A stretch of 64,000 nt of DNA from Halobium salinum. Its GTDB lineage: Archaea > Halobacteriota > Halobacteria > Halobacteriales > Haloferacaceae. This document shows positions 1 to 64,000 of this stretch, piece after piece. The position numbers and the translations under genes are program-made. How positions within the stretch are numbered: position 1 is the first letter of the stretch; each line of letters begins with the position of its first letter. The notes below the pieces were generated by a model, which was not told where the DNA came from, did not search any database, and saw nothing but the letters and a program-made list of their open reading frames with translations. Location: assembly GCF_026586625.1 (NCBI RefSeq), contig NZ_JAODIW010000009.1:1-64000 (forward strand), in the 5' to 3' direction.

Positions 1-63
1 GGTGGGTGGGTGGGGGTATAGGTGGGGGTGATACGAGGAGACAGCTACGGCGTGTCTGGCCGT

Positions 64-1449
64 TCAGACGCCGTCGAGGCGGGTGAGGTCCTTCGGCTGG
101 GCGACCTCGACCTTCCCCTGGTCGACGTACTTCTGGACCCGCTTACACATGTTGCGGAACTCCGACTTCGTGTTGGTGAACTCGTCGCCGTCGTCCACGC
201 CGTGCATGTAGATGGTGTAGAGGCCCTTGTACGCGGCCGCCTCCTTCAGCTGGTTCTCCACGGCGTCGGCCGTGTCCGGCCGGGAACGGTTGACGAACCC
301 GCGGTTGAGGATGGCCGACTGCGAGAGCCCCTTCTCGCTCCCCTTGAACGCGAGGAAGCCGAAGTCGTGGTTCTGCTCGACGGTCTCGAGCAGCGAGCGG
401 TCGACCTGCCCGCCGGGGTACATGAAGGAGTTCACCGGACCGAGCCCGCGCTCCTTGATGATGCGCTTCGAGTACTCCACCTTCTTCTTCTGGGCGGACG
501 GGTCCATCCCGGCGAGGGCGGAGAAGTCGTTGCTGTGGCTCGCGAACTCCCAACCGGCGTTCTTCATCTCGTCGAGCTGGGACTGGTTGAGCCGACCGCT
601 GTCGCCGATGGCGTCGGCGATGACCCCGACGGTCCCCTTGAAGCCGAACTCCTGCATCACCGGGAAGATGTCGGTGTACAGCGAGGGGGTGATGTCGTCG
701 AAGGTGAACAGCACCTTCCCCTTCTTCGCCTGCTTGGGCGTAAACCGGAGGTCGTCGATGAGGTAGTCCGGCGCCGTCCCGTCGATGTTGTCGACGGTGA
801 TCATCATCGTCTCGGCTTTCAGCGTCGTCCCCGCGGCGTCGTTGATAGAGGGCTGGACGCGCAGCCAGCCGTCGGGGTGGCCCGGAACGGGGTTGATCTG
901 CTGGATGAGCTTGATCTGTTTGTTGTCCGTGTCGCGCATCCAGATGCGCACGTTCGTCGGGCGCGGCTTGTTCACCTTGATGGCAAAGGAGATGTCCTTG
1001 TTCGTCAGGTCGATGGGCACCGGGAAGTCACGCCGGATGGTGCCGCCCGACCCCTTCACGTGGGCGGACTGCGAGCCCGTGTACACGTCCTCCGTCTCCG
1101 CGGTCAGCTCGACGCCGCTGTCGGGGGCCCAGGCACTGAGGTCCTCGAACTGGGCGGCCTGCTCCGTCATCGGCTCGTAGCCGCCGGGGAGCGAGCTCAC
1201 GTCGACCTGCCCCTCGCCCGCACCGCCGGCCGTCTCGTTGCCCGACGCGGTCTCGTTACCGGCGGTGGCGTTCCCGGCGGTCGTCGACGACGACGTCGTC
1301 GCGGTCGTCGATGTGTTGTTCTCGGTTCCGGTCGTGTTCGCACTCTGTCCGGCGCTCCCGCCACAGCCGGCGAGGAGCGTGGCACCGGCGGCCCCCGCGC
1401 TGGCGAGGTACGCACGGCGCCGGAGCGTTCGGTTTCGGTCGGATGCCAT
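64..1449 (-). CDS. Tat lipoprotein with NodB-type polysaccharide deacetylase domain
   Basis: 461 residues. The N-terminus has a twin-arginine stretch (RRRAYL), a hydrophobic run and a lipobox LLAGC with Cys at about residue 29, so it should be exported by Tat and lipid-anchored outside the cell. A Thr/Asn/Gly-rich linker follows (about 30-85), then a beta-sandwich-like region (about 100-245) and a NodB-like domain (about 248-420) with the opening motif TFDD. The second motif reads SHSND: the first metal-ligand His is present, but the usual HxxxH second His is not visible, so activity may be altered. The family removes N- or O-acetyl groups from polysaccharides. It ends a run of minus-strand surface genes. 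Function from fold and motif; substrate unknown. Confidence 0.85.
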   Translation of the reverse strand: MASDRNRTLRRRAYLASAGAAGATLLAGCGGSAGQSANTTGTENNTSTTATTSSSTTAGNATAGNETASGNETAGGAGEGQVDVSSLPGGYEPMTEQAAQFEDLSAWAPDSGVELTAETEDVYTGSQSAHVKGSGGTIRRDFPVPIDLTNKDISFAIKVNKPRPTNVRIWMRDTDNKQIKLIQQINPVPGHPDGWLRVQPSINDAAGTTLKAETMMITVDNIDGTAPDYLIDDLRFTPKQAKKGKVLFTFDDITPSLYTDIFPVMQEFGFKGTVGVIADAIGDSGRLNQSQLDEMKNAGWEFASHSNDFSALAGMDPSAQKKKVEYSKRIIKERGLGPVNSFMYPGGQVDRSLLETVEQNHDFGFLAFKGSEKGLSQSAILNRGFVNRSRPDTADAVENQLKEAAAYKGLYTIYMHGVDDGDEFTNTKSEFRNMCKRVQKYVDQGKVEVAQPKDLTRLDGV

Positions 1450-2078
1450 CGTTGCCTTCCCCTCCCGTCGCCAGCCACCTTACTATACGTCCCATAAGCG
1501 CCTCTCGAACGCGTTTAGCACCGTGATAAGCCCGCTCGCGGCCGATTTCCGCGTTCACGCCGCGAACCCGACCGCTCCGCCGGCCTCGGCGGGTCGAACG
1601 GACGTGAAACGGCTGAAACCGTCGAGAGCCCCGTCGACGCGCCCCGAAACGCGTGAACGACCCACACGACGGGACGGGCGAATACGGAGACGGCAAGCGT
1701 CTCGGCGGCGTCTTCTCCACCGATGAAACGAAAGAAAGAGCGCCGCGGGGCGGTCAATCGGTCGTTCACACCCGGCCACGACACACCAGCGAGCGAATCG
1801 AGGCGACGAGCGGGGCTCGGTAACTGGTTCGACGAAGAGAGGTCCGATGACCGGTTCGGTGAGAGGAACCCGGTGACCGGTTCGGCGGGGAAATCCGGTG
1901 ACCGGTTCGGCGGGTGCCGGGCCGCGGCCGGGTCGGCGTCCCACGGTGACCCGCCGGATGGGACGGCCGGCCACCTTCGAGAGCGACGACGAGAGGCGAG
2001 AACGACGACTCCGCGTGTCGGAGACGGGGAGCGAGAGGGGACGAGAGGTGCTCCGGCGGGCGAGGCTCCTACCCGGCG
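1450..2078. other. Intergenic stretch with a short tandem repeat, no gene
   Basis: This gap between two minus-strand genes has no frame with haloarchaeal codon pattern on either strand. It should hold the promoter of the deacetylase lipoprotein; a TATA-like run (TTACTATACG on the plus strand) lies about 35 bases before its start codon. Apart from that and the approximately 26-bp tandem repeat described separately, nothing recognisable is seen. Confidence 0.6.
1815..1918. repeat. Approximately 26-bp degenerate tandem repeat, four units
   Basis: The core TGACCGGTTCGG recurs at about 1848, 1874 and 1899, with a weaker first copy (TAACTGGTTCGA) at 1821, giving spacings of 27, 26 and 25 bp. It is non-coding and lies just past the 3' end of the GT-C-like gene on the minus strand. 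Units 2-4 are the best conserved. Function unknown. Confidence 0.7.
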
Positions 2079-4019
2079 TTACACGGCGGTGTTCGAGCAG
2101 AGCATCACGTCACCGTTGGCGTACATGACGCTCTTGCCCTGACACATCACCTCGGGGGTGACGCGGTAGATGCGCGTCGCCTCCCCGTCGGGGTTCCCGT
2201 CGCCGAACACCGGAGCGCGGTCGGTCTGGTAGGTACGATACAGCACCCTGTCTTCCTGTGCGGTCCCTCCTTCGGGTACAGATGCCACTATGTAGTCGCT
2301 CTCGTCTTTCTCGTTCAACTGGATTGCCCACGGGTTGTCGACGCCGATGGGGTTGCTCGACGTGGGGTTCGCGTACTCGTCGGTGAACTGCCCGGCGGCG
2401 AGGTCCTGCTCGTCGAAGTTGTACTGCCCCTGGAGCGTGTCGACGACGGGGTCGTCGACCACCCCCTTCGGCGAGGCGACCATCACCATCGGGAACGCGT
2501 AGGTGAACACAAGCAGGAGGACGACGAACGCCGTCGGCGACAGCCCCCGGTTGAGGTAGTCGAAGCCGATGGCGGTGACGACCGCCATGATGGCGTAGAG
2601 GAAGGCGAACCAGCGCCCGGAGAGGAACGTCCCGACCCCGAGCACCGGCGGCAGGAGGGTGAACGCCGTCATCACGACGACGGCGGCGACGAGCGTCAAC
2701 ACGGCCTGCGTCGCCCGACCCTTGCGGAAGGCGTACAGACAGCCGACGGTCGTCCCGAAGAAAAAGAGCAGGAAGCCGATGGCGTCGAACTGCAGGAGTA
2801 TCTCCTGGAACAGCGTCGGGGTGGGGCCGCCGGCGCCGCCGCCGGTCGGTCCGGAGAGGCTCACGTCGCCCTGGCGGACCGCGGAGTTGTAGAGGAACTC
2901 GAAGGCGGTGGCGAGAAACGACTTGCCGTAGTACGGCGTCAGACTCCACGTGAGCGTCAGCAACCCGAGGTTGAACGCGAAGTACCCCCCGAAGGGGACC
3001 GCCTCCACGTCGCCCGTGTGGAAGTTACGTGCGGCCGTGAGCTGTCGGTCGAGCAGCCCCGTCGAGATGATCAGCCGAGTGACCCAGCCGGCGCCGAGGA
3101 AGACGAGCAGGATGAACGCCGACACCTGGTGGGTGAGCGCCATCGCGAGGAAGAAAAACAGGAGGAGTCCGGTGTCGCGAAGCCCCGTCTCCTGCTGGAG
3201 GACGCGGACGATGAGGTAGAGGATGGCGAGGAAGAACGCGAGTCCGAGACTGGAGGGGATGAGATGCATGCCCCACCGGATGACACTGCCCGTGATGGTG
3301 AACAGCACTACCCCAAGGAGCGCCCAGCGGGTGGGGACGAGAATCTCGGCGGTGTAGTAGACGAACAGGACGGAGACGACCATCCCGACGCCGACGGTGA
3401 GGATGAGCGCGGTCCGTAGCGAGACGTCGCCGAGCATCGACATCGCCCCGATGAGCAGGTGGAACAGCGGGGCCATGACGTACTTGGTCGCCCCCATTCC
3501 GGACAGGGAGTTCGCCTCCAGCATCCCCTGGGTGAAGTTGGGGACGTGCTCCCAGACGTCGAGTCCGACGTACATCGGGGAGGTCAACACGGCCGAGAAC
3601 CGGAGCGCGAAGCCGAGGGCGAGCGTCTGAAGCAGAATCACGCCGGCGTTGAGGTCCGCGTCGTCGGCGAACGCGACCTGCATCATGAGGAGAATCCCGG
3701 TCACCCCGCCGATGACGAGGACGGTCGGCGTCCGTGACCCCATCAGGTTCGCGACGACGAGCATCAGCCCCGAGCCGACGAGCACGAGACTCGGTAAGGC
3801 GTGGGTCGCCGTCGTCGGCAGCGTCAGCGGGTACGCCTCGCGAGTCTCGCCGCGCTGGCCGAGCAGGTAGGCGAGACTCGCCAGTCCGAGGACGACGGGA
3901 ATCGTCTTCGCGTAGATGTGAGAGATGAACAGCGGCAGCGGGAGCAACGCCAGCGCCGCCACGAGGCCGAGCCCGGCGGCGACGCGGTCGAACTCCCGGA
4001 GATGTGAGGAGATGCCCAT
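2079..4019 (-). CDS. Polytopic membrane protein, GT-C glycosyltransferase-like
   Basis: 646 residues with about a dozen hydrophobic segments up to residue ~480, then a soluble C-terminal domain. An early extracytoplasmic loop carries LDVWEH followed further on by APLFH, the arrangement of acidic and His residues seen in the first loop of GT-C transferases that use lipid-linked sugars. A later segment has a Gly-rich loop (GGGAGG). The C-terminus ends in a short domain with ANGDV that is shared with the other large membrane protein of this window at 35.8-37.7 kb (TNGDV). The chosen ATG has GGTGA five bases upstream. A GCTTTGTTATT element lies 170 bases upstream. GT-C function is inferred from topology and loop residues; a flippase or polymerase is possible. 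Confidence 0.65.
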   Translation of the reverse strand: MGISSHLREFDRVAAGLGLVAALALLPLPLFISHIYAKTIPVVLGLASLAYLLGQRGETREAYPLTLPTTATHALPSLVLVGSGLMLVVANLMGSRTPTVLVIGGVTGILLMMQVAFADDADLNAGVILLQTLALGFALRFSAVLTSPMYVGLDVWEHVPNFTQGMLEANSLSGMGATKYVMAPLFHLLIGAMSMLGDVSLRTALILTVGVGMVVSVLFVYYTAEILVPTRWALLGVVLFTITGSVIRWGMHLIPSSLGLAFFLAILYLIVRVLQQETGLRDTGLLLFFFLAMALTHQVSAFILLVFLGAGWVTRLIISTGLLDRQLTAARNFHTGDVEAVPFGGYFAFNLGLLTLTWSLTPYYGKSFLATAFEFLYNSAVRQGDVSLSGPTGGGAGGPTPTLFQEILLQFDAIGFLLFFFGTTVGCLYAFRKGRATQAVLTLVAAVVVMTAFTLLPPVLGVGTFLSGRWFAFLYAIMAVVTAIGFDYLNRGLSPTAFVVLLLVFTYAFPMVMVASPKGVVDDPVVDTLQGQYNFDEQDLAAGQFTDEYANPTSSNPIGVDNPWAIQLNEKDESDYIVASVPEGGTAQEDRVLYRTYQTDRAPVFGDGNPDGEATRIYRVTPEVMCQGKSVMYANGDVMLCSNTAV

Positions 4020-4528
4020 CCGTTCACCGCCCCCGAGTTCGAATCGGCGTCCGGGACCGAGTTTGGCTCCGGGGTCGGCTCCGGGTCCGGCAGCTCGTCA
4101 GGGTGTAAGGGCCGTCGCCCGGTCGACAGCTGGGTGTCCGTCGTGTCACACGTATCGCTCCTTATCCGACCCACGTCCCCGAGGCGCTTTGTTATTGACC
4201 GGGTAAGCTTCGAGCGTGCGAGCGACCGGCACGACCGGCGACGACGCCGGCACTCGCTTACTCCCGACCTAAATCCCGCCGTGTGCCGTGTCGAACTGGC
4301 GGTCTCGTCGCTGACCGTCGTGCCTCGTCACAGGCCGTCGGGCCTCGCCGTTCGCTACCGTGCCTCGTGTTTGTCACTGCGGCCCCACGAACTCCCGTAA
4401 CCCGGCGACCGCCTGCGTCCGTCGGACGCTCACCGTCCGTCGAACGGCCGACCGTGGACCCGAGTCGAGAAGAGGAGCGTCGACGGCGGACTCGCCGCCG
4501 GCCGCCGGTTGGTCGTCCCGCCGATTCC
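4020..4528. other. Intergenic region with leader of the GT-C-like gene
   Basis: About 500 bases lie between the 3' end of the small conserved gene and the GT-C-like gene. The only strong signal is the ATAACAAAGC-type promoter element near its middle, which implies a leader of about 140 bases for the downstream minus-strand gene. The leader could encode a short peptide, but no supported frame was found. Confidence 0.5.
4186..4196 (-). promoter_or_regulatory. ATAACAAAGC-type promoter element
   Basis: Reads AATAACAAAGC on the minus strand, facing the GT-C-like gene. It is the same element as seen at the second GT-C / DUF1616 pair and at several glycan genes, but here it is unusually far (about 170 bases) from the start codon. 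Confidence 0.5.
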
Positions 4529-4723
4529 TCACCGCATCTCGTCTATCGACACGAACGAATCCCGTTCTCCCGAGATCCAGCGCGTCCCGATTCTGCCGCG
4601 CTCGTGAATCACGACCTCGTTCGGCGCGAACCGCCCTTCGAGCGCCGGGTCCCGCGGATTGAAGCTGAATTCGAGCGTGCAGTCCGGCCAGTCGTCGCCT
4701 GCGTGGATGTTCTGGGTGGTCAT
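4529..4723 (-). CDS. Small conserved haloarchaeal protein (DUF7511-like)
   Basis: 64 residues starting MTTQNIHAGD. The ATG is chosen because a strong Shine-Dalgarno GGAGGTGA sits five bases upstream; the same frame is open for longer, but the added part looks non-coding. The C-terminus, with T-R-W-I then a Ser/Phe-Val-Ser stretch and a final D-E-M-R, resembles a family of very small haloarchaeal proteins of unknown role annotated as DUF7511; this family link is from memory and moderate. No signal peptide or membrane segment. A hairpin lies in the presumed leader. Function unknown. Confidence 0.7.
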   Translation of the reverse strand: MTTQNIHAGDDWPDCTLEFSFNPRDPALEGRFAPNEVVIHERGRIGTRWISGERDSFVSIDEMR

Positions 4724-5137
4724 CTCGGTCACCTCCGTCGTGGGTGGTGTCGGGGAGGGTGGCTCCTCCCTGCTGACGGCCTCCGCACGCCCCCATGCGT
4801 GCGAGGTCGGTGGTAGTTGTTCGTTGACGGGTCTTAACGCCTTCGGTGCGTGGTACCACGACTCCTCTGAAATCGTGATAATCTCCGAGTCGCCTCGGTC
4901 TCGAACAACGGAGCGAGCGTCAAAAACAGGTTCGGCCACCGTCACGACCGGCGATTTGTCGGAGCCGGGAACTGTCCGTCGAATGGGAGTCTTCCCCCCG
5001 TCGTCACAGTCTACTCCCGCGGTCGGAGCGGGAGTGGCCGGGACGGAGAGCGATGGAGAGTGGGTTCGGGCGGTCGACCGTCCTATACGACGAACGGCCC
5101 TGGACACCGAGCGGTGCCACGGGCCGCCGCGATTGTG
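4724..5137. other. Leader and promoter region of the small gene, no other gene
   Basis: On the minus strand a TATA-like GCGTTAAGACCC lies about 110 bases before the small gene, so its mRNA probably has a leader of 80 bases or more. The rest, towards the Asp/Thr-rich gene, shows no supported coding frame. Confidence 0.45.
4784..4803 (-). promoter_or_regulatory. 5'-leader hairpin of the small conserved gene
   Basis: A perfect 7-bp inverted repeat (CGCACGC / GCGTGCG) with a 6-base loop, 60-80 bases before the start codon and inside the predicted leader. Together with the strong Shine-Dalgarno it could control translation, or it may be chance in GC-rich DNA. Confidence 0.35.
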
Positions 5138-6043
5138 CTACGAGGACGTGGTCGACGCGGTAGTGGACGCCGAGTTCGTGGTGGTGCTCGTCGCCGAGGT
5201 CGAGGTCGACGTGGCCGTCGTACTCGTCGTACTCGTCGTCGTGCTCGTCGTGGCTGTCGAGGTCGAAGCAGTCGTGGTCGAGGTCGTCGTGGAGTTCGGC
5301 GGCTCCGCCGTCGTGGATGTCGTGCTCGTCGTCGAGGTCGGCGTATCCGTCGTACTCGTCGTCGGGGTCGACGTGCTCGTGGTCGAAGTCGTGCTCGTCG
5401 TCGAGGTCGACGTACTCGTGGTGGTGCTCGTCGGCTCCGCGGTCGTGGTCGTCGTGCTCGTCGTCGACCCGTCGGCGCCGTCGTCGCGGTCGTCGTTCGA
5501 GTCGGCGCGGTCGTCGTTCGAGTCGGCGTCGTCGCGGTCGTCGTTCGAGTCGGCGTCGTCGCGGTCGTCGTTCGAGTCGGCGCGGTCGTCGTTCGAGTCG
5601 GCGTCGTCGCGGTCGTCGTCACCGTCCGAACCGCCGCCGTTGCCCCCGTTGGGCCGGTCCGCGGTCGTCTCGGCGGCCGTCGTCGGGGTGTTCGTCGCGT
5701 TCGCCGCGTTCGTTGCGGTGGTTTCTGCGGTCGTCGTGGCCGTGGTCGGCGTCCCGTTACCGGCCGCCGTGGTGGGTGTCGACCCGGCGGACGTACCCGT
5801 CACGGTCACGTCGGCCGGCGACGAGCCGTTCACCGCCGACTCGTTGGCGCTCCCGGAGGAGAGCCCGCCGATTCCGGGTACCCCGAGCGCGACGGCGACG
5901 CCGCCGACGAAAAAGAGGATTCCCACGAGGAAGAGCCCGAGCTGGAGCACGCCGCTGGCCTCGAACGACCCGCCTCCCGACGCCGACGAACCGAGTCCCC
6001 CCGCCGACGCACCGTCTCCCGCCGATTCGCTTCGTTCGGACAT
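5138..6043 (-). CDS. Membrane-anchored Asp- and Thr-rich stalk protein
   Basis: 301 residues. A short cytoplasm-like N-terminus rich in Ser/Gly is followed by one strong membrane segment (about residues 31-55, VLQLGLFLVGILFFVGG). Everything after it is low complexity: a Thr/Ala linker, an acidic tandem repeat with units DDRDDADSN and DDRADSN (about 140-190), then about 110 residues of almost only Thr and Ser. Such Thr/Ser tracts are typical O-glycosylated stalks of haloarchaeal surface proteins. A TATA-like TAATAAAG lies about 37 bases before the ATG. The frame is preferred over its competitors because it alone gives a start, a membrane segment and a biased but haloarchaeal-like composition. 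The role is not known. Confidence 0.7.
   Translation of the reverse strand: MSERSESAGDGASAGGLGSSASGGGSFEASGVLQLGLFLVGILFFVGGVAVALGVPGIGGLSSGSANESAVNGSSPADVTVTGTSAGSTPTTAAGNGTPTTATTTAETTATNAANATNTPTTAAETTADRPNGGNGGGSDGDDDRDDADSNDDRADSNDDRDDADSNDDRDDADSNDDRADSNDDRDDGADGSTTSTTTTTAEPTSTTTSTSTSTTSTTSTTSTSTPTTSTTDTPTSTTSTTSTTAEPPNSTTTSTTTASTSTATTSTTTSTTSTTATSTSTSATSTTTNSASTTASTTSS
5470..5620. repeat. 21/27-bp coding tandem repeat
   Basis: Within the Asp/Thr-rich gene the plus strand repeats CGGTCGTCGTTCGAGTCGG every 21 or 27 bases, six times. It encodes the DDR-DADSN units. Near identity at DNA level suggests recent expansion by slippage or recombination. Confidence 0.8.
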
Positions 6044-6449
6044 CGTAGTCTCGTCGCTTCGGTACCCATCGGACGGTCTTTATTACCCGGTCGGTAAGCG
6101 GACGACCGGGCCGCCGAAGCGTCCGGCGGCCGACCGGCGACAGTCGGAACGAGCGTCGTGTCGGTCCAGAGCGAGGACGCGCCCTCGGAGGGTCTCCTGG
6201 TGCTCGACGGCCGATGAACTGGGGCGAACGGTCGAAAACCGTTGCTTCGAGCGGGTCGCGATGGGGGTGTTCTCTGCTCGGTCGAGATGGAGGCATCTTC
6301 GGCTTAGTCGCGACGAGGTCGTCTCCGACTCGTCTCCGGACGGTCATCGAGTGGCTATCGAGTCGTCATCGAGTGGCTATCGAGTGGCTATCGGCTCGCT
6401 GTCGGCTGCTATCGAGCGCACGAAAAAATGCCGGGTATGGGTCGCTCAG
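6044..6449. other. Intergenic region with an 11-bp repeat array
   Basis: The region holds the promoter of the Asp/Thr-rich gene at its left end and the 11-bp array described separately at its right end. No frame in between has convincing codon use. Confidence 0.5.
6343..6415. repeat. 11-bp degenerate tandem repeat, six to seven units
   Basis: The stretch can be cut into consecutive 11-mers of the form GYYATCGAGTS (for example GTCATCGAGTG, GCTATCGAGTC). Eleven bases is about one turn of DNA, so each unit presents the same face. It lies directly after the stop of the small membrane gene and 300 bases upstream of the Asp/Thr-rich gene. Confidence 0.7.
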
Positions 6450-6923
6450 TCAGTGACGGGTCGCCCGCCAGTTCTTCCCCGCGGCCACGATGAGCATGAC
6501 CGCGAGGAAGCCGACGAGCAGCCACCCGCCGATGCCGGACGTCATGAACTCGGCGACCGCGCCGAGCACGTTGGCGCCGAATATCTGCCCGATTGCGAGC
6601 AGCAGGAGCGCGACCCCGAACACCGCGACGACCGCACGCACGATGGTCTCCGTGAACCATCCCGCGATCTCCTCGCCCAGGCTCGGTTGGCGCGAGTCCC
6701 GGGCGGTGCCGCCGTTGGCGTTCGCGTTCGCCGCCGTGTTCCGGGTCGTGTTCGCGTTCGCTCCCGTATTCGGCTGGCCGTTCGCCGACTGGGCCGACTG
6801 CGTTCCCTGACTGGTCTGCTGGTTCGGCTGCGCCTGTCCGTTCTGCTGGCCCGACTGCGTGTTCTGGGCCGTCCGTGGGGACTGCGCGTCACCGTTACGC
6901 TGACCGCCTGGGTTCTGACCCAT
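6450..6923 (-). CDS. Small Gln/Asn-rich protein with two membrane segments
   Basis: 157 residues. The first ~75 are hydrophilic, rich in Gln, Asn, Gly and Thr and without charge clusters. After GEEIAGWFTETIV two membrane segments follow, near residues 88-112 and 122-145, and a short basic tail. The start ATG is chosen because a TATA-like CATAGTATTA is centred about 27 bases upstream, the position expected for a leaderless transcript, and because the upstream extension of the frame is arginine-rich and looks non-coding. No recognised family. It lies between the DUF1616-type gene and the Thr-rich stalk gene on the same strand. Confidence 0.65.
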   Translation of the reverse strand: MGQNPGGQRNGDAQSPRTAQNTQSGQQNGQAQPNQQTSQGTQSAQSANGQPNTGANANTTRNTAANANANGGTARDSRQPSLGEEIAGWFTETIVRAVVAVFGVALLLLAIGQIFGANVLGAVAEFMTSGIGGWLLVGFLAVMLIVAAGKNWRATRH

Positions 6924-6945
6924 GGCTCGCGGTACACGAAGCACC

Positions 6946-6956
6946 CGTAATACTAT
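6946..6956 (-). promoter_or_regulatory. Leaderless promoter of the small membrane gene
   Basis: TATA-like CATAGTATTA on the minus strand centred about 27 bases before the start codon, with no Shine-Dalgarno in between. Confidence 0.5.
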
Positions 6957-7162
6957 GCGTCGGTTAAGCCGGGCGAGGTGGCGTTCGCTACGGCGGTCAG
7001 CGCGCGGGTCGGAACGGAGTCGGCCGACGCGAAATTCGCCGGACGGCGGTCGATAAGGGGAGGATACAGACACCTGTCGTGGTCGTTTCGACGTTCCGTC
7101 GATGTACGACCGGAAGCTAGAAGCGAGCTACTGGACAGTCCGCTCGGATGGTCGGGAACGGC

Positions 7163-8134
7163 CTACTGGACGGTCACGTAGACCCGGAGCGTCCGGTACG
7201 CCTCCTCGGGGTTCGGGTTCTGTCCGGGGTCGCCCTGGTAGAGGTGGACTCGAAGGGTCTGGTTGCCGCCCGCCTCCGTGGGCGTTATCGACCGCTCGAC
7301 GCGCTTGGTCTCGCCGGCGTCGACGGTCGTGCTGAAGCGGTCGACCTCCTCGCCGTCCAGGGTGACGACCGTCGTGTACGACGTGCGCTCCTCCTCGTGG
7401 TTACCGATGGCGACCCACAGCGGTGTCGACTCCCCCTGCTGGAACGTATCGGGTACCGCGCGGGTCGAGAGGTTCCCCTCCTCGGTCTCGCCGAGCACGG
7501 ACAGCTCGGTGAACTCCTCGTCGCTCGCCGGCGGGACCACGACGGCGAAGCCGACACCGGCGAAGAACGTCAGTAGCGCGACCACCAGCGCGACGTTGAA
7601 CAGCCGCTGGGTGCCGGTCGTCGGGACGAACGCCCCCGGACGACCGAACCGGCTGGTGTCGACCGTGAAGTACGGGACGGTGCGCCGTACCCACGTGATG
7701 GGTGTCAGCCCCCAGCGGGCGTCGACCGGCGCGGCCACGCGACGCACGTACGCGGTGAGGAGCAGGACGAACGTGACCGTGGCGACCGAGAGGAGAATCG
7801 GCAGTACGGTCAGGCCGAGCGTGTAGTTCATGACGAACGCGACGAGCGGGACGAGCCCGAGACTGACGACGAACGAGAGGACGAACCGTTCGATTCCGGC
7901 GAGTTCGACCGCCGACCCCGGGTCCGTCTCCGGGTCGCGCCGCCTCGGAAACAGCGTCGCCACGAGCGCGTACCCGGGCACGAAGACCACGAGCGGGAGG
8001 ACGAGCGCGACGCGGAGCGGCTGTGCGAGGGGGTCGGGAACGGCCCCGAGCCCGTCGACGACGGCGAACGTCGCCACCCCCACCCACAGCGCCGCGAGGG
8101 AGAGGTCGCCCGTCCGGTGGAACCATCGCTTCAC
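7163..8134 (-). CDS. DUF1616-type membrane protein
   Basis: 323 residues, GTG start with GGGGGA six bases upstream and a TTTTTACG element about 29 bases upstream. Four to five hydrophobic segments: the second contains PLRVALVLPLVVFVPGYAL, the hallmark of the archaeal DUF1616 family, then more membrane segments up to about residue 210. The C-terminal third is an extracytoplasmic Ig-like beta domain with YTTVV, typical of archaeal surface modules. DUF1616 proteins often sit in archaeal glycosylation loci. The paralogue at 37.8-38.9 kb stands beside a GT-C-like protein, and this one also has a GT-C-like partner 3 kb away. Biochemical role unknown. Confidence 0.85.
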   Translation of the reverse strand: MKRWFHRTGDLSLAALWVGVATFAVVDGLGAVPDPLAQPLRVALVLPLVVFVPGYALVATLFPRRRDPETDPGSAVELAGIERFVLSFVVSLGLVPLVAFVMNYTLGLTVLPILLSVATVTFVLLLTAYVRRVAAPVDARWGLTPITWVRRTVPYFTVDTSRFGRPGAFVPTTGTQRLFNVALVVALLTFFAGVGFAVVVPPASDEEFTELSVLGETEEGNLSTRAVPDTFQQGESTPLWVAIGNHEEERTSYTTVVTLDGEEVDRFSTTVDAGETKRVERSITPTEAGGNQTLRVHLYQGDPGQNPNPEEAYRTLRVYVTVQ

Positions 8135-8380
8135 GATTGTCCCCCGCTTCGGCCTTCACGCGTAAAAACACTCCAGACGGTTTACGACCCTCCCTCCCCC
8201 GAACCGACACTTATGAGTCCGCTAAGTGCCGAACTCGGGAGTCATCGCCTCCCACGAACCGTGCTGACAGTCATCAGTCGATGAGGTGGTGGCGTCGCCG
8301 GGTACGGTCGTCGTCGGTACCCATCGAACGCTCGCCGACTCGGAGACGGGCCGGTTCGGCGAGCGCGACGGGGCCGAACA

Positions 8381-8450
8381 CCCCACCGTGTCCGCTGTTC
8401 TGCGGAGTCCGAGGGTCCGATTTTCCGGGAACAGCGGACGGAGTGGAGTG
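8381..8450. repeat. Origin-type repeats 1 and 2, inverted pair
   Basis: CCCCACCGTGTCCGCTGTTC at 8381-8400 faces GAACAGCGGACGGAGTGGAG starting at 8429. The two copies are inverted, 28 bases apart, and share the invariant core GAACAGCGGAC. Confidence 0.8.
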
Positions 8451-8550
8451 TCTAATGAGCCATCCCACTCATATAGATTAGAGAACTTCCGGATCGGAAC
8501 AGGACTTCGTCGGCTTTTCGAGGCGTCTCCGTAAGCCCGAATCGAGCCGC

Positions 8551-8611
8551 CACCGCCACGTCCGCTGTTCTGAACGGGCCGAACACACCCCCTCCACCTT
8601 GTCCGCAGTTC
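8551..8611. repeat. Origin-type repeats 3 and 4
   Basis: CACCGCCACGTCCGCTGTTC at 8551-8570 and a variant CCTCCACCTTGTCCGCAGTTC at 8591-8611, in direct orientation. The second has a T-to-A change in the core. Confidence 0.75.
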
Positions 8612-8924
8612 CGCTCCGAAGGTGGGGGTGGGGGTCTCGGGCGACGAGGAGTCGGACGGACCGGGAAGCCGAGCTCGAACCCCGTCGGTCGGCCCTGTAC
8701 CGACGGGTGACGACGGTTTTAGAGCCGATAGAGGCGGGAGAGACGGCGGGAACGGTCCCCGGTCCGACTACTCCGTCTTCACTCCCGTCGTCGTCGTTCG
8801 TCTAGCGAACGCTAGTAGTAGTGTAGTACGTTGTCCCCCTGAGGAACGGAGACTAACAACAAGAAATTTTCCTTCCCAACAATACTCGCGCCATCTTCAC
8901 CCCCCACCCCCTCTCTCGAGGGGA

Positions 8925-9005
8925 GAACAGCGGACGAGGTGGGGGGGGTGTGTCCGGCCCGTTCTTTATATACTCCGAGAACAGCGGACACTGCGGACGG
9001 GGTGG
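8925..9005. repeat. Origin-type repeats 5 and 6 flanking the cdc6 TATA box
   Basis: GAACAGCGGACGAGGTGGGG starts at 8925. A compound copy, GAACAGCGGACA at 8979-8990 followed at once by CTGCGGACGGGGTGG, ends at 9005. The TATA box of orc1/cdc6 lies between them, so initiator binding could also repress its own gene. Confidence 0.8.
8964..8972 (+). promoter_or_regulatory. TATA box of orc1/cdc6
   Basis: TTTATATAC, the strongest TATA-like element of the region. It predicts a start of transcription near 8995 and a short leader containing GGAGGT (9015-9020). A second weaker element (TTTTATT, 9006-9012) sits 28 bases before the ATG and could give a leaderless transcript. Confidence 0.6.
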
Positions 9006-9036
9006 TTTTATTGTGGAGGTAAGTGAACGGGGGACG

Positions 9037-10335
9037 ATGGCACTGTTCGAGCGCGACCACGACATCTACCGCGACCGTGATGCGCTCCGGGAGGACTACC
9101 AGCCCGAGGAGCTGGTGGGACGGGACGAGGAGCTCCAGACGTTTCAGGCGGCCCTCCAGCCGGTGATCAACGGGGAGCAACCGAACAACGTCTTCCTCTA
9201 CGGGAAGACCGGGGTCGGGAAGACGGCGGCGACGCGTTTTCTCCTGCGACACCTCCGGGAGGACGCCGCGCAGTACGACGACATCGAACTCACCGTCGTC
9301 TTCCTCAACTGCGACGGGTTGACGAGTTCCTATCAGATCGCCACCAACCTCGTCAACCAGCTCCGGTCGGAGTCGAACCAGATCAGCACGACGGGGTACC
9401 CGCTCGCCTCGGTGTACGAGATGTTGTGGAGCGAACTCGAGACGGAGGGCGGAACCGTCCTCATCGTCCTCGACGAGATCGACCACGTCAACGACGACAG
9501 TATCCTCTATCAGCTCCCGCGGGCCCGGGCGAACGGGAAGGTCGAGGACGTGAAGATCGGTCTCATCGGCATCTCGAACGACTTCTCCTTTCGCGACGAC
9601 CTCTCCCCGAAGGTGAAAAGCTCCCTCTGTGAACAGGAGATTCACTTCCCCGCCTACAACGCGATGAACCTCCGTGACATCCTCCAGCAGCGCGCCGAGG
9701 TGGCGTTCCACGAGGGCGTCCTCTCCTCCGAGGTCATCCCGCTGTGTGCCGCCTACGGTGCGAAGGACGCCGGTGACGCCCGGCAGTCGATAGACCTGTT
9801 GATGAAAGCCGGCGACCTCGCGCGGGACGAGGACACCGACCGAATCCTCGACGAACACGTCAACCGGGGTCGACGGGCGCTCGAACGCGGCCGCATCAAG
9901 GAGGGCATCCACGGGCTGACCGAGCACGGCCACCTCGTCCTCTACGCCGTCCTCACGCTCGACCAGGAGGGAGAGACCCCCGTTCGCTCGCGGGACGTCC
10001 GCCCGCGCTACACCCGCTTCGCCGAACTCGCGAACCGCGACCCGCTGGTCCCCCGACGGATGCGCGACCACTTGAGCGAACTCGCGATGTTGGGGATCAT
10101 CTCGGTGACCGAGCGAAACGAGGGTCGCCGAGGCGGGACGTATCGGGAGTACGCCCTCGACATGGACGTGGACCTCATCCTCTCGGCGATGGAGGATACG
10201 GTCGAACTCGTCGGCGTCCACGGCTCCATCAGCGACCGGTACGACGAGGACGGTCTCGACGAGGAGGCGTCGCCCCGTCACGACTCCACACCCGGACCCA
10301 CCCCCAACGACGGGCCGACGCTGGACGAGTTCTGA
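9037..10335 (+). CDS. cdc6: Orc1/Cdc6 family replication initiator
   Basis: 432 residues from the chosen ATG (MALFERDHDI). It is an AAA+ ATPase with Walker A GKTGVGKTA at about 56-64 and Walker B VLIVLDEID at 142-149. Sensor motif GISND follows near 180-190. The C-terminal part (about 300-400) has the winged-helix domain that contacts origin DNA, and the tail is low complexity. Length is typical for archaeal Orc1/Cdc6. The protein marks and melts origins in complex with its cognate boxes. Repeats on both sides, and within its promoter, support a linked origin and autoregulation. An in-frame GTG at 9013 is an alternative start. Haloarchaea carry many paralogues, so this copy may serve a secondary origin. 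Confidence 0.95.
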   Translation: MALFERDHDIYRDRDALREDYQPEELVGRDEELQTFQAALQPVINGEQPNNVFLYGKTGVGKTAATRFLLRHLREDAAQYDDIELTVVFLNCDGLTSSYQIATNLVNQLRSESNQISTTGYPLASVYEMLWSELETEGGTVLIVLDEIDHVNDDSILYQLPRARANGKVEDVKIGLIGISNDFSFRDDLSPKVKSSLCEQEIHFPAYNAMNLRDILQQRAEVAFHEGVLSSEVIPLCAAYGAKDAGDARQSIDLLMKAGDLARDEDTDRILDEHVNRGRRALERGRIKEGIHGLTEHGHLVLYAVLTLDQEGETPVRSRDVRPRYTRFAELANRDPLVPRRMRDHLSELAMLGIISVTERNEGRRGGTYREYALDMDVDLILSAMEDTVELVGVHGSISDRYDEDGLDEEASPRHDSTPGPTPNDGPTLDEF

Positions 10336-10500
10336 GGTCTCGTTTCTCGCCTCTCGTCTCCCCCTGTTCTTTCCTTCCTTCCTTGTCTCCATCCCGTCTC
10401 TTCCCTTCCTCCCTCCCTTTCCACGTCTTCCCTTCTTTCTAGTCTCCTCTCCTCTCCTGCCATCTCATCTCCGTCGCTCTGCCTTCCACTCGTCCCACCC
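10336..10500 (+). terminator. Pyrimidine-rich 3' tract after orc1/cdc6
   Basis: About 150 bases after the stop are almost purely C and T on the coding strand (runs such as TTCTTTCCTTCCTTCCTTG). Pyrimidine or T-rich tracts terminate archaeal transcription. The polypyrimidine stretch could also adopt unusual structure near the origin. Confidence 0.5.
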
Positions 10501-10563
10501 TTCCCGGGTTCTCGTCCGAGCCGGTTCGGCTCGACGACCGACCAGTTCACTCGACGACGGCCG

Positions 10564-10583
10564 ACACCACCGTGTCCGTCGTT
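10564..10583. repeat. Origin-type repeat 7 (degenerate)
   Basis: ACACCACCGTGTCCGTCGTT. The core is altered (GTCGTT for GCTGTT). It abuts an AT-rich stretch. Confidence 0.6.
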
Positions 10584-10688
10584 ATATTGTCATATACTCC
10601 GATATTCCCGTCGGAGCCATTTCGCTTCGCTCGAACTCGTATCAGGTAAAACGGCTATTTTGCGTTCGGACCGACGTAGCGCCGCCGA

Positions 10689-10773
10689 ACACCACCATGT
10701 CCGCTGTTCCTCTCGGCAGAAAACGACTCTCGACTCCGGTTCCGAACGGAGTAGAACAGCGGACAAGGTGGTG
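10689..10773. repeat. Origin-type repeats 8 and 9, inverted pair
   Basis: ACACCACCATGTCCGCTGTTC at 10689-10709 faces GAACAGCGGACAAGGTGGTG at 10754-10773. These are the two copies closest to consensus, inverted with 44 bases between them, mirroring the pair at 8381-8450. Confidence 0.85.
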
Positions 10774-10837
10774 CCCGTTTGGTCGGGTCGGGAGGGTCGG
10801 CCCGCCCGACCGGTTCCCGAAGCGCTCGAACCGCCGT

Positions 10838-11260
10838 TCAGTCCGATTCGTCCGTCTCGCTCGACTCGTTCCACACGTCCCACACCAGGTCGGCGAGGAG
10901 GTGGAAGTAGAGAACCAACGCGACGAACGCGGCGAGGAACGGGGCGACCGCCGCCAGCGCGCCGACGAGGAGACCACCGATGACGACGTGGCTCAGCAGG
11001 CGCCGAACGACGCCGACTTCGCCCTCCTCGAAGATTTCGCCCTGGTCGAGGAAGACGATTCGTGGGTCGCGAACGCACCGCCGGATGGCCTCCCAGTCGC
11101 CGGTGTTGATGCCCGCGACGAGGAAGTGGTCGAAGTCGATACCGACCCCGACGACTGCGGCGACGACGAGCAGGAGCCACCAGGGGTAGGGCGTCGTCGT
11201 CAGGCCGGCGACGGCGGCGGCGACGGCGACGGAGATCAGGAAGTGGTGTTTGGAGTACAT
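10838..11260 (-). CDS. Small membrane protein, DUF457/YdjM-like metal-dependent hydrolase fold
   Basis: 140 residues with four hydrophobic segments. Motifs GIDFDHFL at about residues 40-47 and FHLLADLVWD near 119-128 resemble the Asp/His patches of the membrane-bound YdjM (DUF457) family, some members of which are called metal-dependent hydrolases. The C-terminus is acidic. The start is MYSKHH, typical for the family. It lies between the origin flank and the partition genes; a 21-bp repeat array sits directly upstream. A related small membrane protein occurs at 57.7 kb. Substrate and role unknown. Confidence 0.65.
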   Translation of the reverse strand: MYSKHHFLISVAVAAAVAGLTTTPYPWWLLLVVAAVVGVGIDFDHFLVAGINTGDWEAIRRCVRDPRIVFLDQGEIFEEGEVGVVRRLLSHVVIGGLLVGALAAVAPFLAAFVALVLYFHLLADLVWDVWNESSETDESD

Positions 11261-11280
11261 CGGTGTGGTGTTAGCCGTGT

Positions 11281-11364
11281 CGACGTTCGGACGGCGAGTC
11301 TCGACGTTCGAACGGTGGACTTCGACGCTCGAACGGTGGATCCCGACGCTCGGATACCGACCGG
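11281..11364. repeat. 21-bp tandem repeat, four units
   Basis: Units CGACGTTCGGACGGCGAGTC.., CGACGTTCGAACGGTGGACT.., CGACGCTCGAACGGTGGATC.. and CGACGCTCGGATACC.. start at 11281, 11302, 11323 and 11344. The middle ones carry the palindrome TTCGAA or its near match. Twenty-one bases is two turns of DNA. Non-coding, between the partition pair and the small membrane gene. Confidence 0.75.
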
Positions 11365-11410
11365 GCGACGGCGTCGAGCGTCGTTTTTCCGGTTCCGACC
11401 CCGGGAACCG

Positions 11411-11430
11411 AACACCACCGTGTCCGCAGA
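11411..11430. repeat. Origin-type repeat 10
   Basis: AACACCACCGTGTCCGCAGA: matches the consensus in the G-rich half and GTCCGC core but not in the last bases. It lies just past the end of the partition partner gene. Confidence 0.55.
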
Positions 11431-11537
11431 AACACGTCTGCGACCGTCCACGGCGGTAGAGAGCCGACGACCCGTCCGTGTGAGTCGGGGTCCGGTGTTG
11501 ACCTCTGGTCCTCGTACACCGACCGAGCGGAGGCCGC

Positions 11538-12146
11538 TCAGTGTTCGAGCGCTCCGAGCATCTCGCGTACGTCGTCCGCGTCGGACCCCTCCAGCCCCGA
11601 CAGACCGTGTTCGACGAGGAGGGGGAAGAAGTGACGGTTCTTCTCGAAGTCGCGGTCGAACGCGTACTCGAACTCGGCTTTCAGGACGGTGTAGCGGTGT
11701 TCGACCTCCTTCTTCTGAGTTCGGGGGAGGTACATGTACGTCCCGACCTGTTCGTCCTTGACGCTCCCACCGCTCGATTCACTCGACCCGACCCCCGATT
11801 CGCTCGACTCGACCGCCGTCGTCTCCGAGTCGACCGCCGTCGCATCCGGGTCGACCGGCGCTTCGTCGACCACCTGGTCGTCGGTCGCCGACCCGTCGGC
11901 AGTCCCGTCGTCTGGCGTCGACACGTCCGGTGGCGACTCGTCTCGCACCGACTCGTCCGTCGGGCCGGCGCTCGCCGACTCGTCGGCGCCGTCGGCGCGT
12001 TCACGCTGTGCCTCCCGACGGCGACGGAGACGGTCGGCGCGGCTCTCGCGGAGTCCGGACGCCGACTCCGATCCGGTGGCGGGGTCCTCCCCCTCGACCG
12101 TCTCGGTGGCCTCGGCCGCCTCGACCGTCTCGCCGTCGTCGCTCAC
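11538..12146 (-). CDS. ParA-associated partner protein
   Basis: 202 residues from a GTG that overlaps the parA stop codon by four bases (GTGA), so it is translationally coupled to parA. The N-terminal half (about 1-130) is acidic and Ser/Thr/Asp-rich, with one basic patch RADRLRRRREAQRER. The C-terminal ~75 residues look folded, with YMYLPRTQKKEVEHRY and EFEYAFDRDFEKNRHFFPLL. In partition operons the gene after parA encodes the centromere-binding adaptor, so this is the candidate ParB-like partner, although no ParB or ribbon-helix-helix motif is recognised. A haloarchaeal conserved domain is likely at the C-terminus; its name is not certain. Confidence 0.75.
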   Translation of the reverse strand: MSDDGETVEAAEATETVEGEDPATGSESASGLRESRADRLRRRREAQRERADGADESASAGPTDESVRDESPPDVSTPDDGTADGSATDDQVVDEAPVDPDATAVDSETTAVESSESGVGSSESSGGSVKDEQVGTYMYLPRTQKKEVEHRYTVLKAEFEYAFDRDFEKNRHFFPLLVEHGLSGLEGSDADDVREMLGALEH

Positions 12147-12940
12147 GCCGGCACCTCCGCGTCCGCGAAGCCGAACTGCTCGTCGAGGTCGGCGGCGACC
12201 GCGTCGAACACGGCCGCCATGTCGAGGTCGGGGCTGTACTCGACGACCGAGTGGCCGTCGGTGAACGCCCGTTGGAGGGCGACGCGCTTTCTGACCTCCC
12301 AGACGGGGATGTCGGGGAACGCCTGGTGGAACCACTCCATCATCTCCTTCGCCTCGTTGGTCTCCTCGACGCGGTTGGCGACGACACAGCGGTCGGTGAT
12401 CTCGATCTCGTAGTCGAGTTCGAGGCTCTCGATGTGGTCGAAGAGGAGTTCGAGCGCCCGCTTGCTCGTGCTCTCGGCGAGTGCGGGGATGAGCACGTTG
12501 CGCGTCGCAAACAGCGCGTTGTCGGCGAGGTAGCCGAGGTGGGGCGGGCAGTCGACGACGACGTAGTCGTAGTCGTCCTCGACGTGCTCCAGCGCGAGCG
12601 AGAGCTGTTCGCCGCCGCGTCGGGCCAGCACGAGCTCCGGCTCGACGGCGGTCATGTCGATGTTGCTCGGGATGACGTCCATCTCCTCGTGTTCGACGAC
12701 GAGGTCCGCGATGGTTTCGCGCTCCTCGGGGTCGGTGAGCACGTCGAACAGGCTCGGCGGCGGCGACTCGTACTCGTCGACGAGCCCCAGTCCCTCGGTC
12801 GCGTTCCCCTGCGGGTCGAGGTCGACGAACAACACGTCCCGGCCACGCGCGTTCAGCGCGCCGGCGACGTTGATCGCCACCGTGGTCTTGCCGACGCCCC
12901 CTTTCTGATTCGAGACACAGAGTTTGGCCGGTTCTGGCAT
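12143..12940 (-). CDS. parA: ParA family partition ATPase
   Basis: 265 residues. It starts with the deviant Walker A motif KGGVGKTT at 13-20, then DLDPQGNAT (about 42-50) and the Walker B-like VVVDCPPHLG near 130-140. These are hallmarks of ParA/Soj ATPases that position replicons or other cargo. A TATA-like TTTAAG about 30 bases before the ATG suggests a leaderless transcript. It forms an operon with the overlapping downstream partner gene. Its nearness to orc1/cdc6 and to the short tandem arrays supports a role in segregating this replicon. Confidence 0.93.
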   Translation of the reverse strand: MPEPAKLCVSNQKGGVGKTTVAINVAGALNARGRDVLFVDLDPQGNATEGLGLVDEYESPPPSLFDVLTDPEERETIADLVVEHEEMDVIPSNIDMTAVEPELVLARRGGEQLSLALEHVEDDYDYVVVDCPPHLGYLADNALFATRNVLIPALAESTSKRALELLFDHIESLELDYEIEITDRCVVANRVEETNEAKEMMEWFHQAFPDIPVWEVRKRVALQRAFTDGHSVVEYSPDLDMAAVFDAVAADLDEQFGFADAEVPA

Positions 12941-13088
12941 ACGAATGAGTTCGTCCGTCCGAACCGTCTTAAACGTTCGTCAGACGCTCGAGACGGCCGA
13001 ATTCCGCCGTTTCTACCCGTTCTCGCCGGCGCGATGAAATCTCTCGCACAGCAGAACTGTAAAAACTCATTTTGCCGGACAACCTATC

Positions 13089-13106
13089 CAAACTAGTTTG
13101 TATGGA
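13089..13106. repeat. Solitary copy of the 18-bp unit
   Basis: CAAACTAGTTTGTATGGA matches units 5-7 of the array 350 bases further right and contains the palindrome AAACTAGTTT. It is about 150 bases upstream of parA. Confidence 0.5.
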
Positions 13107-13250
13107 CGTCTGCGCCGAACTACCGAGGCTGGTAGCACCCCCGAAGCCATCGGACCTCCGAGATCGGCCCGACCCGGGCCGGCCACACGCTCGAGACCGG
13201 CCCGAAGAGACTACTCGTCCAGGGGGAGCCTCGACGGTCGACTCCCATCC

Positions 13251-13322
13251 GACTCCTCCAGCTCGTCCGATTCGTCCGACCCACTCGACCCGTCAAATTC
13301 GTCTTGTCCGTCCGACTCGTCC
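13251..13322. repeat. 9-bp degenerate tandem repeat, eight units
   Basis: Consecutive 9-mers near GAYTCGTCC (GACTCCTCC, AGCTCGTCC, GATTCGTCC, through GACTCGTCC). Non-coding, upstream of parA. Confidence 0.6.
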
Positions 13323-13440
13323 AAACACGGTACCGGCGACGCTCGCTCACTGGTTCTATCGACCGCAGCACCACGGAAGTCGCTCGAGGCGTCCGGAAGG
13401 GAGCCGGAGCGACCCGTGGGAGCCGACGACGCGTCCCGAC

Positions 13441-13602
13441 CGACCCGGCTCTCACGACCGAGCCGGTTCTCACGACCGAGCCGGTTCTCACGGCCGAACC
13501 GGTTCTATCGTCCAAACTGGTTCTGCCACTTTGACTAGTTTCTTCGTCTATACTAGTTTTGCCGTCAAAACCCGTTCTGCTGTCCAGGCCGGCTCTCTTC
13601 GT
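13441..13602. repeat. 18-bp tandem repeat, nine units; candidate partition site
   Basis: Nine head-to-tail 18-mers start at 13441 and then every 18 bases (CGAGCCGGTTCTCACGAC and its variants). Positions 5-12 (CYRGTTYT) are best kept; outer positions drift from GC-rich on the left to AT-rich on the right (for example TATACTAGTTTTGCCGTC). Units continue past stop codons in the frames they create, so they are selected as DNA, not as protein. The array lies 500 bases upstream of parA, where iterated centromere sites are often found. Confidence 0.7.
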
Positions 13603-14114
13603 CCGGCCCCGTACCCGTTGCTCGATGCAGTCACCGTCGTCTTCGTTCGCTCGCGACTATCGTCGACACTCGAGAGCGAGAACAGGGCCGTAGAACCGGT
13701 GTGGGAGCGGTGGTGTGGTGGTGGTGGTGTGTCAGCGACTGTACGCGCTCCCGGCGGGACGCAAGCGGTCCGAAAACAAAAATGTTTCTCCAATCGCCGT
13801 TGTTGTCGCTTTGACGAGAATAGATTTAATCTGGTAGGGGGAGTAAAGACCACCTTGGACGCTCGAACGGCCGATTCTACGCTCGGGCGCGGTCGCGCGG
13901 TCCGACGGATCGACACACGAGTTGCCGCGTTGTGGCGGCGGTCTCCGGTCCGGTGCCGCCGGCGGGGCCAGTACCGTTATGCCCGCTCCTGTCGCCCCTT
14001 CGACCGTTCGGGGCGACCGTCGACCGTGGGCCGTCGGCCGCCGACCGTCGGACCCTCGCTCGCGCGGGCGGAGGTCGCTGGCCGACCGGTTCGGCGGACC
14101 CCGGGAGTCACACC

Positions 14115-14987
14115 ATGGCGAAACAGTTCACCTACACGCACGGCGACGAGGAGATCAGCGTCTGGGCCGAGGACCGAACCGAGGTCGTCGAGAAGGCACG
14201 GGAGCGGCTCGACGAGGTCGGCGTCTCCCTCGGCGACGAGGAGTTGGACGACCACATCCGCGTCGTCCCCTCCCCGAAGCGCATCAAGAGCGACCCCGAG
14301 GACGTGCTGATGGAGATGCGAAAGCGCGGCGGACTGGAGGCCGCCGAGGTCGTGGAGAGCGGGATGGACGTCGGTCTCGGCACCGGGTCGACGACGGCGT
14401 GGGCCATCGCCGCCATCGGCTGGAAACTCGACGACGGGGAACTCGAGAACGTACGTGGGGTCGCCACCTCGCTCCAGAGCCACGACCTCGCCCGCGAACT
14501 CGGCATCCCACTGACGGACGTTGACGAGTTCGACTCCCTCGACGTGGCCATCGACGGGGCGGACCAGTGGGACCCGGACCATCCCCACGTCGTGAAGGGC
14601 GGGGGCGCCTCGCACGCGCGGGAGAAACTCATCGACTCGATGGCCGACCGCCTCGTCATCGCCACCGACGAGCAGAAGACGGCGACGCCGCTCTCGCATC
14701 CGGTTCCCCTGTCGGTGCTCCCCGAGTCCCGCAACGTCGCACAGGAGTGGGTCCGCGAGCAGGGTGGTGAACCCTCCCTCCGGTACGCGGAGGCGAAGGA
14801 CGGCCCGCTGTTCACCGCGAACGGCAACCTCGTCGTCGACTGCGACTTCGGCGAGATGGACGACGTCGAGGGCCGCGCCACCGACCTCGCGCGCATCCCC
14901 GGCGCACAGGAACACGGGCTGTTCGTCGGGATGGTCGACGACGTGATCTACGGCACCGACGACGGCGTCGACAGCGTCTCGTTCTGA
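14115..14987 (+). CDS. rpiA: Ribose-5-phosphate isomerase A
   Basis: 290 residues. It interconverts ribose-5-phosphate and ribulose-5-phosphate in the pentose phosphate network. Conserved motifs are GLGTGSTT (about 92-99), the catalytic DGADQ (about 153-157), KGGGA and REK (about 167-178) and an ATDEQK phosphate/carboxylate region. The N-terminus carries about 60-80 extra residues rich in Glu/Asp that typical RpiA proteins of about 225 residues lack. The ATG at MAKQFTYTHG is chosen because the sequence turns acidic and protein-like from there; an extension upstream is arginine-rich. It stands alone, divergent from parA. Confidence 0.9.
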   Translation: MAKQFTYTHGDEEISVWAEDRTEVVEKARERLDEVGVSLGDEELDDHIRVVPSPKRIKSDPEDVLMEMRKRGGLEAAEVVESGMDVGLGTGSTTAWAIAAIGWKLDDGELENVRGVATSLQSHDLARELGIPLTDVDEFDSLDVAIDGADQWDPDHPHVVKGGGASHAREKLIDSMADRLVIATDEQKTATPLSHPVPLSVLPESRNVAQEWVREQGGEPSLRYAEAKDGPLFTANGNLVVDCDFGEMDDVEGRATDLARIPGAQEHGLFVGMVDDVIYGTDDGVDSVSF

Positions 14988-15040
14988 GCGCTCGGAGCCC
15001 GGTCCTAGGGGCGGTCCGCCACCCTTCGCCGACCCAAAAA

Positions 15041-15052
15041 GTTACTTTACTT
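15041..15052 (+). promoter_or_regulatory. Leaderless promoter of the histidine kinase
   Basis: AT-rich GTTACTTTACTT centred about 27 bases before the ATG, with no Shine-Dalgarno between. Confidence 0.5.
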
Positions 15053-15071
15053 GAATTTCTTGTTATAGTCA

Positions 15072-16115
15072 ATGAACCTCGACCGACTACTCGTCTGTGG
15101 GTCGGTGAGTGTGACCGGGCTCGCACTCGCTGCGACCCCGGCGACGCGGCTGGTGACCCCCGGTGAGTCGGCACTGGGGCTCCTCATCGCGGGCATCGGC
15201 ACGCTCGTCGCGCTCGTCGTCGCGGCCGCTGGCGGCCTGCTGTACCGGAGCGACGTGACGACGGGGAACGCGGCACGAATCGCGGGCTGGAACCTGCTGG
15301 GCGTCGTCGTGCTCGGGTCGGTCCTGGTGCTCGCGTCGTACTACGTCCCGGCGGCGGCTCCGACGTTCCTCGTCGCGACCGTCCTCGCCGTCAGCGCGTT
15401 CGCACACGTGCTCATCGGGTTCAACGACGTGCGGCGAATCCGCGCCGAGGAACTCGCCACGAAGACCGAGAAACTCGCGGTGCTCAACCGCCTGCTCCGG
15501 CACAACCTCCGGACCGAAGCACAGCTTATCGGCGGGTACGCCGACCTCGTCGTCGAGTCGGCGGGGGACGAGACGACGCGCGGACACGCCCTGACGGTCA
15601 AGTCCCACGCGGAGAAGCTCGGCCGGATGAACGACAACGTCAAGCAGATATTCTGGGCGCTCGACGCCGACGCCCCCGACCGCGAGACGATGGACGCCGA
15701 ACTGCTCGTCGAGGGGGCCGTCGAGGAGGTCCGCGCCGACCACCCGGACGCGACGTTCAGTATCGACGCGTCGCCGGGCGTCGCCATCGACGGCGGACAG
15801 TACGTCCGCTCCGCGCTCGCCCACCTCGTCGAGAACGCGGTCGCCCACAACGACAGCGAGACGCCGCGCGTCCGCGTGAGCGTGACCGTCGAGGACGACG
15901 TGGTCGCCGTGGCGGTCCACGACAACGGGCCCGGCATCCCCGAGATGGAGCGGTCGGTCGTCGCCGGCGACAGCGAGATTACCCAACTCAACCACGGGCA
16001 GGGGCTCGGCCTCTGGGTCACGAAGTGGGTCGCACACGCCTACGACGGGGCGTTCGACGTCGAGGGCGACGAGGACGGGACGACGGCGACGCTCCGGCTC
16101 CGCAAGAGCGTCTGA
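15072..16115 (+). CDS. Membrane sensor histidine kinase
   Basis: 347 residues. Four membrane segments fill residues 5-120 with little between them, so any signal is probably sensed in the membrane. A dimerisation/phosphoacceptor helix follows with LNRLLRHNLRTE (His at 144), then an ATPase domain with N-box LVENAVAHN (252-260), G1 DNGPGIP (284-290) and G2 GQGLGLW (309-315). All catalytic elements are present. No response regulator or PAS domain is nearby, so it is an orphan kinase of the simple haloarchaeal type. The signal is unknown. Confidence 0.92.
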   Translation: MNLDRLLVCGSVSVTGLALAATPATRLVTPGESALGLLIAGIGTLVALVVAAAGGLLYRSDVTTGNAARIAGWNLLGVVVLGSVLVLASYYVPAAAPTFLVATVLAVSAFAHVLIGFNDVRRIRAEELATKTEKLAVLNRLLRHNLRTEAQLIGGYADLVVESAGDETTRGHALTVKSHAEKLGRMNDNVKQIFWALDADAPDRETMDAELLVEGAVEEVRADHPDATFSIDASPGVAIDGGQYVRSALAHLVENAVAHNDSETPRVRVSVTVEDDVVAVAVHDNGPGIPEMERSVVAGDSEITQLNHGQGLGLWVTKWVAHAYDGAFDVEGDEDGTTATLRLRKSV

Positions 16116-16326
16116 GACGGCCCTCCCGGTGACGCTCACGCCTCGTCGTGGCCGTCGACCGCCCGGGAGAACGTACACGCTATCGATACTGAACTGAGAA
16201 CGACACAGTCCTGGACGAGCGACCGTTTGTTGGCGGAATCAGGTGGGGATTTGGGTGGGAACTCGGACAATTGTTTTTCGGCTGTCACGCCACGCATCGC
16301 TCACACGCGACGGTGCGTGTCCCACC

Positions 16327-17169
16327 ATGACTGACCCAGACTCCCCCCGACCGGACGAAACCCCCAAACAACTCTTCGCTCGCGTCTCCGAACAGCTGTC
16401 GCGCCGACAGATGATGGGCAACGCGGCCAAGGCCGGCGTCGGTGCGCTGGCGCTCGGTGGCCTCGGTGCCGGCACCGCGGCGGCCGGCGGCGACGGCGCG
16501 ATGGGCGACGACGACGACACGACGAGCGACGACGGGACGGACGGCGAGAAGCCGATGGGCGACCCGTCGGTCGCCGACATCGTCAACTACGCGCTCTCGC
16601 TCGAACGGCTCGAGGCGACGTACTACAAGCAGGCGCTCGCCTCCAGCGGCGGAGCGTTCGACCAGCGCGACATCGAGTGTGGCGAGGTGTCGGCGGCGTT
16701 CGGCGTTCCGACGCTCCGCAACTCGACGTACCAGGAACTCGAGGACGTCCGCGACCACGAGCTATTCCACGTCGAGGCGCTGGAGGGCGTGCTGAAGAAG
16801 CTCGGCGCCGAGGACCGAGCCGCGACCAAGTTCCAGTTCCCCGACGGCGTCTACGACAGCCCCGAGAGCTTCGTGAGGTTCGCGGCGGTCGTCGAGGACC
16901 TCGGTGTCGCCGCCTACGCCGGTGCGGCCCCCGCGCTCGCGAAGGCCGAACTCGCGCTCGTCGACGGTGACACGAGCAAACTGCAGGTGACGCCCGCGGC
17001 GCTCGGTATCCACAGCATCGAGGCCCGCCACGCCAGCTTCCTCCGGACGCTGAACCGGCAGCGCCCGTGGGCGTTCGGCGAGGGCGTCGAACTCGCCGAC
17101 CAGGCCATCGACGACCCGAAGACGATGGAGGCGGTTCTCGCGGTCGCCGGCGAGTACATCGTCGAGTAG
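16327..17169 (+). CDS. Exported ferritin-like domain protein
   Basis: 280 residues from MTDPDSPRPD. A Tat signal with SRRQMMGN and a hydrophobic Gly/Ala run (about 22-55) is followed by an acidic Asp/Thr linker (about 56-78). The rest is a ferritin-like helical bundle of the Ferritin_2 / desiccation-related type, beginning IVNYALSLERLEATYYKQAL; Glu residues of LERLEATYY, and of DHELFHVEAL with its His, would be the di-metal ligands. It probably acts outside the cell in oxidative or desiccation stress; the exact substrate is not known. The upstream GTG extension adds a basic stretch and is not supported. Confidence 0.85.
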   Translation: MTDPDSPRPDETPKQLFARVSEQLSRRQMMGNAAKAGVGALALGGLGAGTAAAGGDGAMGDDDDTTSDDGTDGEKPMGDPSVADIVNYALSLERLEATYYKQALASSGGAFDQRDIECGEVSAAFGVPTLRNSTYQELEDVRDHELFHVEALEGVLKKLGAEDRAATKFQFPDGVYDSPESFVRFAAVVEDLGVAAYAGAAPALAKAELALVDGDTSKLQVTPAALGIHSIEARHASFLRTLNRQRPWAFGEGVELADQAIDDPKTMEAVLAVAGEYIVE

Positions 17170-17376
17170 CCCTCGGGTTCGTCGTTCGGCTCCCGACTCG
17201 TTCGGCTCCCGGCTCTTTTTCACCGCGCGAGCGGTCGTCGGCCGTTGCGTCGCTCCCGTCCGACGCGAGCGTCGGCCGCACGTCTGACGCGCCTTACCCG
17301 CCCGAAACTCGGCCGAGTTACCCCCCTGTTATAGAACTGTTAAGTTAGTTTCACAGAATGTCGTGTACAACGACTG

Positions 17377-19566
17377 ATGACGGGGGACGACCGAAGTTCG
17401 GCTGGCGCGACGACGGGGCGACGTGGGTTTCTCAAGGCGACGGCTGCGCTCGGTGCCGGGGTCGCCGGGTTGGGCTCGACAGGGACGGCGGCGGCCGAGA
17501 CGCGGGACTCGTACACGGTTCTCCACGGCACCGAACACGAGACCACGGTCCACTACTACGACTCGGGCGTCGAGGGGCCGACGACGATGGTCGTCGGCGG
17601 GGTACACGGCGACGAGCGCGCCGGCTACCGCGCCGCCGACGAGATCGCGAAGTGGGAGGTCGAAGCCGGCGAACTCGTCGTCCTCCCCCGGGCGAACGTC
17701 GCGGCCATCGCGGACGGCGCTCGTCCGTGGGGAGACGACGACCTCAACCGCCAGTTCCCGCCGAACGGTGCCGACTGTCGGAGCGAACTCGCCCACACCG
17801 TCTGGAAGGTCGTGCGCCACCACGACCCCGACTGGCTGTTCGACCTCCACAGCTCCCGGGGCATCTACGGCTCCGGCGACGGCGGCGTGGGGCAGGCGAT
17901 GTTCCCGACCTGGACCGACCCCTCGCGTTCGACCGGCGAGAACGTCGTCCGCGACCTGAACGACCACTTCGACCTGAGCGGCGACATGCGCTACCGGATG
18001 GGCAACACCCTCGACGCCGACGAGCCGATGCTCGTCCACCGCGTCGCCGGCGTGCTCGACCGACCGGCGTTCATCTGCGAGACGACCGAGAAGGCGGACA
18101 CCGTCGAGGAACAGGTCGACTGGCACCTGTACTCGGTCGAACACGCGATGCGCCAGTACGGCCAGCCCCGCCGGAACGAGAGCGACTGGTCGGTCGGCTC
18201 GGGCTCCGACGGGTCTGGCTCCGGCTCCGGCGCCACGACGACCCACGGGATGGCCGTGGTCGGCACGGGGAACGAGACGGAGTACGCCTTCACGGTCTCG
18301 GGGGGCATCACCCCCGGCGACAACGTCGAGAGCGACACCGGCGTCGAGAACGGTCGGGCCCACGGCTCCGTCGAGTGGCGTTCGGACAGCTTCGAGTACA
18401 CCGGCGACATGGAGACGTTCACCGTCCTGAGCGGCGACACGAACGTCGACATCTGGATAGACGGCTCGAAGTACGCCGCGAGCGACTTCCCCGACGAGTC
18501 CTCGGGCTCCGGCGGCGAGGAGTCCGGGATGGCCGTGGTGGGCACGGGGGACGAGACGGAGTACGCCTTCACGGTCTCGGGCGGCATCGTCCCCGGCGAC
18601 AACGTCGAGAGCGACACCGAGGTCGAGAACGGCCGCGCACACGGGTTCGTCGAGTGGCGTTCGGACAGCTTCCGCTTCACCGGCGAGATGGAGACGTTCA
18701 CCGTCCTCGGCGGCGACGAGACCGTCGACATCTGGATAGAGGGGTCGAAGTACGCCGCGAGCGACTTCCCCGACGAGTCCTCGGGGTCGAGCGCGTCCGC
18801 GACCCCACTGCACGCCTCGACGGTCACCGTCGACCACACGTGGGACCGATACGGGCTCGACGCCGACCTCTCCGACCCCGTCGTGGTCGCGGACGCGGTC
18901 TCGTACGACAGCGGCCACCCCTGCCACGCCCGGCTCGACGACGTGGGCGGCTCCGGCTTCGACTGTCGGGTCGAGGAGTGGGACTACCTCAACGGGTGGC
19001 ACCCCGCGGAGGCCGTCGGGAGCGTCGCGCTCGACGCCGGGAGCCACGACATCGGCGGGCTCCACGCGGCGGCCGGACGCCTCTCCGTCACCGACGGGTG
19101 GGGTTGGGTCGGCCTCGACGGGTTCTCGACCGCGCCCGTCGTCCTCACGACGGTCCAGACCGAGAACGACGGCCAGCCGGTCGTCGCCCGGACCCGCGGC
19201 CCGTGGGACAACGGGTTCGACGTGCGCCTGCAGGAGGAGGAGGGGCTCGGCGGCCACGGCGAGGAGACGGTCGGCTACCTCGCCGTCGAACCCGGCACCG
19301 GGAGCGTCGACGGCCGCGCCGTCGAGGCGGGCACCGCCCGCGCGAACCACGAGTGGACGCGCGTCGACTTCGAGACCGACTTCGCCGACCCGGTGTTCGT
19401 CGGCGGCGTCCAGTCCTACCACAGCGACGACCCCTGCGCGCTCCGGTACCGGAACCTCACGGGGTCGAGCGTCGAGGTGCTGGTCGAGGAGGAGCAGAGC
19501 GACAACAGCGAGACGTGGCACGCGACCGAGGACGTGGGCTACCTCGTCGTCGAGGGCGGGAACTGA
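17377..19566 (+). CDS. Tat-exported zinc carboxypeptidase-like protein with repeat and lectin-like domains
   Basis: 729 residues. The Tat signal has TGRRGFLKAT. The catalytic domain (about 45-260) has GGVHGDE (His77, Glu80), LNRQF and DLHS (His158), the zinc ligands of the AstE/AspA or M14-like fold, then FICETTE. After a Ser/Gly linker come two nearly identical 93-residue beta domains (from MAVVGTG), whose codons repeat almost exactly 279 bases apart. The C-terminal ~260 residues repeat TWDRYGLD-like and TVQTENDGQPV modules, reminiscent of H-type lectin domains; this last link is tentative. The 93-residue units are related to the tandem units of the beta-helix protein at 40.6-41.8 kb. Substrate unknown; processing of surface peptides or glycopeptides is one possibility. 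Confidence 0.8.
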   Translation: MTGDDRSSAGATTGRRGFLKATAALGAGVAGLGSTGTAAAETRDSYTVLHGTEHETTVHYYDSGVEGPTTMVVGGVHGDERAGYRAADEIAKWEVEAGELVVLPRANVAAIADGARPWGDDDLNRQFPPNGADCRSELAHTVWKVVRHHDPDWLFDLHSSRGIYGSGDGGVGQAMFPTWTDPSRSTGENVVRDLNDHFDLSGDMRYRMGNTLDADEPMLVHRVAGVLDRPAFICETTEKADTVEEQVDWHLYSVEHAMRQYGQPRRNESDWSVGSGSDGSGSGSGATTTHGMAVVGTGNETEYAFTVSGGITPGDNVESDTGVENGRAHGSVEWRSDSFEYTGDMETFTVLSGDTNVDIWIDGSKYAASDFPDESSGSGGEESGMAVVGTGDETEYAFTVSGGIVPGDNVESDTEVENGRAHGFVEWRSDSFRFTGEMETFTVLGGDETVDIWIEGSKYAASDFPDESSGSSASATPLHASTVTVDHTWDRYGLDADLSDPVVVADAVSYDSGHPCHARLDDVGGSGFDCRVEEWDYLNGWHPAEAVGSVALDAGSHDIGGLHAAAGRLSVTDGWGWVGLDGFSTAPVVLTTVQTENDGQPVVARTRGPWDNGFDVRLQEEEGLGGHGEETVGYLAVEPGTGSVDGRAVEAGTARANHEWTRVDFETDFADPVFVGGVQSYHSDDPCALRYRNLTGSSVEVLVEEEQSDNSETWHATEDVGYLVVEGGN
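18250..18800. repeat. 279-bp coding direct repeat, two units
   Basis: Two copies starting at 18250 and 18529 encode the beta domains beginning MAVVGTG. They are highly alike at DNA level (for example GAGTACGCCTTCACGGTCTC in both), so they were duplicated recently or are homogenised by recombination. Confidence 0.8.
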
Positions 19567-19604
19567 TTCGGTCACGAGCGCCGGGCGGAAGGGGCCCGCC
19601 CGAC

Positions 19605-20471
19605 TCAGACCTGCGTCACGCCGTTCGACAGCGTCCCGACGTTCTCGATGTCGATGTCGACCGCGTCACCCTCCCGGAGCGTGAACTCCTCGGGGGGGAC
19701 GACGGAGGTGCCCGTCAGCAGTACCGTCAGCTCCGGGAGGTCGTTGTGCCGGGTGAGGTAGGAGACGAGCTCCTCGGGCGAACGCGCGAGGTTCGAGGTG
19801 GAGGTCGACCCCTCGAACGCCGTCTCGCCGTCGCGCTCGATGGTCATCGACAGCTCGAGGTCGCGGGGGTCGCCGACGGTCTCGGGGGAGGCGACGCAGG
19901 GGCCGACCGAGCAACACCGGTCGTACACCTTCGCCTGCGGGAGGTAGAGCGGGTTCTGTCCCTCGATGTCGCGACTGCTCACGTCGTTGCCGACGGTGTA
20001 GCCGACGATTTCCCCCTCGTAGACGACGACGCCGAGTTCGGGCTCGGGCACGTCCCAGTCGGAGTCACCGCGGACGCCGACGGCCTCGCCGGGCCCCACC
20101 GTCCGGGAGGGGGTCGCCTTGAAGAATATCTCGGGGCGCTCGTTCGTGAACACGTCTTGGTAAATCTCCGGCCGGCCGCTCTCGGCCTCGCGGGCGTCGC
20201 TGCTCACCTCGTAGGTGACGCCGGCGGCCCACACCTCCTCGGCCACGACGGGGCGGTCGGGGTCGGAGACGGCGTCGTCGTCCAGCAGCGCCGCGTCGTC
20301 GAGCAGTCGGCCGGCGACCTCGTCGACGCCGACCTCGAGGGTCGCGGCCACCCGAGCGAGGTCGCGAAACGACTCGACGGAGCGCCGAGCGGTCGTCAGG
20401 TCGTACACCTTGCGTCCTTCGCGAGCGAGCAGTAACGGACCGGTCGCCGTCTCCGTTCGGTAGTAGCGCAT
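19605..20471 (-). CDS. FAH-family dehydratase, probably 2-keto-3-deoxy-pentonate dehydratase
   Basis: 288 residues starting MRYYRTETATG. It belongs to the fumarylacetoacetate hydrolase superfamily: substrate-cap-like N-terminus, then the catalytic domain with EPELGVVV and GYTVGNDVSSRDIEG holding the acidic metal ligands. In Haloferax and Haloarcula, members next to a 2,5-dioxopentanoate dehydrogenase convert 2-keto-3-deoxy-D-xylonate or -L-arabinonate to alpha-ketoglutarate semialdehyde. The divergent neighbour here is such an aldehyde dehydrogenase, which supports the pathway call. Other FAH reactions remain possible; no sugar dehydrogenase or pentonate dehydratase is in the window. Confidence 0.75.
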   Translation of the reverse strand: MRYYRTETATGPLLLAREGRKVYDLTTARRSVESFRDLARVAATLEVGVDEVAGRLLDDAALLDDDAVSDPDRPVVAEEVWAAGVTYEVSSDAREAESGRPEIYQDVFTNERPEIFFKATPSRTVGPGEAVGVRGDSDWDVPEPELGVVVYEGEIVGYTVGNDVSSRDIEGQNPLYLPQAKVYDRCCSVGPCVASPETVGDPRDLELSMTIERDGETAFEGSTSTSNLARSPEELVSYLTRHNDLPELTVLLTGTSVVPPEEFTLREGDAVDIDIENVGTLSNGVTQV

Positions 20472-20528
20472 ACCCGGCGTTCGGCCGGCACGCACTAAGC
20501 TACGGTGGGGGACGCCACGAGACCCCGA

Positions 20529-20550
20529 CAACAGCGGACGCGGTGGTGTC
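20529..20550. repeat. Distant origin-type repeat 11
   Basis: CAACAGCGGACGCGGTGGTG, one of the better matches to the repeat consensus, placed in the divergent promoter region of the pentose genes, 11 kb from orc1/cdc6. Confidence 0.7.
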
Positions 20551-20638
20551 CGCCGGCGCGCTTCGGACCGGTCGCCGAGGCGGTCTCACGCGGACTCTGC
20601 CGCGACGAATCGGACATTTCACCGGGTCGAACCCGGGG

Positions 20639-20662
20639 TTACTGCGGACAAAGTGGTGTCGG
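20639..20662. repeat. Distant origin-type repeat 12
   Basis: TTACTGCGGACAAAGTGGTG followed by a G-rich end. It has the same orientation as the copy 110 bases to the left, in the same divergent intergenic region. Confidence 0.65.
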
Positions 20663-20832
20663 GGGTGTGAGTGGTTTCGACACGCACGGCCACGAAACGG
20701 TTCACGACTGCGGTCAGCCGTCGAGAACCGATTTTCCGTCGTCCCGCGCCGGGCCCTGCCGGGAGGCGGGCGGCCGCCGGCGCATTGCGGTGGCCGAAAA
20801 GTCCCTATGTGGCGCGTCCGAACCACGCCCCG

Positions 20833-22284
20833 ATGCCGGAGACATTCAAGAACTACATCGACGGCGAGTGGCGCGACTCCGAGACGGGCGACACCTTCGA
20901 GGTCTCGAACCCGGCCGACGACGCCGACGTCGTCGGCGAGTACCAGTTCTCCAGCGCCGCCGACGCGAACGGGGCGGTCGAGGCGGCCGCCGCGGCGCAG
21001 GACGAGTGGGCCGACACGGACGCCGGGACCCGCGGGACGTACCTCCGCGAGGTGGCGAAACACCTCGACGACCGTGAGGAGGAGCTCACCGAGTTGTTGG
21101 TCCGCGAGGAGGGGAAGACCCGAACCGAAGCGAACGGGGAGGTCAACCGGGCCATCGACATCTTCTACTACTACGCCGAGCGCGCGATGGACTACAACGG
21201 GGAGGTGCTGAACCCCACCGGGGGGAACCAGAACCTGTACTACGTGCGCGAGCCGATGGGCGTCGCCGGACTCGTCACGCCGTGGAACTACCCCATCGCC
21301 ATCCCGGCGTGGAAGATGGCCCCCGCCCTCGCGACGGGGAACACCGTCGCCATCAAGCCCGCGAAGCGGACGCCGAACTCCGTCCGGGCCATCTTCGAGG
21401 CGTTCGACGAGGCCGGACTCCCGGACGGCGTCGTCAACATGGTCACCGGCTCCGGGAGCGAGGTCGGCAACGCAATCGTCGAGCACGAGCAGGTCGACTG
21501 CGTCTCCTTCACCGGGAGTCGGCAGGTCGGCGAGACCATCTACGAGCAGGCGACGGACGACCACAAGCGCATCCAGACCGAACTCGGCAGCAAGAACCCC
21601 TCGCTCGTCATGCCGAGCGCCGACGTCGCGGCGGCCGCAGAGACCGTCGGCGCCGGTGCCTTCGGCGTGACGGGTCAGGCCTGCACCGCCACCGAGCGCG
21701 TGCTCGTCCACGAGGAGGTGTACGACGAGTTCGTCGACCACCTCGTCGAGTACGCCGAGGGTCTCGAGGTCGGCCCCGGGCTCGACGACCCCGGGATGGG
21801 GCCGCACGTCTCCGAGGACCAACTGGAGACGACGCTCGACTACGTCGAACTCGGAGAGGAGGAGGGCGCCACGCTGGAGTACGGCGGCGAGCGCCTCGAC
21901 GGCGACGAGTACGACGGCGGACACTTCGTCTCGCCGACGATCTTCACCGACGTCGAGTCGGACATGCGTATCATGCAGGAGGAGGTGTTCGGCCCGTTCG
22001 TCGGCGTCATGCCGGTCTCGGACCTCGACGAGGGAATCGAGCTCGCGAACGACGTGGAGTACGGCCTCTCGGCGGGCATCCTCTCGCAGGACCACACGGA
22101 GATCAACCGCTTCATCGACGAGGTCGACTTCGGAATCATCAAGCCCAACGCGAAGACCACCGGCCTCGACCTCCACGTCCCCTTCGGCGGGATGAACGCC
22201 TCCTCCTCGGAGACCTACCGCGAGCAGGGCGAGGAGGGGATGGACTACTTCACCATCATCAAGACCGTCTACGACAACTACTGA
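20833..22284 (+). CDS. Aldehyde dehydrogenase, probably 2,5-dioxopentanoate (KGSA) dehydrogenase
   Basis: 483 residues from MPETFKNYID. It is a complete NAD(P)-dependent aldehyde dehydrogenase: FTGSRQVG cofactor loop (about 226-233), catalytic Glu250 in ELGSKNP, catalytic Cys284 in GQACTA and the C-terminal PFGG motif. With the divergent FAH-family enzyme it fits the last two steps of the haloarchaeal oxidative pentose route, making alpha-ketoglutarate. The family includes succinate-semialdehyde and betaine-aldehyde enzymes, so the substrate rests on context. A TATA-like AAAAGTCCCTATG lies about 28 bases before the ATG. A pyrimidine-rich 3' tract follows the stop. Confidence 0.85.
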   Translation: MPETFKNYIDGEWRDSETGDTFEVSNPADDADVVGEYQFSSAADANGAVEAAAAAQDEWADTDAGTRGTYLREVAKHLDDREEELTELLVREEGKTRTEANGEVNRAIDIFYYYAERAMDYNGEVLNPTGGNQNLYYVREPMGVAGLVTPWNYPIAIPAWKMAPALATGNTVAIKPAKRTPNSVRAIFEAFDEAGLPDGVVNMVTGSGSEVGNAIVEHEQVDCVSFTGSRQVGETIYEQATDDHKRIQTELGSKNPSLVMPSADVAAAAETVGAGAFGVTGQACTATERVLVHEEVYDEFVDHLVEYAEGLEVGPGLDDPGMGPHVSEDQLETTLDYVELGEEEGATLEYGGERLDGDEYDGGHFVSPTIFTDVESDMRIMQEEVFGPFVGVMPVSDLDEGIELANDVEYGLSAGILSQDHTEINRFIDEVDFGIIKPNAKTTGLDLHVPFGGMNASSSETYREQGEEGMDYFTIIKTVYDNY

Positions 22285-22788
22285 GGTCGGTCCGGTCGGT
22301 TCGGTCGACCTGACTCGGCTCCGCTTCGTTTCTCGTCTCCTGTCCCATCTCCGCTCTCGGGTTCGCTTCGAACTTCGCCATCCTTTCTGCTCCCGGTCCC
22401 TCCGGAACCGACCGTCCGCTCTCGGTCGGCCGACGCCCCCGCCGCCCGCTTCGGGGTATCGACTCCGCTCGACCGACCGCGGGTTCTCCCCTCGACCCAC
22501 GAATTCGGTTGGACATCTGCTGTCGAGGCTTCGACTCGGAGCGGTTCGTGACTCGCCAATCGAATTAGGGACGAGAACGAGAGTCACCGACTGAGTCGAC
22601 TATTCGTCGATGGTAGAAGTGTGTCGTCGCCCGCTGCCGGCGAGCGGCGTCCCGACCACGACTGTCACCGTCCGCTACTGTCCGAATCGTTCTGTGACGA
22701 CGGCGCCGCCGCTCGGGGGTGTAGCGTTCGAAAGAATGGGAAGGGGTTGGTCGGGTCGTCGGTCGGCACCGCGGGGACCGTCGCCGAG
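22285..22788. other. Convergent intergenic region with pyrimidine tract
   Basis: After the aldehyde dehydrogenase stop, about 90 bases are C/T-rich (CGTTTCTCGTCTCC), very similar to the sequence after orc1/cdc6, and probably act as a terminator. Nothing else is recognised up to the end of the convergent surface gene. Confidence 0.5.
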
Positions 22789-24453
22789 TTATCGGCGTCG
22801 GGCCAGCAGCAGCGCGCTACCGGCGACCGCGAGCAGCGTCAGCACGAGGCCGAAGCCGGGCGACGTGGAGCTGGTGGTTCCGGACTCGCCACCGGACTCC
22901 GACTGCGTCTCGGTCTCGCCCTGGGCCGCGCCCTCGCTACCGTTGTCCGAGGAGGACGTGTCCTCCGAGGCGGTCGTCGTCTCCTCGTCGGAGGTTGTCG
23001 TCTCCTCCTCGTCGGAGGTCGTCGTCTCCTCGTCGGTCGTGGTCTCGTTGCCGGTCGTCTCGTTGCTCTCGGAGGCGTTGCCGCCGTCCTGCGAGCCGGC
23101 GCCGTCGCCGGAGAGACCGACCGCGAGCGTGGAGCCGGCCGGGGCCGTCGCGGTCATGGTGTACATGCCGTCACCCTCGCTGGTGACGTTCGCGTCGGCC
23201 TGCTCCCACGCGCCGTCCGTGTAGTACATCACCGAGACGTCGTCGGTCGAGGCACCGTCGAGGGCTTCCTCGGTCACGGTGAAGGTGACGTCAGCGGTCG
23301 TCACGTCGGCGTTCGACCCCTCCGCGCTGGTGGTGAGGTAGGCCCACGTCGGCATGTCCGGTGCGGACGTCCCGTTGGGCGCCTCGGCGGAGAGGCTGCT
23401 CGTCATCTGGAAGCTCAGGCTGTTTGAGGTGACGCCGACTCGGGCGTCCTGGAACTTCACGCCGTTCGTGCGCTCGCTCGGGAGTGCGAACGTCACCGTG
23501 CCGCCGTTGGGCGGGGGCACGATCTGCGCCGAGGACGAGGTGGCGGTCACCTGCTGTGCGCTCACGGCCTTCGCGTTGGGGCTGGAGCGCGTCGTCTGGC
23601 TGTCGCCGGAGCCGCCGGCCGGCGCGTCGTTGCCGTCGTCGCCGGTCTCCTCGTCGTCTTCGGTGGTCTCCTCGTCACCGCCGGTGTTCTCCTCGCCGCC
23701 CTCGTCCACAGGCTCACCACAGTTGGCACCCTGGTGGATCGTCACGTCGCTGTCCATGTCGAGCTCGACGGGCTCACCCTCGGGGGTGAGGAAGGTCCAG
23801 CTGTCGATGGTCGCGTTGATCTCGCTGCCGTAGTACGCGTCCTCGTTGAACGCGGGGGAGATCGTGACCGAGTTGAAGCCGTCGGCGTTCATGCCGCCGA
23901 GCGCACCGCCGTCGGTGCGCGTCTTGGCCCAGAGCCAGTCGGCCTGCGTCGACTCGAATCGGTCGTCGGGGGTGCTGCCGTACGCTTCGGCGTTGTCGTA
24001 GTAGTCGTCACGGACTTCCCACTCGAGCGCCGAGCCGTCGTAGCTCATGTCGAAGCTGACGGCGTTCTCGGCCGGGCTCTCGCCGAGCGCGTCGTGAACC
24101 ATCACGAGGCTGGCGTCACCCTCGTGCTCGTACACGTACATGATGGAGCCCTGGGAGACCTGCTTGTCCTGGGTCCCGTACGAGCTGTAGTCGTTCGTCG
24201 AGACGGCGTACGCCGTGTTGTTCTCGTCGACCGGCGGCGTTCGGTACTCGTAGTGCTCGCTGACGTTCTCCTCGCTGTCGGCGAACGCCTGCACGTCCAT
24301 ACACTGCAGCTCGTCCGAACCGGCCGGGGTGTACTCGATGGAGTAGTCCCCGTTGCCCGCCTCCTGGGCGAGCCCGGTGCCGGCGAAGCCGGCGAACACG
24401 GACGTCACGAGGAGGGCCACCATCGCGATGGTCCCCACGCGGCGCGTACTCAT
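22789..24453 (-). CDS. PGF-CTERM surface protein
   Basis: 554 residues starting MSTRRVGTIA. Sec-type signal peptide (about 1-28), then a ~220-residue N-terminal domain with TNDYSSYGT, SLVMVHD, WEVRDDYYDN and TISPAFNE. This domain recurs in the CARDB-repeat protein at 32.7-35.6 kb. Two conserved Cys (ELQCMD, GANCGE) could form a disulfide. An acidic linker, a second beta-rich domain (about 255-415), and a Ser/Thr/Glu stalk follow. The C-terminus TSPGFGLVLTLLAVAGS plus a basic end is the PGF-CTERM signal cut by archaeosortase A and replaced with a lipid. The upstream frame extension is not supported. Function: surface-exposed structural or binding protein. Confidence 0.88.
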   Translation of the reverse strand: MSTRRVGTIAMVALLVTSVFAGFAGTGLAQEAGNGDYSIEYTPAGSDELQCMDVQAFADSEENVSEHYEYRTPPVDENNTAYAVSTNDYSSYGTQDKQVSQGSIMYVYEHEGDASLVMVHDALGESPAENAVSFDMSYDGSALEWEVRDDYYDNAEAYGSTPDDRFESTQADWLWAKTRTDGGALGGMNADGFNSVTISPAFNEDAYYGSEINATIDSWTFLTPEGEPVELDMDSDVTIHQGANCGEPVDEGGEENTGGDEETTEDDEETGDDGNDAPAGGSGDSQTTRSSPNAKAVSAQQVTATSSSAQIVPPPNGGTVTFALPSERTNGVKFQDARVGVTSNSLSFQMTSSLSAEAPNGTSAPDMPTWAYLTTSAEGSNADVTTADVTFTVTEEALDGASTDDVSVMYYTDGAWEQADANVTSEGDGMYTMTATAPAGSTLAVGLSGDGAGSQDGGNASESNETTGNETTTDEETTTSDEEETTTSDEETTTASEDTSSSDNGSEGAAQGETETQSESGGESGTTSSTSPGFGLVLTLLAVAGSALLLARRR

Positions 24454-24816
24454 GCTTCCTCCCGGACGGGCGCTCCCGTCCGAATCTGGGTCGATTCCTC
24501 CGTGCCGTACAGGGTGGCACGCGGTTCCACGGCGGTTGAGTTCGGGTTCATCGTTTCGACACTCCGATGTATTCCCCACTTCCGATGGTACCTGTATTGT
24601 TATACTCAGGCTTCCTAACTGGTATCGGCCCCCTACCGGTTCGCCAGCGTGTCTCCGCCGCGAACCGTGACCGGGGCGATTCGACCGATACTGTGGAATA
24701 ATGACCTGTTTCTGTCGGTTGGGTGCCGTTACCACCCCCGTAGGAACGCCGGTAGACGTCGAACGCCGCCGCCGACGCTCCGAACCGGTGCTCCGACGTC
24801 GACCACCGACTCCGGC
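24454..24816. other. Upstream region of the PGF-CTERM gene
   Basis: It holds a GTATAACAATAC element on the minus strand (24594-24605), about 145 bases before the start codon, and possibly the terminator of the ASRP operon. No gene is seen. Confidence 0.45.
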
Positions 24817-26763
24817 TCAGATCTCCGTGATGCGGCTGTAGTCGTCGTCGAGCGCTTGCGCGTCCTCTGGGAGGAGGGCGACGACGATGTTGGGTGCGTA
24901 GTCCTCGAAGTACTCCACGAGCGCCGCGATACGCGCCGAGTCGATGGCTTCCAGCGAGTCGAGCAGCATGAACGGCACCGTCTCGTACACCTCGTGGGCG
25001 AGGTAGCCGGCGAGGGCGAACACGAGTCCGGTCACCTCCCGTTCGGACTCGCTCAGATGTCGAATCGTGTCCTCGTACGCCGTCCCGTCGTCGCTGGTGC
25101 GGACGACGTGGAGGTCGAAGCGGGTGCGGTCGACGGTCCGGCGGCCCTCGCGGGCCTCCTCCTCGCGGCGTTCTATCCAGATTCGGTCGATGTTCCCGTA
25201 GCCGAGGATGGACAGGATGTCGTCCATGTGGTCGTTGAACCCGTCGATGGCCTCCCGTTCGAGGCGCTCGATGCGGGTGCGGAGCTCCTCGAGCTCCTCG
25301 GCGATTTCGCCGCGGCGTTCGCCCAACCGGTCGGCTTCGGCGTCGAGGGCTTCCAGCTCCTCGAGCTCCTCCTTTACCTCCGCCAGCTGGCCGGTGAGTC
25401 GACCGATATCGAACTGGAGGCTGTTGGCTTCGCGGTGACGTTCGAGGGTCTCGTCGTGGTCGTCGGCGTCCAGTTCGCCGACCTCGTCTTCGAGTTCGCC
25501 GATGGCGGTCTCGAGCTCCTCGACCTCGGCCTCGTGGCGCTCCAGTGCGGCCTCGCGCTCTTCGACCTCGGACTCGAGGGCGTCGACGCGCGATTCGAGA
25601 TTCTCGCGACGCTCGCGCTGTTCTTTGAGCTCGCGGCGCTCGTCGGTCGCCGCCGAGAGCTGGTCGTCGATATCGGAACGGTCCCGTCGCTTCTCGCGCG
25701 CGAGCGCGCGAAGTCGATCGAGAAACGACTCGATGCGCGAGCGGTCGACCTCGGAGCCACAGGTCCAGCAGACGGTGTTCGACTCGCCGACCAGCTGGTC
25801 CGTCACTGTCCCGCCGTCGGAGGCGGGCTCGTCTTCGGCGAGCAGGTCGGCCAACTCGTCGTCGCCGGCGAGGGCGTCCTCGTTGAACTGGACGAGCGTC
25901 TGGAGCTTGTTCACCACGGCGTCACAGCGCCGGCGGCGCTCGCGGAGCTCCGAAATCTCGCGGTCGAGGGCGTCGATTCGGTCGTCGGGGGCGTCGGGGA
26001 GCGATTCGAGTTCCGTGCGTCGTCGGTTCAGCTCCGCGCGTGCGGTCTCGAGACTGTCACGTTCGGTCTCGACGTGCTCCTGGACGCGCTTGAGTGCGGA
26101 CCGGCGTTCGTTGAGCGCGTCGAGAGACTCCTCGACGGCTTCGGCGCGCTCCTGGCTCCCGGCGGCGTCGGAGCGTTCGATGGCCGCCTCGACCTCCGCC
26201 AACTCGGCACGTTTCTCCTCGAGACGCGTCTCGACGTCGCTCCGGCGGCGTTCGAGCGCGGGAAGCCGGTCGCGCTCCGCCTCGATCTCCTCGAGACGCT
26301 CGTCGACCGAGCGTCGCTCGGCCCGGAGTAACTCTATCTCGGCGTTGATTTCGGAGGTGTCCACCGGACGCATGATGAGCTCGCGGAGGTTCTCCTCGCG
26401 AGCGACACCCCGCCGCGCCTCGTTCGACTCGAGCAGGAACGCGAACAGGTCGGCGAGCTCCGGGTCGTCGAGGTACGGGTCGCCGTCGAAGGCGACACCG
26501 TCCGGCGTCCGTCGGAGCCGACGGGTGTAGCGCTCCCCGTCCAGCCGGAGTTCGACGCTCCCCTCCTCCGCGTCACCTTTGAGCGAGGCGTTCTCGCTCC
26601 CGACTGCGGCCATGATGGACTGGAGAAACGAGGTCCGATTGGTGGCGTTCCGGCCGGCGAGCACCGTCACGCCGGGCGTGAGCGAGACGGTGGTGTCGTC
26701 GATTCCGCCGATTTTCCGGGCGGATATCTCGATTCCACCCGCCGACGGTCGGTCAGTCGACAT
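24817..26763 (-). CDS. Archaea-specific SMC-related protein (ASRP)
   Basis: 648 residues. N-terminal ATPase head with a strongly altered P-loop AGRNATNRTSFLQS, long coiled coils (about 130-310 and 350-520), a central CWTCG pair like the zinc hook of Rad50, and a C-terminal head with LSESEREVTGLVF (signature) and FMLLDSLEAID (Walker B-like). These features match the haloarchaeal SMC-related group that sits beside rdfA. The ATG has GGGAAGGTG just upstream. It is the second gene of an operon with rdfA, 51 bases apart. The altered P-loop lacks the usual Lys, so ATP use may differ from true SMC proteins. Likely role with RdfA in cell-shape control. Confidence 0.88.
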   Translation of the reverse strand: MSTDRPSAGGIEISARKIGGIDDTTVSLTPGVTVLAGRNATNRTSFLQSIMAAVGSENASLKGDAEEGSVELRLDGERYTRRLRRTPDGVAFDGDPYLDDPELADLFAFLLESNEARRGVAREENLRELIMRPVDTSEINAEIELLRAERRSVDERLEEIEAERDRLPALERRRSDVETRLEEKRAELAEVEAAIERSDAAGSQERAEAVEESLDALNERRSALKRVQEHVETERDSLETARAELNRRRTELESLPDAPDDRIDALDREISELRERRRRCDAVVNKLQTLVQFNEDALAGDDELADLLAEDEPASDGGTVTDQLVGESNTVCWTCGSEVDRSRIESFLDRLRALAREKRRDRSDIDDQLSAATDERRELKEQRERRENLESRVDALESEVEEREAALERHEAEVEELETAIGELEDEVGELDADDHDETLERHREANSLQFDIGRLTGQLAEVKEELEELEALDAEADRLGERRGEIAEELEELRTRIERLEREAIDGFNDHMDDILSILGYGNIDRIWIERREEEAREGRRTVDRTRFDLHVVRTSDDGTAYEDTIRHLSESEREVTGLVFALAGYLAHEVYETVPFMLLDSLEAIDSARIAALVEYFEDYAPNIVVALLPEDAQALDDDYSRITEI

Positions 26764-26814
26764 CACCTTCCCTTGTGGACGGTCGGCGTATAAGTGTTGC
26801 AGTCGTCGGCCGTC

Positions 26815-27456
26815 TCAGTCCCGCTGACAGTCACATCCCCCTGCCTCGAAGAGGCTCCCGATCTCGTGGAACCGACCGCACTCCTCGCAGGCGACGCGCA
26901 CGTCGACGTACACGTCGAACTCCTCGAGGTCGAGGGCGCCGTTGTCGCGGAGTCGCTCGAGGGTTCCGGCGGTCACCGTCTCGGTCCGGTTGCGGAGCGC
27001 GTACACCGTCGACGACCCGCGCTCGACGGTCGCCCCCTCGCCGGGGTCGTGACTCACGTCGAGACACTCGCGGAGGTGGGTGTGGATGGACTGGTGGGAG
27101 ACGAAGTCACGCTCCACCCGCTCGACGTCGACGCCGTCGCGCTCGAGTCGCTTTCGGGCCTCGACCCGAGCGGCCTCGCTCGTCCCGTCGCCCGAGAGGA
27201 GGTCGTACAGGTTCTCGACCTCGCCGTGGAGCGTCTCGACGCCGGCGGCCCGAAGCGCGGCCTCGAGTACGCGTCTGTTGAGGTAGCGTTCGAGCTTCCG
27301 GAGGCTGTGCTTCTCCGTTCCCTCGCCCTGCCAGCGCGTCCGGAGCTCCCGGTCGACGTCGACGAGGTCGTATCGGTCGGCCACACGACCGACCTTGCAG
27401 TCGCAGGCGGCCCCGTTCGTGGCTCCGGCCGTCCCTGCGTGGTCTGCACCGTTCAT
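26815..27456 (-). CDS. rdfA: Rod-determining factor RdfA
   Basis: 213 residues from MNGADHAG. It matches the haloarchaeal RdfA family: early KVGRVADRYDL and the region HSLRKLERYLNRRVLEAAL, then GEVENLYDLL, DGVDVERVERDF, and a C-terminal zinc-like site with CEECG and GGCDC. RdfA was described in Haloferax volcanii as needed to form rod cells. The start is supported by AAGGAG five bases upstream and a TATA-like TACTTATTAC about 28 bases upstream. It is followed by the ASRP gene, the conserved neighbour, so the two probably work together. The mechanism is unknown. Confidence 0.88.
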   Translation of the reverse strand: MNGADHAGTAGATNGAACDCKVGRVADRYDLVDVDRELRTRWQGEGTEKHSLRKLERYLNRRVLEAALRAAGVETLHGEVENLYDLLSGDGTSEAARVEARKRLERDGVDVERVERDFVSHQSIHTHLRECLDVSHDPGEGATVERGSSTVYALRNRTETVTAGTLERLRDNGALDLEEFDVYVDVRVACEECGRFHEIGSLFEAGGCDCQRD

Positions 27457-27730
27457 CGTCTCCTTCCAAGGCGGTGTCTGTAATAAGTACTTCACCCGTA
27501 TCCCGGCGAGTTTACAACAGTATCGGTGTAAATTCCACCACAGCCACGCGTACTCACGCCCTACCGGCCGGAAATAGGTCCCTGTGGTTGAATATACGCG
27601 CCATTGACCGATTTAAACAGCCGTCTAAACCCTCGGCCGACCGTTTCACTCCGGGGAAATTTCGTAGTTTCAGTGGGACGGACCCGTCTGACTATAACAT
27701 CTTCCCGACTATATACCGGTCTGAAGCACG

Positions 27731-28012
27731 ATGTTCGGACTTACCGGATTCCAGCGCGACCTGCTGTACGTAATCGCCGGCGCCGACCGCCCGTCGGGAC
27801 AGACAATCAAGTCGGAGCTCGAAGGCGACCTCGGCGACGAGATCAACCACGGCCGACTCTACCCGAACCTCGACACGCTCGTCGACAGGGGGTTCGTCGA
27901 GAAGGGGACGATCGACCGGCGGACGAACTACTACGCCATCACCGACTCGGGCGAGGAACTCCTCCACGAGCGTCGCGAGTGGGAGGACGCCCGCCTCGAC
28001 GGTGGGTTCTGA
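27731..28012 (+). CDS. PadR-family transcription regulator
   Basis: 93 residues, a single winged-helix domain: FQRDLLYVIAGADRPSGQTIKSELE, then HGRLYPNLDTLVDRGFVEK and ITDSGEELL, the standard PadR pattern in haloarchaea. Length is typical for the minimal family. Its own upstream region has the direct repeat GACTATA at 27689 and 27707 overlapping the TATA region, which could be an operator. The target genes are not evident; it is divergent from the rdfA operon. Confidence 0.9.
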   Translation: MFGLTGFQRDLLYVIAGADRPSGQTIKSELEGDLGDEINHGRLYPNLDTLVDRGFVEKGTIDRRTNYYAITDSGEELLHERREWEDARLDGGF

Positions 28013-28798
28013 CCGCCCGATTTCGTCCACCGACGCACGAGCGCCGCGACCTGCTTCTGTAGCCGATACTGGGTCCGCTGCTCTCGCGTACGTGGCGAGC
28101 CCGGTCCAAACTGTGTGGGGAGAACTACTACCACCGCTCCGGGTTAGGGTCGCCGTTCGACGACACCGACTCGGGACGTGAGCTCCGGTAACCTCCCGAG
28201 CGCCGCCCCACCCGACCACTGTTGCACGCGCTCGCGTGCGCCGGCGCGAGCGATGATGTCCCTCCGGCCGGAGGTGTTCCTTCCTCGACCTCCCCCGACC
28301 GGGAGTGTTCTCCTCGACCGGGCGTGTCTCACCGTCCCGACCGGCCGCGTCGTCGCGGGCGACGGACCCGCCACCGAAGGTCGACGCCGGGTCTGGGTCT
28401 CGCCGCGTCGGCGTAGACGGTCAGCCGGTAGCTCGACGCCGCCGTCGGCGGCGTCGCATGCGGTCTACGCCCGCCTCTCAGGCCGGCGACGGCGGTCGGG
28501 CTCGGGACGTCTCTGCGTCCTGTACAGCCCTCCCTACGGGGGGAGTACGCACCGCGTGCGGAAATCAGGCAGTCGATACCAACCGTTTCGCAACGGTTGA
28601 AACTCACGCGACGGATTTTTTCATTTTCTGCATCTGATAAGTGCGTTTATAGTCTCGGCAGACGCTCAGGTTAATTGGTGTGTCAGCTGTGCCAAGTAAG
28701 AGTACTACGTCGCGAGAGCGACAGAACGCAGAATCGGTGGTCGTCGTGAAGTTTGATACCCAGGCTCGTGGTGGGGCCGTCGACGGAGGGTCCGCGTA
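28013..28798. other. Long intergenic stretch, no supported gene
   Basis: Nearly 800 bases without a convincing frame; the open ones are Arg/Pro-rich. The one notable feature is a perfect inverted repeat GACGCCGCC-GTC-GGCGGCGTC at 28435-28455. From about 28600 the sequence turns AT-richer (TTTTTTCATTTTCTGCATC), probably promoter sequence for the next plus-strand gene or a terminator. Confidence 0.5.
28435..28455. repeat. Perfect 9-bp inverted repeat
   Basis: Stem GACGCCGCC / GGCGGCGTC with a 3-base loop. It could be a hairpin terminator or a leftover of an element; no gene depends on it clearly. Confidence 0.5.
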
Positions 28799-29374
28799 AT
28801 GGCGGTCTCGCAGGTCGCGCAGGAGAGCGAGAGCCCGCTGCAGGCGGAACAGGAGTCGGAGCCGGAGGAGATGGAGCTCTCGAAGGACGAGATCTTCTAC
28901 CTCCTGAAGAACCGCCGCCGTCGCGACATCGTGCGCTACCTGATGGACAACGACGGGACGGCGACGCTCTCGGAGCTCGCAGAGCACATCGCCGCGTGGG
29001 AGAACGACATCGAGGTGCAGGCGCTCAACTCGGGGCAGCGAAAGCGCGTGTACGTCGCGCTCTACCAGACCCACCTCCCGAAGCTCGCGGAGAACGGGAT
29101 CATCGAGTACGAGCGCAACCGCGGTGACGTCGAACTGACCGAGAACGCGGAGCTCCTCAAGACGTACCTCGAGGACGACGAGTCGGAGCGCGACCCGTGG
29201 AGCAAGCGCTACGCGGCCCTGAGCGTGACCGGCGCGCTCTCGATCGGCCTGTTGACCGTCGGCGGCGTTTCGCTCGGCGTCAGCATGACGCAGTTCACGG
29301 TGCTGCTCACGGCGGCGTTCCTCGTGGCGTCCCTCGCACACACGTACGAGGCCCGCCTCGGTCTCGACCGGTAG
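28799..29374 (+). CDS. Winged-helix protein with C-terminal membrane segments (DUF7344-like)
   Basis: 191 residues. After an acidic N-terminus, a winged-helix domain spans about 27-125: LSKDEIFYLLKNRRRRDIVRYL, then LSELAEHIAAWEN and YVALYQTHLPKLAENGIIEY. This is the haloarchaeal pattern annotated DUF7344, usually a DNA-binding module. Two hydrophobic segments (about 140-160 and 163-182) follow, so this regulator is probably membrane-tethered. The target is unknown. The ATG is chosen at the first Met of the conserved frame. Confidence 0.85.
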   Translation: MAVSQVAQESESPLQAEQESEPEEMELSKDEIFYLLKNRRRRDIVRYLMDNDGTATLSELAEHIAAWENDIEVQALNSGQRKRVYVALYQTHLPKLAENGIIEYERNRGDVELTENAELLKTYLEDDESERDPWSKRYAALSVTGALSIGLLTVGGVSLGVSMTQFTVLLTAAFLVASLAHTYEARLGLDR

Positions 29375-30076
29375 AACTGGTCGAGCTTCGTTTCCTTCCC
29401 AACTTTCGAAACGTTCCACAGGATTCATAGGGGACGGACTCATACGCCGTAATAGGCTCCGCGCAATAGCCGTACCAGTTCGCGTGCCAGCAAACTGAGA
29501 CCGCGATTGCGGGAGCCTAAACCCCCCTCCCACCGTGCTTCCTTCCGGAGTACCTTCGCCCGACGAGTGTCGACCGTCGCGTGTCGAGTGCGAGCCACCC
29601 GGACGACGGACGCTCTCCAACCGTCAGACGGTGTGGTGAGTTCGCTCTCGTCCGCACCTCACTCGTCTCGCGTCCCTTCTCTGCGACCCCACTCGTCTCG
29701 CATCCCTCCCCTGTGACCCCACTCGTCCCGCATTCCTCCTCTGTGACCCCATTCGTCCCGTCGCGCCCGCCGTCCGGTCTCGGCCCGGGTTCGAGGCCGT
29801 CGCTCGGCCCGGTACGCCCGCCGGACGAGGTTCGACCGGGGACAATCGGGTGGTAGGCCCTTCTTGCAGGCCGCAACCCGGTGCTAACTCTGCAACGGTC
29901 GGGGGGTAGGAGTCGGTGTCTCCCTCACAGGGGATGGATTACAATGCCGATAGGTCGTCTCTACGTCGATGTTCGAGCGGTACCGGACGACCTATGAACG
30001 ACGAACGAACTTACCACGGAACGACGAACGGATCGCAGGTGCCCATCCGCGGTCGCGGTACGGACGGTGAGCGCTG
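29375..30076. other. Intergenic region upstream of glmS with tandem repeat
   Basis: Seven hundred bases containing a pyrimidine-rich tract after the winged-helix gene, the 30-bp repeat described separately, and about 130 bases before glmS a GATTACAATGCC that resembles the ATAACAATGC element with one change. No gene is supported. Confidence 0.5.
29658..29760. repeat. 30-bp tandem repeat, 3.4 units
   Basis: The block CCACTCGTCYCGCAT.. recurs with exact 30-base spacing, with ACTCGTCTCG or its variant at 29661, 29691, 29721 and 29751. It is C/T-rich on the plus strand. Frames through it are open on both strands because 30 is a multiple of three, but neither looks like a real protein. Confidence 0.8.
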
Positions 30077-31894
30077 ATGTGCGGCATCATCGCGCGTATC
30101 GGTGACGGCGACGGCGTGGCCGAGCTGCTCGACGCGCTCGCCAACCTCGAATACCGCGGCTACGACTCAGCGGGCATCGCGGTGAAGGGGAGCGGCGCGT
30201 GCCGCCCGACCATCGCGAAGCGCGAGGGGGAGATTGCGAACCTCCGAGCCATCCTCGGCGACGGGGTCAGCGGCTCCATCGGCATCGGTCACACGCGCTG
30301 GTCGACCCACGGGGCGCCGTCGGACGCGAACGCCCACCCGCACGCGGACTGCACGGGTGAGGTCGCGGTCGTCCACAACGGCATCATCGAGAACTACGAG
30401 ACCCTCCGCACGGAGCTCGAGTCTCGCGGGCACGCCTTCGAGAGCGAGACCGACACCGAGGTCGTCCCGCACCTCGTCGAGGAGTACCGCGAGGCCGGCT
30501 ACGGCGCCGAAGCGTCCTTCCGACACGCCATCGCCGACCTCGAGGGGAGCTACGCCATCGCGATGATCGTCGAGGGCGAGGACGAGATTTACGCGACCCG
30601 CTCGGGGTCGCCCCTCGTGCTCGGCATCGACGCCGGGCGCTACTACCTCGCGAGCGACGTCCCCGCCTTCCTCGAGTTCACCGACGAGGTCGTCTACCTC
30701 GAGGACGGGCAGGTGGTCGTCGTCCGCGAGGACGGCTTCGAGGTCTCCGACGTCGACGGCAACGCGCTCCAGCCGACGGTCGAGACCGTCGAGTGGGACG
30801 CGGAGGACGCCGGCAAGGGCCGGTACAACCACTACATGCTGAAGGAGATCAACGAACAGCCCGAGGCGCTCCGCCAGACGCTCAACGGGCGCGTCGACCT
30901 CGAGAACGAGCGCGTCGAACTCGAGGAGTTCCCCGAGGGAGCCTTCGAGGGCGTCGACGAGGTCCACTTCGTCGCCTGTGGTACCTCTTACCACGCCGCG
31001 GTCTACGCGCGCCAGCTGTTCCACGACCGGGGCATCCCGGCGCAGGCGTTCTTCGCGAGCGAGTACGCGACCATCAACCCGCCGCTGGGCGAGAACACCC
31101 TCACCGTCGCGGTGACGCAGTCCGGCGAGACCGCCGACACCCTCTCCGCGCTCCGGCGCGCGGCGGGTAAGGGCGGGCGCACGCTCGCGGTGACGAACGT
31201 CGTCGGCTCGACGGCCGCCCGCGAGGCCGACGACGCGCTGTTCATCCGCGCCGGCCCGGAAATCGGCGTCGCAGCCACCAAGACGTTCTCCTCGCAGGTC
31301 GTCTCGCTCGCGATGCTGGCGGAGCGGATGGCCGAGGACCGCGGCGCCGAGCCTCGGGCCGACGCCGCCCGCTACCTGCAGGCGCTGTCGGACCTGCCGG
31401 ACGCCATCGAGCAGGTGCTCGGTGACACCTCCGCCGAGCGCGTCGCGAGTGCGTACGCCGACAGTCTCAGTCACTTCTTCATCGGCCGCGGCACCGGTCA
31501 CGCCGTGGCCCTCGAAGGCGCGCTGAAGTTCAAGGAGATCACCTACGAGCACGCCGAGGCGTTCGCCGCCGGCGAGCTGAAACACGGCCCGCTCGCGCTC
31601 GTCACGAGCGAGACGCCCGTGTTCGCCGTGCTATCGGGTGACTACGACGAGAAGACCTACGGCAACATGGAGGAGGTCAAGTCCCGCGGAGCGCCCGTCA
31701 TCGCGCTCACCGACGCCCCCGAGTCGGTCAGCCGCGTCACCGACGACGTCATCACGATGCCGGAGACCCACGAGGACCTCAAGAGCCTCCTCGCCAACGT
31801 CCAGCTCCAGCTCCTGAGCTACCACGCCGCCTCCCTCCGGGGACGCGCCATCGACAAGCCGCGCAACCTCGCAAAGAGCGTCACCGTCGAGTAG
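30077..31894 (+). CDS. glmS: Glutamine--fructose-6-phosphate aminotransferase (isomerizing)
   Basis: 605 residues, full length. It makes glucosamine-6-phosphate from fructose-6-phosphate and glutamine, the entry to UDP-GlcNAc. The class II glutaminase domain starts with Cys2 (MCGIIARIG) and includes HTRWSTHG and HNGIIENY. Two SIS domains follow (about 280-420 and 450-590), with CGTSYHA, TQSGETADT and the C-terminal KSVTVE. The start is fixed by Cys2, which must be exposed after Met removal. It probably feeds amino-sugar supply for the glycan island that follows. Confidence 0.97.
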   Translation: MCGIIARIGDGDGVAELLDALANLEYRGYDSAGIAVKGSGACRPTIAKREGEIANLRAILGDGVSGSIGIGHTRWSTHGAPSDANAHPHADCTGEVAVVHNGIIENYETLRTELESRGHAFESETDTEVVPHLVEEYREAGYGAEASFRHAIADLEGSYAIAMIVEGEDEIYATRSGSPLVLGIDAGRYYLASDVPAFLEFTDEVVYLEDGQVVVVREDGFEVSDVDGNALQPTVETVEWDAEDAGKGRYNHYMLKEINEQPEALRQTLNGRVDLENERVELEEFPEGAFEGVDEVHFVACGTSYHAAVYARQLFHDRGIPAQAFFASEYATINPPLGENTLTVAVTQSGETADTLSALRRAAGKGGRTLAVTNVVGSTAAREADDALFIRAGPEIGVAATKTFSSQVVSLAMLAERMAEDRGAEPRADAARYLQALSDLPDAIEQVLGDTSAERVASAYADSLSHFFIGRGTGHAVALEGALKFKEITYEHAEAFAAGELKHGPLALVTSETPVFAVLSGDYDEKTYGNMEEVKSRGAPVIALTDAPESVSRVTDDVITMPETHEDLKSLLANVQLQLLSYHAASLRGRAIDKPRNLAKSVTVE

Positions 31895-32756
31895 GCACGT
31901 TCTCGGCACGGTCGTCCACACCACCTTTTCTCCCGTTTTCGCGTCGGCGAGCGCCGACTCCGGCCCCACCGGGACCGTCGTCTCGCCCTCGCTCCGCCCT
32001 CTCCGCCGACCGGCTTCGGTCGCGGGGCCTCTCGTAGCGATTCACACGGATGCGGTCGTCGACGACGACGTCGACCGTCGCTGCCGGCGGCCGTTGGGCC
32101 CACCTGCCGGCTCCCGGCGACCGCCCGACCGTGACCGCCCGCACCGGGAAGCGCCCCTCGGCTCCGGTCCGCCCGGTGTTCCCGGCCGAACCCCGGGCGA
32201 CCGGCCGCCGGGGGAGCAGTCACCCGTCGCACGAGACGACTCCCGTCGCCCGGTGCGGGGCGACGCTCCGTCCCCGGCACGGGTTAGACACCCCGGGCGC
32301 ACACTCGGCTCGTCGTCTCCGAAGGCACGAGGAGCCCCTCGACCACGGCTCGGTCGGCGGACGACCGGCGTCGACACGTCGGCCGCCGGCAGCCTCAGCC
32401 ACTGACCGCCACCCCCCCGGCACTCACCCCTCTCACTGGCTCGGGTGGAGACGACAGCCACGGAGCGAGACCAGTCGCATCGTCGGCGGATGCGTTGTCA
32501 GCGACGCGCAGCTTCGGTCTGGTGGTGTGACGACGAAGACTGCCTGCACGTGTCGAATCAGCCCACACTCCCGGTGAGCTGTCGAACGCCTTCGAGCGAA
32601 CACTGTGGAGGCACACCTGACGGGAGGAGAGACGAACACGCAGTCGGAACGAAGGGTGGCCGATAGTCGACGGGGTGAACGTGTCGACCCCTGGACGCGA
32701 ACGGTCCTCGGCGAGTCGGGCGTCCACATCCGTCGACGGCTCGCGCCCGACTGCGC
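31895..32756. other. Convergent intergenic region, nothing recognised
   Basis: Some 860 bases between glmS and the end of the convergent CARDB-repeat gene. A T-rich stretch (CACCACCTTTTCTCCCGTTTTCG) directly after glmS may terminate it. Frames are Arg/Pro-rich and unsupported. Confidence 0.5.
31918..31942 (+). terminator. T-rich terminator-like tract after glmS
   Basis: Two short T runs (CCTTTTCTCC and CGTTTTCG) about 25-45 bases after the stop codon, of the type that ends transcription in archaea. Confidence 0.4.
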
Positions 32757-35651
32757 TCAGTCGCGCTCGTACACCAGCGTCACGACGACGACGATGGCGA
32801 GGAAGACCGCGAGACCGAGTCCGAGCAGCTGGTCGGTCGGCATCCCGTTCTCCGGCACCGACAGCGGGACGCCCTCCTGGTTCTCCTCGGTGGGCGGGTC
32901 TGCCGTCTCGACCGGCTCGCGCTCCGCCGTCGCCGGTGTCGTGGTCGTCCCGTCGGCGGTCCCCGTGGACGTCGTCGTGGTCGTTCCGGGGTCGGCCGCC
33001 GATGTCGCGGTCGTTCCGGGGTCGGTCGTCGTCGCGCCCGTCCCGGGAGCCACGTCGAGCGTCGTGCGCCGCGCGCCGACGCCGAGCTCGTGTGTTCCGG
33101 CGGATTCGAAGGTGTAGCTGAACGTCACGGTTCGCTCCTGTCCGCTGTCGACGTTGACGCGCTTCTCGTCGACGGTCTCGCCGTCGACCCAGAGGGGGAA
33201 CGCGCGGGTGTGAGGCACGACGTCGGTGTTCGACACGGTGGCCTCGACCTCGACGGGGGTGCCGACCGTGGCGTTGGCCCGGTCGACGACGACGACGTCG
33301 CGGACGCCGAGTTCGCCGTCGCTGCTGACGCCGGCTCCGGACCCACCGCCGCCTCCACCGCCTCCACTGCCGCCACTACTGCTGCCGCCGCCACCGGTGC
33401 TACCACCGCTACTGCCGCCGCCACTACCGGAGGCGGACTGGACGGCGACCGACCGGTCTACGGAGTGGTTGTCGGTGGAGAGGACGACCACGTACTCGCC
33501 GGGACTGCGGTCTCCGACGCCGCTGTCGAGCGTGACGCGCTCGCGCTCGCCGGCGGGGAGCGTCAGCTCTCTACTGTCGACGACGTCGTCGCCGACGCGG
33601 AGCTCGACGGTCTGGGTTCCCTCGGCGTCGCCGGCGTTCTCGACCGTCGCCGCGACCGGCGCGTCGTCACCCGCCGTCACCTCCGTGGGGGCGTCGAGGT
33701 CGGAGAGCCGGAAGTCGGCTCGCGGTTCGGGCGCGGGCTCCTCGACGGTGAGGGTCGCGTCCGCGCTGTCGTTGTCGGTCCCGACCACGAGGTCGTGGTC
33801 ACCGGGGTCGAGGTCGGTCGTGTCCAGGCCGAGCGTCACGGTCTCGGTCGCACCGGGGGCCAGCGTCACCTCGCGGCTGTCGACGACTTCGCCGTCGACG
33901 CGGAGTTCGACGGGCTGGGTGCCCTCGGACTCGCCGTCGTTCTCGACGGTCGCGCCGACGGTGACGGTGTCGCCCTGCGTCGCGGACGCCGGTGCGTCGA
34001 GCCCGGAGAGCCGGAAGTTCGCCGGGTCGGACTCGGGTGTCGCTATCGTCACCACCGTGCTCGTGATGTCGTCGTCGCTCGCGACCGCGAGCCCGTAGTC
34101 GCCGGGCGGCCGGCCGCTCGCGTCGAGTTCGAGCGTCACGGTCTCGCTCGTGCCGGGAGCCAACTCCACCTCTCGGCTGTCGATGATCGCACCGTTGATT
34201 CGGAGTTCGACGGTCTGGGTGTCCTCGCGCTCGCCGGTGTTCCCGACGGTCGCGGTGACGGCGGCGGTCTCCCCCTGCGTCACCGAGTCGGGGGCGTCGA
34301 GGCCCGAGACGGCGAAGAACGCCGGATCGAGCACCGGCGCGGGCTCCTCGACGGTGAGGGTCGTGCCCGCGCTGTCGTTGTCGGTCCCGACCACGAGGTC
34401 GTGGTCACCGGGGTCGAGGTCGGCCGTGGCGAGCTCGAATCCGACTGCCTCGCTCGCACCGGGGGCTAACTCCACCTCGCGACTGTCGACGACCTCGCCG
34501 TCGACGCGGAGTTCGACGGGCTGGGTGCCCTCGGACTCGCCGTCGTTCTCGACGGTCGCACCGACGGTGACGGTGTCGCCCTGCGTCGCGGACGCCGGTG
34601 CGTCGAGTCCGTCGAGCCGGAAGTCGGCGGGGGCGAGGTCGGATTCGGGCTCCTCGACCGTCAGTCGCGTGCTCGCGCTGTCGTTGTCGGTCGAGACGCG
34701 GACCTCGTGGTCGCCGGGGTCGAGGTCGGCGGTGTCGACTCCGAAGCTGACCGACTCGCTCGTGCCGGCGTCCAGGCCGACCTCGCGGCTGTCGACCACC
34801 TCGCCGTCGACGGCGAACTCGACGCTCTGAGCGCCCGCGCTCCCGCCGGCGTTCTCGACGGTCGCGGTGACGGTGGCGGTCTCCCCCTGCGTCACCGAGT
34901 CGGGGGCGTCGAGCCCGGAGAGCTCGAAGCTCGCGGGGTCGACCGGCTCGTCGGCGGCACACGGGCCGGGGGAGATGGTCACCGACTGGCTCAGGTCAAG
35001 CGTCCTGACGGTGGCACCGTCGCCGCTCAGCACGCGCCAGGTGGTGATGCGGTCGGACTCGTCCGTGTGGGGCCACGTCTCCCACCGGACGGACTGCTCG
35101 TTGAAGCCGGGCTGGATGGTGATCGCGTCGTACCCCTCGCCGACGCCGCGGACGGCGGCGCCGTCGTTGCGCCCCGGCGCCCACACCCACTCGATGTGGC
35201 TCCGGGAGCCGTCGTGCTCGAACACGTCGTCGCGACCTTCGTAGGTGTCGTCCTCGACCGCCCAGTCGGCACCGGCGGGGAGCCCGGCGAGGTCGAACGT
35301 GACCGTCCCGCCGCCGACGTCGTCCCCGCGCCGGTCGTGGAGCATGACGAGGCTCACGCCGTCGCTCCCGCGGTAGAAGTACAGGTTGCTCGTGGCGCTC
35401 GCCTGTTCGTCGCTCGTCCCGTACGAGCTGTAGTCGGGTTGGACGCGGTAGTCGTAGTACTCTTCGACCCGCTGGCTTCCGTCGCCGAGCGGGGTGACGG
35501 TCGTACACTGCTCCGCCTGCGTGACGGAGAACTCCTCGGCGGGCTGTGCGCTCGCGAGGTCGACGCCGGGCGTCAGCGCGACGAAGCCCGCGGGAACGAG
35601 CAACAGCCCGACGACGAAGAGTGTGAGATACCTGGTGGCACGGTCGGTCAT
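32757..35651 (-). CDS. Large surface protein with CARDB-like repeats and C-terminal anchor
   Basis: 964 residues. Signal peptide (about 1-36), then the same N-terminal domain as the PGF-CTERM protein at 22.8-24.4 kb: DYSSYGT, SLVMLHD, WAVEDD, HIEWVWAPG, IQPGFNE and two Cys. Five tandem Ig-like CARDB-type domains follow, each with a motif like LSGLDAP-SVTQGETATV and ending DLDPGDHEL. Units 2 and 4 are almost identical in DNA. A Gly/Ser linker, a sixth related domain, a Thr-rich stalk and a hydrophobic end LLGLGLAVFLAIVVVV with YERD complete it. No PGF motif, so it is anchored by a plain membrane segment. Likely a cell-surface adhesin or S-layer-associated stalk. Confidence 0.85.
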   Translation of the reverse strand: MTDRATRYLTLFVVGLLLVPAGFVALTPGVDLASAQPAEEFSVTQAEQCTTVTPLGDGSQRVEEYYDYRVQPDYSSYGTSDEQASATSNLYFYRGSDGVSLVMLHDRRGDDVGGGTVTFDLAGLPAGADWAVEDDTYEGRDDVFEHDGSRSHIEWVWAPGRNDGAAVRGVGEGYDAITIQPGFNEQSVRWETWPHTDESDRITTWRVLSGDGATVRTLDLSQSVTISPGPCAADEPVDPASFELSGLDAPDSVTQGETATVTATVENAGGSAGAQSVEFAVDGEVVDSREVGLDAGTSESVSFGVDTADLDPGDHEVRVSTDNDSASTRLTVEEPESDLAPADFRLDGLDAPASATQGDTVTVGATVENDGESEGTQPVELRVDGEVVDSREVELAPGASEAVGFELATADLDPGDHDLVVGTDNDSAGTTLTVEEPAPVLDPAFFAVSGLDAPDSVTQGETAAVTATVGNTGEREDTQTVELRINGAIIDSREVELAPGTSETVTLELDASGRPPGDYGLAVASDDDITSTVVTIATPESDPANFRLSGLDAPASATQGDTVTVGATVENDGESEGTQPVELRVDGEVVDSREVTLAPGATETVTLGLDTTDLDPGDHDLVVGTDNDSADATLTVEEPAPEPRADFRLSDLDAPTEVTAGDDAPVAATVENAGDAEGTQTVELRVGDDVVDSRELTLPAGERERVTLDSGVGDRSPGEYVVVLSTDNHSVDRSVAVQSASGSGGGSSGGSTGGGGSSSGGSGGGGGGGGSGAGVSSDGELGVRDVVVVDRANATVGTPVEVEATVSNTDVVPHTRAFPLWVDGETVDEKRVNVDSGQERTVTFSYTFESAGTHELGVGARRTTLDVAPGTGATTTDPGTTATSAADPGTTTTTSTGTADGTTTTPATAEREPVETADPPTEENQEGVPLSVPENGMPTDQLLGLGLAVFLAIVVVVTLVYERD
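33690..34920. repeat. CARDB-domain tandem repeat in DNA
   Basis: Five repeats of roughly 270-290 bases; stretches such as TCGACGGGCTGGGTGCCCTC recur exactly at about 33910 and 34510, where units 2 and 4 share long identical runs. Recombination between units could change the number of domains. Confidence 0.8.
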
Positions 35652-35684
35652 AGTCGTAACTCGTCACTCCCTCGTTCGAGTAGT

Positions 35685-35696
35685 CGTATTGTTATG
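35685..35696 (-). promoter_or_regulatory. ATAACAATGC-type promoter element
   Basis: Reads CATAACAATACG on the minus strand, about 40 bases before the CARDB protein start, so transcription would begin some 10 bases before the ATG. Confidence 0.55.
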
Positions 35697-35804
35697 ACAC
35701 GGTTGCCGACCCGTAGGCGAACCATTGTATCTCCTCCCTCTCGAATCGGGGCGGTTCGACCGCCGTAGACGCCGGTTACCGGGGTCTCGACGGGTCGTCG
35801 GCGG

Positions 35805-37736
35805 TCAGTCCTGCGAGACGATGACCTGTCGCCCGTAGGTGAGCTCCACGTCGCCGTTCGTGTAGACGGTGGACGCCCGCGGGTTCGTCGGCGGAATCGC
35901 GCCGTAGACGGTGTACCACTTGCCGTCGTAGTTTATCATGTACCCCGCGTGCTTCGTGTGGGCGTACGGCCGGTCGACGAACAGGGCCGGTTCGTCCCAG
36001 GTGGCCGGTCGCTCCCCGTACTGGACCTGGTAGGGCCCCGACGGTCGCTCGAAGTACCGCTCCAGATACAGGCTGATGAACCAGTCGGCGTACACCGGGG
36101 TCTCGCCGGCGTAACGCGCGGTGTGGTCCATGGCGGCGACTTCGCCGTCGGTCGTCGAGATGCGGAACGCGCCGTTGGCGTCGTCCATCACCGGACCGTC
36201 GGCCGCCCCCGGGTAGTTCCACGCCATCAGGGCGGAGAACGGGGCGACGACGACGACGACGACGAGAACCGCGCGGAGGGCGTACCACTGCCCCGGTCGG
36301 TGGCCGCGTGCGACGGTCGAGACCAGCGCGACCAGCCCCGGTGCCGCCAGCATCACCAGGGGGACGTACATGAAGCTGAACCACCGGTACGGGAGGAGCG
36401 CGCTGATACCGATGAGCGGGAGGATGAACACGAAGAAGTTGATGACGACGACGACCCCACCGAACGCCATCGCGAGCCGAATCCCGTCTTCGGACGACCG
36501 GCGGACCCAGGAGACGACGCCGACGATGGCCAGACAGAAGAGGATGCCCAGCCCGAGGACGTGCAGGACGGAGAGGGAGTCGGAGCCCGTTATCACGTAG
36601 TCGGCCGACTGTGGCAGGACCGAGGCCGCCCGTTCGCCCTGCTCGAACGCCGACATCACGTTCCCCAGGACCACGGAGAAGAACGACTCCGAGGTGCCGC
36701 TGCTGCCGGGGTCTTTCGTCACCAGACTCTGCGCCATCCCGGCGAAGCCGAGGATGGCGATGAGACGGATGCGCCGGAGCTCGAGGCTCCCCTCCCAGAG
36801 GCTCCGGAAGACGAGGTACGAGGTGACCGTGACGGCCGTGATGAAGAGGCTGAGCTGGTGTGTCAGCACCAGCCCGGTCAACCCGATGACGAACGCCATC
36901 TGGTAGCTCCCCTCGTCGGAGTCGAGGTACCGAACCGTCGAGTACAGGATAACCGCGAACAGCACGAGGCCGACCGACGTCGTCACCGTGTGCGCGGCTA
37001 GGGCGATCGGCCGGTCGCTGGCGACGAACAGGAGGCTGCCGATGACGCCCATCTCGGGGCTCCAGGCGCGCCCGAGCAGGTCGTAGACGACCAACGCCGG
37101 GACGAGGAGGACGACGGCCGAGACGCCGATGAACGCGGCGTCGCGCGCCGAGATGCCGAGCGCGGAGGTCAACCCTGCCGTCCAGACGTGGTACAACGGG
37201 GCGTACCAGTACTTGGTCTCGGCGGCGGCGAGCGGCGCGAGCGTTCCGGTCGAGGCGATTTCGGCGGCCCACCGGTTGTGCAGCAGCGCGTCGATGCCGA
37301 GCTGGCTCGCGCTCGCGTAGTAGATTGTCCCGCGGTGGAACAGGCCGGTCAGGAGCACCAGCCCGAGCTGCTTCCGCGTGGAGCCGAGCGTCAGCACCGA
37401 GAGGCCGGCGAGCACGTAGAGGCCGACGGTGAGGAGATGGACGGGGAAGGTCCGGACGTATCCGGAGAGGACGAAGGCGCCGACCGTCGCGGTGAGAGTC
37501 AACATGTAGACGCTCCCGAACAGCTCCGGCGAGAGGATGGCACTGCGCGGGAGGGTCGCGGTCCGGTTCCCGACGGCCACCGCGAGCACTGCGCCGACGA
37601 CGAGCAACGCCGGGAGGGTGAGAGTGTACGGGTTCGGAACGCGGGTCGCGATCACCGTCCCGACCGCGCCGACCACGAACACGAGCGCCGCGAGGTTTCG
37701 CGGCGTCTCGACGAACTTCCGTACCTGGTAGCTCAT
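35805..37736 (-). CDS. Polytopic membrane protein, GT-C glycosyltransferase-like (second copy)
   Basis: 643 residues with about 13 membrane segments and a ~130-residue C-terminal domain. The loop after the fourth or fifth segment carries LGIDALLHNRWAAEI and YWYAPLYHVW, with Asp/His arranged as in GT-C first loops. It corresponds to the 2.1-4.0 kb protein: same size, same topology, and the same C-terminal end around TNGDVELTYG versus ANGDVMLC. An ATAACAAAGC-type element sits exactly 30 bases upstream. It ends 150 bases past the CARDB gene and follows the DUF1616 gene on the same strand, so the two are probably co-expressed. Likely transfers a lipid-linked sugar; not proven. Confidence 0.7.
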   Translation of the reverse strand: MSYQVRKFVETPRNLAALVFVVGAVGTVIATRVPNPYTLTLPALLVVGAVLAVAVGNRTATLPRSAILSPELFGSVYMLTLTATVGAFVLSGYVRTFPVHLLTVGLYVLAGLSVLTLGSTRKQLGLVLLTGLFHRGTIYYASASQLGIDALLHNRWAAEIASTGTLAPLAAAETKYWYAPLYHVWTAGLTSALGISARDAAFIGVSAVVLLVPALVVYDLLGRAWSPEMGVIGSLLFVASDRPIALAAHTVTTSVGLVLFAVILYSTVRYLDSDEGSYQMAFVIGLTGLVLTHQLSLFITAVTVTSYLVFRSLWEGSLELRRIRLIAILGFAGMAQSLVTKDPGSSGTSESFFSVVLGNVMSAFEQGERAASVLPQSADYVITGSDSLSVLHVLGLGILFCLAIVGVVSWVRRSSEDGIRLAMAFGGVVVVINFFVFILPLIGISALLPYRWFSFMYVPLVMLAAPGLVALVSTVARGHRPGQWYALRAVLVVVVVVAPFSALMAWNYPGAADGPVMDDANGAFRISTTDGEVAAMDHTARYAGETPVYADWFISLYLERYFERPSGPYQVQYGERPATWDEPALFVDRPYAHTKHAGYMINYDGKWYTVYGAIPPTNPRASTVYTNGDVELTYGRQVIVSQD

Positions 37737-37760
37737 TGGTACACTCCTCCCTCGTGGGGT

Positions 37761-37770
37761 GCTTTGTTAC
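37761..37770 (-). promoter_or_regulatory. ATAACAAAGC-type promoter element at TATA position
   Basis: Reads GTAACAAAGC on the minus strand, centred 30 bases before the GT-C-like start codon, with no Shine-Dalgarno between: the geometry of a leaderless core promoter. Confidence 0.65.
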
Positions 37771-37817
37771 GCGTCGCCTGCCCGTCGGCGGACCGTACAG
37801 CGGCGGACTCCGTCACG

Positions 37818-38861
37818 CTACGCACCCCCTTCGTCGACCGAGACCCACAGGTGGACCGACCGGTACGCGTTGTCTACGGTGGGGTCCGCCGGTGCGTCAC
37901 CCTTGTAGAGGTGGAAGGTCAGCCGAAGCTGGTCCCCGGTCATGGTGGGTTCTACCGCGAACGCCTCCTGTAGCGTCCCGCCCGCGGGGACGCGCCGTTG
38001 GAACGTGCCCAGCTGCTCCTGCTCGGTCACCCTGGTCCGCTCGCCGTCGACGGTGACCCGCTCGAGTTCGGCGACGACGGTGTACTGCTGTTGGGTCCCC
38101 TCGTGGTTGTCGACGCCGACGTGAAGCGTCTCCTGCTGTCCGGCGGTCAGGTTCGTCGGATACCCCCCGGCGACGAGCTCGCCGCTCTCGTTCTCCGAGA
38201 GCAGATAGAGCTCGGTGTACGGTTCGTCCGCGGTCTGTGGCTGTCCGCTCATCGCGTATCCGACCGAGGCGGCCGCGACCAGGACCGTGAGTCCCAGGAC
38301 GACCCGCGTCGCGGACTGGAAGGTGGAGCCGCTCGCCGGCATCGCCCTTCGTGCGGCGGCGACCCACCCGCCGAAGCTCGGGTCGAACCGTTCGCCGGCC
38401 GCGACGTTTCGCCGTCGGCTCACCGCGAGCAGAGCCAACGGGAGGCTCACTCCTGTGACGACCCCCATCACGACGGTCTCGTCGAGTCTGACGCCGGCGT
38501 GGAGAAGCAAGAGGAGGACGACCGGGACGGCGACGACGCTACACCCGACCGATAGGAGTAACCGCTCCGAGTACCGCGTCCCGCCCGAGGTGTCGCTCGA
38601 GACACCGAGTCCGGCCGACGGGTGCTCCGCGCGTTCGAACCCCGTCGGGAGCCGCCTCGGGAAGAGAAACGAGACGATCGCGTACCCCGGAACGACCAGC
38701 AGTGCCGGGATTCCGACCGCGAGCCGGAGCGGAAGCGGCGCTGCCAACACCACGGCCGCGTCGGCTACTAGGACGAGTAGGACGCCGACGAGGAGGTCGA
38801 CTGACAGCGTCTTGTCGGTCTGTGCGCCCGCATTCGGTGAGTCGAGAGAGTTCTGTGACAT
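37818..38861 (-). CDS. DUF1616-type membrane protein (second copy)
   Basis: 347 residues from MSQNSLDSPN; GGAG lies eight bases upstream and an AATAACAAAGC element 75 bases upstream, which gives a short leader. A longer TTG-initiated form is possible but weaker. About five membrane segments, including PLRLAVGIPALLVVPGYAIV, the DUF1616 hallmark, then an Ig-like extracytoplasmic domain (about 230-345) with YTVVAELERV. It is the paralogue of the 7.2-8.1 kb gene and is followed by the GT-C-like gene on the same strand. This repeated pairing suggests one functional unit. Confidence 0.85.
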   Translation of the reverse strand: MSQNSLDSPNAGAQTDKTLSVDLLVGVLLVLVADAAVVLAAPLPLRLAVGIPALLVVPGYAIVSFLFPRRLPTGFERAEHPSAGLGVSSDTSGGTRYSERLLLSVGCSVVAVPVVLLLLLHAGVRLDETVVMGVVTGVSLPLALLAVSRRRNVAAGERFDPSFGGWVAAARRAMPASGSTFQSATRVVLGLTVLVAAASVGYAMSGQPQTADEPYTELYLLSENESGELVAGGYPTNLTAGQQETLHVGVDNHEGTQQQYTVVAELERVTVDGERTRVTEQEQLGTFQRRVPAGGTLQEAFAVEPTMTGDQLRLTFHLYKGDAPADPTVDNAYRSVHLWVSVDEGGA

Positions 38862-38929
38862 TCTTGCTCCGGCGTAGTGGGGAGTCGTCTCCTCCCCCAA
38901 TCTCTACCCCGAACTACGACCCAGAAGCC

Positions 38930-38940
38930 GCTTTGTTATT
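38930..38940 (-). promoter_or_regulatory. ATAACAAAGC-type promoter element
   Basis: AATAACAAAGC on the minus strand facing the DUF1616 gene, identical over 11 bases to the element before the first GT-C-like gene. Confidence 0.6.
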
Positions 38941-39154
38941 GCTCGGTTACCCCTCCATTAGGGCCGTAAGCGGCCTTCCGAGGGCGTGGCACCGACTCAC
39001 ACCCCCTCACCTGGGCGGGCCTTCGAGCCCGACCCGTCTTCGGACGGACGCGACGAGTCGAGCGACCGGGCCGTCGCGCTCATCCGCCCCCGGGCTCTCG
39101 ACACGTATCATTTTTGACGTGGACGTTCGCGTGTCGATGTGTCTCGTATCGGCT

Positions 39155-39217
39155 GGCGTGGTAGTCATTCCCATCAGAAATCACGGGAGGCGTGGTAGTC
39201 ACGCCCACCAGACATCA
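39155..39217. repeat. 29-bp direct repeat, two copies 34 bp apart
   Basis: GGCGTGGTAGTCAYNCCCAY followed by CAGAMATCA occurs at 39155 and 39189. Non-coding. A TATA-like TGTTTATACTGG follows directly. Confidence 0.75.
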
Positions 39218-39554
39218 AAGTGTTTATACTGGTCCATCCAGACAGTGCCGGTGTTCGCAGTCGCCCCGGTCCGGCGGCGGTCCGCTTCCGCCGCGGGGCC
39301 GGCCGGGTGTGGGGGCACCCGGCGGGCGATCCGAGGTCGGGTCGCCGTTGGGCGAAGAGTCCCTACTCTGTCAGAAACCGCTGAGCGTCGCCCATGATGG
39401 GGTCCACCGTGAACTGCCCCCGTCTCAACGACGCATTTCCCACCGGCGGACGGCTGAAAACCCGCCTCTCGTCTGTAAAATCCGGTTTACTTCCGAAGTC
39501 CCTCTTCAATCCTGTATTAACTATCGATTAACTCAGCATTATCCTGATCGGTAC

Positions 39555-39563
39555 ACTTATATG
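39555..39563 (+). promoter_or_regulatory. Leaderless promoter of the beta-helix protein
   Basis: CACTTATATG centred about 29 bases before the start codon. Confidence 0.55.
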
Positions 39564-39587
39564 TGGGTAGAAACAGGTGCCTCTTGC

Positions 39588-41804
39588 ATGGCACGCGACG
39601 AGACGGCAAACGGTCCGAACAGCGAACAGTCACTCCTCGGTCGCCGATCGTATCTTCAGATGGCAGGGACAGCTGTTGCAGCCGCTGCGGGTGTGGGGGC
39701 ATCCGGTTCGGCTAGCGCGGCATCGTACGATACGATCCAGGTCAATGCTGGTGAGACGCGCCGGATCAGAATTAGCAGCGGGGAAACATTTGAGAACAAG
39801 CTCATCGATATTTCCGCGAGTGGTGCGAACCTCTTCATTCGGGCAGTTGGGAAGAGTTGGACGATGCGGAATGTCGCCATCAAGGGCGACTACGCGATTC
39901 GAAACTCACCTATGATCCTCGCGAAGGATCTCGGTGGAGAATCGGTCATTGAGAATTGCTACTTTGTTGATGAGAATCCAGGGGATAAGGATACCTGCCT
40001 ATTCGTTCATGCGGACCACGCAGGAGACCTACTAATCAAGAATTGCCACTTCGCGAACTGGACAGACAACGCTATCTACGGTAGCCCTCCCGGGAATCCG
40101 AACACTTCGTTCTACCGACCAAACGACGTCGGGCAAGGAGGGTCGATTCGCGTAGAAGACAGCTACTTTGAGAACAACCACGTTGCGAGCGTTCGGTTGG
40201 GAAGTGACTCTAGCTACGCGAAGAACTGTGTCGTCAACGGTGGACCCCACCGTGGATTCTGGAGCTACTACGAACACCAGACCTTCAAGGACTGCGACGC
40301 TACTGCGGGCAACCCCTTCGACGCCGGTGGCGGATCTCACGACTACATGAGGAGCGCTCGTGCTGAGTTACAGAATTGCCGTGGTGAGGGAAGCAACCGG
40401 GCTCGGGGCGGTGCAGCAATCATTGGCGACCCGATGAAATCGAATCCCCGTACCGAACCTCCCGCTGGCGTGCCGATGACGCCCGAGGAAGCGGCGAGCG
40501 GTGGCGGCCGCGACTCCTCGTCGTCCGGCTCGTCGACCGGCTCGGGCTCTTCGGACGACGGGAGCGACCTGTCGGGGACGGTCCTCGAGCTGATCGCCGA
40601 CCAGGACGCGGAGAACGCGGAGTACACGTTCACGGTCGAGGGGTCGGTGTCGCCCCACACCGTCTCCGACAAAGTCGCCGCGGAGGACGCCGACTCGATT
40701 ACCGAGAACGGCGACGGGACGGTCACGGTGTCGGGCGTCTCGGGGGCGGGCTACGGCGACGCGTTCCTCGTCGAGGGGAGTATCACCTCGATGGACCTCG
40801 ACGCGAGTCTCTGGACCGTCCGCTACGGCGGCTCCGAGGTCGACCCGAACCAGTTCAACGAGTCCGATTCGGACTCGGACTCGGACTCGGCCGAGGGAGT
40901 CCTCGAGCTGATCGCCGACCAGGACGCGGAGAACGTCGAGTACACGTTCACGGTCGAGGGGTCGGTGTCGCCCCACACTGCCTCGGACAAAGTCGCCGCG
41001 GAGGACGAGGACTCGATTACCGAGAACGGCGACGGGACGGTCACGGTGTCGGGCGTCTCGGGCGTCGGCTACGGTGACGCGTTCTTCGTCGAAGGAACCA
41101 TCACCTCGATGGACCTCGACGCGAGTCTCTGGACCGTCCGCTACGGCGGCTCCGAGGTCGACCCGAGCCAGTTCAACGAGTCCGATTCGGACTCGGCGCC
41201 GGCCCAGCAGGTCCTCGAGCTTATCGCCGACCTGGACGCCCGGAACGTGGAGTACACGTTCACGGTCGAGGGGTCGGTGTCGCCCCACACCGCCTCGGAC
41301 AAGGTCGCCGCGGAGAGCGAGGACTCGATCACCGAGAACGGCGACGGGACAGTCACGGTGTCGGGCGTCTCGGGCGTCGGCTACGGCGACGCGTTCCTCG
41401 TCGAGGGGAGTATCACGTCAATGGACCTCGACGAGAGCGACTGGACCGTCCGCTACGGCGGCTCCGAGGTCGACCCGAACCAGTTCGGCGGTTCGTCCTC
41501 GGTCCCGGCGGAGGCGGAACTCGAGCTGATCGCCGGCGAGGACACTCGGAACGAGGAGTACCGGTTCACGGTCGACGGGTCGGTGTCGCCGGCGTCGCTC
41601 TCGGACCGCATCGCCGCGGAGAGCAGCGACACCGTCACCGAGAACGGCGACGGGACGGTCACGGTGTCGGGCGTCTCGGGTGCCGGCTACGGTGACGCCT
41701 TCATCGTCGAGGGGAGCATCACGTCGATGGACCTCGACGAGACCGCCTGGACCGTCCGCTACGGCGGCGTCGAGATGCGGCCGCAGGAAACGGTGTCGGC
41801 GTAA
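39588..41804 (+). CDS. Tat-exported beta-helix protein with four C-terminal repeat domains
   Basis: 738 residues from MARDETANGP. Tat signal with GRRSYLQMAG (about 18-27). Residues ~50-285 are a right-handed parallel beta-helix of the pectate-lyase-like type, with repeated coils such as VIENCYFVDEN and LLIKNCHFANW. After a Ser/Gly linker come four tandem domains of about 105 residues, each with LELIAD, YTFTVEGSVSP, TENGDGTVTVSGVSG and WTVRYGG. They are spaced 318, 312 and 306 bases and nearly identical. The helix part is visibly AT-richer than the repeats, as if two sources were joined. Likely a surface polysaccharide-binding or -cleaving protein. Same N-terminal start as the genes at 52.8 and 61.1 kb. 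Confidence 0.82.
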   Translation: MARDETANGPNSEQSLLGRRSYLQMAGTAVAAAAGVGASGSASAASYDTIQVNAGETRRIRISSGETFENKLIDISASGANLFIRAVGKSWTMRNVAIKGDYAIRNSPMILAKDLGGESVIENCYFVDENPGDKDTCLFVHADHAGDLLIKNCHFANWTDNAIYGSPPGNPNTSFYRPNDVGQGGSIRVEDSYFENNHVASVRLGSDSSYAKNCVVNGGPHRGFWSYYEHQTFKDCDATAGNPFDAGGGSHDYMRSARAELQNCRGEGSNRARGGAAIIGDPMKSNPRTEPPAGVPMTPEEAASGGGRDSSSSGSSTGSGSSDDGSDLSGTVLELIADQDAENAEYTFTVEGSVSPHTVSDKVAAEDADSITENGDGTVTVSGVSGAGYGDAFLVEGSITSMDLDASLWTVRYGGSEVDPNQFNESDSDSDSDSAEGVLELIADQDAENVEYTFTVEGSVSPHTASDKVAAEDEDSITENGDGTVTVSGVSGVGYGDAFFVEGTITSMDLDASLWTVRYGGSEVDPSQFNESDSDSAPAQQVLELIADLDARNVEYTFTVEGSVSPHTASDKVAAESEDSITENGDGTVTVSGVSGVGYGDAFLVEGSITSMDLDESDWTVRYGGSEVDPNQFGGSSSVPAEAELELIAGEDTRNEEYRFTVDGSVSPASLSDRIAAESSDTVTENGDGTVTVSGVSGAGYGDAFIVEGSITSMDLDETAWTVRYGGVEMRPQETVSA
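40581..41790. repeat. Four-unit coding tandem repeat, about 310 bp each
   Basis: Units start at about 40581, 40899, 41211 and 41517. Long runs such as GTCACGGTGTCGGGCGTCTC are shared exactly. Their high identity contrasts with the AT-richer upstream domain. Confidence 0.85.
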
Positions 41805-42048
41805 CGAGCGTCTCGACTCCTTTCGGCTCTCTTCACCCGTTTCGGCTTCTCTTCGGACCGTTCGGCTCAGTGGCACGTCCCCGTTCTCCGCCTCTCCTTT
41901 CTCACCGGAGAGCGACACGCCGGACGCTACTGCGTGGTTCGCGTTCGTCACCCGTGGCGGCGTCCGTGTTCGGACTCGGCTGTCACCCGGGGAGTTTAGC
42001 TACCTGCTATGCCGCCGGCCGGTCGCGCACTCGACTGTACCCCGCTTC

Positions 42049-42058
42049 ATAACAAAGG
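42049..42058 (+). promoter_or_regulatory. ATAACAAAGC-type promoter element
   Basis: ATAACAAAGG, centred 38 bases before the start of the Thr/Pro-rich surface protein. Confidence 0.6.
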
Positions 42059-42091
42059 GTCTCGGGGGGGTAACTGTCCAGCGACCCGTAC

Positions 42092-43540
42092 ATGCACGAG
42101 AGGGGACCCAGATACGCCACAGTACTCGTCGCGTTACTCCTCGCCGTACCGGCTGCGATGCTGTTCGCCGCCCCGGCGGACCTGACCCGGGCGCAGGAGG
42201 CACCACCGAACGAGACGACGACGTCGACTCCGGACCCGACGGCGACGTCCACTGCAGAACCGACGGCGACGTCGACCCCGGAGCCGACGACGACGTCCAC
42301 CGAAGACCCGACAGCGACGTCGACTCCGGACCGGACAGCGACGTCCACTGCGGAGTCGGGGTCGGTGACGGCCACCGACCTCGATGACGAGGAAGGGGAC
42401 GAAGAGGACGAGGGCGGAGAAGACGGAGACGACCGAGAGGACGACGGGGACAGTGAGAACGGAGACGACGAAGCGGACGAGGAAGACGCCGGCGACGCTT
42501 CCGTCGCCTATTCACCACCGGGTGGGCAGACCCGACCGCTCCAGAGTTCCCCACCGACGTCGACATCGACGGCTTCGCCGACACCGACGTCGACTGCTTC
42601 GCCGACACCGACGTCGACTGCTTCGCCGACACCGTCGCCAACGCCGACCCCGACTCCGACATCGACGGCTTCGCCGACACCGTCGCCAACGCCGACCCCG
42701 ACTCCGACATCGACGGCTTCGCCGACGTCGACCGCTTCGCCGACCCCGACGTCGTCGCCGACACCCTCGCCGACGGCGACCCCGACTCCGTCGTCGACCA
42801 CTTCGTCGACGCCTTCGCCGACCCCGACGTCGACTGCTTCGCCGACACCGACAGCGTCACCGACAGCTTCGCCAACGTCGACAGCTTCGCCAACGTCGAC
42901 AGCTTCGCCAACGTCGACGACGACATCGACATCGACCGCCTCGCCGACTCCGACGGCGACGGACGACCGACAGCCCGACCGGTCCGGTGACGGAGGTGGC
43001 GGTGGTGGCGGTGGTGGTGCCGCTCCGGACGATGACGGCGGGTTCGGTATCACGGACGTCTCTGTCGCCGAGACCGAACTGACCGTCGGCGACGAACTCA
43101 GGGTCCGCGTGACGGCGGAGAACACCGACGTCGTCCGTCACAGCCGCCAGTTCGACCTGGCAGTCGGGGGCCGGACGCTCGCGTCCACCCGCGTCTCCGC
43201 CGACGCCGGCGAGGAGCGAACGTTCGTGCTCTCCGGGGTCGTCGAGACCACCGGCGAACAGACCCTCGCCGTCGGCGCACAGCGCCGGACCATCGTCGTC
43301 CGCTCGCCGTCGGCCACCTCGACGGCGGCGACCGCGACGGACGCGGCGTCGTCGGGAACGCCGTCCAGCGCGACCGCGACGACGGAGAACGGTACCGACG
43401 TCGCGGCGCAGGCCGAGGAGGAGTCCGCGGTGGAGACGGCACAAGGGTCGATTCAACAGTCCGTCCCGACGCTCGGGCTGGGGCTGTTGGTCCTCTTCGG
43501 ACTCGTCGCCGCCGCGACGTTCCTGTTCGACCGCCGCTGA
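42092..43540 (+). CDS. Thr/Pro/Ser-rich surface stalk protein with CARDB-like domain
   Basis: 482 residues. Signal peptide (about 1-34) is followed by Thr/Pro repeats, a strongly acidic block (about 94-135) and about 150 residues of TSTASPTPTS-type repeats, a likely O-glycosylated stalk. A Gly run then leads to an Ig-like domain (about 315-405, ITDVSVAETELTVGDELRV and ENTDVVRHSRQF) that corresponds to the last domain of the CARDB-repeat protein at 32.8 kb (SNTDVVPHTRAF). The C-terminus has a single membrane anchor (LGLGLLVLFGLVAAATFLF) and two Arg. Encoded just after an ATAACAAAGG element. Confidence 0.85.
   Translation: MHERGPRYATVLVALLLAVPAAMLFAAPADLTRAQEAPPNETTTSTPDPTATSTAEPTATSTPEPTTTSTEDPTATSTPDRTATSTAESGSVTATDLDDEEGDEEDEGGEDGDDREDDGDSENGDDEADEEDAGDASVAYSPPGGQTRPLQSSPPTSTSTASPTPTSTASPTPTSTASPTPSPTPTPTPTSTASPTPSPTPTPTPTSTASPTSTASPTPTSSPTPSPTATPTPSSTTSSTPSPTPTSTASPTPTASPTASPTSTASPTSTASPTSTTTSTSTASPTPTATDDRQPDRSGDGGGGGGGGGAAPDDDGGFGITDVSVAETELTVGDELRVRVTAENTDVVRHSRQFDLAVGGRTLASTRVSADAGEERTFVLSGVVETTGEQTLAVGAQRRTIVVRSPSATSTAATATDAASSGTPSSATATTENGTDVAAQAEEESAVETAQGSIQQSVPTLGLGLLVLFGLVAAATFLFDRR
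42560..42950. repeat. Short coding repeats in the stalk region
   Basis: CGACSTCGACTGCTTCGCCG-like units repeat every 12-30 bases over almost 400 bases and encode the Ser/Thr/Pro stalk. Array length is likely to vary between strains. Confidence 0.8.
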
Positions 43541-43637
43541 CCGTCCCGGGCGACACGCCGACGGGCGAACGCCGCATCGTCCGTCCCCTCCGGCCGTCGG
43601 CGGTCCGAGGTCGATTTTCGACCCGGAGTGCGAACCT

Positions 43638-43649
43638 CAACGTTTATGT
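43638..43649 (+). promoter_or_regulatory. Leaderless promoter of the zinc-finger gene
   Basis: AACGTTTATGTA centred about 29 bases before the ATG. Confidence 0.5.
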
Positions 43650-43673
43650 ATCGAAATCGGAACAGTACGGTCG

Positions 43674-43826
43674 ATGCCGCACTGTCTCAACTGCGAATCT
43701 TTCGTCACGCAGCGCTACGTCGCGGTGTTCGAGCCGGACGGGTTCGAGAATCCGCGCGTCTGCCCGAACTGCGAGGATATCATCCGCGACGGCAACGACG
43801 TCCGCAAAGCGCGGTCGACGCGCTGA
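43674..43826 (+). CDS. Small zinc-finger protein (DUF7563-like)
   Basis: 50 residues, MPHCLNCESF to KARSTR. Two knuckles, CLNC at 4-7 and CPNC at 30-33, form a four-Cys zinc site. The pattern, with a central EPDGFENPRVCPNCED and an end RKARSTR, fits a very small conserved haloarchaeal family (annotated DUF7563; from memory). The leaderless promoter and complete motif make it a real gene despite its size. Such micro zinc proteins are thought to be regulators or adaptors; the role here is unknown. It stands between surface genes. Confidence 0.85.
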   Translation: MPHCLNCESFVTQRYVAVFEPDGFENPRVCPNCEDIIRDGNDVRKARSTR

Positions 43827-44150
43827 GCCGCCCGCGGCTCCGTGAAGCGCCCCGACGCTCGCGTCGCCGATGTCGTCCTCCCGAGCGCTCCGGGGACGTA
43901 TCCTGGAGTGAGAACTATTTCGTCACGTAACGTGTTCTGACAGCCGCGCCATCGCGTCCATCGTGTTTTCGGTTCCCTCACGCGATGGCAGGTCCGGCCT
44001 CCGAGATGTTCGTGAGCGCACGTCCCCGGTGCGGCCGGGTCCGACCGCCGCGCTCGACGGGTCGGTGCGGTGGTGTCCGGCCACCTCGACGGCGGGGCGC
44101 CCGCGAGTGCGACGCGTCGACGACGTCGGCCGAGGCGGTTCCGGGACGGC
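43827..44150. other. Convergent intergenic region, nothing recognised
   Basis: About 320 bases between the zinc-finger gene and the end of the convergent phosphodiesterase gene. It contains an AT-rich patch (GAGAACTATTTCGTCACGTAACG, 43911-43933) but no gene. Confidence 0.45.
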
Positions 44151-45776
44151 CTACTCGAGGTAGCCCAGGTCGGCCAGCCGTTCCTCGACGGCGGCGTCGT
44201 CGGTCGCTTGCGCGGCGCGGGGTTCGTACTCGTCGTACTGTTTCGTCCCGACGTCGACGACGGGGGCGAGCGGGCGGCCGTCCATCGTCTCCGGGTACGC
44301 GATGCCGAACGTCGAGAGCACCGTCGAGGCCACGTCGTACAGGTGTGCGCCGGCGAGCGACGCGGTGGTGTCGACGCCCGGCCCGGTGAGCGAGACGATG
44401 CCGTCGAGCTTGTGGTTCCACGGCTCCATCGGCGTCGCCGAGAACGGCTCGTCGTGGAGCTGTGCGGAGAGCATCACGTCGAACTCGCGGGGGACGGTGA
44501 CGATGTCGACCGCGTCCTCGGCGTACGGACCGTCGAAGTAGTCCTCGCGCGGGCCCACCTCGTCGAAGACCGGGGTGCCGTCAGGCGCGGTGAGCGCGCG
44601 CAGGTCCTCGATGAGCTCCTGGCGGAGGGGTTCGTACTCCGCCTCGCTCACGACGCCGTTCGGCTCGCGGCCGTCGAGGTTGATGCGGACGCCACACTCG
44701 ATGCGGTCGCGCATGTACGCCTTCGAGTTCTGGAAGTCGACGCGCTCGCTGGCGGCGCGGACGAGCCCCGAGGGAGCGTGGGCGGCGACGACATCCGCGA
44801 GACCGACCCGTTTCAGCGCGCGGTGGATGCGCTGGCTCGTCAGGCCGACGGCGGCCCCGAGGGCGAGCGCACGCTCGGCCGGCGAGGGGCCGCCGTCGGC
44901 GCCGTCGTCCTCGGTCTTTCCGGACTTCCCGTTCTTCAGGGAGTCGTCGGCGATGGTCGACCAGGTCGGCATCCCCTCGCCACCCTTCGCGGTCTCGACG
45001 TAGCCGCGCTCTCGGAGGTAGTCGTTCATCCGGAACTCGTACCCCTCGTACTCGCCCATCCCGTGGTCCGAGACGATCATCACCGTCTCGGGCTCGCACT
45101 CCTCGAGCACCTTTCCGACCTGCTCATCGACGGCCTCGTAGACGGCGGCGACGACCTCGTCCTGGCCCGGGCACTCGTGGAAGACGGTGTCGGTCTGTTG
45201 GAACTGCAGGAAGCCGAAGTCGGGGTCGCGGGTGTCGGCGAGATAGCGGAACGCCTCCCCGCGCATCCGAATCAGCTCGCGGTAGGCGTCGACGTACCCC
45301 TGTGGGGTCTCCTCGTGGTCGCGGGCGTACACCCGATAGTCGCCGATGGCCTCGCGCACCTCGTCGAGGAGGTCGGCGGGATGGCAGTCGGGGTCCTCCG
45401 GGGCGGTGTAGCCGGGGATAATCGCGCCGGCGACGGCGGGCGGCGGGCTCGTCACCGGGGCGTTGACGACGACGCTCGACTTCCCGTGCTCGTCGAGAAT
45501 CTCCCAGAGCGTCCGCTCGCGCACGTCGGTGGCGTTCACCACGTCCCAGTCGTAGCCGTCGAACTTCAGGAAGCTGAACACGCCGTGCTTGCCGGGGTTG
45601 ACACCGGTGTACAGCGAGGGCCAGGCGCTCGGGGTCCACGGCGGAATCTGTGACTCCAGCGGGCCGGACACCCCGTCGTCGAGCAGACGCTCGATGTTGG
45701 GGAGCCGGCCCTCCTCGATCAGCGGCTCGAGGACCGACTCGCACGCCGCGTCGAGACCGAGTAACAGCGTCTCCAT
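44151..45776 (-). CDS. Alkaline-phosphatase-superfamily phosphodiesterase/nucleotide pyrophosphatase-like enzyme
   Basis: 541 residues from METLLLGLDA. It is cytoplasmic by sequence (no signal peptide). The family fold is shown by LLLGLDAA (metal Asp), PPWTPSAWPSLYTG (catalytic Thr/Ser region), NPGKHGVFSF, DTVFHECPG and IVSDHGMG. C-terminal SEYEPLRQEL- and DGRPLAP-type motifs follow. A CATAACAAAGG element is centred 29 bases before the ATG. A paralogue lies at 49.6-51.3 kb with the same end (ERLADLGY). Such enzymes in archaeal glycan loci probably cleave or transfer a phosphodiester such as a sugar-phosphate or nucleotide-sugar; the substrate is unknown. Confidence 0.85.
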   Translation of the reverse strand: METLLLGLDAACESVLEPLIEEGRLPNIERLLDDGVSGPLESQIPPWTPSAWPSLYTGVNPGKHGVFSFLKFDGYDWDVVNATDVRERTLWEILDEHGKSSVVVNAPVTSPPPAVAGAIIPGYTAPEDPDCHPADLLDEVREAIGDYRVYARDHEETPQGYVDAYRELIRMRGEAFRYLADTRDPDFGFLQFQQTDTVFHECPGQDEVVAAVYEAVDEQVGKVLEECEPETVMIVSDHGMGEYEGYEFRMNDYLRERGYVETAKGGEGMPTWSTIADDSLKNGKSGKTEDDGADGGPSPAERALALGAAVGLTSQRIHRALKRVGLADVVAAHAPSGLVRAASERVDFQNSKAYMRDRIECGVRINLDGREPNGVVSEAEYEPLRQELIEDLRALTAPDGTPVFDEVGPREDYFDGPYAEDAVDIVTVPREFDVMLSAQLHDEPFSATPMEPWNHKLDGIVSLTGPGVDTTASLAGAHLYDVASTVLSTFGIAYPETMDGRPLAPVVDVGTKQYDEYEPRAAQATDDAAVEERLADLGYLE

Positions 45777-45799
45777 AGATGGGGTGACGGCGACGCCAC

Positions 45800-45810
45800 C
45801 CTTTGTTATG
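45800..45810 (-). promoter_or_regulatory. ATAACAAAGC-type promoter element at TATA position
   Basis: CATAACAAAGG on the minus strand centred 29 bases before the phosphodiesterase start, with no other TATA-like sequence near. Confidence 0.7.
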
Positions 45811-45922
45811 GACCGATATCCGGCGACGCGCCGCTCGTCGGGGCCGAGCGTCGGCGGGACCCGCCGCCCTGAACTTTCCGCCGAAGTCGGGTGTAGCACC
45901 GACATACGGGCCGAAACCGCCG

Positions 45923-45933
45923 AATAACAAAGC
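45923..45933 (+). promoter_or_regulatory. ATAACAAAGC-type promoter element
   Basis: AATAACAAAGC on the plus strand facing wecB. With the minus-strand element 115 bases to the left it forms a divergent promoter pair. The wecB leader would be about 60 bases. Confidence 0.65.
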
Positions 45934-46014
45934 CCGAACCCGACCCAGACGAGGTAAGGAGACGTCGACACCCATGATACAGACGCACACGGATACGGCG
46001 GCGGAGGACGGTCG

Positions 46015-47079
46015 ATGAAGGTCCTGTCGGTCGTCGGTGCCCGACCACAGTTCATCAAGGCGTTCCCCGTCTCGCGAGCGCTCGCGGACGCGGGCCACGA
46101 GGAGGTGCTCGTCCACACCGGGCAGCACTACGACGAGGAGATGTCCGACGTGTTCTTCGAGGAACTCGGCATCCCCGAACCGGCGTACAACCTCGGCGTC
46201 GGCTCGGACGGCCACGTTCAGCAGACCGCCCGGATGATGACGGGGCTCGCCGACCTCGTCGAGGAGGAAGAGCCCGATTGCCTGCTCGTCTACGGCGACA
46301 CCAACTCCACGCTCGCGGGCGCACTCGTCGCCGTCCAGACGAACCGCGGGCTCGTCCACGTCGAGGCCGGCCTGCGCTCGGGCAACCGCGACATGCCCGA
46401 GGAGACCAACCGGATTCTCACCGACCACGTCTCGGACGTGCTCTGTGCCCCGACCGCGGAGGCCGTCCGCAACCTCGAAGCGGAGGGGCTGGAGGAGCGA
46501 ACCGTCAACACGGGCGACGTGATGTACGACGCGGCGCTGTGGGCGCGCGACCAGGCACGCGAGCACTCCGACGTGCTCGACCGGCTCGAACTCGACGACG
46601 GCGGGTACGTGCTCGCGACCGTCCACCGGGCCGCGAACACCGACGACCCCGCCCGCCTCGAGGCCATCCTCGAAGGGCTCGCCTCCGTCGACGAGCCGGT
46701 CGTCCTCCCGGCCCACCCCCGGACGAAGTCCCGGCTGGAGGAGTACGACCTCTGGGACCTCGCCACGGAGTACCTCCGGGTCGTCGAACCCGTCGGTTAC
46801 CTCGACTTCGTCCGCCTGCTCGACGGCGCCGACCGCGTGGCCACCGACTCCGGCGGCGTCCAGAAGGAGGCGTTCTTCCTGCGGACGCCCTGCGTGACCC
46901 TCCGCGAGGAGACCGAGTGGGTCGAGACCGTCGAGGCCGGCGGCAACGTCCTCGTGGGTGCCGACACCGAGGCGATCGAGGCGGCCCTCGCACGCACCGA
47001 CTGGTCGTACGGCGGGGGGGAGCCCTACGGCGACGGCAACGCCGCGGCGGCAGTCGCGGACTCGCTGTCCCGGCTGTAG
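46015..47079 (+). CDS. wecB: UDP-N-acetylglucosamine 2-epimerase (non-hydrolysing)
   Basis: 354 residues. It converts UDP-GlcNAc to UDP-ManNAc. Conserved motifs are VVGARPQFIK (6-15), TGQHYD, YGDTNST, HVEAGLRSG, PEETNR, TVHRAANT and DSGGVQKEA. Length matches the family. It is the first gene of a plus-strand series (deacetylase, GT4) and divergent from the phosphodiesterase. It takes GlmS-derived UDP-GlcNAc towards ManNAc or ManNAcA-containing glycans; no ManNAc dehydrogenase is seen in the window. Confidence 0.95.
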   Translation: MKVLSVVGARPQFIKAFPVSRALADAGHEEVLVHTGQHYDEEMSDVFFEELGIPEPAYNLGVGSDGHVQQTARMMTGLADLVEEEEPDCLLVYGDTNSTLAGALVAVQTNRGLVHVEAGLRSGNRDMPEETNRILTDHVSDVLCAPTAEAVRNLEAEGLEERTVNTGDVMYDAALWARDQAREHSDVLDRLELDDGGYVLATVHRAANTDDPARLEAILEGLASVDEPVVLPAHPRTKSRLEEYDLWDLATEYLRVVEPVGYLDFVRLLDGADRVATDSGGVQKEAFFLRTPCVTLREETEWVETVEAGGNVLVGADTEAIEAALARTDWSYGGGEPYGDGNAAAAVADSLSRL

Positions 47080-47148
47080 CCGGTCCCTGTCCGGCACGAA
47101 TTGCGAAATTTCCCTTCCGGGCGACCGTTTCGGTGCGGTGATGGTGGG

Positions 47149-47160
47149 GCATAACAATGG
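47149..47160 (+). promoter_or_regulatory. ATAACAATGC-type promoter element
   Basis: GCATAACAATGG between wecB and the deacetylase gene, about 118 bases before the chosen start codon. Confidence 0.45.
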
Positions 47161-47272
47161 CCTCCTCATCCGTACGTCGAAGTCAGCGGGGAGACGACGT
47201 GCCCGCCCCGAGGGTCCCTCCGGACGTACCGACGCGGGTCCCGGCGCGCGTCGTCACCCAGACCACGAAACC

Positions 47273-48175
47273 ATGTTCGACGACTACGACTTCGCGCTCT
47301 GTCTCACCCACGACGTCGACCGCGTCCGGAAGACGTTTCAGGGGCCGTACTACGCCCTGAAGCAGCCGGAACGGCGGGGGTACCACCTCCGTACGTCGCT
47401 CCCGGACCGGAACCCATATTGGCAGTTCGAGCGCATCATGGAACTCGAGGACGACCTCGGTGTCCGGTCGTCATTTTACTTCCTCCAGGAGCGGGAGCTG
47501 CTCCGTGAGATGGCCCCGAAAGAGTGGCTCACCCCCCGGAACTGGATGCTCCACCGGGGCATCTACGACGTCCGCGAACCGGCGATCGCCGAGGTCATCC
47601 GCGACCTCGACGCCGGCGGCTGGGAGGTCGGCCTCCACGGCTCGTACGGTTCGTACGACGACCGCGAGCGACTCGCCCACGAGAAGGCCGTCCTCGAGGA
47701 CGTGCTCGGTCACCCCGTTCGCGGAATCCGTCAGCACCACCTTAACCTCACGGAGCCGCCGACGAGGACCTGGGAACATCACGCCGCGCTCGGCTTCGAG
47801 TACGACGCCAGCCTCGGCTCCAGCCGGACGTACGGGTTCGGAAACGGGTACGGACCCCTCCACCCGTTCGACGACGAGTTCACCGTCTTCCCGCTCACGC
47901 TCATGGAGGTCGCGATGCCGACCCCCGGCGACGAGCCCGAAGCCGCTTGGGCGGCCTGCGAGTCGTTGCTGCACGAGGCCCGCGACAACGGTGCCGTGAT
48001 GACGGTGCTCTGGCACCCCCGGTACTTCAGCGAGCGCGACTTCCCCGGCTACGCCGACATGTACCGCCGGCTCATCGAACGGGCCCAGGAACTGAACGCG
48101 TGGGTCGGCCCCCTCGAGGAGGCGTACGACGCTCTCGCCGCACAGCCGGACGCCCTCGCACTCGCCGACGACTGA
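47273..48175 (+). CDS. Polysaccharide deacetylase family protein
   Basis: 300 residues from MFDDYDFALC. The NodB-like fold is shown by LCLTHDVDRV (first metal Asp), EVGLHGSYGS (His motif) and a C-terminal VLWHPRYFSE. This THDVD / GLHGSY pattern belongs to a deacetylase subfamily common in bacterial and archaeal exopolysaccharide and O-antigen loci. No signal peptide, so it acts in the cytoplasm or at the membrane on a nucleotide- or lipid-linked sugar. The upstream frame extension lacks conserved character. It is followed 160 bases later by a GT4 gene. Confidence 0.85.
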   Translation: MFDDYDFALCLTHDVDRVRKTFQGPYYALKQPERRGYHLRTSLPDRNPYWQFERIMELEDDLGVRSSFYFLQERELLREMAPKEWLTPRNWMLHRGIYDVREPAIAEVIRDLDAGGWEVGLHGSYGSYDDRERLAHEKAVLEDVLGHPVRGIRQHHLNLTEPPTRTWEHHAALGFEYDASLGSSRTYGFGNGYGPLHPFDDEFTVFPLTLMEVAMPTPGDEPEAAWAACESLLHEARDNGAVMTVLWHPRYFSERDFPGYADMYRRLIERAQELNAWVGPLEEAYDALAAQPDALALADD

Positions 48176-48337
48176 TTCGAACTCGCCGCAGTCACCCCGG
48201 GTGTGTCGCCACCGACACCCCGGATGTGTCGACGCTGCCACCCCGAGCGCGCCGTCGGTCGGGCTCTCCATTCTCCCTCGAGGTTCCCCGAGAACCGCCG
48301 ATTAGGCCTCGTAACGGGCGGTAGGCGCGGAATTACA

Positions 48338-49348
48338 ATGGGAACGCCTGCGGAATCGACGGTCGATTGGATGCGCGTACTGAACCTCACGTCGAACCGG
48401 ATGGCCCGGTTCTACGTCCAGCAAGTGGACGTCCTCGAACGACTCGGTGTCGACCAGACGACGCTGAGTCCGCCGGGCAGCGAGCACATACAGATGGACA
48501 GCGACGAGGCGCGGTCGCCGCTCGACTACGCGCGTTTCGTCCCGGAGGTGCTCGCCCATCTCGACGACGACTACGACCTGATCCACGCGAACTACGGACT
48601 CAGCGTGCCGCCGGCGCTGCTGCAGTCGAAGCTTCCGGTCGTCCTCTCGCTGTGGGGGTCGGACCTCATGGGCGAGTACGGCTGGCTCTGTAAGCGGCTC
48701 GCGAAGCGCTGTGACGCCGTCATCGTCATGTCGCAGGATATGGCGGACCAGCTTCCCTGTGACTCCTACGTCATCCCCCACGGCGTCAACTTCGACCGCT
48801 TCCGCCCGATTCCGCGCGAGGAGGCCCTCGAGACCGCCGGCTGGGACCCGGACGCCAAGAACGTCCTCTTCCCGTACCCGCCGAACCGCGAGGTGAAAGA
48901 CTTCCCCAAGGCCGAGCGTGTCGTCGAGGCGGTCGACGACCTCCTCGACGAACCGGTCGAGATTCGGACGCTGTCGGGTGTCGCCCACGAGGACATGCCG
49001 TACTACTACAACGCGGCAGACGCGATGCTGATGACCTCGGTTCACGAGGGGTCGCCCAACTCGGTGAAGGAGGCGCTCGCCTGCAACACGCCCGTCGTCT
49101 CGGTCGACGTGGGCGACGTCCGCGAACGTCTCAGCGGCGTCGGCAACGCGGCGGTCTGTGACGCCGAAGCGGAGCTCGTCAGCCAGCTCGCGACGGTCCT
49201 CCGGAGCGGCGAGCGTTCGAACGGTCGAGAGGTGGTCCGCGAGCTGAGCCTCGAACACATGGGCCAGCGCATCCTCGATGTGTACGAGCAGGTTCTTGAC
49301 CTCCCACGAAAAGACGCAGACCTCAACCGTCGAGTTAGCATCGTCTGA
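48338..49348 (+). CDS. Glycosyltransferase family 4 protein
   Basis: 336 residues from MGTPAESTVD (a Met at MRVLNLTSN, 11 codons later, is an alternative). GT-B fold: N-terminal domain with YDLIHANYGLS and LWGSDLMGEY, then YVIPHGVNFDRF at the linker, and the donor domain with SVHEGSPNSVKEALACNTPVV, the EX7E motif. Length is that of a compact GT4. It transfers a sugar from a nucleotide donor on the cytoplasmic side of the membrane; donor and acceptor unknown. It closes the short series wecB-deacetylase-GT4. Confidence 0.9.
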   Translation: MGTPAESTVDWMRVLNLTSNRMARFYVQQVDVLERLGVDQTTLSPPGSEHIQMDSDEARSPLDYARFVPEVLAHLDDDYDLIHANYGLSVPPALLQSKLPVVLSLWGSDLMGEYGWLCKRLAKRCDAVIVMSQDMADQLPCDSYVIPHGVNFDRFRPIPREEALETAGWDPDAKNVLFPYPPNREVKDFPKAERVVEAVDDLLDEPVEIRTLSGVAHEDMPYYYNAADAMLMTSVHEGSPNSVKEALACNTPVVSVDVGDVRERLSGVGNAAVCDAEAELVSQLATVLRSGERSNGREVVRELSLEHMGQRILDVYEQVLDLPRKDADLNRRVSIV

Positions 49349-49567
49349 AGACGGATTCTTTCCCGGTATTCCCGTTACTGCTTTCGGTTCCGACCTCTCT
49401 TGACTCTCTTCATGATGTCACCAGTACGTTTCGAGCTCCGGTTGCTCACCGAAGCCGAGACTCAAAACTAGCCTTGCCAACCCTTTACCGACCGACGACC
49501 CACCGACATACCAGCTCGTAGCGGCCTCACGACACGAATTATTGGGAAGCGTACCGGAAGCGTCCGA

Positions 49568-49577
49568 TTAACAAAGC
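49568..49577 (+). promoter_or_regulatory. ATAACAAAGC-type promoter element
   Basis: TTAACAAAGC, centred about 40 bases before the start of the second phosphodiesterase. Confidence 0.55.
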
Positions 49578-49611
49578 AATATCCGAACACCTATTGGAAC
49601 CGAAGAAATTC

Positions 49612-51324
49612 ATGACCCGAGACCAAGAATCACGTGACGACGCAAGGACTTCACCGTCTTCTGCCGGCGGCGAGGGCCCAGTGAAGACCGTTATTGTCGG
49701 CTTCGACGCGCTCGATTTCCGCTATCTCGACGCGTTTTCAGACGAGCTTCCGAACTTCACCGAACTGCGTGGGGAAGGGGTCGAAGCTCCGCTGGAGTCC
49801 TCATTCCCCCCTTGGACTGGTAGCGCGTGGCCGTCGATGTACACTGGCGTCGACCCGAGTAGACACGGTGTCTACTCGTTTTTCAATCATGGCGGCACCT
49901 ACCCTGATGAGGCGACACTGATTACGCGTAACGATGTCCGGGCCCCCGCACTCTGGAACTATCTCTCTGACCGCGGTGAGGAATCTGTCGTCCTGAACGT
50001 TCCAGTGACGCACCCCGCGGAGTCGTTTGAGGGCGTCCTCTTTCCGGGGTATCTCGCGTCTGAGAACGAGGCGAGTTTTCCACCCGAAGCCCGCGGTGAC
50101 CTCGATAGAGCTCTCGGCGAGCCGTATCGCATCTACGCCGAGCACGAGACCTCGAAGGACCTCGAAAAGAAGGTAGACAGCTACGTAAGTCTGGTTAAGC
50201 AGCGTGGTCGGGCAGCGGCGAACGTCCTTGGAGAGTACGACTGGAGTGTCGCGTTCGTTCAGTTCCAGAAGACCGACACGGTGTTCCACAGCTCCCCTAA
50301 CGAGATGGATCACCGGCGCGTCTACCGTGCTGCGGACGACGCTCTCGGTGCAATCCGCTCGACTGTCGGAGACGACGTGAACGTCATCGTTTGTTCGGAC
50401 CATGGGATGCGCCCCCTTGACGGACACCAAATCTATCTCAATGAAATCCTCGCACGCGAGGGGTTCGTTGAGATGACCGCGAGTACAAGCGGCGCTTCGC
50501 TCCCGGACGCAAAGTCACGATTGGTTGATGGTGAGGAACCAGACGCTAAGGATAACTCCACCAAGGAGTCGGGACTGCCCGAGCGGGCCGCTTCGGCCCT
50601 GGTTGCCGGTCTCAACGCTGTTAATCTCTCCCCGGGTAAACTCTACGTAACGTCGCAGCGACTGGGGGTCGACTCCCTCGTCGACCGGTTCGTACCGCAA
50701 TCGGTCGTCGACTCAGCTGACCGGGGCGTCGACTGGCGGAGGTCAGTTGCGTACTGTTGTTCGGGGTCGGAACTCGGTGTCCGGATCAATCTGCAGGACC
50801 GAGAACCAGACGGTGTCGTTTCGAAGAGTGAATACGAATCTGTTCGGGACGATTTGATCGAACTTCTCCAAGGGCTCGAAACCCCCGATGGCGACCCAGT
50901 ATTTGAGTGGGTCGCCCGCCGCGAAGAGGTATACGACGGACCTTACACCAACGGCGCCGCAGACGTGCTGTTCATGCCGAAAGACATGAATAACGTCATC
51001 ATGACTCGCACCATCGGAACAACGTTTTCGGACACTGCCGCGTACGGACACGATGTCACCGGAGCGTTTATCGCGAGTGGCCCGGCCTTCGAAGGCGTTG
51101 CACTTGATTCGCTCTCGCTGCTTGATGTCGCACCGATAGCGCTCGCAGCGGCGGGTCACCCGGTTCCGACCTCGATGACTGGAAGTGTCCCCGACGGACT
51201 ACTCAGCTATCCGGTTAAGCGGGAGAAGTACGGATCCGTTTCGTACGGTTCCGATTCGGATGTCTCGCCGTCCGACGACACCGACGCCGTCGAAGATCGT
51301 CTGGCGGACCTAGGATATATCTGA
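49612..51324 (+). CDS. Alkaline-phosphatase-superfamily phosphodiesterase-like enzyme (second copy)
   Basis: 570 residues from MTRDQESRDD. After a hydrophilic start, the catalytic part begins VIVGFDALDFRYLDAF, with PPWTGSAWPSMYTG, DPSRHGVYSFF, DTVFHSSPN and VCSDHGMR. It is clearly a paralogue of the 44.2-45.8 kb enzyme, with the same ending (EDRLADLGY). Codon use is less GC-rich than in the left part of the island (for example AGTACAAGCGGCGC), suggesting separate acquisition. Its likely role is in phosphodiester chemistry of a surface polymer. A TTG start six codons upstream is possible. Confidence 0.85.
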   Translation: MTRDQESRDDARTSPSSAGGEGPVKTVIVGFDALDFRYLDAFSDELPNFTELRGEGVEAPLESSFPPWTGSAWPSMYTGVDPSRHGVYSFFNHGGTYPDEATLITRNDVRAPALWNYLSDRGEESVVLNVPVTHPAESFEGVLFPGYLASENEASFPPEARGDLDRALGEPYRIYAEHETSKDLEKKVDSYVSLVKQRGRAAANVLGEYDWSVAFVQFQKTDTVFHSSPNEMDHRRVYRAADDALGAIRSTVGDDVNVIVCSDHGMRPLDGHQIYLNEILAREGFVEMTASTSGASLPDAKSRLVDGEEPDAKDNSTKESGLPERAASALVAGLNAVNLSPGKLYVTSQRLGVDSLVDRFVPQSVVDSADRGVDWRRSVAYCCSGSELGVRINLQDREPDGVVSKSEYESVRDDLIELLQGLETPDGDPVFEWVARREEVYDGPYTNGAADVLFMPKDMNNVIMTRTIGTTFSDTAAYGHDVTGAFIASGPAFEGVALDSLSLLDVAPIALAAAGHPVPTSMTGSVPDGLLSYPVKREKYGSVSYGSDSDVSPSDDTDAVEDRLADLGYI

Positions 51325-51649
51325 CGCTACCGACACTCCGAGGTAGCGCCCATCCACGCCGTTGCTTCGCCGAAAACACGCTTCTTCCTTCTTCTTGGAC
51401 ACAATGAGGTTCCCGTGGCCCCAGTTGTTCTGATATCAACAAATAGTCCAGTTGCTTAGCAGTGTCTCTGAGAACAGATGGAAAGTCAATACTATTCGGT
51501 TTCATCTGGCTCGTGCCAGTAACTACAACTATGTTATTTTTGATTCATTCAGTGTTTCCGATGATGTTTCGCTGGGACTACTCCCGATGGTCGACAGCGT
51601 AACGGGTGGAAAACAAAGGTCCACTCGGGGGTAGTCTCGACAAGACGAA
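51325..51649. other. AT-richer intergenic region, no gene
   Basis: About 325 bases with low GC and stretches such as CTATGTTATTTTTGATTC. It could hold the promoter of the FemAB-like gene about 30-120 bases upstream; no other feature is recognised. Confidence 0.45.
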
Positions 51650-52654
51650 ATGAGGGTCGAAACAGTCGACATGTCCGAGTACGGTGACCTCCTCCCCAAC
51701 TCGGGGGTCGAACCGTTCCACAAGCCCGCGTTCCTGCGCGCGGCCGCGAGACACACGGCGGCGGAGCTCGAGCTCTGTGCCGGATACAAAGGTGACCAGG
51801 CGGTCGCGCTGCTCCCACTGTTCGTGCAGGAGCGCTCCTTCGGCCGGACGGTGTTCTCGCCGCCGCCGTCACTGCTGATTCCGCACATGGGCCCGATCAT
51901 GATGCCAACCAGTCCGAAGCCGCGCAAACAGGAGCGCGTCAACAGCAAGTTCACCGAGGCCGTGGTCGAGACGTACGCCGGCGACGACGCCGGCCCGCTC
52001 GACCTCTTCCGGATGATCGCCGGGCCCGCGTACGACGACCCGCGTCCCTTCCGCTGGGCCGGCTTCGACGTGGAGAGCTCCTTCACGTACCGGCTGGACC
52101 TCGACGTCCCGAACCTGGACACGCTCCAGAAGGACTTCTCCAGCAGCCTGCGCCGGGAGATTCGCTCCGCGGAGGACCTCGGCGTCACCGTCGACGTCGA
52201 GGGCATCGAGGGGACGCGCGACATCTTCGAGGACGTGACCGCCCGCTACGCCGAGCAGGACGAGCCGTTCGGCCCCACCTGGCCGTACGTCCGCGACGTG
52301 GCGAAGTCGATGGGCGAGGACGCCCGCTCGTTCGTCGTTCGTGACCCCGACGGGAACTATCTCAGCGGTATCCACGTCCTGTACGGGGACGAGACGATGT
52401 ACTTCTGGCTCGGAGGCTCCCGCGGGGACTACGAGGGAACCAGCGTCAACAGTTACCTCCACTGGAAGATCATCGAGGACGCCTACGAGAACCGCGAGGG
52501 GGTCACGAAGTACGACCTCGTCGGCGCCAACACCGAGCGCCTCTGTGAGTACAAGTCAAAGTTCGCGGCGGACCTCACGCCGTACTACACGATCGAGTCG
52601 GGCGGCGTCCCGATGGCGCTCGCGAAGCGCGCCTACCAGCTGGTCGTGAAGTAG
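51650..52654 (+). CDS. FemAB-like / GNAT (Acetyltransf_6) protein
   Basis: 334 residues. It matches the FemAB-related acyltransferase family, with a double GNAT fold: first half with PFHKPAFLRAAA and LLPLFVQ, the strongly conserved RPFRWAGFDVESSFTYRLDL, and second half with YFWLGGSRGDYEGTSVNSYLHW and DLVGANTERLCEYKSKF. Bacterial members add amino acids from aminoacyl-tRNA to peptidoglycan or sit in exopolysaccharide loci; archaea lack murein, so a glycan or lipid-linked sugar is the probable acceptor. The partial gene at the right window edge is its paralogue. GC content rises here compared with its left neighbour. Confidence 0.85.
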   Translation: MRVETVDMSEYGDLLPNSGVEPFHKPAFLRAAARHTAAELELCAGYKGDQAVALLPLFVQERSFGRTVFSPPPSLLIPHMGPIMMPTSPKPRKQERVNSKFTEAVVETYAGDDAGPLDLFRMIAGPAYDDPRPFRWAGFDVESSFTYRLDLDVPNLDTLQKDFSSSLRREIRSAEDLGVTVDVEGIEGTRDIFEDVTARYAEQDEPFGPTWPYVRDVAKSMGEDARSFVVRDPDGNYLSGIHVLYGDETMYFWLGGSRGDYEGTSVNSYLHWKIIEDAYENREGVTKYDLVGANTERLCEYKSKFAADLTPYYTIESGGVPMALAKRAYQLVVK

Positions 52655-52770
52655 CGTCGAGCGGCAGAACGCCCACCGTCGCACACTCGCCTCCGGTACC
52701 GTCTCTCTTAGCGGACCGTGACAGTCACGGTCGCAAAGTATTTGTGTTGTCCTCCGCTCGACACACGTGC

Positions 52771-53064
52771 ATGGCACGCGAGCGGACGGCAGACGATTCG
52801 ACGACGGAGAGTGGCGACGCTTCGGGGGGAGCGTCGCTGCTCGACCGGGAGTCGTACCGACAGCTAGCGAACACCGCGGTGGGGACAGTCGTCATGACTG
52901 GTGATGAGATGCCGGTTGACGCGACCGACAATATAAGCACTCCGCGGGAGACTTCCAACCGCAACGCACCCCCGGTGACGACTAACATTACCGGTTTGAA
53001 TGTCGCGCTGTCGGCTAAGGGGGCACGCGAGAATGGCTACGAGGAATGTGATTCGTTCATCTAA
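52771..53064 (+). pseudogene. Truncated Tat-signal protein
   Basis: 97 residues, MARERTADDS to EECDSFI. The N-terminus has the same start (MAR-(D/E)-TA) and spacing as the beta-helix proteins at 39.6 and 61.1 kb, and DRESYRQLANTA resembles their Tat region but has only one Arg (RES for RRS), so export may be lost. After about 45 residues the sequence shows no recognisable fold and stops just before the decayed transposase. A TATA-like AAAGTATTTG lies about 31 bases upstream. Most likely the remnant of a surface beta-helix gene; it could also be a small functional protein. Confidence 0.55.
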
Positions 53065-53080
53065 AAGGTGGGTCGCGTTA

Positions 53081-53774
53081 GGTCGTGTTTAGTTAAGCGT
53101 GAAAAGTGAGGCGGCGTGATTCCTTGGTACTCTATGCCAGAAACCAGTCGCTTCGCCGGTACTATCGGTTAGATGACACATGGTTTGTGGAACGAGAGCG
53201 GACCCGAGTGGGCGATGAAACTCGGTATTCAATCGCATGTAACGGGCCTCTCGTTGTCGAATACCGTCTCCTTACTCGAATACGTGGGTGTCGAGCGGTC
53301 TCGAAAGGCGGTTCATAACTGGGTTCAGAAGGCAGATCGACAACCGGCCGATTGAAGATACCCGAATTACGTCGCGCTCAACGAGACGGTGATTCGGATC
53401 AATTCCCAGCAATACTGGCTGTACGCTGCCTGTGACCCCGCAACAAACCAGTTACTCCTTGTCCGGCTGTTTCCAACTACGACGACTTCAGCGACGCAGA
53501 TTTTCCTCGCTGAATTGCGCGAGAAACACTCCATCGAATCTGCCCTGTTTCTGGTCGATGGTACTCAGCACCTCCAAACTGCGCTTTCCCGAGCTGGGCT
53601 CCGATTTCATCCTGAACGACATGGAAATCGGAATAGCCTCGAACGGATTTTTGGCGAACTGAAACGCCAAACGTCTTCGTCTTCGAACTGCTTCAGCCAC
53701 GTTTTCCCTGAAATCGCTGAAAACTGGCTCCAAGCGTTCGCTGCCTGGCTCAATGCTCCAACCTAAATACGACC
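53081..53774. mobile_element. Decayed IS6-family-like insertion element
   Basis: The ends are near-inverted: GGTCGTGTTTAG at the left (53081) and CTAAATACGACC at the right (ending 53774), 11 of 12 matching. They enclose the transposase remnant, and the ~0.7 kb length fits haloarchaeal members of this family. Eight-base flanks (TCGCGTTA and CGTTCGGA) do not match, so no target duplication is visible. Confidence 0.75.
53134..53766 (+). pseudogene. IS6-family transposase pseudogene
   Basis: Begins MPETSRFAGTIG and hits a stop; the conserved FVERERT stretch continues in another frame, then returns to MKLGIQSHVTGLSLSNTVS and AVHNWVQKAD. A further in-frame TGA lies at 53353. The rest (NYVALNETVIRIN, YWLYAACDP, LFLVDG, ERHGNRNSLERIF) matches haloarchaeal IS6 transposases. 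The first catalytic Asp is replaced (ALNET for AVDET), the second (LVDG) and the Glu (LERIF) remain. With two frameshifts, a stop and a lost Asp it is dead. Confidence 0.85.
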
Positions 53775-54199
53775 CGTTCGGATCACGCCGTACCGAATGC
53801 CCGATCTAATCGCCGGTGGTGAACGCCGTGTTCATCGTAGTTCCTTAGTGGCGTTTTCAAGAGCAGTCTTGCGCCGAGAATCGATACAGTCATACGATAC
53901 GACCTATCAATAGTATAAATATATTAATTACGAATGGATTGGATTGTGGTAAAAGTACTGGGGCGAACATACCACTACCACGTCCGCTTCTGGAGTCAAT
54001 AGACATATTGGTGTATCCAGCTAACCTGTGGCGTCTCCCGGTAATCGGCGCCAAACAAAGCCGTCACGAGGCGCATTCCGGAACGAATGGAGGATTCACG
54101 GACACAGTTCGTAGTGACATGTCGTGACACGTGTCGACAAGCCGTCGATGCTGTCCGGTCCGAGCTTCCGCTCCGACCGATGACGAGCGAGGGCCGTGT
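53775..54199. other. AT-rich intergenic region before the flippase
   Basis: Over 400 bases with the most AT-rich patch of the window (CAATAGTATAAATATATTAA, 53907-53926). CCAAACAAAGCC at 54051 weakly resembles the island's promoter element. No gene is supported. Confidence 0.5.
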
Positions 54200-55666
54200 A
54201 TGAACCTCAAGGAGCGTATCTCGGAAGGCGTAAAGGCGTCGTTTGTTGCACAGGTCGTGTACGCGCTGGGAACCGGCGCGCTGATGATTATCCTCGCACG
54301 CTATCTCCTTACACCCGACGAGTACGGCCTACTCTACTTTGCGCTCTCGATCCTCGGGGTCGCACAGTTGGTCGCAACATTGGGCCTGCCGAAGGCCGGA
54401 GCGAAGTACCTCAACGAGTACCTGGAGACGGATCCGGGACAGATTCCGCATATCCTGCGGCGGACGCTAACTTATACCTTAGCAGTGACCAGTGTCGTCT
54501 GTCTCGCCTTAGTGACTCTCTCCGGACCGGTCGCGACACGTCTCGGCCACGGGGAGATCGTTCCGTTTCTCGTCGCCGGGGCGGCGTACGTCCTTTTTGC
54601 CGGTCTAGACATGTCCGTTAGACTCGCATTTCAAGGAATCAATAAACTCACATGGGCGGCGGTAGTGAAGAGCGTGTCTGCCGTCGCTCGGCTCGTCTTC
54701 GCCGTCGCTTTTGTGCTCATGGGGTTCGACGCACTCGGAGCTCTGTTCGGGTACATTGTCGGGTTCGCTCTCGGCGTAGCTGTCGGCCTATGGATCCTCT
54801 ACTCCCGGTTCTACCGGACGTACGATACAGCTACCCCTGACCCTAGCCTCTCGAAGAAGATCGTCAGCTACAGCTTACCGCTATCCGTAATGAATGGGGC
54901 CGAGCTACTTGACAAGCAAGTCGACTCCATCCTTATAGGTTTTCTCATGAACCCCACCGCAGTCGGGTTCTACGTACTAGGCAAGCAGATCGTTGACTTC
55001 GCGTCGATACCCGCTGTTTCCCTTGGTGCGACCGTCGCACCAGCACTCGGGACGGAGAAGGCAGGCAACCGAATGCAGCAGGCCGCACGGCTGTACGAGC
55101 AGTCATTTGTTCATATGCTATTGCTGTACGTCCCTGCGGGTGTTGGACTGTTTCTGGTCGCTGAGCCGACAGTTCGGTATGTATTCGGCTCTGAGTACCT
55201 CGGAGCGGTCCCCGTGCTTCAGATATTTAGTGTGTGGCTCGTCATCCTCGGCGTAGCGAAGGTGACGACGAATCCGCTTGATTACCTCGGATTGGCTGGA
55301 GCACGGGCCCGTATCCGCGGTGCAATGGCTGTGTCGAATTTCGTCCTGAATCTGATTCTTATCCCGCGAATCGGGGTTGCGGGTGCAGCGCTGGCGACAG
55401 TCGTCACGACGGGAATCTACGTCGCTACCTGTGTCTACTTCATGCACCGGGAGCTCTCGCTCAACCTCGATTATCTCGTGAAACGGGGAGTACTCGTCTG
55501 CGCTGTCGGCGTCGCGATGGGTATCGGCGTATCGATCGCTGTCCCTTATGTCTCGGGACTACTCACCCTTGCCGCCGTCATCGGCGTCGGCGTTGTTATC
55601 TGGGCGACGACCGCGACCGCCAGCGGCGCACTCGACGTCAAGCGCGTGATGGCGCTACTCTCCTGA
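54200..55666 (+). CDS. Wzx-type polysaccharide flippase
   Basis: 488 residues from MNLKERISEG, with 12-14 membrane segments throughout. It belongs to the polysaccharide-transport (MATE-like, MOP) superfamily: N-terminal VKASFVAQVVYALGTGALMIILARYLLTPDEYGL and central LDKQVDSILIGFLMNPTAVGFY. Such proteins flip lipid-linked oligosaccharides across the membrane; AglR in Haloferax is related. It is the only exporter in the island and so the probable route for the glycan built by the nearby transferases. Codon use is less GC-rich than in neighbours. A GTG 23 codons upstream gives a poor extension. Confidence 0.9.
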   Translation: MNLKERISEGVKASFVAQVVYALGTGALMIILARYLLTPDEYGLLYFALSILGVAQLVATLGLPKAGAKYLNEYLETDPGQIPHILRRTLTYTLAVTSVVCLALVTLSGPVATRLGHGEIVPFLVAGAAYVLFAGLDMSVRLAFQGINKLTWAAVVKSVSAVARLVFAVAFVLMGFDALGALFGYIVGFALGVAVGLWILYSRFYRTYDTATPDPSLSKKIVSYSLPLSVMNGAELLDKQVDSILIGFLMNPTAVGFYVLGKQIVDFASIPAVSLGATVAPALGTEKAGNRMQQAARLYEQSFVHMLLLYVPAGVGLFLVAEPTVRYVFGSEYLGAVPVLQIFSVWLVILGVAKVTTNPLDYLGLAGARARIRGAMAVSNFVLNLILIPRIGVAGAALATVVTTGIYVATCVYFMHRELSLNLDYLVKRGVLVCAVGVAMGIGVSIAVPYVSGLLTLAAVIGVGVVIWATTATASGALDVKRVMALLS

Positions 55667-56421
55667 CACGGCGGCTCTACTGTCTCGGCCCCGCCTCCCT
55701 TCTGCACCGTCGTCGACCGGTTCTCGACCGCCACCGCGAGCCGGTGCTCCCGAGTGGTACGTCCTCGCTCCGGCGGTCTGTCTCGGAGATGTCGTGACCT
55801 CCGCGCCGGTAGCCCTTCGGCCCCGACTACGCGTCCGCCGGGGCCGCCGACGTCTCCTTCGGTCGCGGCGAAGCGCTGCCTTCGACGACGGCCCGCCGTA
55901 CCCAGCTCAGAGACCTCCTCTCTCCTCCTCTCCCCCACACCCCCTCTCCTCCTCTCCGACCGCGCCCTCTCGACCCCGCGCCGCTCGCCGAGCGCCGTGC
56001 CCCCGTCACGGCCCACCCCCTTCGCCTCGGTCTGCCTCCTCGCTGTGGTCACCCTGGTCACCCTGGTCGCCGTGGCTCCGGGGCGGGGGACCGTGACCGG
56101 CACTCGCCACGCGGCTCGCGTGCTTGGCGGTCACCGATAGCGACCACCGTCGGCCTCTCGGGCCGTTCGAGTCGTGGAGGCGCCCGGACCGTACAGTGGG
56201 CTCCGCCGCCGACCGACGGCGTCACGGTCACTCGGGAATCGAGAGACGGCCGGCTTCGGGTGAACCTCCCGACGGAGGCCACGGGCCGCCGACGAAGCGC
56301 GAGGGTGGCCGGCCCGCTCCCGGCGTCTCCGCTCCGCGTCGGGTCCAAAGGCGGTTCGAGAAGGAAGAGAGGGAAGAAAAGAGAAGAAAAAGGACGGAAG
56401 GAGAACGGCGCCGAAGTCGCT
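55667..56421. other. Convergent intergenic region with pyrimidine and purine tracts
   Basis: About 750 bases without a gene. A C/T tract (CCTCTCTCCTCCTCTCCCCC, about 55912-55960) follows the flippase, and a purine tract (56355-56405) precedes the stop of the minus-strand gene, reading as C/T on its own coding strand. Each is a probable terminator of its neighbour. The sequence CACCCTGGTCACCCTGGTC near 56050 is a short 9-bp repeat. Confidence 0.5.
56355..56405 (-). terminator. Pyrimidine-rich 3' tract after the DUF354 gene
   Basis: On the minus strand about 50 bases directly after the stop are nearly all C/T, including TTTTTCTTCTCTTTTC. T-rich tracts of this kind stop archaeal RNA polymerase. 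Confidence 0.5.
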
Positions 56422-57510
56422 TCAGACGCCGGTGCCGCTCGCGTCCACGCGCTCGATGGTCTGCACGCCGCGAAGGTCGTCCACGTGGGTCGCCACGTCG
56501 AGCAGCACCTCGGTGAGGTTCACCTTGTCGGCGACGTACTCGTCGCGCTTCGCGCGCCAGGCCGCCTTCACGTCGTCGTCCCGGGCGATTTCGAGCGCCT
56601 TCGCCGTGGCGTCGTCGAACTCCGCGATGTTGTAGATGAGGTCGTGGTTCTCCAACTCGACGAAGTTCCCCATGTCGTCGGCGCCGACGAAGGAGTTCGA
56701 GCGGACGGCGGGCGTCCCGAGCAGGGCCGCCTCGGTGACCATCGTCTGGGTGTCGGCGACGAGGAGGTGGGCCTCGGCGAGCGCGTCGTGCAGCAGCGCG
56801 GGGTGGAGGTCGAACTCGCGGGCGTCGATGCCCTCGAAGTCCATATCCCCCTTCTCGTCGGAGACGAGCACGGTGACGTGTTCGGAGAGCTGTTCGATGA
56901 GTTCGCGGCGGCGCTTCGGCGTGAAGCCGGCGTGGCCTACGTCGTGGTGGGAGCCGAAGGCGTTCAGTCGGAGGATGGCGTACTTCTCGTCGGGGCCGAC
57001 GCCGAGCAGGTCGCGGATGTCGTCGCGGGCCTCGAAGACGTCGGGGTGGAGGTAGGCGTTCTCCTTGAACCCGTTGAACCGGTAGTGTTTCGGGCCGAGG
57101 TTGGCGCCGAACGCGGCGGGCGTCAGGAAGGCACTGGCGAAGGGCTTCGAGATGGCGTGGTCGAGCGTCGTCGGCTCGGAGTCACAGACGAGCACGACCG
57201 GCGTCCGGGAGAGCGCGCCCGCGTGGGCCGCGTAGGCGCCGTAGCCGAAGATGACGTCGGGGTCGAACCGGCGGGTATGTTTCGCGATGTTGAAGTAATG
57301 CTTCGGCAGCTCGCGGAACAGCGAGAACTTCGTCGTCTCGCACTTCCCGTAGATCTCGTAGGGGAGCTCGTAGTAGTCGAGCAGCGCCTCGGTGCAGCCG
57401 TAGTCGCGGCCCATGACGAGCACCTCGTGGCCCTGTTCCTGCAGCCCACGCACCATATGCTTGTAGAGGTGGACGTGCGCCGGCGTGTTGGTGAACACCT
57501 GGTATCGCAT
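56422..57510 (-). CDS. DUF354-family glycosyltransferase-like protein
   Basis: 362 residues, MRYQVFTNTPAH. It has the GT-B-like fold of the DUF354 group (related to UDP-GlcNAc epimerases and GT-B enzymes): N-terminal VFTNTPAHVHLYKHM and DVIFGYGAYAAHAG, C-terminal ADTQTMVTEAALLGTPAVRSNSF, in which the Glu/Thr stretch binds the donor phosphate. Length fits. Archaeal members occur in glycan loci. It should transfer or modify a nucleotide sugar on the cytoplasmic face; the exact reaction is unknown. Convergent with the flippase. Confidence 0.85.
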   Translation of the reverse strand: MRYQVFTNTPAHVHLYKHMVRGLQEQGHEVLVMGRDYGCTEALLDYYELPYEIYGKCETTKFSLFRELPKHYFNIAKHTRRFDPDVIFGYGAYAAHAGALSRTPVVLVCDSEPTTLDHAISKPFASAFLTPAAFGANLGPKHYRFNGFKENAYLHPDVFEARDDIRDLLGVGPDEKYAILRLNAFGSHHDVGHAGFTPKRRRELIEQLSEHVTVLVSDEKGDMDFEGIDAREFDLHPALLHDALAEAHLLVADTQTMVTEAALLGTPAVRSNSFVGADDMGNFVELENHDLIYNIAEFDDATAKALEIARDDDVKAAWRAKRDEYVADKVNLTEVLLDVATHVDDLRGVQTIERVDASGTGV

Positions 57511-57673
57511 CTGGAATCCGATACGTCCTCCCGTTACCTTAGTAAACGCGCCCTACCGACCGGAACCGGTGGTCGTCCCGTGTCGCCTACCACCACGGAC
57601 GTGGGCGCATCTCACACGGCGATAGCCGGCGAACGGGCGAGTGTGCGAAGGGGGGCCAACCGGTACGTGCTCG

Positions 57674-57683
57674 CTAACAAAGC
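57674..57683 (+). promoter_or_regulatory. ATAACAAAGC-type promoter element at TATA position
   Basis: CTAACAAAGC centred 29 bases before the ATG of the membrane hydrolase-like gene. Confidence 0.65.
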
Positions 57684-57707
57684 GTCGGCGGACCCAACCC
57701 CACGCCA

Positions 57708-58277
57708 ATGTGGCCATGGGAACACGTCGCCGTCGGGTACATCGCGTACTCGTTGCTCTCGAGAACCGTCGTCGCGCGTCGTCCCGGCGTCCCCGAACTG
57801 TTCGCGGTGCTTCTCGGGTCGCTCGGACCGGATCTCATCGACAAACCGCTCGCCTGGGGACTGGGGGTGCTCCCCGGGGGTTACTCCCTGGGCCACTCGG
57901 TGTTCTTCGCCGTCCCGCTCGCGCTCGCCGCGGTCGGTGTCGCGGCGCTCGCGGGTCGGGGGTCGACCGGGGTCGCCTTCGGGCTCTCGTATCTCCTCCA
58001 CCTGCCGGCCGACGTGTACTACTTCGTCGTCTTCGGCGACCCGCCCGCCTACGGTATCCTGTTCTGGCCGCTCGTCCCCGCCGCTGGCGGCTCGATACGC
58101 GGCGACCTCCTGAGTGAGGCACTGCGGTACTTCACTACCTTCCTCGCGGACGTCACGACGCCCGAGGCGGTGCCGTTCCTCGTCGGCGAAGCGCTCCTGC
58201 TCGCGACGGCCGCGTTCCTCCTCTGGCGAGACACCGCGGCCCGCCGCCGCGGCCGGCCCGAGGCGACGACCCGCTGA
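57708..58277 (+). CDS. Membrane protein, DUF457/YdjM-like metal-dependent hydrolase fold
   Basis: 189 residues, MWPWEHVAVGY. About five membrane segments with conserved polar motifs GSLGPDLIDKPL (about 43-54), SLGHSVFF and SYLLHLPADVYY, where Asp and His could bind a metal. These match the membrane-bound YdjM/DUF457 family. A CTAACAAAGC element lies at the TATA position. Related in type to the 140-residue protein at 10.8-11.3 kb. The reaction is unknown; given its neighbours it may modify a lipid or lipid-linked sugar. Confidence 0.8.
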   Translation: MWPWEHVAVGYIAYSLLSRTVVARRPGVPELFAVLLGSLGPDLIDKPLAWGLGVLPGGYSLGHSVFFAVPLALAAVGVAALAGRGSTGVAFGLSYLLHLPADVYYFVVFGDPPAYGILFWPLVPAAGGSIRGDLLSEALRYFTTFLADVTTPEAVPFLVGEALLLATAAFLLWRDTAARRRGRPEATTR

Positions 58278-58499
58278 CCGCCGGTCGACCCTTCCGTCTC
58301 TTCTTCCGACTCGTTTCGGTCCAGCGGTCGCCTCTAGCGCCTCGGCGTTACGACGGGAACGGGACGAAGTGCCGGAAAGCTGGTCCGCGGTGGCACTCGA
58401 GCTCGACGGCGTCGGGCGTGTCGGAGCGAGAAGAGAACAGCGAGCGGCAGGTGTGTCGGGCGCCGTCCGTGGTGAAGGTGACCGTGTCGACGGTGGAGA

Positions 58500-59633
58500 C
58501 TACGGCTCTTCGCGACCGCCGTCGTGGCGGATGTCCATCGGCTCGCCGCCGTCGGCCTCGGCGACCGCGGGCTCCGAGTCGGGGTCGGCGTCGAAGGAGC
58601 GCACGGACGCGGCGTCGGCGGCGGCCGCAGCGTCGGCCGGGGTCGTCAGGTCGGCCGGCTCGCGCTCGACCGTGGTGCGCTCTGCGTCGCCGGTTCCGAC
58701 GTCGAAGAGGAGGCCGGCGAGCAGCGAGACGAGGCTCGCGACGACCAGCTTGGGGACGCCCGCGTCGAACTCGCGGTTCGCGACCGACCGGACCGCCCCG
58801 ACGACGGCGGCGACACCGCCGAGGACACCCAGCGCGTAGCCCAGCGCGGACGGGTGCGGCAGGAGGGAGGCCGACTTGCGTCGCTGTCGGTAGACGAAGT
58901 TGCGAAGCAGCAGCTTCGAGAGGTTCGGGACGAACGACCCGTACCGGATGCCGCTCTGTTCGTTGCCGTACTCGGCGGGCATCCGCACGTCGGCGACGAC
59001 CCGGCCGTCGACGTTGAGCTTGGCGAGCACGTCGTTGAGGACGCCGTAGCGTTCGTACAGGTCCTCGACCGGCAGGGCCTCCAGCGTCTCGCGGTTGATC
59101 GCGGTGTAGCCGTTCTGGGAGTCGGTGACGCTCCAGTAGCCGGTCGAGAGCCGGGTCAGGTTCGTCAGCAGCGAGTTCCCGAACCAGCGCCAGGTCGACA
59201 TCCGACCTCGGTCGCTCTTGTCGGTCAGGCGGTTCCCCTTGGCGTAGTCGGCGCCGCCGGTCGTCACCGCCTCGATGAGCAGGGGCATCCGCTCGGGGTT
59301 CATCTGGCCGTCGCCGTCGACACAGACGACCACGTCCAACCCGTCCTCCAGCGCACGGCGGTACCCCGTCTTCAGACCGCCGCCGACCCCTCGGTTCCGC
59401 TCGTGGCGGATGGGCTCCACCACGGGGTCGAAGGCGGCCGTCCCGTCCGCTCTGCGTCGTTCGTTCTCCCGGTTCGCGTGGTCGACGATCTCGTCCCACG
59501 TGCCGTCCTCCGAGCGGTCGTCGATGACGTAGGCTCGGTCGACGTACGCCGGCAGGGTGTCGATGACCCCGCCGACGAACCCTTCCTCGTTGTACGCCTT
59601 CACCACGACGCCGATTGTTTTTCCGTCGTACAT
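58500..59633 (-). CDS. Family 2 glycosyltransferase with C-terminal membrane segments
   Basis: 377 residues. GT-A fold: VVVKAYNEEGFVGGVI at the start, then VIDDRSEDGTW, GGGLKTGYRRAL and the metal site VDGDGQ (Asp106, Asp108), with a QNGY motif further on. Two membrane segments lie at about 275-295 and 308-330. The acidic tail is rich in Ala/Asp. This organisation is that of dolichyl-phosphate sugar synthases (AglJ, AglD type). It probably loads a sugar on dolichol phosphate. Upstream is a CGCATAACAATGC element. Confidence 0.88.
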   Translation of the reverse strand: MYDGKTIGVVVKAYNEEGFVGGVIDTLPAYVDRAYVIDDRSEDGTWDEIVDHANRENERRRADGTAAFDPVVEPIRHERNRGVGGGLKTGYRRALEDGLDVVVCVDGDGQMNPERMPLLIEAVTTGGADYAKGNRLTDKSDRGRMSTWRWFGNSLLTNLTRLSTGYWSVTDSQNGYTAINRETLEALPVEDLYERYGVLNDVLAKLNVDGRVVADVRMPAEYGNEQSGIRYGSFVPNLSKLLLRNFVYRQRRKSASLLPHPSALGYALGVLGGVAAVVGAVRSVANREFDAGVPKLVVASLVSLLAGLLFDVGTGDAERTTVEREPADLTTPADAAAAADAASVRSFDADPDSEPAVAEADGGEPMDIRHDGGREEP

Positions 59634-59673
59634 AGCACCAGTCAGTCTTCGAATCGACGGTCGGCGCTTCGGG

Positions 59674-59685
59674 GCATTGTTATGC
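59674..59685 (-). promoter_or_regulatory. ATAACAATGC-type promoter element
   Basis: GCATAACAATGC on the minus strand, about 47 bases before the GT2 start, predicting a leader of roughly 20 bases. Confidence 0.6.
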
Positions 59686-59950
59686 GTCGGCTGTCGGCCG
59701 CCTGTCCGCCCGTACGCCCTCCTTACCGGCGGTCACGTCTCCCCTCGACGCGTCCCCCGCTCGCCTCATTCCCTCTCCGTTCCCCCGGGTCAGCTCTCCG
59801 GCCGTCCGCCCGTCGCGGCCCGTCCCGTTCGGCTTCGTTTCGCCCGTTCGGCTGTGTTCTGCCCCGTTCGGTGCTGACCGCTCCCGTCCGAGTTCGCGTC
59901 ACCCGTCGGTGGTCGCGCTCCCGGATGAGCAGAGGAACCGAGGAGTCAGA

Positions 59951-60004
59951 CAGTCGAGTGAATCGAGAGAACCGGGAGAATCGCGAGAACCACGGGGAAC
60001 CAAC
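59951..60004. repeat. 9-bp degenerate tandem repeat, six units
   Basis: Consecutive 9-mers close to GAAYCGNGA (GAATCGAGA, GAACCGGGA, GAATCGCGA, GAACCACGG). On the minus strand this reads TTCTCNCGA-TTC, resembling part of the 18-bp unit upstream of parA (GGTTCTCACGA). Confidence 0.55.
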
Positions 60005-60102
60005 GGGTCGGGAGAAGCAGGCGGACGGGAGAACCCCGGAGAGTCGACCGAGTCGGATCGGCCGCATCCGGCCGTAGCGGCCCGGTTCGACTCCCTCGAC
60101 GA

Positions 60103-60684
60103 CTAGTCGAGGAGGTTCGGGCCCCGAAGCTCCTCGGGGAGCTCGCGAATCTGTGCGGGGACGCCGACGGCCAGCGACCCCGGCGGCACGTCCTCGATGA
60201 CGACGGCGCCGGCGGCGACGAACGACCCCTCGCCGACCGTGACGCCGGGGAGGATGGTCGCGTTCGCGCCGATACTCACGTCGTCCTCGAGGGTGGGCCC
60301 CACGAGGTCGACCTCCTGTCGGATGGGGTAGGGGTCGTTCGTCAGGACGGCTCGAGGCCCGACGAACACGCGGTCGCCGATTTTCGTGTAGCTCGGGACG
60401 TACACCCCGGTCTGGAGGCTGACGTTGTCGCCGATCTCCGTCCAGCCGTCGATGACGGTGTTGGTGCCGACGACCACGTCGTCGCCGATGACGGTGTGCT
60501 CGCGGATGAGCACGTTGTGGCCGGTTGTCAGCCCGCGACCGATGGTCACGTCCGTGTAGACGATAGAGCCGGCGCGGATGGTCGAATCCTCGCCGACGAC
60601 CGTCGGCTCCTCGTCGTCGTCGCCGTGCGGGTGGTCGAGCGTGACGCCTTCGGTCTCGCGGGCCCGCTCCTCGGCCTCGCTCAT
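60103..60684 (-). CDS. Hexapeptide-repeat acyltransferase
   Basis: 193 residues from MSEAEERARE; GGAGG lies six bases upstream, which fixes the start. A left-handed beta-helix of hexapeptide repeats runs from about 28 to 170 (for example VYTDVTIGRGLTTGHNVLIRE, IGDDVVVGTN, IGANATILPGVTVGEG). It is of the WbpD/WlaI type, which N-acetylates an amino group on a nucleotide-linked sugar; PIRQEVDLVGP and AVLTND resemble that subgroup. It probably finishes an amino sugar of the surface glycan. The acceptor is not certain. Confidence 0.88.
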   Translation of the reverse strand: MSEAEERARETEGVTLDHPHGDDDEEPTVVGEDSTIRAGSIVYTDVTIGRGLTTGHNVLIREHTVIGDDVVVGTNTVIDGWTEIGDNVSLQTGVYVPSYTKIGDRVFVGPRAVLTNDPYPIRQEVDLVGPTLEDDVSIGANATILPGVTVGEGSFVAAGAVVIEDVPPGSLAVGVPAQIRELPEELRGPNLLD

Positions 60685-60775
60685 CTGCGGCCTCCCACTC
60701 GCGGCGTCTCGCCACCGTCTGTGCGGCTCGTCGGGTCGGTCTCCCACGACATACCCGCCACTTCCCAGCACACCG

Positions 60776-60787
60776 GGTTTGTTATTC
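60776..60787 (-). promoter_or_regulatory. ATAACAAAGC-type promoter element (variant)
   Basis: GAATAACAAACC on the minus strand, about 97 bases before the acyltransferase start codon. Confidence 0.45.
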
Positions 60788-61020
60788 GCGGCCTGTCCGT
60801 CGGGTTACCGGGGAACCCCCACCCTCACCCGCCGAAATCGGCGGTCAACGAACTATTAACTGCCCGTTCAGCCGAGAAACATAACGTTCTTACACGCCGA
60901 ATTCGTGCTCGTCAGCCCGTCCCACGACTTCTTTACCATCGCGCCGACTGTCTTTTGATGGTCATTCAATCGTCAAGAAATATTTAATGTCCGTTTGTTT
61001 TACCACGGTTTCGAGCGGAA

Positions 61021-61030
61021 GATATATTAA
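61021..61030 (+). promoter_or_regulatory. Leaderless promoter of the Tat protein
   Basis: GATATATTAA centred about 29 bases before the ATG. Confidence 0.6.
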
Positions 61031-61054
61031 GGCAAGTTCTTATTTACGGGTTGC

Positions 61055-61945
61055 ATGGCACGCGATTGGACGGCTGACGAGCGACTCGCAGCGAACGGAA
61101 CGGGGGACTCACGAACACCACTCGACCGCCGCAGCTACCTGCGTCTGTCCGCGGGCGTAGCTGCCGGCGCGACGATGGGGGTCGGAACGGTGTCTGCGAG
61201 CGGCGACGGCGACGTCGTCGACGTGACCGACGCCGGTGTAGATTCGAGTGGTGAGACCGCGATAGACGGCCGACTCTCCGAGCTGGCCGCCGACGGTACT
61301 CGACTCCTGTTCCCGGCAGGTACGTACCGGGTCGACGACCTGACGCTCCGGAACTACGAGGGACTGGAGCTCGTCGCCCCGTCGGGTGCGACGCTTCTGT
61401 TCTCGAACGGGCCGAACAGCGGCCTCTCGCTGGTCGACTGCACCGACTTCGCCGTGGAAGGGTTCGCGACGGACACCGCCGTCTCCCGCGTCGAGGCGGC
61501 CGCCGCGGAGACCGACGACCCGGTGAACACCGTCGAGTTCGCGGTCGACGACCACGACTACGCGACCTACTGGTTCACCGTCGACGGCGACGTCTGGCGC
61601 CAGCAGACCGACGCGGCGGCGGCCCAGCCGTCCGCCGACGTCTCCGGCCCGAGCGCGGAGGGGGCGCTCGACGCCGGCGTCGTCACCTACGAGTACACGG
61701 GCGCCATCTCCGACTTCGGCCTGCTGGGCGACGCAACCGTGACGGTCAACGGACGGACGGTCGACGACTCGGTCGTCGGCCGCCGGCGCCGTCCGACGAC
61801 GCTGACGGTCGAAGACGACGCGGCGCACGAACTCGACGTCGCCGGCGACGTGACGTCGCCGACCGACGGCAGCTACCGATTCAGCGGAACGCTCTCCTCG
61901 CTCCGGGTCTCCGAGGAGACGACCGTCGAACTGACGCGCGTCTGA
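61055..61945 (+). CDS. Tat-exported protein with beta-helix start and Ig-like C-terminus
   Basis: 296 residues from MARDWTADER. Tat signal DRRSYLRLSAGVAAG (about 24-40). Residues ~50-140 resemble the first turns of a pectate-lyase-like beta-helix: DVTDAGVDSSGETAIDG, LLFPAGTYRVDDLTL and LELVAPSGATLLF. The helix is short, so it may be truncated. The C-terminal part (about 160-296) is an Ig-like region (YWFTVDGDVW, VTYEYTGAISDFGL, TLSSLRVSEETTVEL) related in style to the repeat units at 40.6-41.8 kb. Its start matches the genes at 39.6 and 52.8 kb. Likely surface polysaccharide binding. Confidence 0.75.
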   Translation: MARDWTADERLAANGTGDSRTPLDRRSYLRLSAGVAAGATMGVGTVSASGDGDVVDVTDAGVDSSGETAIDGRLSELAADGTRLLFPAGTYRVDDLTLRNYEGLELVAPSGATLLFSNGPNSGLSLVDCTDFAVEGFATDTAVSRVEAAAAETDDPVNTVEFAVDDHDYATYWFTVDGDVWRQQTDAAAAQPSADVSGPSAEGALDAGVVTYEYTGAISDFGLLGDATVTVNGRTVDDSVVGRRRRPTTLTVEDDAAHELDVAGDVTSPTDGSYRFSGTLSSLRVSEETTVELTRV

Positions 61946-62203
61946 AGCCAGTCGTGCGCCGGTCGGGTACGCCGCGACGGTCCCAGTGCGGGTACGACGC
62001 GGCCGACGCGTCCCGCGCGGGCGACCCGAATCGACAGTCGCCACACTCGACCGACCTCGACCGCCGACGGCTGGGGGGTTGTCGGCGGTCGCGTCGGCCG
62101 GTTCGGCGGCTCACGTCGCTCCGCCGTCGTGGCGGCGGCGACGCGGACGTTCCGGGCCGTGCTGGGGGGCACCAGCCCGGCAGTCTCGTTCTCGACCGCG
62201 ATT

Positions 62204-63133
62204 CTACGTCGAACCCTGGCGCCCGTCGGTGAGCGTCGCGTTCGCGGAGACCCCGTCGGTCGCGGCCGCCGCCTCGGCCTCGTCGAGCCACGCGGGCGAC
62301 CGGACCCCGGTGTCGTCGACGTCGCTCAGCGACAGCGACATCCGCATCGTCGTCGCCCGCTCGCCGTCGAACGTGACCCGCAGGTCGAACGCGCGTATCG
62401 TCCCGTCCGGCGTCACGCGGAGGGTGGAGCGGAACGCGGAGACTTCGCCGAAGACGGTCGTCTCGCCGTTCTCTCCCGACAGGCCCATCGCCGACGGGTC
62501 GAAGGCGGCCGGCCCCGTGGCGACGAGCACCGCGACCGGTTCCCCGCCGGAGCGGTCGACCGACTCGACTGTGTACGTCGTGTTGGTGACCGCGTTCCGG
62601 AGCCCCGACGGCGTCGCAGCGTCGTTCGCGTCGGGAACGACCGGGTTCTCGCCCTCCGACGGCTCGTCGGAGACGCCGTAGCTCGGCGGTGACGCGGCCG
62701 GCCCGGCGACGCTGAACCGACGGTAGGTGACGTTCTCGGCGACGAACCAGGTAACGCTCGACAGCGGTGACGACTGCTCGACCAGGTACCGCCCCTCGGC
62801 GCGGTCGACCCGGACGGTTCCGGTCGTGTTCATGCTCGGGGGGACCGCGGAGTCGTTGCCCGCTACCGACATCTCGGAGGTCCGGCGTGCGGTGAACGAG
62901 TCCGCCGCCTCGAGGCCGTCCGCGTGCCTCGCCCAGAGCCCCTCTGAGTCGACCTCCGCCCCCAGCCCCGCGTAGGGCTCCGGCGTCGGTGTCGGCGTCG
63001 CCGCGGTCGTCGGCCCCGCCGCTGCCGTCCCCTCGCCGGCGACCCCCTCTGTGGTCACCCCGGCCGACCCCGCACAGCCGGCGACGAGGGTGAGCAGTGC
63101 GAGCACGCACGCGACTCCGAGCCGTCCATCCAT
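62204..63133 (-). CDS. Lipoprotein (DUF7537-like)
   Basis: 309 residues. Signal with lipobox LVAGC at about 16-20, so lipid-anchored outside the cell. A Thr/Pro/Ala linker (about 25-52) precedes a single domain with many beta strands: YAGLGAEVDSEG, DSFTARRTSEMSV, VRVDRAEGRYLVEQ, WFVAENVTYRR. The pattern fits the haloarchaeal lipoprotein family DUF7537, of unknown role. A TATA-like TTTTATACTT about 27 bases before the ATG indicates a leaderless transcript. Confidence 0.85.
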   Translation of the reverse strand: MDGRLGVACVLALLTLVAGCAGSAGVTTEGVAGEGTAAAGPTTAATPTPTPEPYAGLGAEVDSEGLWARHADGLEAADSFTARRTSEMSVAGNDSAVPPSMNTTGTVRVDRAEGRYLVEQSSPLSSVTWFVAENVTYRRFSVAGPAASPPSYGVSDEPSEGENPVVPDANDAATPSGLRNAVTNTTYTVESVDRSGGEPVAVLVATGPAAFDPSAMGLSGENGETTVFGEVSAFRSTLRVTPDGTIRAFDLRVTFDGERATTMRMSLSLSDVDDTGVRSPAWLDEAEAAAATDGVSANATLTDGRQGST

Positions 63134-63154
63134 GACTCGAGGTTCCGCCGAAGA

Positions 63155-63165
63155 AGTATAAAATA
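63155..63165 (-). promoter_or_regulatory. Leaderless promoter of the lipoprotein gene
   Basis: TTTTATACTT on the minus strand, centred about 27 bases before the start codon. Confidence 0.55.
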
Positions 63166-63285
63166 ACGTTACTGTTCGCCGCTACAACCATCGGCTACCG
63201 TCGGTGCCGGCTCACGACCGCCGCCGGCCGGCGCTCACCGACGAACGCCGAGCGCGGCGCTTCGCACGCCGCGCTCGATACAGCG

Positions 63286-64000
63286 TTACTTCCCCGCCGA
63301 GAACCGCTTGTAGAGGGCGGCGCCGGCCTTCACCACGGGTCCGCCGCGCTCGAGGTTGTGGTAGGCCACCAGTCGCGGGCCGAACTTGGATTTGTACTCG
63401 TTCAGGCGCTTGGTGTTGGCGCCGACCATGTCGTACTGCGTGCGGTCGCGCTCGACGGCGTCGGTCATGATGTGCCAGTCGAGCAGGTCGTTCGCGGGCA
63501 CGTCCACGTCGAAGCGGACGCTCCCCTGCCAGCGGTAGACGGTGTCGCCGTCGTCGAGGGTGATCATCCCGCCGGCGAACTCGTCGTCGGCGTAGATTTC
63601 GACCGGTCGGACGTGCTCGGGGAGGCGCTCGACGAGGTCGACGACGAAGTCCTCACAGAGCATGTACTCCTTGTCCTGCTCGCCGTAGCGCTCCTCGACC
63701 CGGTTGCGGATGCGCTTTGCGGCGTCCACGTCGCCCTCGTAAGTGACGATCTCGTAGGCGTCCGCGTCGGTGTTGGTGACGTTACGCCGGGCGTCGCTGG
63801 AGAACTCGGCGAGCATCGCGTCGTGGTCCTCGTCGAGGTCGACCCGGTAGGTGTAGCCGGGGGTCGCCTCAAAGCCGGCCCAGCGGTACGGCCGGAGGTC
63901 GTCGTAGCCGACGGGCGTCGTGACGTGCGTGTACCGCGGGTCCAACTCGGCGTCGATCCAGTCGAGCGCGCCGTCGACGAACCGGCCGTGCTGTTTCTCC
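63286..64000 (-). CDS. FemAB-like / GNAT protein, 5' end outside the window
   Basis: The C-terminal 237 residues of a paralogue of the 51.7-52.7 kb gene; the frame is open to the window edge (first seen residues EKQHGRFVDGALDWID), so the start lies beyond it. Conserved motifs are RPYRWAGFEATPGYTYRVDL, DDGDTVYRWQGSVRF and DMVGANTKRLNEYKSKFGP. Missing here is the first GNAT half. The stop and the last residues (KRFSAGK) are present. A second copy of this transferase suggests two different acceptor steps in the same pathway. Confidence 0.88.
   Translation of the reverse strand, partial: EKQHGRFVDGALDWIDAELDPRYTHVTTPVGYDDLRPYRWAGFEATPGYTYRVDLDEDHDAMLAEFSSDARRNVTNTDADAYEIVTYEGDVDAAKRIRNRVEERYGEQDKEYMLCEDFVVDLVERLPEHVRPVEIYADDEFAGGMITLDDGDTVYRWQGSVRFDVDVPANDLLDWHIMTDAVERDRTQYDMVGANTKRLNEYKSKFGPRLVAYHNLERGGPVVKAGAALYKRFSAGK

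Follow-up and report, generated by a model that had tools for sequence, protein, structure and literature searches.

A Lattice of 9-bp Half-Sites Upstream of a Haloarchaeal parA Gene as a Candidate Plasmid Centromere

An array with an 18-bp period lies upstream of a parA gene in a 64,000-nucleotide stretch of Halobium salinum DNA (positions 1 to 64,000 of contig NZ_JAODIW010000009.1, hereafter called the window). An earlier sequence-only reading had proposed this array as a candidate centromere, which raises the questions of whether the locus indeed carries the site of a plasmid partition system, what the true unit of the repeat is, and which protein might read it.

The main array and its half-site

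The existence of a nine-unit, 18-bp array was confirmed by two approaches. Over 144 bp from position 13441, self-matching at a lag of 18 yields 98 of 144 identities, whereas the window averages 47 (sd 9.4), and the remaining lags at this position yield 24–47 matches, with the exception of lag 36 (79). TRF independently calls repeats at 13437–13506 (3.9 copies, 92% matches) and at 13437–13524. The register of the half-sites shifts the array from its originally reported position (13441–13602) to 13437–13598, and the feature, a candidate parS/centromere, is assigned to neither strand. The array is non-coding; it resides within a 1.17-kb gap between the start of parA (12940, minus strand) and the start of a ribose-5-phosphate isomerase gene (14115, plus strand). 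A two-unit pattern with at most three mismatches yields eight matches in the whole 4.46-Mb assembly, all of them within the main array, and a reversed-pattern control yields none in the same assembly.

Although 18 bp had been taken as the basic unit, this is now replaced by 9 bp. The pattern CCRAACYRGTTY had no match in the Haloglomus and Halomarina loci, so the 18-bp unit proved to be the wrong search unit, and this failure led to the 9-bp half-site. The nine units comprise 18 half-sites, in which a forward GTTYGGACG (on the parA-sense strand) alternates with a reverse NNARAACYR; read on this strand from 13598 to 13437, examples of the 9-mers are GTTTGGACG ATAGAACCG GTTCGGCCG TGAGAACCG. Each 18-bp period therefore consists of a forward half-site and a reversed one, and AACYRGTT is the junction of this inverted pair. 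The drift in composition described earlier is not monotonic, in that units 1–4 are GC-rich, units 5–7 are AT-richer and unit 9 is GC-rich again.

Further half-sites are located between the main array and parA. A second run at 13246–13326 (minus strand), missed in the sequence-only reading, carries approximately nine degenerate direct half-sites at an exact 9-bp step (GTTTGGACG AGTCGGACG ... AATCGGACG). Its combined lag-9 score is 49.7, and none of 500 shuffles equals this value (mean 10.7, maximum 30.7). A third run of in-phase half-sites, assigned to neither strand, occupies 13049–13120 and includes the palindrome CAAACTAGTTTG (13089–13100), such that the copy at 13089 once described as isolated belongs to a longer series. 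A scan of the whole window for in-phase half-sites finds a single strong cluster, located upstream of parA. The window locus has 36 in-phase pairs, compared with a shuffle maximum of 4.

A 9-bp step beside parA in relatives

The parA loci of relatives were drawn from three sources, namely whole genomes, named genomes and plasmids. Same-orientation GTTYK pairs in the 700 bp ahead of parA fall in phase modulo 9 in 178 cases, versus 12–30 for each of the other classes. Pairs of opposite orientation exhibit the same preference, with 46 in the lattice-predicted class versus at most 14 elsewhere, and 27 versus at most 16. The phase distribution is flat from 0.8 to 4 kb upstream of parA. When loci were evaluated individually, shuffled sequences were never as good as the actual sequence for the window, G017, G024, three Halobaculum loci, Halomarina, Haladaptatus, Halomicrococcus, Haloarcula pHsi540 and others.

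The same step is evident when no motif is specified. For 26 relatives, with the window excluded, the lag spectrum yields z values of 14.1, 12.5, 10.1 and 8.5 at lags 9, 18, 27 and 36, compared with 0.9–3.1 at lags 6, 12, 15, 21 and 24. Codon periodicity was rejected as the source of this signal because the signal at lags 6, 12, 15 and 21 is strong inside genes but almost nil upstream of parA. An independent set was assembled from plasmids found via the C-terminal domain of the protein encoded after parA (the partner), representing a distant subgroup whose partners are 33–37% identical and including ten plasmids with an annotated full-length parA. Upstream of parA, period 9 is the best in 10 of these 10 plasmids (z values of 19.1, 18.7, 15.4 and 10.8 at lags 9, 18, 27 and 36), and no period-9 signal is present in the 300 bp downstream.

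The sequence-only reading had named the absence of an array beside orthologous parA genes as an observation that would count decisively against it. Instead, arrays on a 9-bp step reside upstream of parA in most relatives that have the partner gene, as well as in all ten plasmids added later. Half-site sequence, orientation pattern and position vary between plasmids, and the 9-bp step is constant. For example, the window alternates forward and reverse half-sites, whereas in Halobaculum most half-sites point the same way along a stretch exceeding 400 bp. The half-site is MCGAACNNA in the distant subgroup and GTTGTGAGA in G053. Promoter-proximal sites alone are present in Hbt. salinarum pHS4, Halovenus and G020. 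Haloglomus irregulare has no array upstream of parA and carries approximately eight direct GTTYGGAYR half-sites about 3.5 kb downstream (L036, about 7480–7560). A nucleotide search of the intergenic region against plasmids yielded just a 32-bp chance-like match, suggesting that the sequence turns over while the 9-bp step persists. The two other ParA loci of the host, L088 (contig C10) and L089 (contig C5), carry 9-bp runs of CRCCGAACG and AGAAACACC, and the differing half-sites at its three par loci are possibly replicon identity codes.

A separate ParA family (L037–L044) was encountered in Halovenus and Haloarcula, in which the product of the overlapping downstream gene combines a long linker with a CheW-like domain. 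This family perhaps positions chemotaxis arrays. Seven ParA genes whose partner is of the CheW type show no half-site lattice.

The parA promoter, the replicon and competing explanations

Based on these sequence comparisons, we consider it probable that a ParA-type plasmid partition system has its centromere (parS) in this array, and that the same half-site serves as the operator of the parA-partner operon. The core of the original proposal is supported by the arrays found beside parA with the same partner in relatives, but its unit and extent have been revised and the operator role has been added. Clustered cis-acting repeats are present at the par locus, as is typical of ParA-type systems, and as in type Ib systems the short half-sites are direct or inverted and overlap the par promoter. 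Counted against a parS function are the few sites in several orthologs, the distance of 500 bp between the main array and parA in the window, and the unrecognised fold of the partner.

Candidate operator sites lie at 12938–12964 (minus strand), where the half-sites GTTCGGACG/GACGAACTC/ATTCGTATG occupy a position conserved in relatives and the last one reaches into the parA start codon. They are preceded by a TATA-like TTTAAG (12968–12973, minus strand) that ends approximately 28 bp ahead of the ATG, and by a conserved GTCTGACG element (12978–12985, minus strand). Most relatives exhibit the same order of GTCTGACG, TATA-like box and two to three half-sites up to the ATG. The GTCTGACG element is also common to the parA promoters of haloviruses phiH1, phiCh1 and ChaoS9, which share its arrangement with the TATA box. 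The annotation of the halovirus phiH record places the mapped T7 transcript start 5 nucleotides before the phiH parA, and the parA transcript of the window is expected to be leaderless. Occupied promoter-proximal half-sites would cover the transcription start, and autorepression is therefore predicted.

This arrangement could also mean that the lattice is a transcriptional operator only, used for cooperative autorepression of the parA operon, with the true centromere located elsewhere. In its favour, sites cover parts of both the promoter and the start codon, in most relatives as well as in the window, and some loci (pHS4, Halovenus and G020) have promoter-proximal sites alone. We nevertheless regard it as unlikely, because the main array of the window is situated 500 bp upstream of parA and the more than 400 bp of array in Halobaculum exceed the need of an operator. 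Moreover, the Haloglomus array retains the half-site at a distance of 3.5 kb from parA, a position more in keeping with a cis-acting site than with an operator alone.

Other explanations draw on the surrounding genes. An orc1/cdc6 replication initiator gene (9037–10335, plus strand; TIGR02928, E=1e-132) adjoins the par locus at about 3 kb. Halomarina, Haladaptatus and Haloferax gibbonsii pHG4 likewise have this gene close to parA. Inverted GAACAGCGGAC repeats lie on either side of the orc1/cdc6 start (8380–9005, neither strand assigned), and such repeats with G-rich flanks surround the gene at 8380–9005 and 10689–10773; they are probable replication origin elements. The window contig (C14) is probably a secondary replicon, a reading consistent with a second rpiA on contig C11 of the host genome that is 54% identical to the isomerase gene beside the array. 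Elsewhere in the window, ARAGORN calls tRNA-Ser(cga) at 5479–5620 within a 75-bp tandem repeat, and this call, made in repetitive DNA, is probably spurious.

Because orc1/cdc6 is clustered with parA and the partner gene on several plasmids, the array might be viewed as a set of replication-origin iterons read by the neighbouring Orc1/Cdc6 or by another initiator. However, the orc gene has its own inverted repeats of unrelated sequence (GAACAGCGGAC, which differs from the par half-site GTTYGGACG), and the lattice tracks parA and its partner even where no orc gene resides within 4 kb, leaving iterons as a very improbable explanation. Functionless expansion of a tandem satellite, which the three nearly identical adjacent units recall as if recently duplicated, is scarcely credible given that orientation switches at a kept 9-bp phase are not a product of slippage, that diverged plasmids keep the step with other half-sites, and that the array is single in the genome. 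Equally implausible is a regulatory array for the divergent isomerase homologue, which begins approximately 520 bp from the array across the shared intergenic region, or for another non-Par regulator, since the gene on the far side of the lattice changes among relatives (integrase, mcm, GrpB-like, transporter and others) and the lattice stays with parA.

The partner protein and known partition systems

If the array is a centromere, its reader would be encoded by the par operon itself. The parA gene (12143–12940, minus strand) codes for a 265-amino-acid Walker ATPase of the ParA/Soj family (AAA_31, E=1.4e-43; NCBIfam ParA_partition, 1.3e-30, which is below the cutoff of that model). KGGVGKT is present, with the Walker motif from residue 14 onward, and the small size and the lack of an N-terminal helix-turn-helix domain are features of type Ib proteins. 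The partner gene (11538–12146, minus strand; 202 amino acids, GTG start) overlaps the parA stop by 4 bp, and this overlap is kept in nearly all relatives, in agreement with its earlier description as a coupled partner. The protein begins with a basic SRADRLRRRR, followed by a linker and a conserved C-terminal domain of 79 residues. The family as a whole shares this architecture, although the linker varies, and the C-domain, about 75 residues long, carries the near-invariant motif VK..YMYLP..KNRHFYPLVV.

The C-domain was found in 63 plasmid records, of which 60 were listed, every one of them haloarchaeal, and the protein is called a 'hypothetical protein' wherever annotated. The partner has no match among Pfam, NCBIfam or PDB sequences, and Pfam and NCBIfam detect no ParB N-terminal domain in it. 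PHROGs yields families of unknown function only, and a scan of viral contigs yields one locus. An AlphaFold monomer model (pLDDT 85) exhibits an unstructured TYMYLP segment and, after it, two long helices (19–40 and 46–62) and a further helix (67–78). This arrangement would be compatible with a ribbon-helix-helix monomer whose first helix is enlarged. However, two AlphaFold monomer models have no significant match in Foldseek, and hhalign finds no match between the partner and omega; we do not claim a ribbon-helix-helix fold because Foldseek, the PDB sequence search and hhalign gave no support. We propose the partner as the centromere-binding protein.

In relatives, the binding sites may even extend into the gene for this protein. 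The linker sequences S-E-P, S-K-P and A-E-P are translations of TCC-RAA-CCG, which is the half-site CGTCCRAAC in reverse reading, and in-frame half-sites occur in the linkers of partner genes L080, L081, L082, L036, L096, L097, L099 and L102 and of L121–L130. Linkers contain 25 occurrences of CCRAAC, whereas drawing codons anew from these genes gives 5.8 ± 2.0, and none of 1000 such draws reaches the observed count. Codon choice before C is also skewed, with GAA:GAG at 45:11 in linkers and 153:146 elsewhere, and AAA:AAG at 26:4 and 29:42, respectively. ACGAAC, on which the upstream half-site of the distant subgroup is based, also occurs in the linkers of that subgroup (T-N-E), with 12 ACGAAC and 4 CCRAAC. 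The first group has 4 ACGAAC and 23 CCRAAC.

We tentatively suggest, with slightly more doubt than confidence, that these low-complexity linkers (SEP/SKP or NET/KTN group) are in-frame translations of tandem 9-bp half-sites, and that their length and composition are partly set by DNA-level selection for binding sites. An alternative is repeat expansion under an acidic-protein bias. This suggestion is based on the codon and motif tests and not on k-mer matches of each linker to its own upstream region, which are only modestly above controls owing to shared base composition. The linker of the partner in the window is free of in-frame half-sites.

A partition mechanism can be outlined on this basis. 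The DNA-binding protein would be encoded by the overlapping partner gene, and its C-domain, through which we infer dimerisation, would read a degenerate 9-bp half-site in either orientation at a fixed 9-bp step. Partner molecules could then pack side by side along the lattice, and the basic N-terminus, as in analogous systems, would contact ParA and trigger ATP hydrolysis, such that the partner-array complex moves the replicon with a ParA gradient. Occupied sites between the TATA box and the start codon would at the same time repress the parA-partner operon.

Although haloarchaea carry many co-resident replicons, our searches of the open-access literature found neither a centromere nor a centromere-binding protein described for their plasmids and megaplasmids. 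The present analysis offers predictions of the site and of its reader, which is at present a 'hypothetical protein' wherever annotated, and a rule that recurs across haloarchaeal genera, namely a 9-bp step with a replicon-specific half-site. The different 9-bp arrays at the other two par loci of the host suggest how co-resident replicons could keep separate identities. Possible uses in haloarchaea include stabilisation cassettes and DNA-labelling tags.

Several known systems share parts of this organisation. The AspA-ParBA system of pNOB8 likewise concerns an archaeal plasmid and has its site upstream of the operon, but its three genes, single 23-bp palindrome with spreading, and winged-helix AspA (PMC5120986) are all absent here. 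In SegAB of the Sulfolobales, similarly, the gene for an archaeal ParA homologue overlaps the next gene downstream, which encodes the DNA-binding SegB, and sites lie just upstream of segA. However, the 13-bp SegB palindrome TCTAGASTCTAGA is scattered over the chromosome (PMC5120986, PMC12284271), whereas the window carries a single clustered 9-bp lattice of unrelated, non-SegB sequence that is probably plasmid-borne. Secondary replicons of Deinococcus radiodurans also carry direct-repeat arrays upstream of parAB, a likeness in position, although those parAB genes are bacterial (PMC7671480). Haloviruses phiH1, phiCh1 and ChaoS9 (PMC6471424), which form plasmid-like proviruses, have a homologous ParA and the same GTCTGACG and TATA promoter, with phiH1 also matching the partner domain, but unlike the window they have no notable 9-bp array upstream of parA.

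The closest parallel is the delta/omega/parS system of pSM19035 (type Ib, with a ribbon-helix-helix ParB), in which 7–10 copies of contiguous, non-palindromic 7-bp repeats overlap the par promoters, and at least four contiguous sites, in either orientation, are required for ParA activation (PMC9499535). The two loci differ in that the window has a 9-bp step, another sequence, and a two-gene archaeal operon whose partner follows parA and has no detectable similarity to omega. They share short contiguous sites, direct or inverted, that extend over the par promoter. By analogy with pSM19035, we propose that packing of the partner on the lattice drives partition, and that the array works like a type-Ib partition site.

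Follow-up and report, generated by a model that had tools for sequence, protein, structure and literature searches.

The bop promoter of Halobacterium has Bat as its activator. In the available part of the published account, its TATA-box is given as GTTACA and its BRE is described as not recognisable (PMC2121645). The ordinary haloarchaeal core promoter is described, in the accessible text of PMC4983044, as a TATA of the form TTWT, a BRE of CGAAA, and WW at -10. In Sulfolobus, ArnR and ArnR1 possess an N-terminal HTH and C-terminal transmembrane helices and are involved in the control of surface structures (PMC6396743). According to the sections of that paper that are available, ArnR has a sensor domain as well as a HAMP, and its binding sites are inverted repeats located from -43 to -84, 5' of an intact BRE/TATA. 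At the archaellum promoter, the winged-helix factor EarA makes up for a poor core, and a better BRE bypasses EarA (PMC13286277; PMC5512572, as far as their available text goes).

The window analysed here is a stretch of 64,000 nucleotides from the start of a 207 kb contig (C14) of Halobium salinum, in which a promoter element shared across a glycan island had been predicted. The window contains 4 exact copies of the word ATAACAAWGC, where 0.01 would be expected, and 15 copies if up to one mismatch is allowed, where 0.40 would be expected. Genome-wide (4.46 Mb), five of the six exact copies lie in the glycan island at C14:4186-68261. With one mismatch allowed there are 55 matches, including 20 on C14, 17 of them within C14:4-74 kb. 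At the same tolerance the whole genome contains 68 matches to the reversed control pattern, and therefore the counts beyond the island appear to be chance-like. TAACAAAG was found ten times on the 204 kb of C14 that were read, every time at 4-74 kb, and not at all in 220 kb of control stretches. The element is bipartite, with an A at -10 followed by ATAACAAAG. Its layout is A, C or T, then A, eight poorly conserved bases, and the ATAACAAAG core, which is not palindromic. The A at -10 is present in 87% of 76 sites and in 44 of 52 sites in unselected sets. Chance recurrence of an AT-rich word would account for the single matches scattered over the rest of the genome, which are at the control level. 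However, none of 100 shuffled windows equalled the counts, a matrix trained on other genomes only gives 26 matches in 76 kb as opposed to 8 in 220 kb, and 116 genomes contain 440 element sites compared to 119 for the reversed pattern, so that chance is hardly credible. The element is also present in glycan clusters of other haloarchaeal families.

The original prediction listed 14 positions, and all of them lie within 2 bases of ATAACAAWGC. Four are exact (4186-, 38930-, 45924+, and 59674-), nine have one mismatch, and the listed weak copy at 54051 has two when the alignment CAAACAAAGC at 54052 is used. All 14 are likewise recovered, together with further sites, by the matrix trained on other genomes. 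The list did omit 29939+, 48333+, 51611+, and five sites outside the window. On the minus strand, TACCCGGTCAATAACAAAG (4187..4205, exact ATAACAAWGC) is followed after 175 bases by a PMT_2-like membrane gene (2079-4019); this copy is a hybrid with the TTA form of a second island. A variant of the second-island type, TTA N9 TAATAAAG, is present at 6078..6096 with an ATG at +42, and TAACAATA (24595..24613) lies upstream of a secreted protein (22789-24453). Other minus-strand copies precede genes for a CARDB-domain secreted protein (32757-35651; copy at 35687..35705, ATG at +43), a protein with no Pfam family (35805-37736; 37762..37780, ATG at +33), a DUF1616 protein (37818-38861; 38931..38949, exact), a type I phosphodiesterase (44151-45776; 45801..45819, no A at -10, ATG at +32), a GT2 glycosyltransferase (58500-59633; TAACAATG at 59675..59693, exact, ATG at +49), and a hexapeptide transferase (60103-60684; TAACAAAC at 60777..60795).

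On the plus strand, copies are found upstream of ORF 42092-43540 (42039..42057, no A at -10, ATG at +42), a UDP-GlcNAc 2-epimerase (46015-47079; 45914..45932, exact), gene 47273-48175, which has weak deacetylase-like matches under the cut-off (TAACAATG at 47141..47159, no A at -10), a type I phosphodiesterase ORF ending at 51324 (49558..49576, ATG at +43), and a YdjM-type gene (57708-58277; 57664..57682, ATG at +33). Four degenerate copies are also on this strand. TTACAATG precedes glmS (30077-31894; copy at 29928..29946) and a glycosyltransferase (48371-49348; 48322..48340, ATG at +38), while AAACAAAG precedes a GNAT/FemAB-type gene (51650-52654; 51600..51618, ATG at +39) and, as the weak copy listed earlier, a flippase ORF ending at 55666 (54042..54060). 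The site at about 29938+, with at most one mismatch and absent from the earlier list, looks like a real copy. Another such match at 55590-, likewise absent from that list, falls within a coding gene and is probably due to chance.

The element had been proposed to be a core promoter that occupies the TATA position and marks genes for surface glycans on both strands, and the sequence evidence supports this. For the genes that begin at 37736-, 45776-, and 57708+, the T of TAACAAAG lies 33, 32, and 33 bases upstream of the ATG, in agreement with the predicted distances. Among 217 non-redundant sites, some of which come from loci retrieved by a pattern requiring the A at -10, an ATG is found at +32..+34 in 63, at +32..+50 in 128, and at +12..+30 in 34. 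Ordinary genes of this genome (n=146) have a BRE-like A at -34/-33, a TATA-like T/A at -30..-25, and A/T at -11/-10. Since the ATG peak 32-34 bases downstream puts the element in the TATA place of ordinary genes, the element appears to replace the TATA. In element genes the distance to the start is like that of a TATA, and A/T is found near -11, with an A/T peak at +21 in the element profile. A TTWT-like TATA is absent about 25-30 bases before their start, where ATAACAAAG is found instead, and no second A/T-rich block was seen near the TATA position in the profile. Just 5' of the core there is no BRE (CGAAA), and positions -9 to -2 of the first T lack conservation. The actual start sites would presumably lie at the leaderless-type spacing with which the ATG peak agrees. 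Had the motif been as common before housekeeping genes, the proposal would have been refuted; it was found within 180 bases of 16 of the 50 transcription-unit starts in the island and of 0 of 82 in the rest of C14, and among 146 control promoters just 1 carries a TAACAA positioned about 45 to 20 bases ahead of the ATG.

Thus, the element, standing in for the TATA and the edge of the BRE, probably acts as the core promoter for a regulon of surface-glycan genes that occurs in many Halobacteria. Compared to the ordinary promoter as given in the available text of PMC4983044, its distance to the start codon equals that of the TATA, the A/T step is some 11 bases before the start, and it mostly fits leaderless genes. 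It differs in having, in place of TATA/BRE, the fixed ATAACAAAG with an A ten bases 5' of it and an array of phased A/T. It resembles the bop promoter, in the part of PMC2121645 that is available, in being a deviant TATA sequence without a BRE for which a helper factor is expected. The bop sequence is a different one and belongs to a single promoter, whereas the present element is fixed and common to a whole regulon in several families.

Upstream of the core, phased A/T steps recur with a period of ~10.5 bp over about six turns, keep a fixed register to the core, and extend to about 95 bases ahead of the expected start. None of 5000 column shuffles was as strong; the shuffle test was carried out on the whole set and not per subset, the phased and anti-phase positions used in the subset comparison were picked after the profile had been seen, and one of the two regions of a small phasing control was likewise high. 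The footprint of TBP/TFB has a shorter reach than the ~95 bases of this array.

The best candidate for a reader of the element, judged from sequence, is a winged-helix DUF7344 protein encoded at 28799-29374 on the plus strand. This 191-residue protein matches DUF7344 (PF24035) with 104.9 bits, where the Pfam cut-off is 27.8, and its only other matches are weak and of HTH type; a domain profile search found no HAMP or sensor domain. The structure model has a winged helix, with pLDDT >90 over most of residues 31-120, and two long, hydrophobic C-terminal helices. One hydrophobic segment was identified in 32 of 32 members of the DUF7344 subfamily and two in 17 of 32, at the cut used. No solved structure was found by sequence up to E 0.1, and the best Foldseek match to solved structures was at E 0.019, with none <0.001. 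In the window, no element copy lies just upstream of the 28799 gene itself. PadR-like genes at 27731+ and C14:69630- were set aside, having homologues in the fetched stretches of only four other genomes.

The linkage of this subfamily, DUF7344-A, to the element can be seen in several counts. With a profile (A1) built from proteins chosen for lying in element-bearing stretches, all 39 genomes scoring <1e-65 have at least 3 sites, compared to 13 of 57 scoring >=1e-60; the 1e-65 cut was fixed after the table was seen, 26 of the 39 belong to one family, and 20 in-between genomes (12 with at least 3 sites) were left out. G119, G083, G067, G109, and others score >=1e-60 despite having 4-7 sites. In one genus, four members with the subfamily protein have 6-9 sites, compared to 1 in a member that lacks it while having 39 other DUF7344 matches. 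Of 13 groups of fetched stretches, 8 contain homologues of the 28799 protein. The nearest site is <10 kb away for 29 of 36 best DUF7344 matches (32 genomes), the 36 being hand-picked among the matches listed. Of 113 sites, 14 have a DUF7344 gene within 1 kb (at most 1.4 expected), and around 80 DUF7344 loci found through the protein there are 77 sites compared to 3 in reversed sequence; 27 of the 80 loci contain none.

DUF7344-A can be likened by its predicted architecture to ArnR/ArnR1 (PMC6396743, as partly available), with an N-terminal HTH, putative C-terminal membrane helices, and surface genes as the predicted targets. In contrast to ArnR as described there, it has no HAMP or sensor domain, and the element is non-palindromic and at the TATA position. 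As in the EarA system, a winged-helix factor is proposed for a poor core (PMC13286277). From the available text, EarA differs in binding 5' of the core and in belonging to a different family with a different regulon (PMC13286277; PMC5512572). The proposed mechanism begins with the winged-helix domain of DUF7344-A, which would bind the fixed core ATAACAAAG while the C-terminal helices tie the protein to the membrane. It would multimerise upstream on one face of the DNA and aid the assembly of TBP and TFB at promoters poor in TATA and BRE, with the usual A/T step staying some 11 bases before the expected start. In some lineages a dedicated TFB may be added. The reading that the 28799-29374 protein reads the element and helps TBP/TFB assemble at glycan promoters is given a probability of roughly 0.5. 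We infer direct binding, activation as opposed to repression, multimerisation, membrane tethering in the cell, and a signal. The element is also found upstream of a DUF7344 gene in several lineages, and in Halorussus and Haladaptatus it lies 134-165 bases upstream of the DUF7344 match itself; self-control of DUF7344 is therefore likely.

Archaeal repressors commonly act at the TATA position, which the element overlaps, and the winged-helix relatives from the fold search include the ArsR and MarR repressors. DUF7344-A could accordingly be a repressor, and the element a weak TATA for ordinary TBP that is covered until surface glycan is needed. This would leave the strongly fixed core and the loss of a consensus TATA and BRE at most copies unexplained, and the array upstream suggests a role beyond occlusion; a repressor is considered rather unlikely.

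Speaking against DUF7344 as the reader is a genus that carries the element without a linked DUF7344 gene. Its members G021 and G088 each have three clustered sites; no DUF7344 was found in 40 kb around the sites of G021, whose best A1 score is 3.4e-30, and the best A1 match of G088 is on a different contig from its sites. Another factor would fit these genomes, for example a transcription factor encoded elsewhere or a histone-like protein to which the phased A/T is due, with DUF7344 as a frequent neighbour of glycan genes. The regions bound by HpyA in Halobacterium have a periodicity of 10.4 bp in the accessible text of PMC10128011. However, the linkage is confined to a subset of DUF7344 genes (9 of 20 of the best and 2 of 116 of the others are site-linked, with the five weakest of 141 rows left out), the phasing is in fixed register to the core, and another DUF7344 pairs with another variant in the second island, so that such a factor is improbable.

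The original prediction invoked a particular TBP/TFB pair. It contained neither the DUF7344 candidate nor the A at -10, the phased A/T array, or the second island's variant element. Just two TBP-repeat matches (one gene) were found in 39 of 116 genomes, and 13 of these carry 5-12 sites. A special TBP was rejected on account of these single-TBP-gene genomes and, from sequence, appears not to be needed. The TFB half is upheld in part, in that a distinct lineage is linked to islands in some lineages, but no member was placed for the motif-rich Halorussus and others. A dedicated TFB with ordinary TBP could still read the element, with DUF7344 merely tuning it. A TFB gene is present in 55 of the 80 DUF7344 loci, mostly about 1 kb off, and the TFB gene of G022 has the element upstream. 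A close TFB form occurs in all 27 genomes of Natrialbaceae (family f7). In a tree of a subset of TFBs, in which long branches meet, the island-linked TFBs form one group (98/94), which the island TFB of G052 and a G022/G070 TFB adjoin (83/90). This clade is present in Natrialbaceae, some Haloferacaceae, and family f6. However, among the TFBs placed, none from Halorussus (35-37 sites), G074, G124, G007, or G015 is in the clade, and the one long TFB branch of the window genome is without placement. In ten fully searched genomes, a TFB with >64% identity to that of Halegenticoccus was seen in G009 only. Two element-bearing regions, one of 80 kb on G074:C3 and one of 34 kb on G100:C2, yielded no TFB, and the phased A/T reaches past the TBP/TFB footprint. 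A special TFB as general reader is weakened, and that it reads the element in place of DUF7344 seems unlikely.

DUF7344-A has a counterpart in a second glycan island on C14, which possesses its own DUF7344 (196132) and its own variant element, TAATAAA. The pattern TTAN9TAATAAA, derived from that island's own sites, is present 5 times at C14:181-200 kb and once in the window, and is absent from reversed C14 and from 220 kb of control. The generic pattern has 14 matches in 100 kb of the two islands and 3 in the 220 kb control. The idea of a separate element for each DUF7344 gene was rejected, since eleven stretches (222 kb) at other DUF7344 genes of this genome have 3 generic matches. A more tentative and rather doubtful extension is that Halobacteria have a second, sigma-like promoter definition. 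ATAACAAAG would replace TATA/BRE, and the membrane-tethered winged-helix protein would polymerise on the phased A/T and bring TBP/TFB to glycan genes at the membrane. The DUF7344 readers of the islands would match the variants (TAACAAAG and TAATAAAG) and travel with them as orthogonal units.

A literature search, whose scope excluded preprints and most subscription papers, found no published account of the element (including TAACAAAG, among the matches listed) and no paper on DUF7344. Little is known about how large surface-glycan clusters are co-ordinated in archaea, and it is an old question why haloarchaea have so many TFBs and small winged-helix proteins. The analysis yields a defined element, a predicted regulon, and a named candidate reader. 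The two islands with their two variants offer an internal comparison, and reader and element are directly testable. If the proposal is true, it would provide a ready-made promoter and regulator pair for haloarchaeal genetics.

The window is the opening 64 kb of C14, a contig of 207 kb in a haloarchaeal genome of 4.46 Mb, and has a G+C content of 66.8%. The original prediction listed 14 copies of a promoter element, ATAACAAWGC, and all 14 positions carry it with two or fewer bases off. The window holds four exact copies where 0.01 would be expected. Allowing up to one mismatch raises the count to 15 (0.40 expected), and none of 100 shuffles equalled this number. The whole genome holds six exact copies, five of them at C14:4186-68261. 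The form with at most one mismatch occurs at 55 places genome-wide, 17 of them in the glycan-gene island at C14:4-74 kb, whereas the reversed control pattern occurs at 68. Thus, the word is no commoner than chance beyond the island. All ten occurrences of TAACAAAG in the 204 kb of C14 that were read fall at 4-74 kb, and control stretches totalling 220 kb have none.

A matrix trained on 64 sites from other genomes, with the C14 sites excluded, recovered every one of the 14 positions, including the weak copy at 54051. At a single cut-off its matches number 26 over the initial 76 kb of C14, nine over the following 128 kb and eight over the 220 kb control. Among the additional matches are 29939 (+) before glmS, 48333 (+) at a glycosyltransferase gene and 51611 (+) at a gene of GNAT/FemAB type. 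Past the window, matches were found at C14:64400 (-), 68260 (-), 68355 (+), 69947 (-) and 73491 (-). The element is within 180 bases of 16 of 50 island transcription-unit starts and of 0 of 82 on the remaining C14 (starts as predicted by our own caller).

Positions are counted here from the first T of the core. In 76 cluster sites, collected through the core TAACAAWG, A is present at -10 in 87% and at -1 in 80%, and G at -11 in 1%. The A at -10 was also found in 44 of 52 sites from loci identified by protein alone; the copies at 42050, 45808 and 47152 in the window genome do not have it. A/T is enriched at +21. An ATG is found at +32 to +34 in 63 of 217 non-redundant sites, and the interval +32 to +50 holds an ATG in 128 of these sites versus 34 for +12 to +30. 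The profile of 146 ordinary ATG genes from the same genome has BRE-like A at -34/-33, TATA-like T/A at -30 to -25 and A/T at -11/-10 from the ATG. This agrees with what PMC4983044 gives for Haloferax promoters (TATA as TTWT, BRE as CGAAA and a WW -10 element), where 72% of protein-coding transcripts are leaderless. The element therefore occupies the TATA position. Neither a TATA box nor a BRE is seen alongside it in the site profile. We commit to reading the element as a core promoter.

Upstream of the core, A/T peaks occur at -10, -21, -31, -41, -53 and about -63, a spacing of approximately 10.5 bp. The phasing over -58 to -12 was matched by 0 of 5000 column shuffles, and over -152 to -106 it was no longer detected (279 of 2000 shuffles as high). 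Per site, A/T amounts to 2.28 at phased versus 1.29 at anti-phase positions. The phasing is present in six subsets, including 14 sites from the window genome, and is strongest in the Halorussus subset and weakest in loci fetched by pattern. No phasing at -58 to -12 was found in 54 control TATA promoters; this small and unclean control gave a high value at -105 to -59 (2 of 2000 shuffles as high). It appears that a protein other than TBP/TFB may touch one face of the DNA for some six turns.

The proposed reader of the element is DUF7344-A, the subfamily of winged-helix proteins (DUF7344, PF24035) that includes the product of 28799-29374 (+). The island has four DUF7344 genes, at 28799 (+), 68435 (+), 70935 (+) and 72443 (+) of C14. 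The model of the 28799 protein (mean pLDDT 80.9) has a winged-helix domain mostly above 90, followed by two long C-terminal helices. Foldseek gave weak matches for it, the best at E 0.019, mostly to winged-helix proteins, including TubR and ArsR/MarR types. A hydrophobic segment is present in 32 of 32 aligned members, and two were detected in 17 of 32 at the cut used, some rows being incomplete.

Of the 13 stretch groups fetched from other genomes, 8 hold homologues of this protein. Across 116 Halobacteria genomes, the DUF7344 count tracks the site count (Spearman 0.72 versus 0.15 for a control pattern). Counted over six genomes, 14 of 113 sites have a DUF7344 gene within 1 kb, where at most 1.4 are expected. 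Of the 20 DUF7344 genes with the best scores, 9 have a site that close, versus 2 of 116 others. With the subfamily profile A1, built from proteins of element-bearing stretches, all 39 genomes scoring better than 1e-65 have at least three sites, a cut chosen after the table was seen and with 26 of the 39 in one family. At least three sites were found in 12 of 20 genomes with intermediate scores and in 13 of 57 at or above 1e-60. Within a single genus, the subfamily occurs in four genomes (G009, G043, G096 and G114), which carry six to nine sites, and a fifth (G072) has 39 DUF7344 matches, a best A1 score of 1.8e-53 and one site. The nearest site is less than 10 kb away for 29 of 36 hand-picked hits from 32 genomes. 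Eighty loci found by protein similarity hold 77 bipartite sites, versus 3 in the reversed sequence, with at least one in 53 loci. In Halorussus and Haladaptatus the site lies 134-165 bases 5' of the DUF7344 match itself, and in Haloferax loci it precedes a second DUF7344-like gene, judged by eye, directly upstream. The clearest counter-example to DUF7344 as reader is genome G021, with three element copies in 5 kb and no DUF7344 match in 40 kb (L035 and L036; G021:C18:50001-90000).

A second glycan island at C14:179-200 kb (179830-200198) holds paralogues of a phosphodiesterase gene and of GT2, YdjM and glmS, together with a DUF7344 gene. TAACAAAG is absent from it. TTAN9TAATAAA is found there five times and once in the window, at 6079 (-), with none in reversed C14 or the 220 kb control. 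A looser form occurs nine times on C14, eight with ATG or GTG at +33 to +44. The variant has the same architecture as the element and differs in one core base and the bases at -12/-11, and the DUF7344 of this island is a different one. This single case would be the kind of pairing that a match between reader and element predicts. No similar element above control level was seen in eleven stretches surrounding other DUF7344 genes.

The exact element also clusters elsewhere: nine copies in 22 kb of G007:C18, six in 35 kb of G023:C3 and three in 5 kb of G021:C18. The bipartite pattern HAN8ATAACAAAG is present in 90 of 116 genomes, with 440 sites versus 119 for the reversed pattern (35 versus 0 in Halorussus marinus). 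A special TBP had been suggested for the element and is not needed. Two TBP-repeat matches, which are one gene wherever both are visible in one frame, are all that 39 of the 116 genomes have, and 13 of these have 5-12 sites. A TFB gene is present in 55 of 80 DUF7344 loci. One TFB form is found in all 27 Natrialbaceae of the set, with 67% identity or less outside the family among the matches listed. The island-linked TFBs form one group (98/94 support), joined by the G052 island TFB with those of G022 and G070 (83/90). The G022 TFB gene (L207:2953-4036; G022:C2:262953-264036) has the element upstream, 121 bases from its called start, as if the element controlled a general factor. A second tree of 44 rows holds only part of the TFBs and has long branches that meet, with one of the window genome unplaced; no placed TFB of Halorussus, G074, G124, G007 or G015 falls in the island-linked clade. 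For this reason, the TFB partner looks lineage-specific.

Genes downstream of the element in the window encode two type I phosphodiesterases, a UDP-GlcNAc 2-epimerase, glycosyltransferases, a GNAT/FemAB type protein, a flippase, DUF1616, YdjM, a hexapeptide transferase, a CARDB secreted protein and glmS, and several others have no family assignment. Seventeen proteins adjoining sites in Halorussus marinus (G045) were scanned for families. They include PKD surface proteins, an archaeal pilin, a glycosyltransferase, DUF1616, phosphodiesterases and a GNAT protein, together with a TatD DNase, a formyl transferase and an ATP-grasp-like protein below cut-off. These neighbours are mostly, not wholly, of the cell surface.

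Other features were seen on C14. PadR-like paralogues at 27731-28012 (+) and C14:69630-69905 (-) are located one near each island end, the latter with an element copy 42 bases 5' of its ATG. A predicted tRNA-Ser (CGA) at 5485-5564 (+) is opposite a called gene at 5138-5950 (-), and one of the two predictions may be wrong. The gene at 12143-12940 (-) has a ParA-like start with a GGVGKTT motif (by eye), so C14 may be a plasmid or an integrated element. Rod-determining factor A (RdfA, PF21811, 237 bits) at 26815-27456 (-) adjoins the PadR-like and DUF7344 regulators, and homologues were found in fetched stretches of G009 and G017. A connection of cell shape with surface glycan is possible.

DUF7344-A would more likely aid initiation than repress it, because the consensus TATA and BRE are gone. 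No report of the parts combined on the TATA position was found in the literature searched, with preprints and most subscription papers outside its scope. The separate parts of the proposed mechanism have precedents in archaea: ArnR (PMC6396743) is an HTH activator bound to the membrane, bop (PMC2121645) has a deviant TATA without BRE, and EarA (in PMC13286277) is a factor compensating for a poor core.
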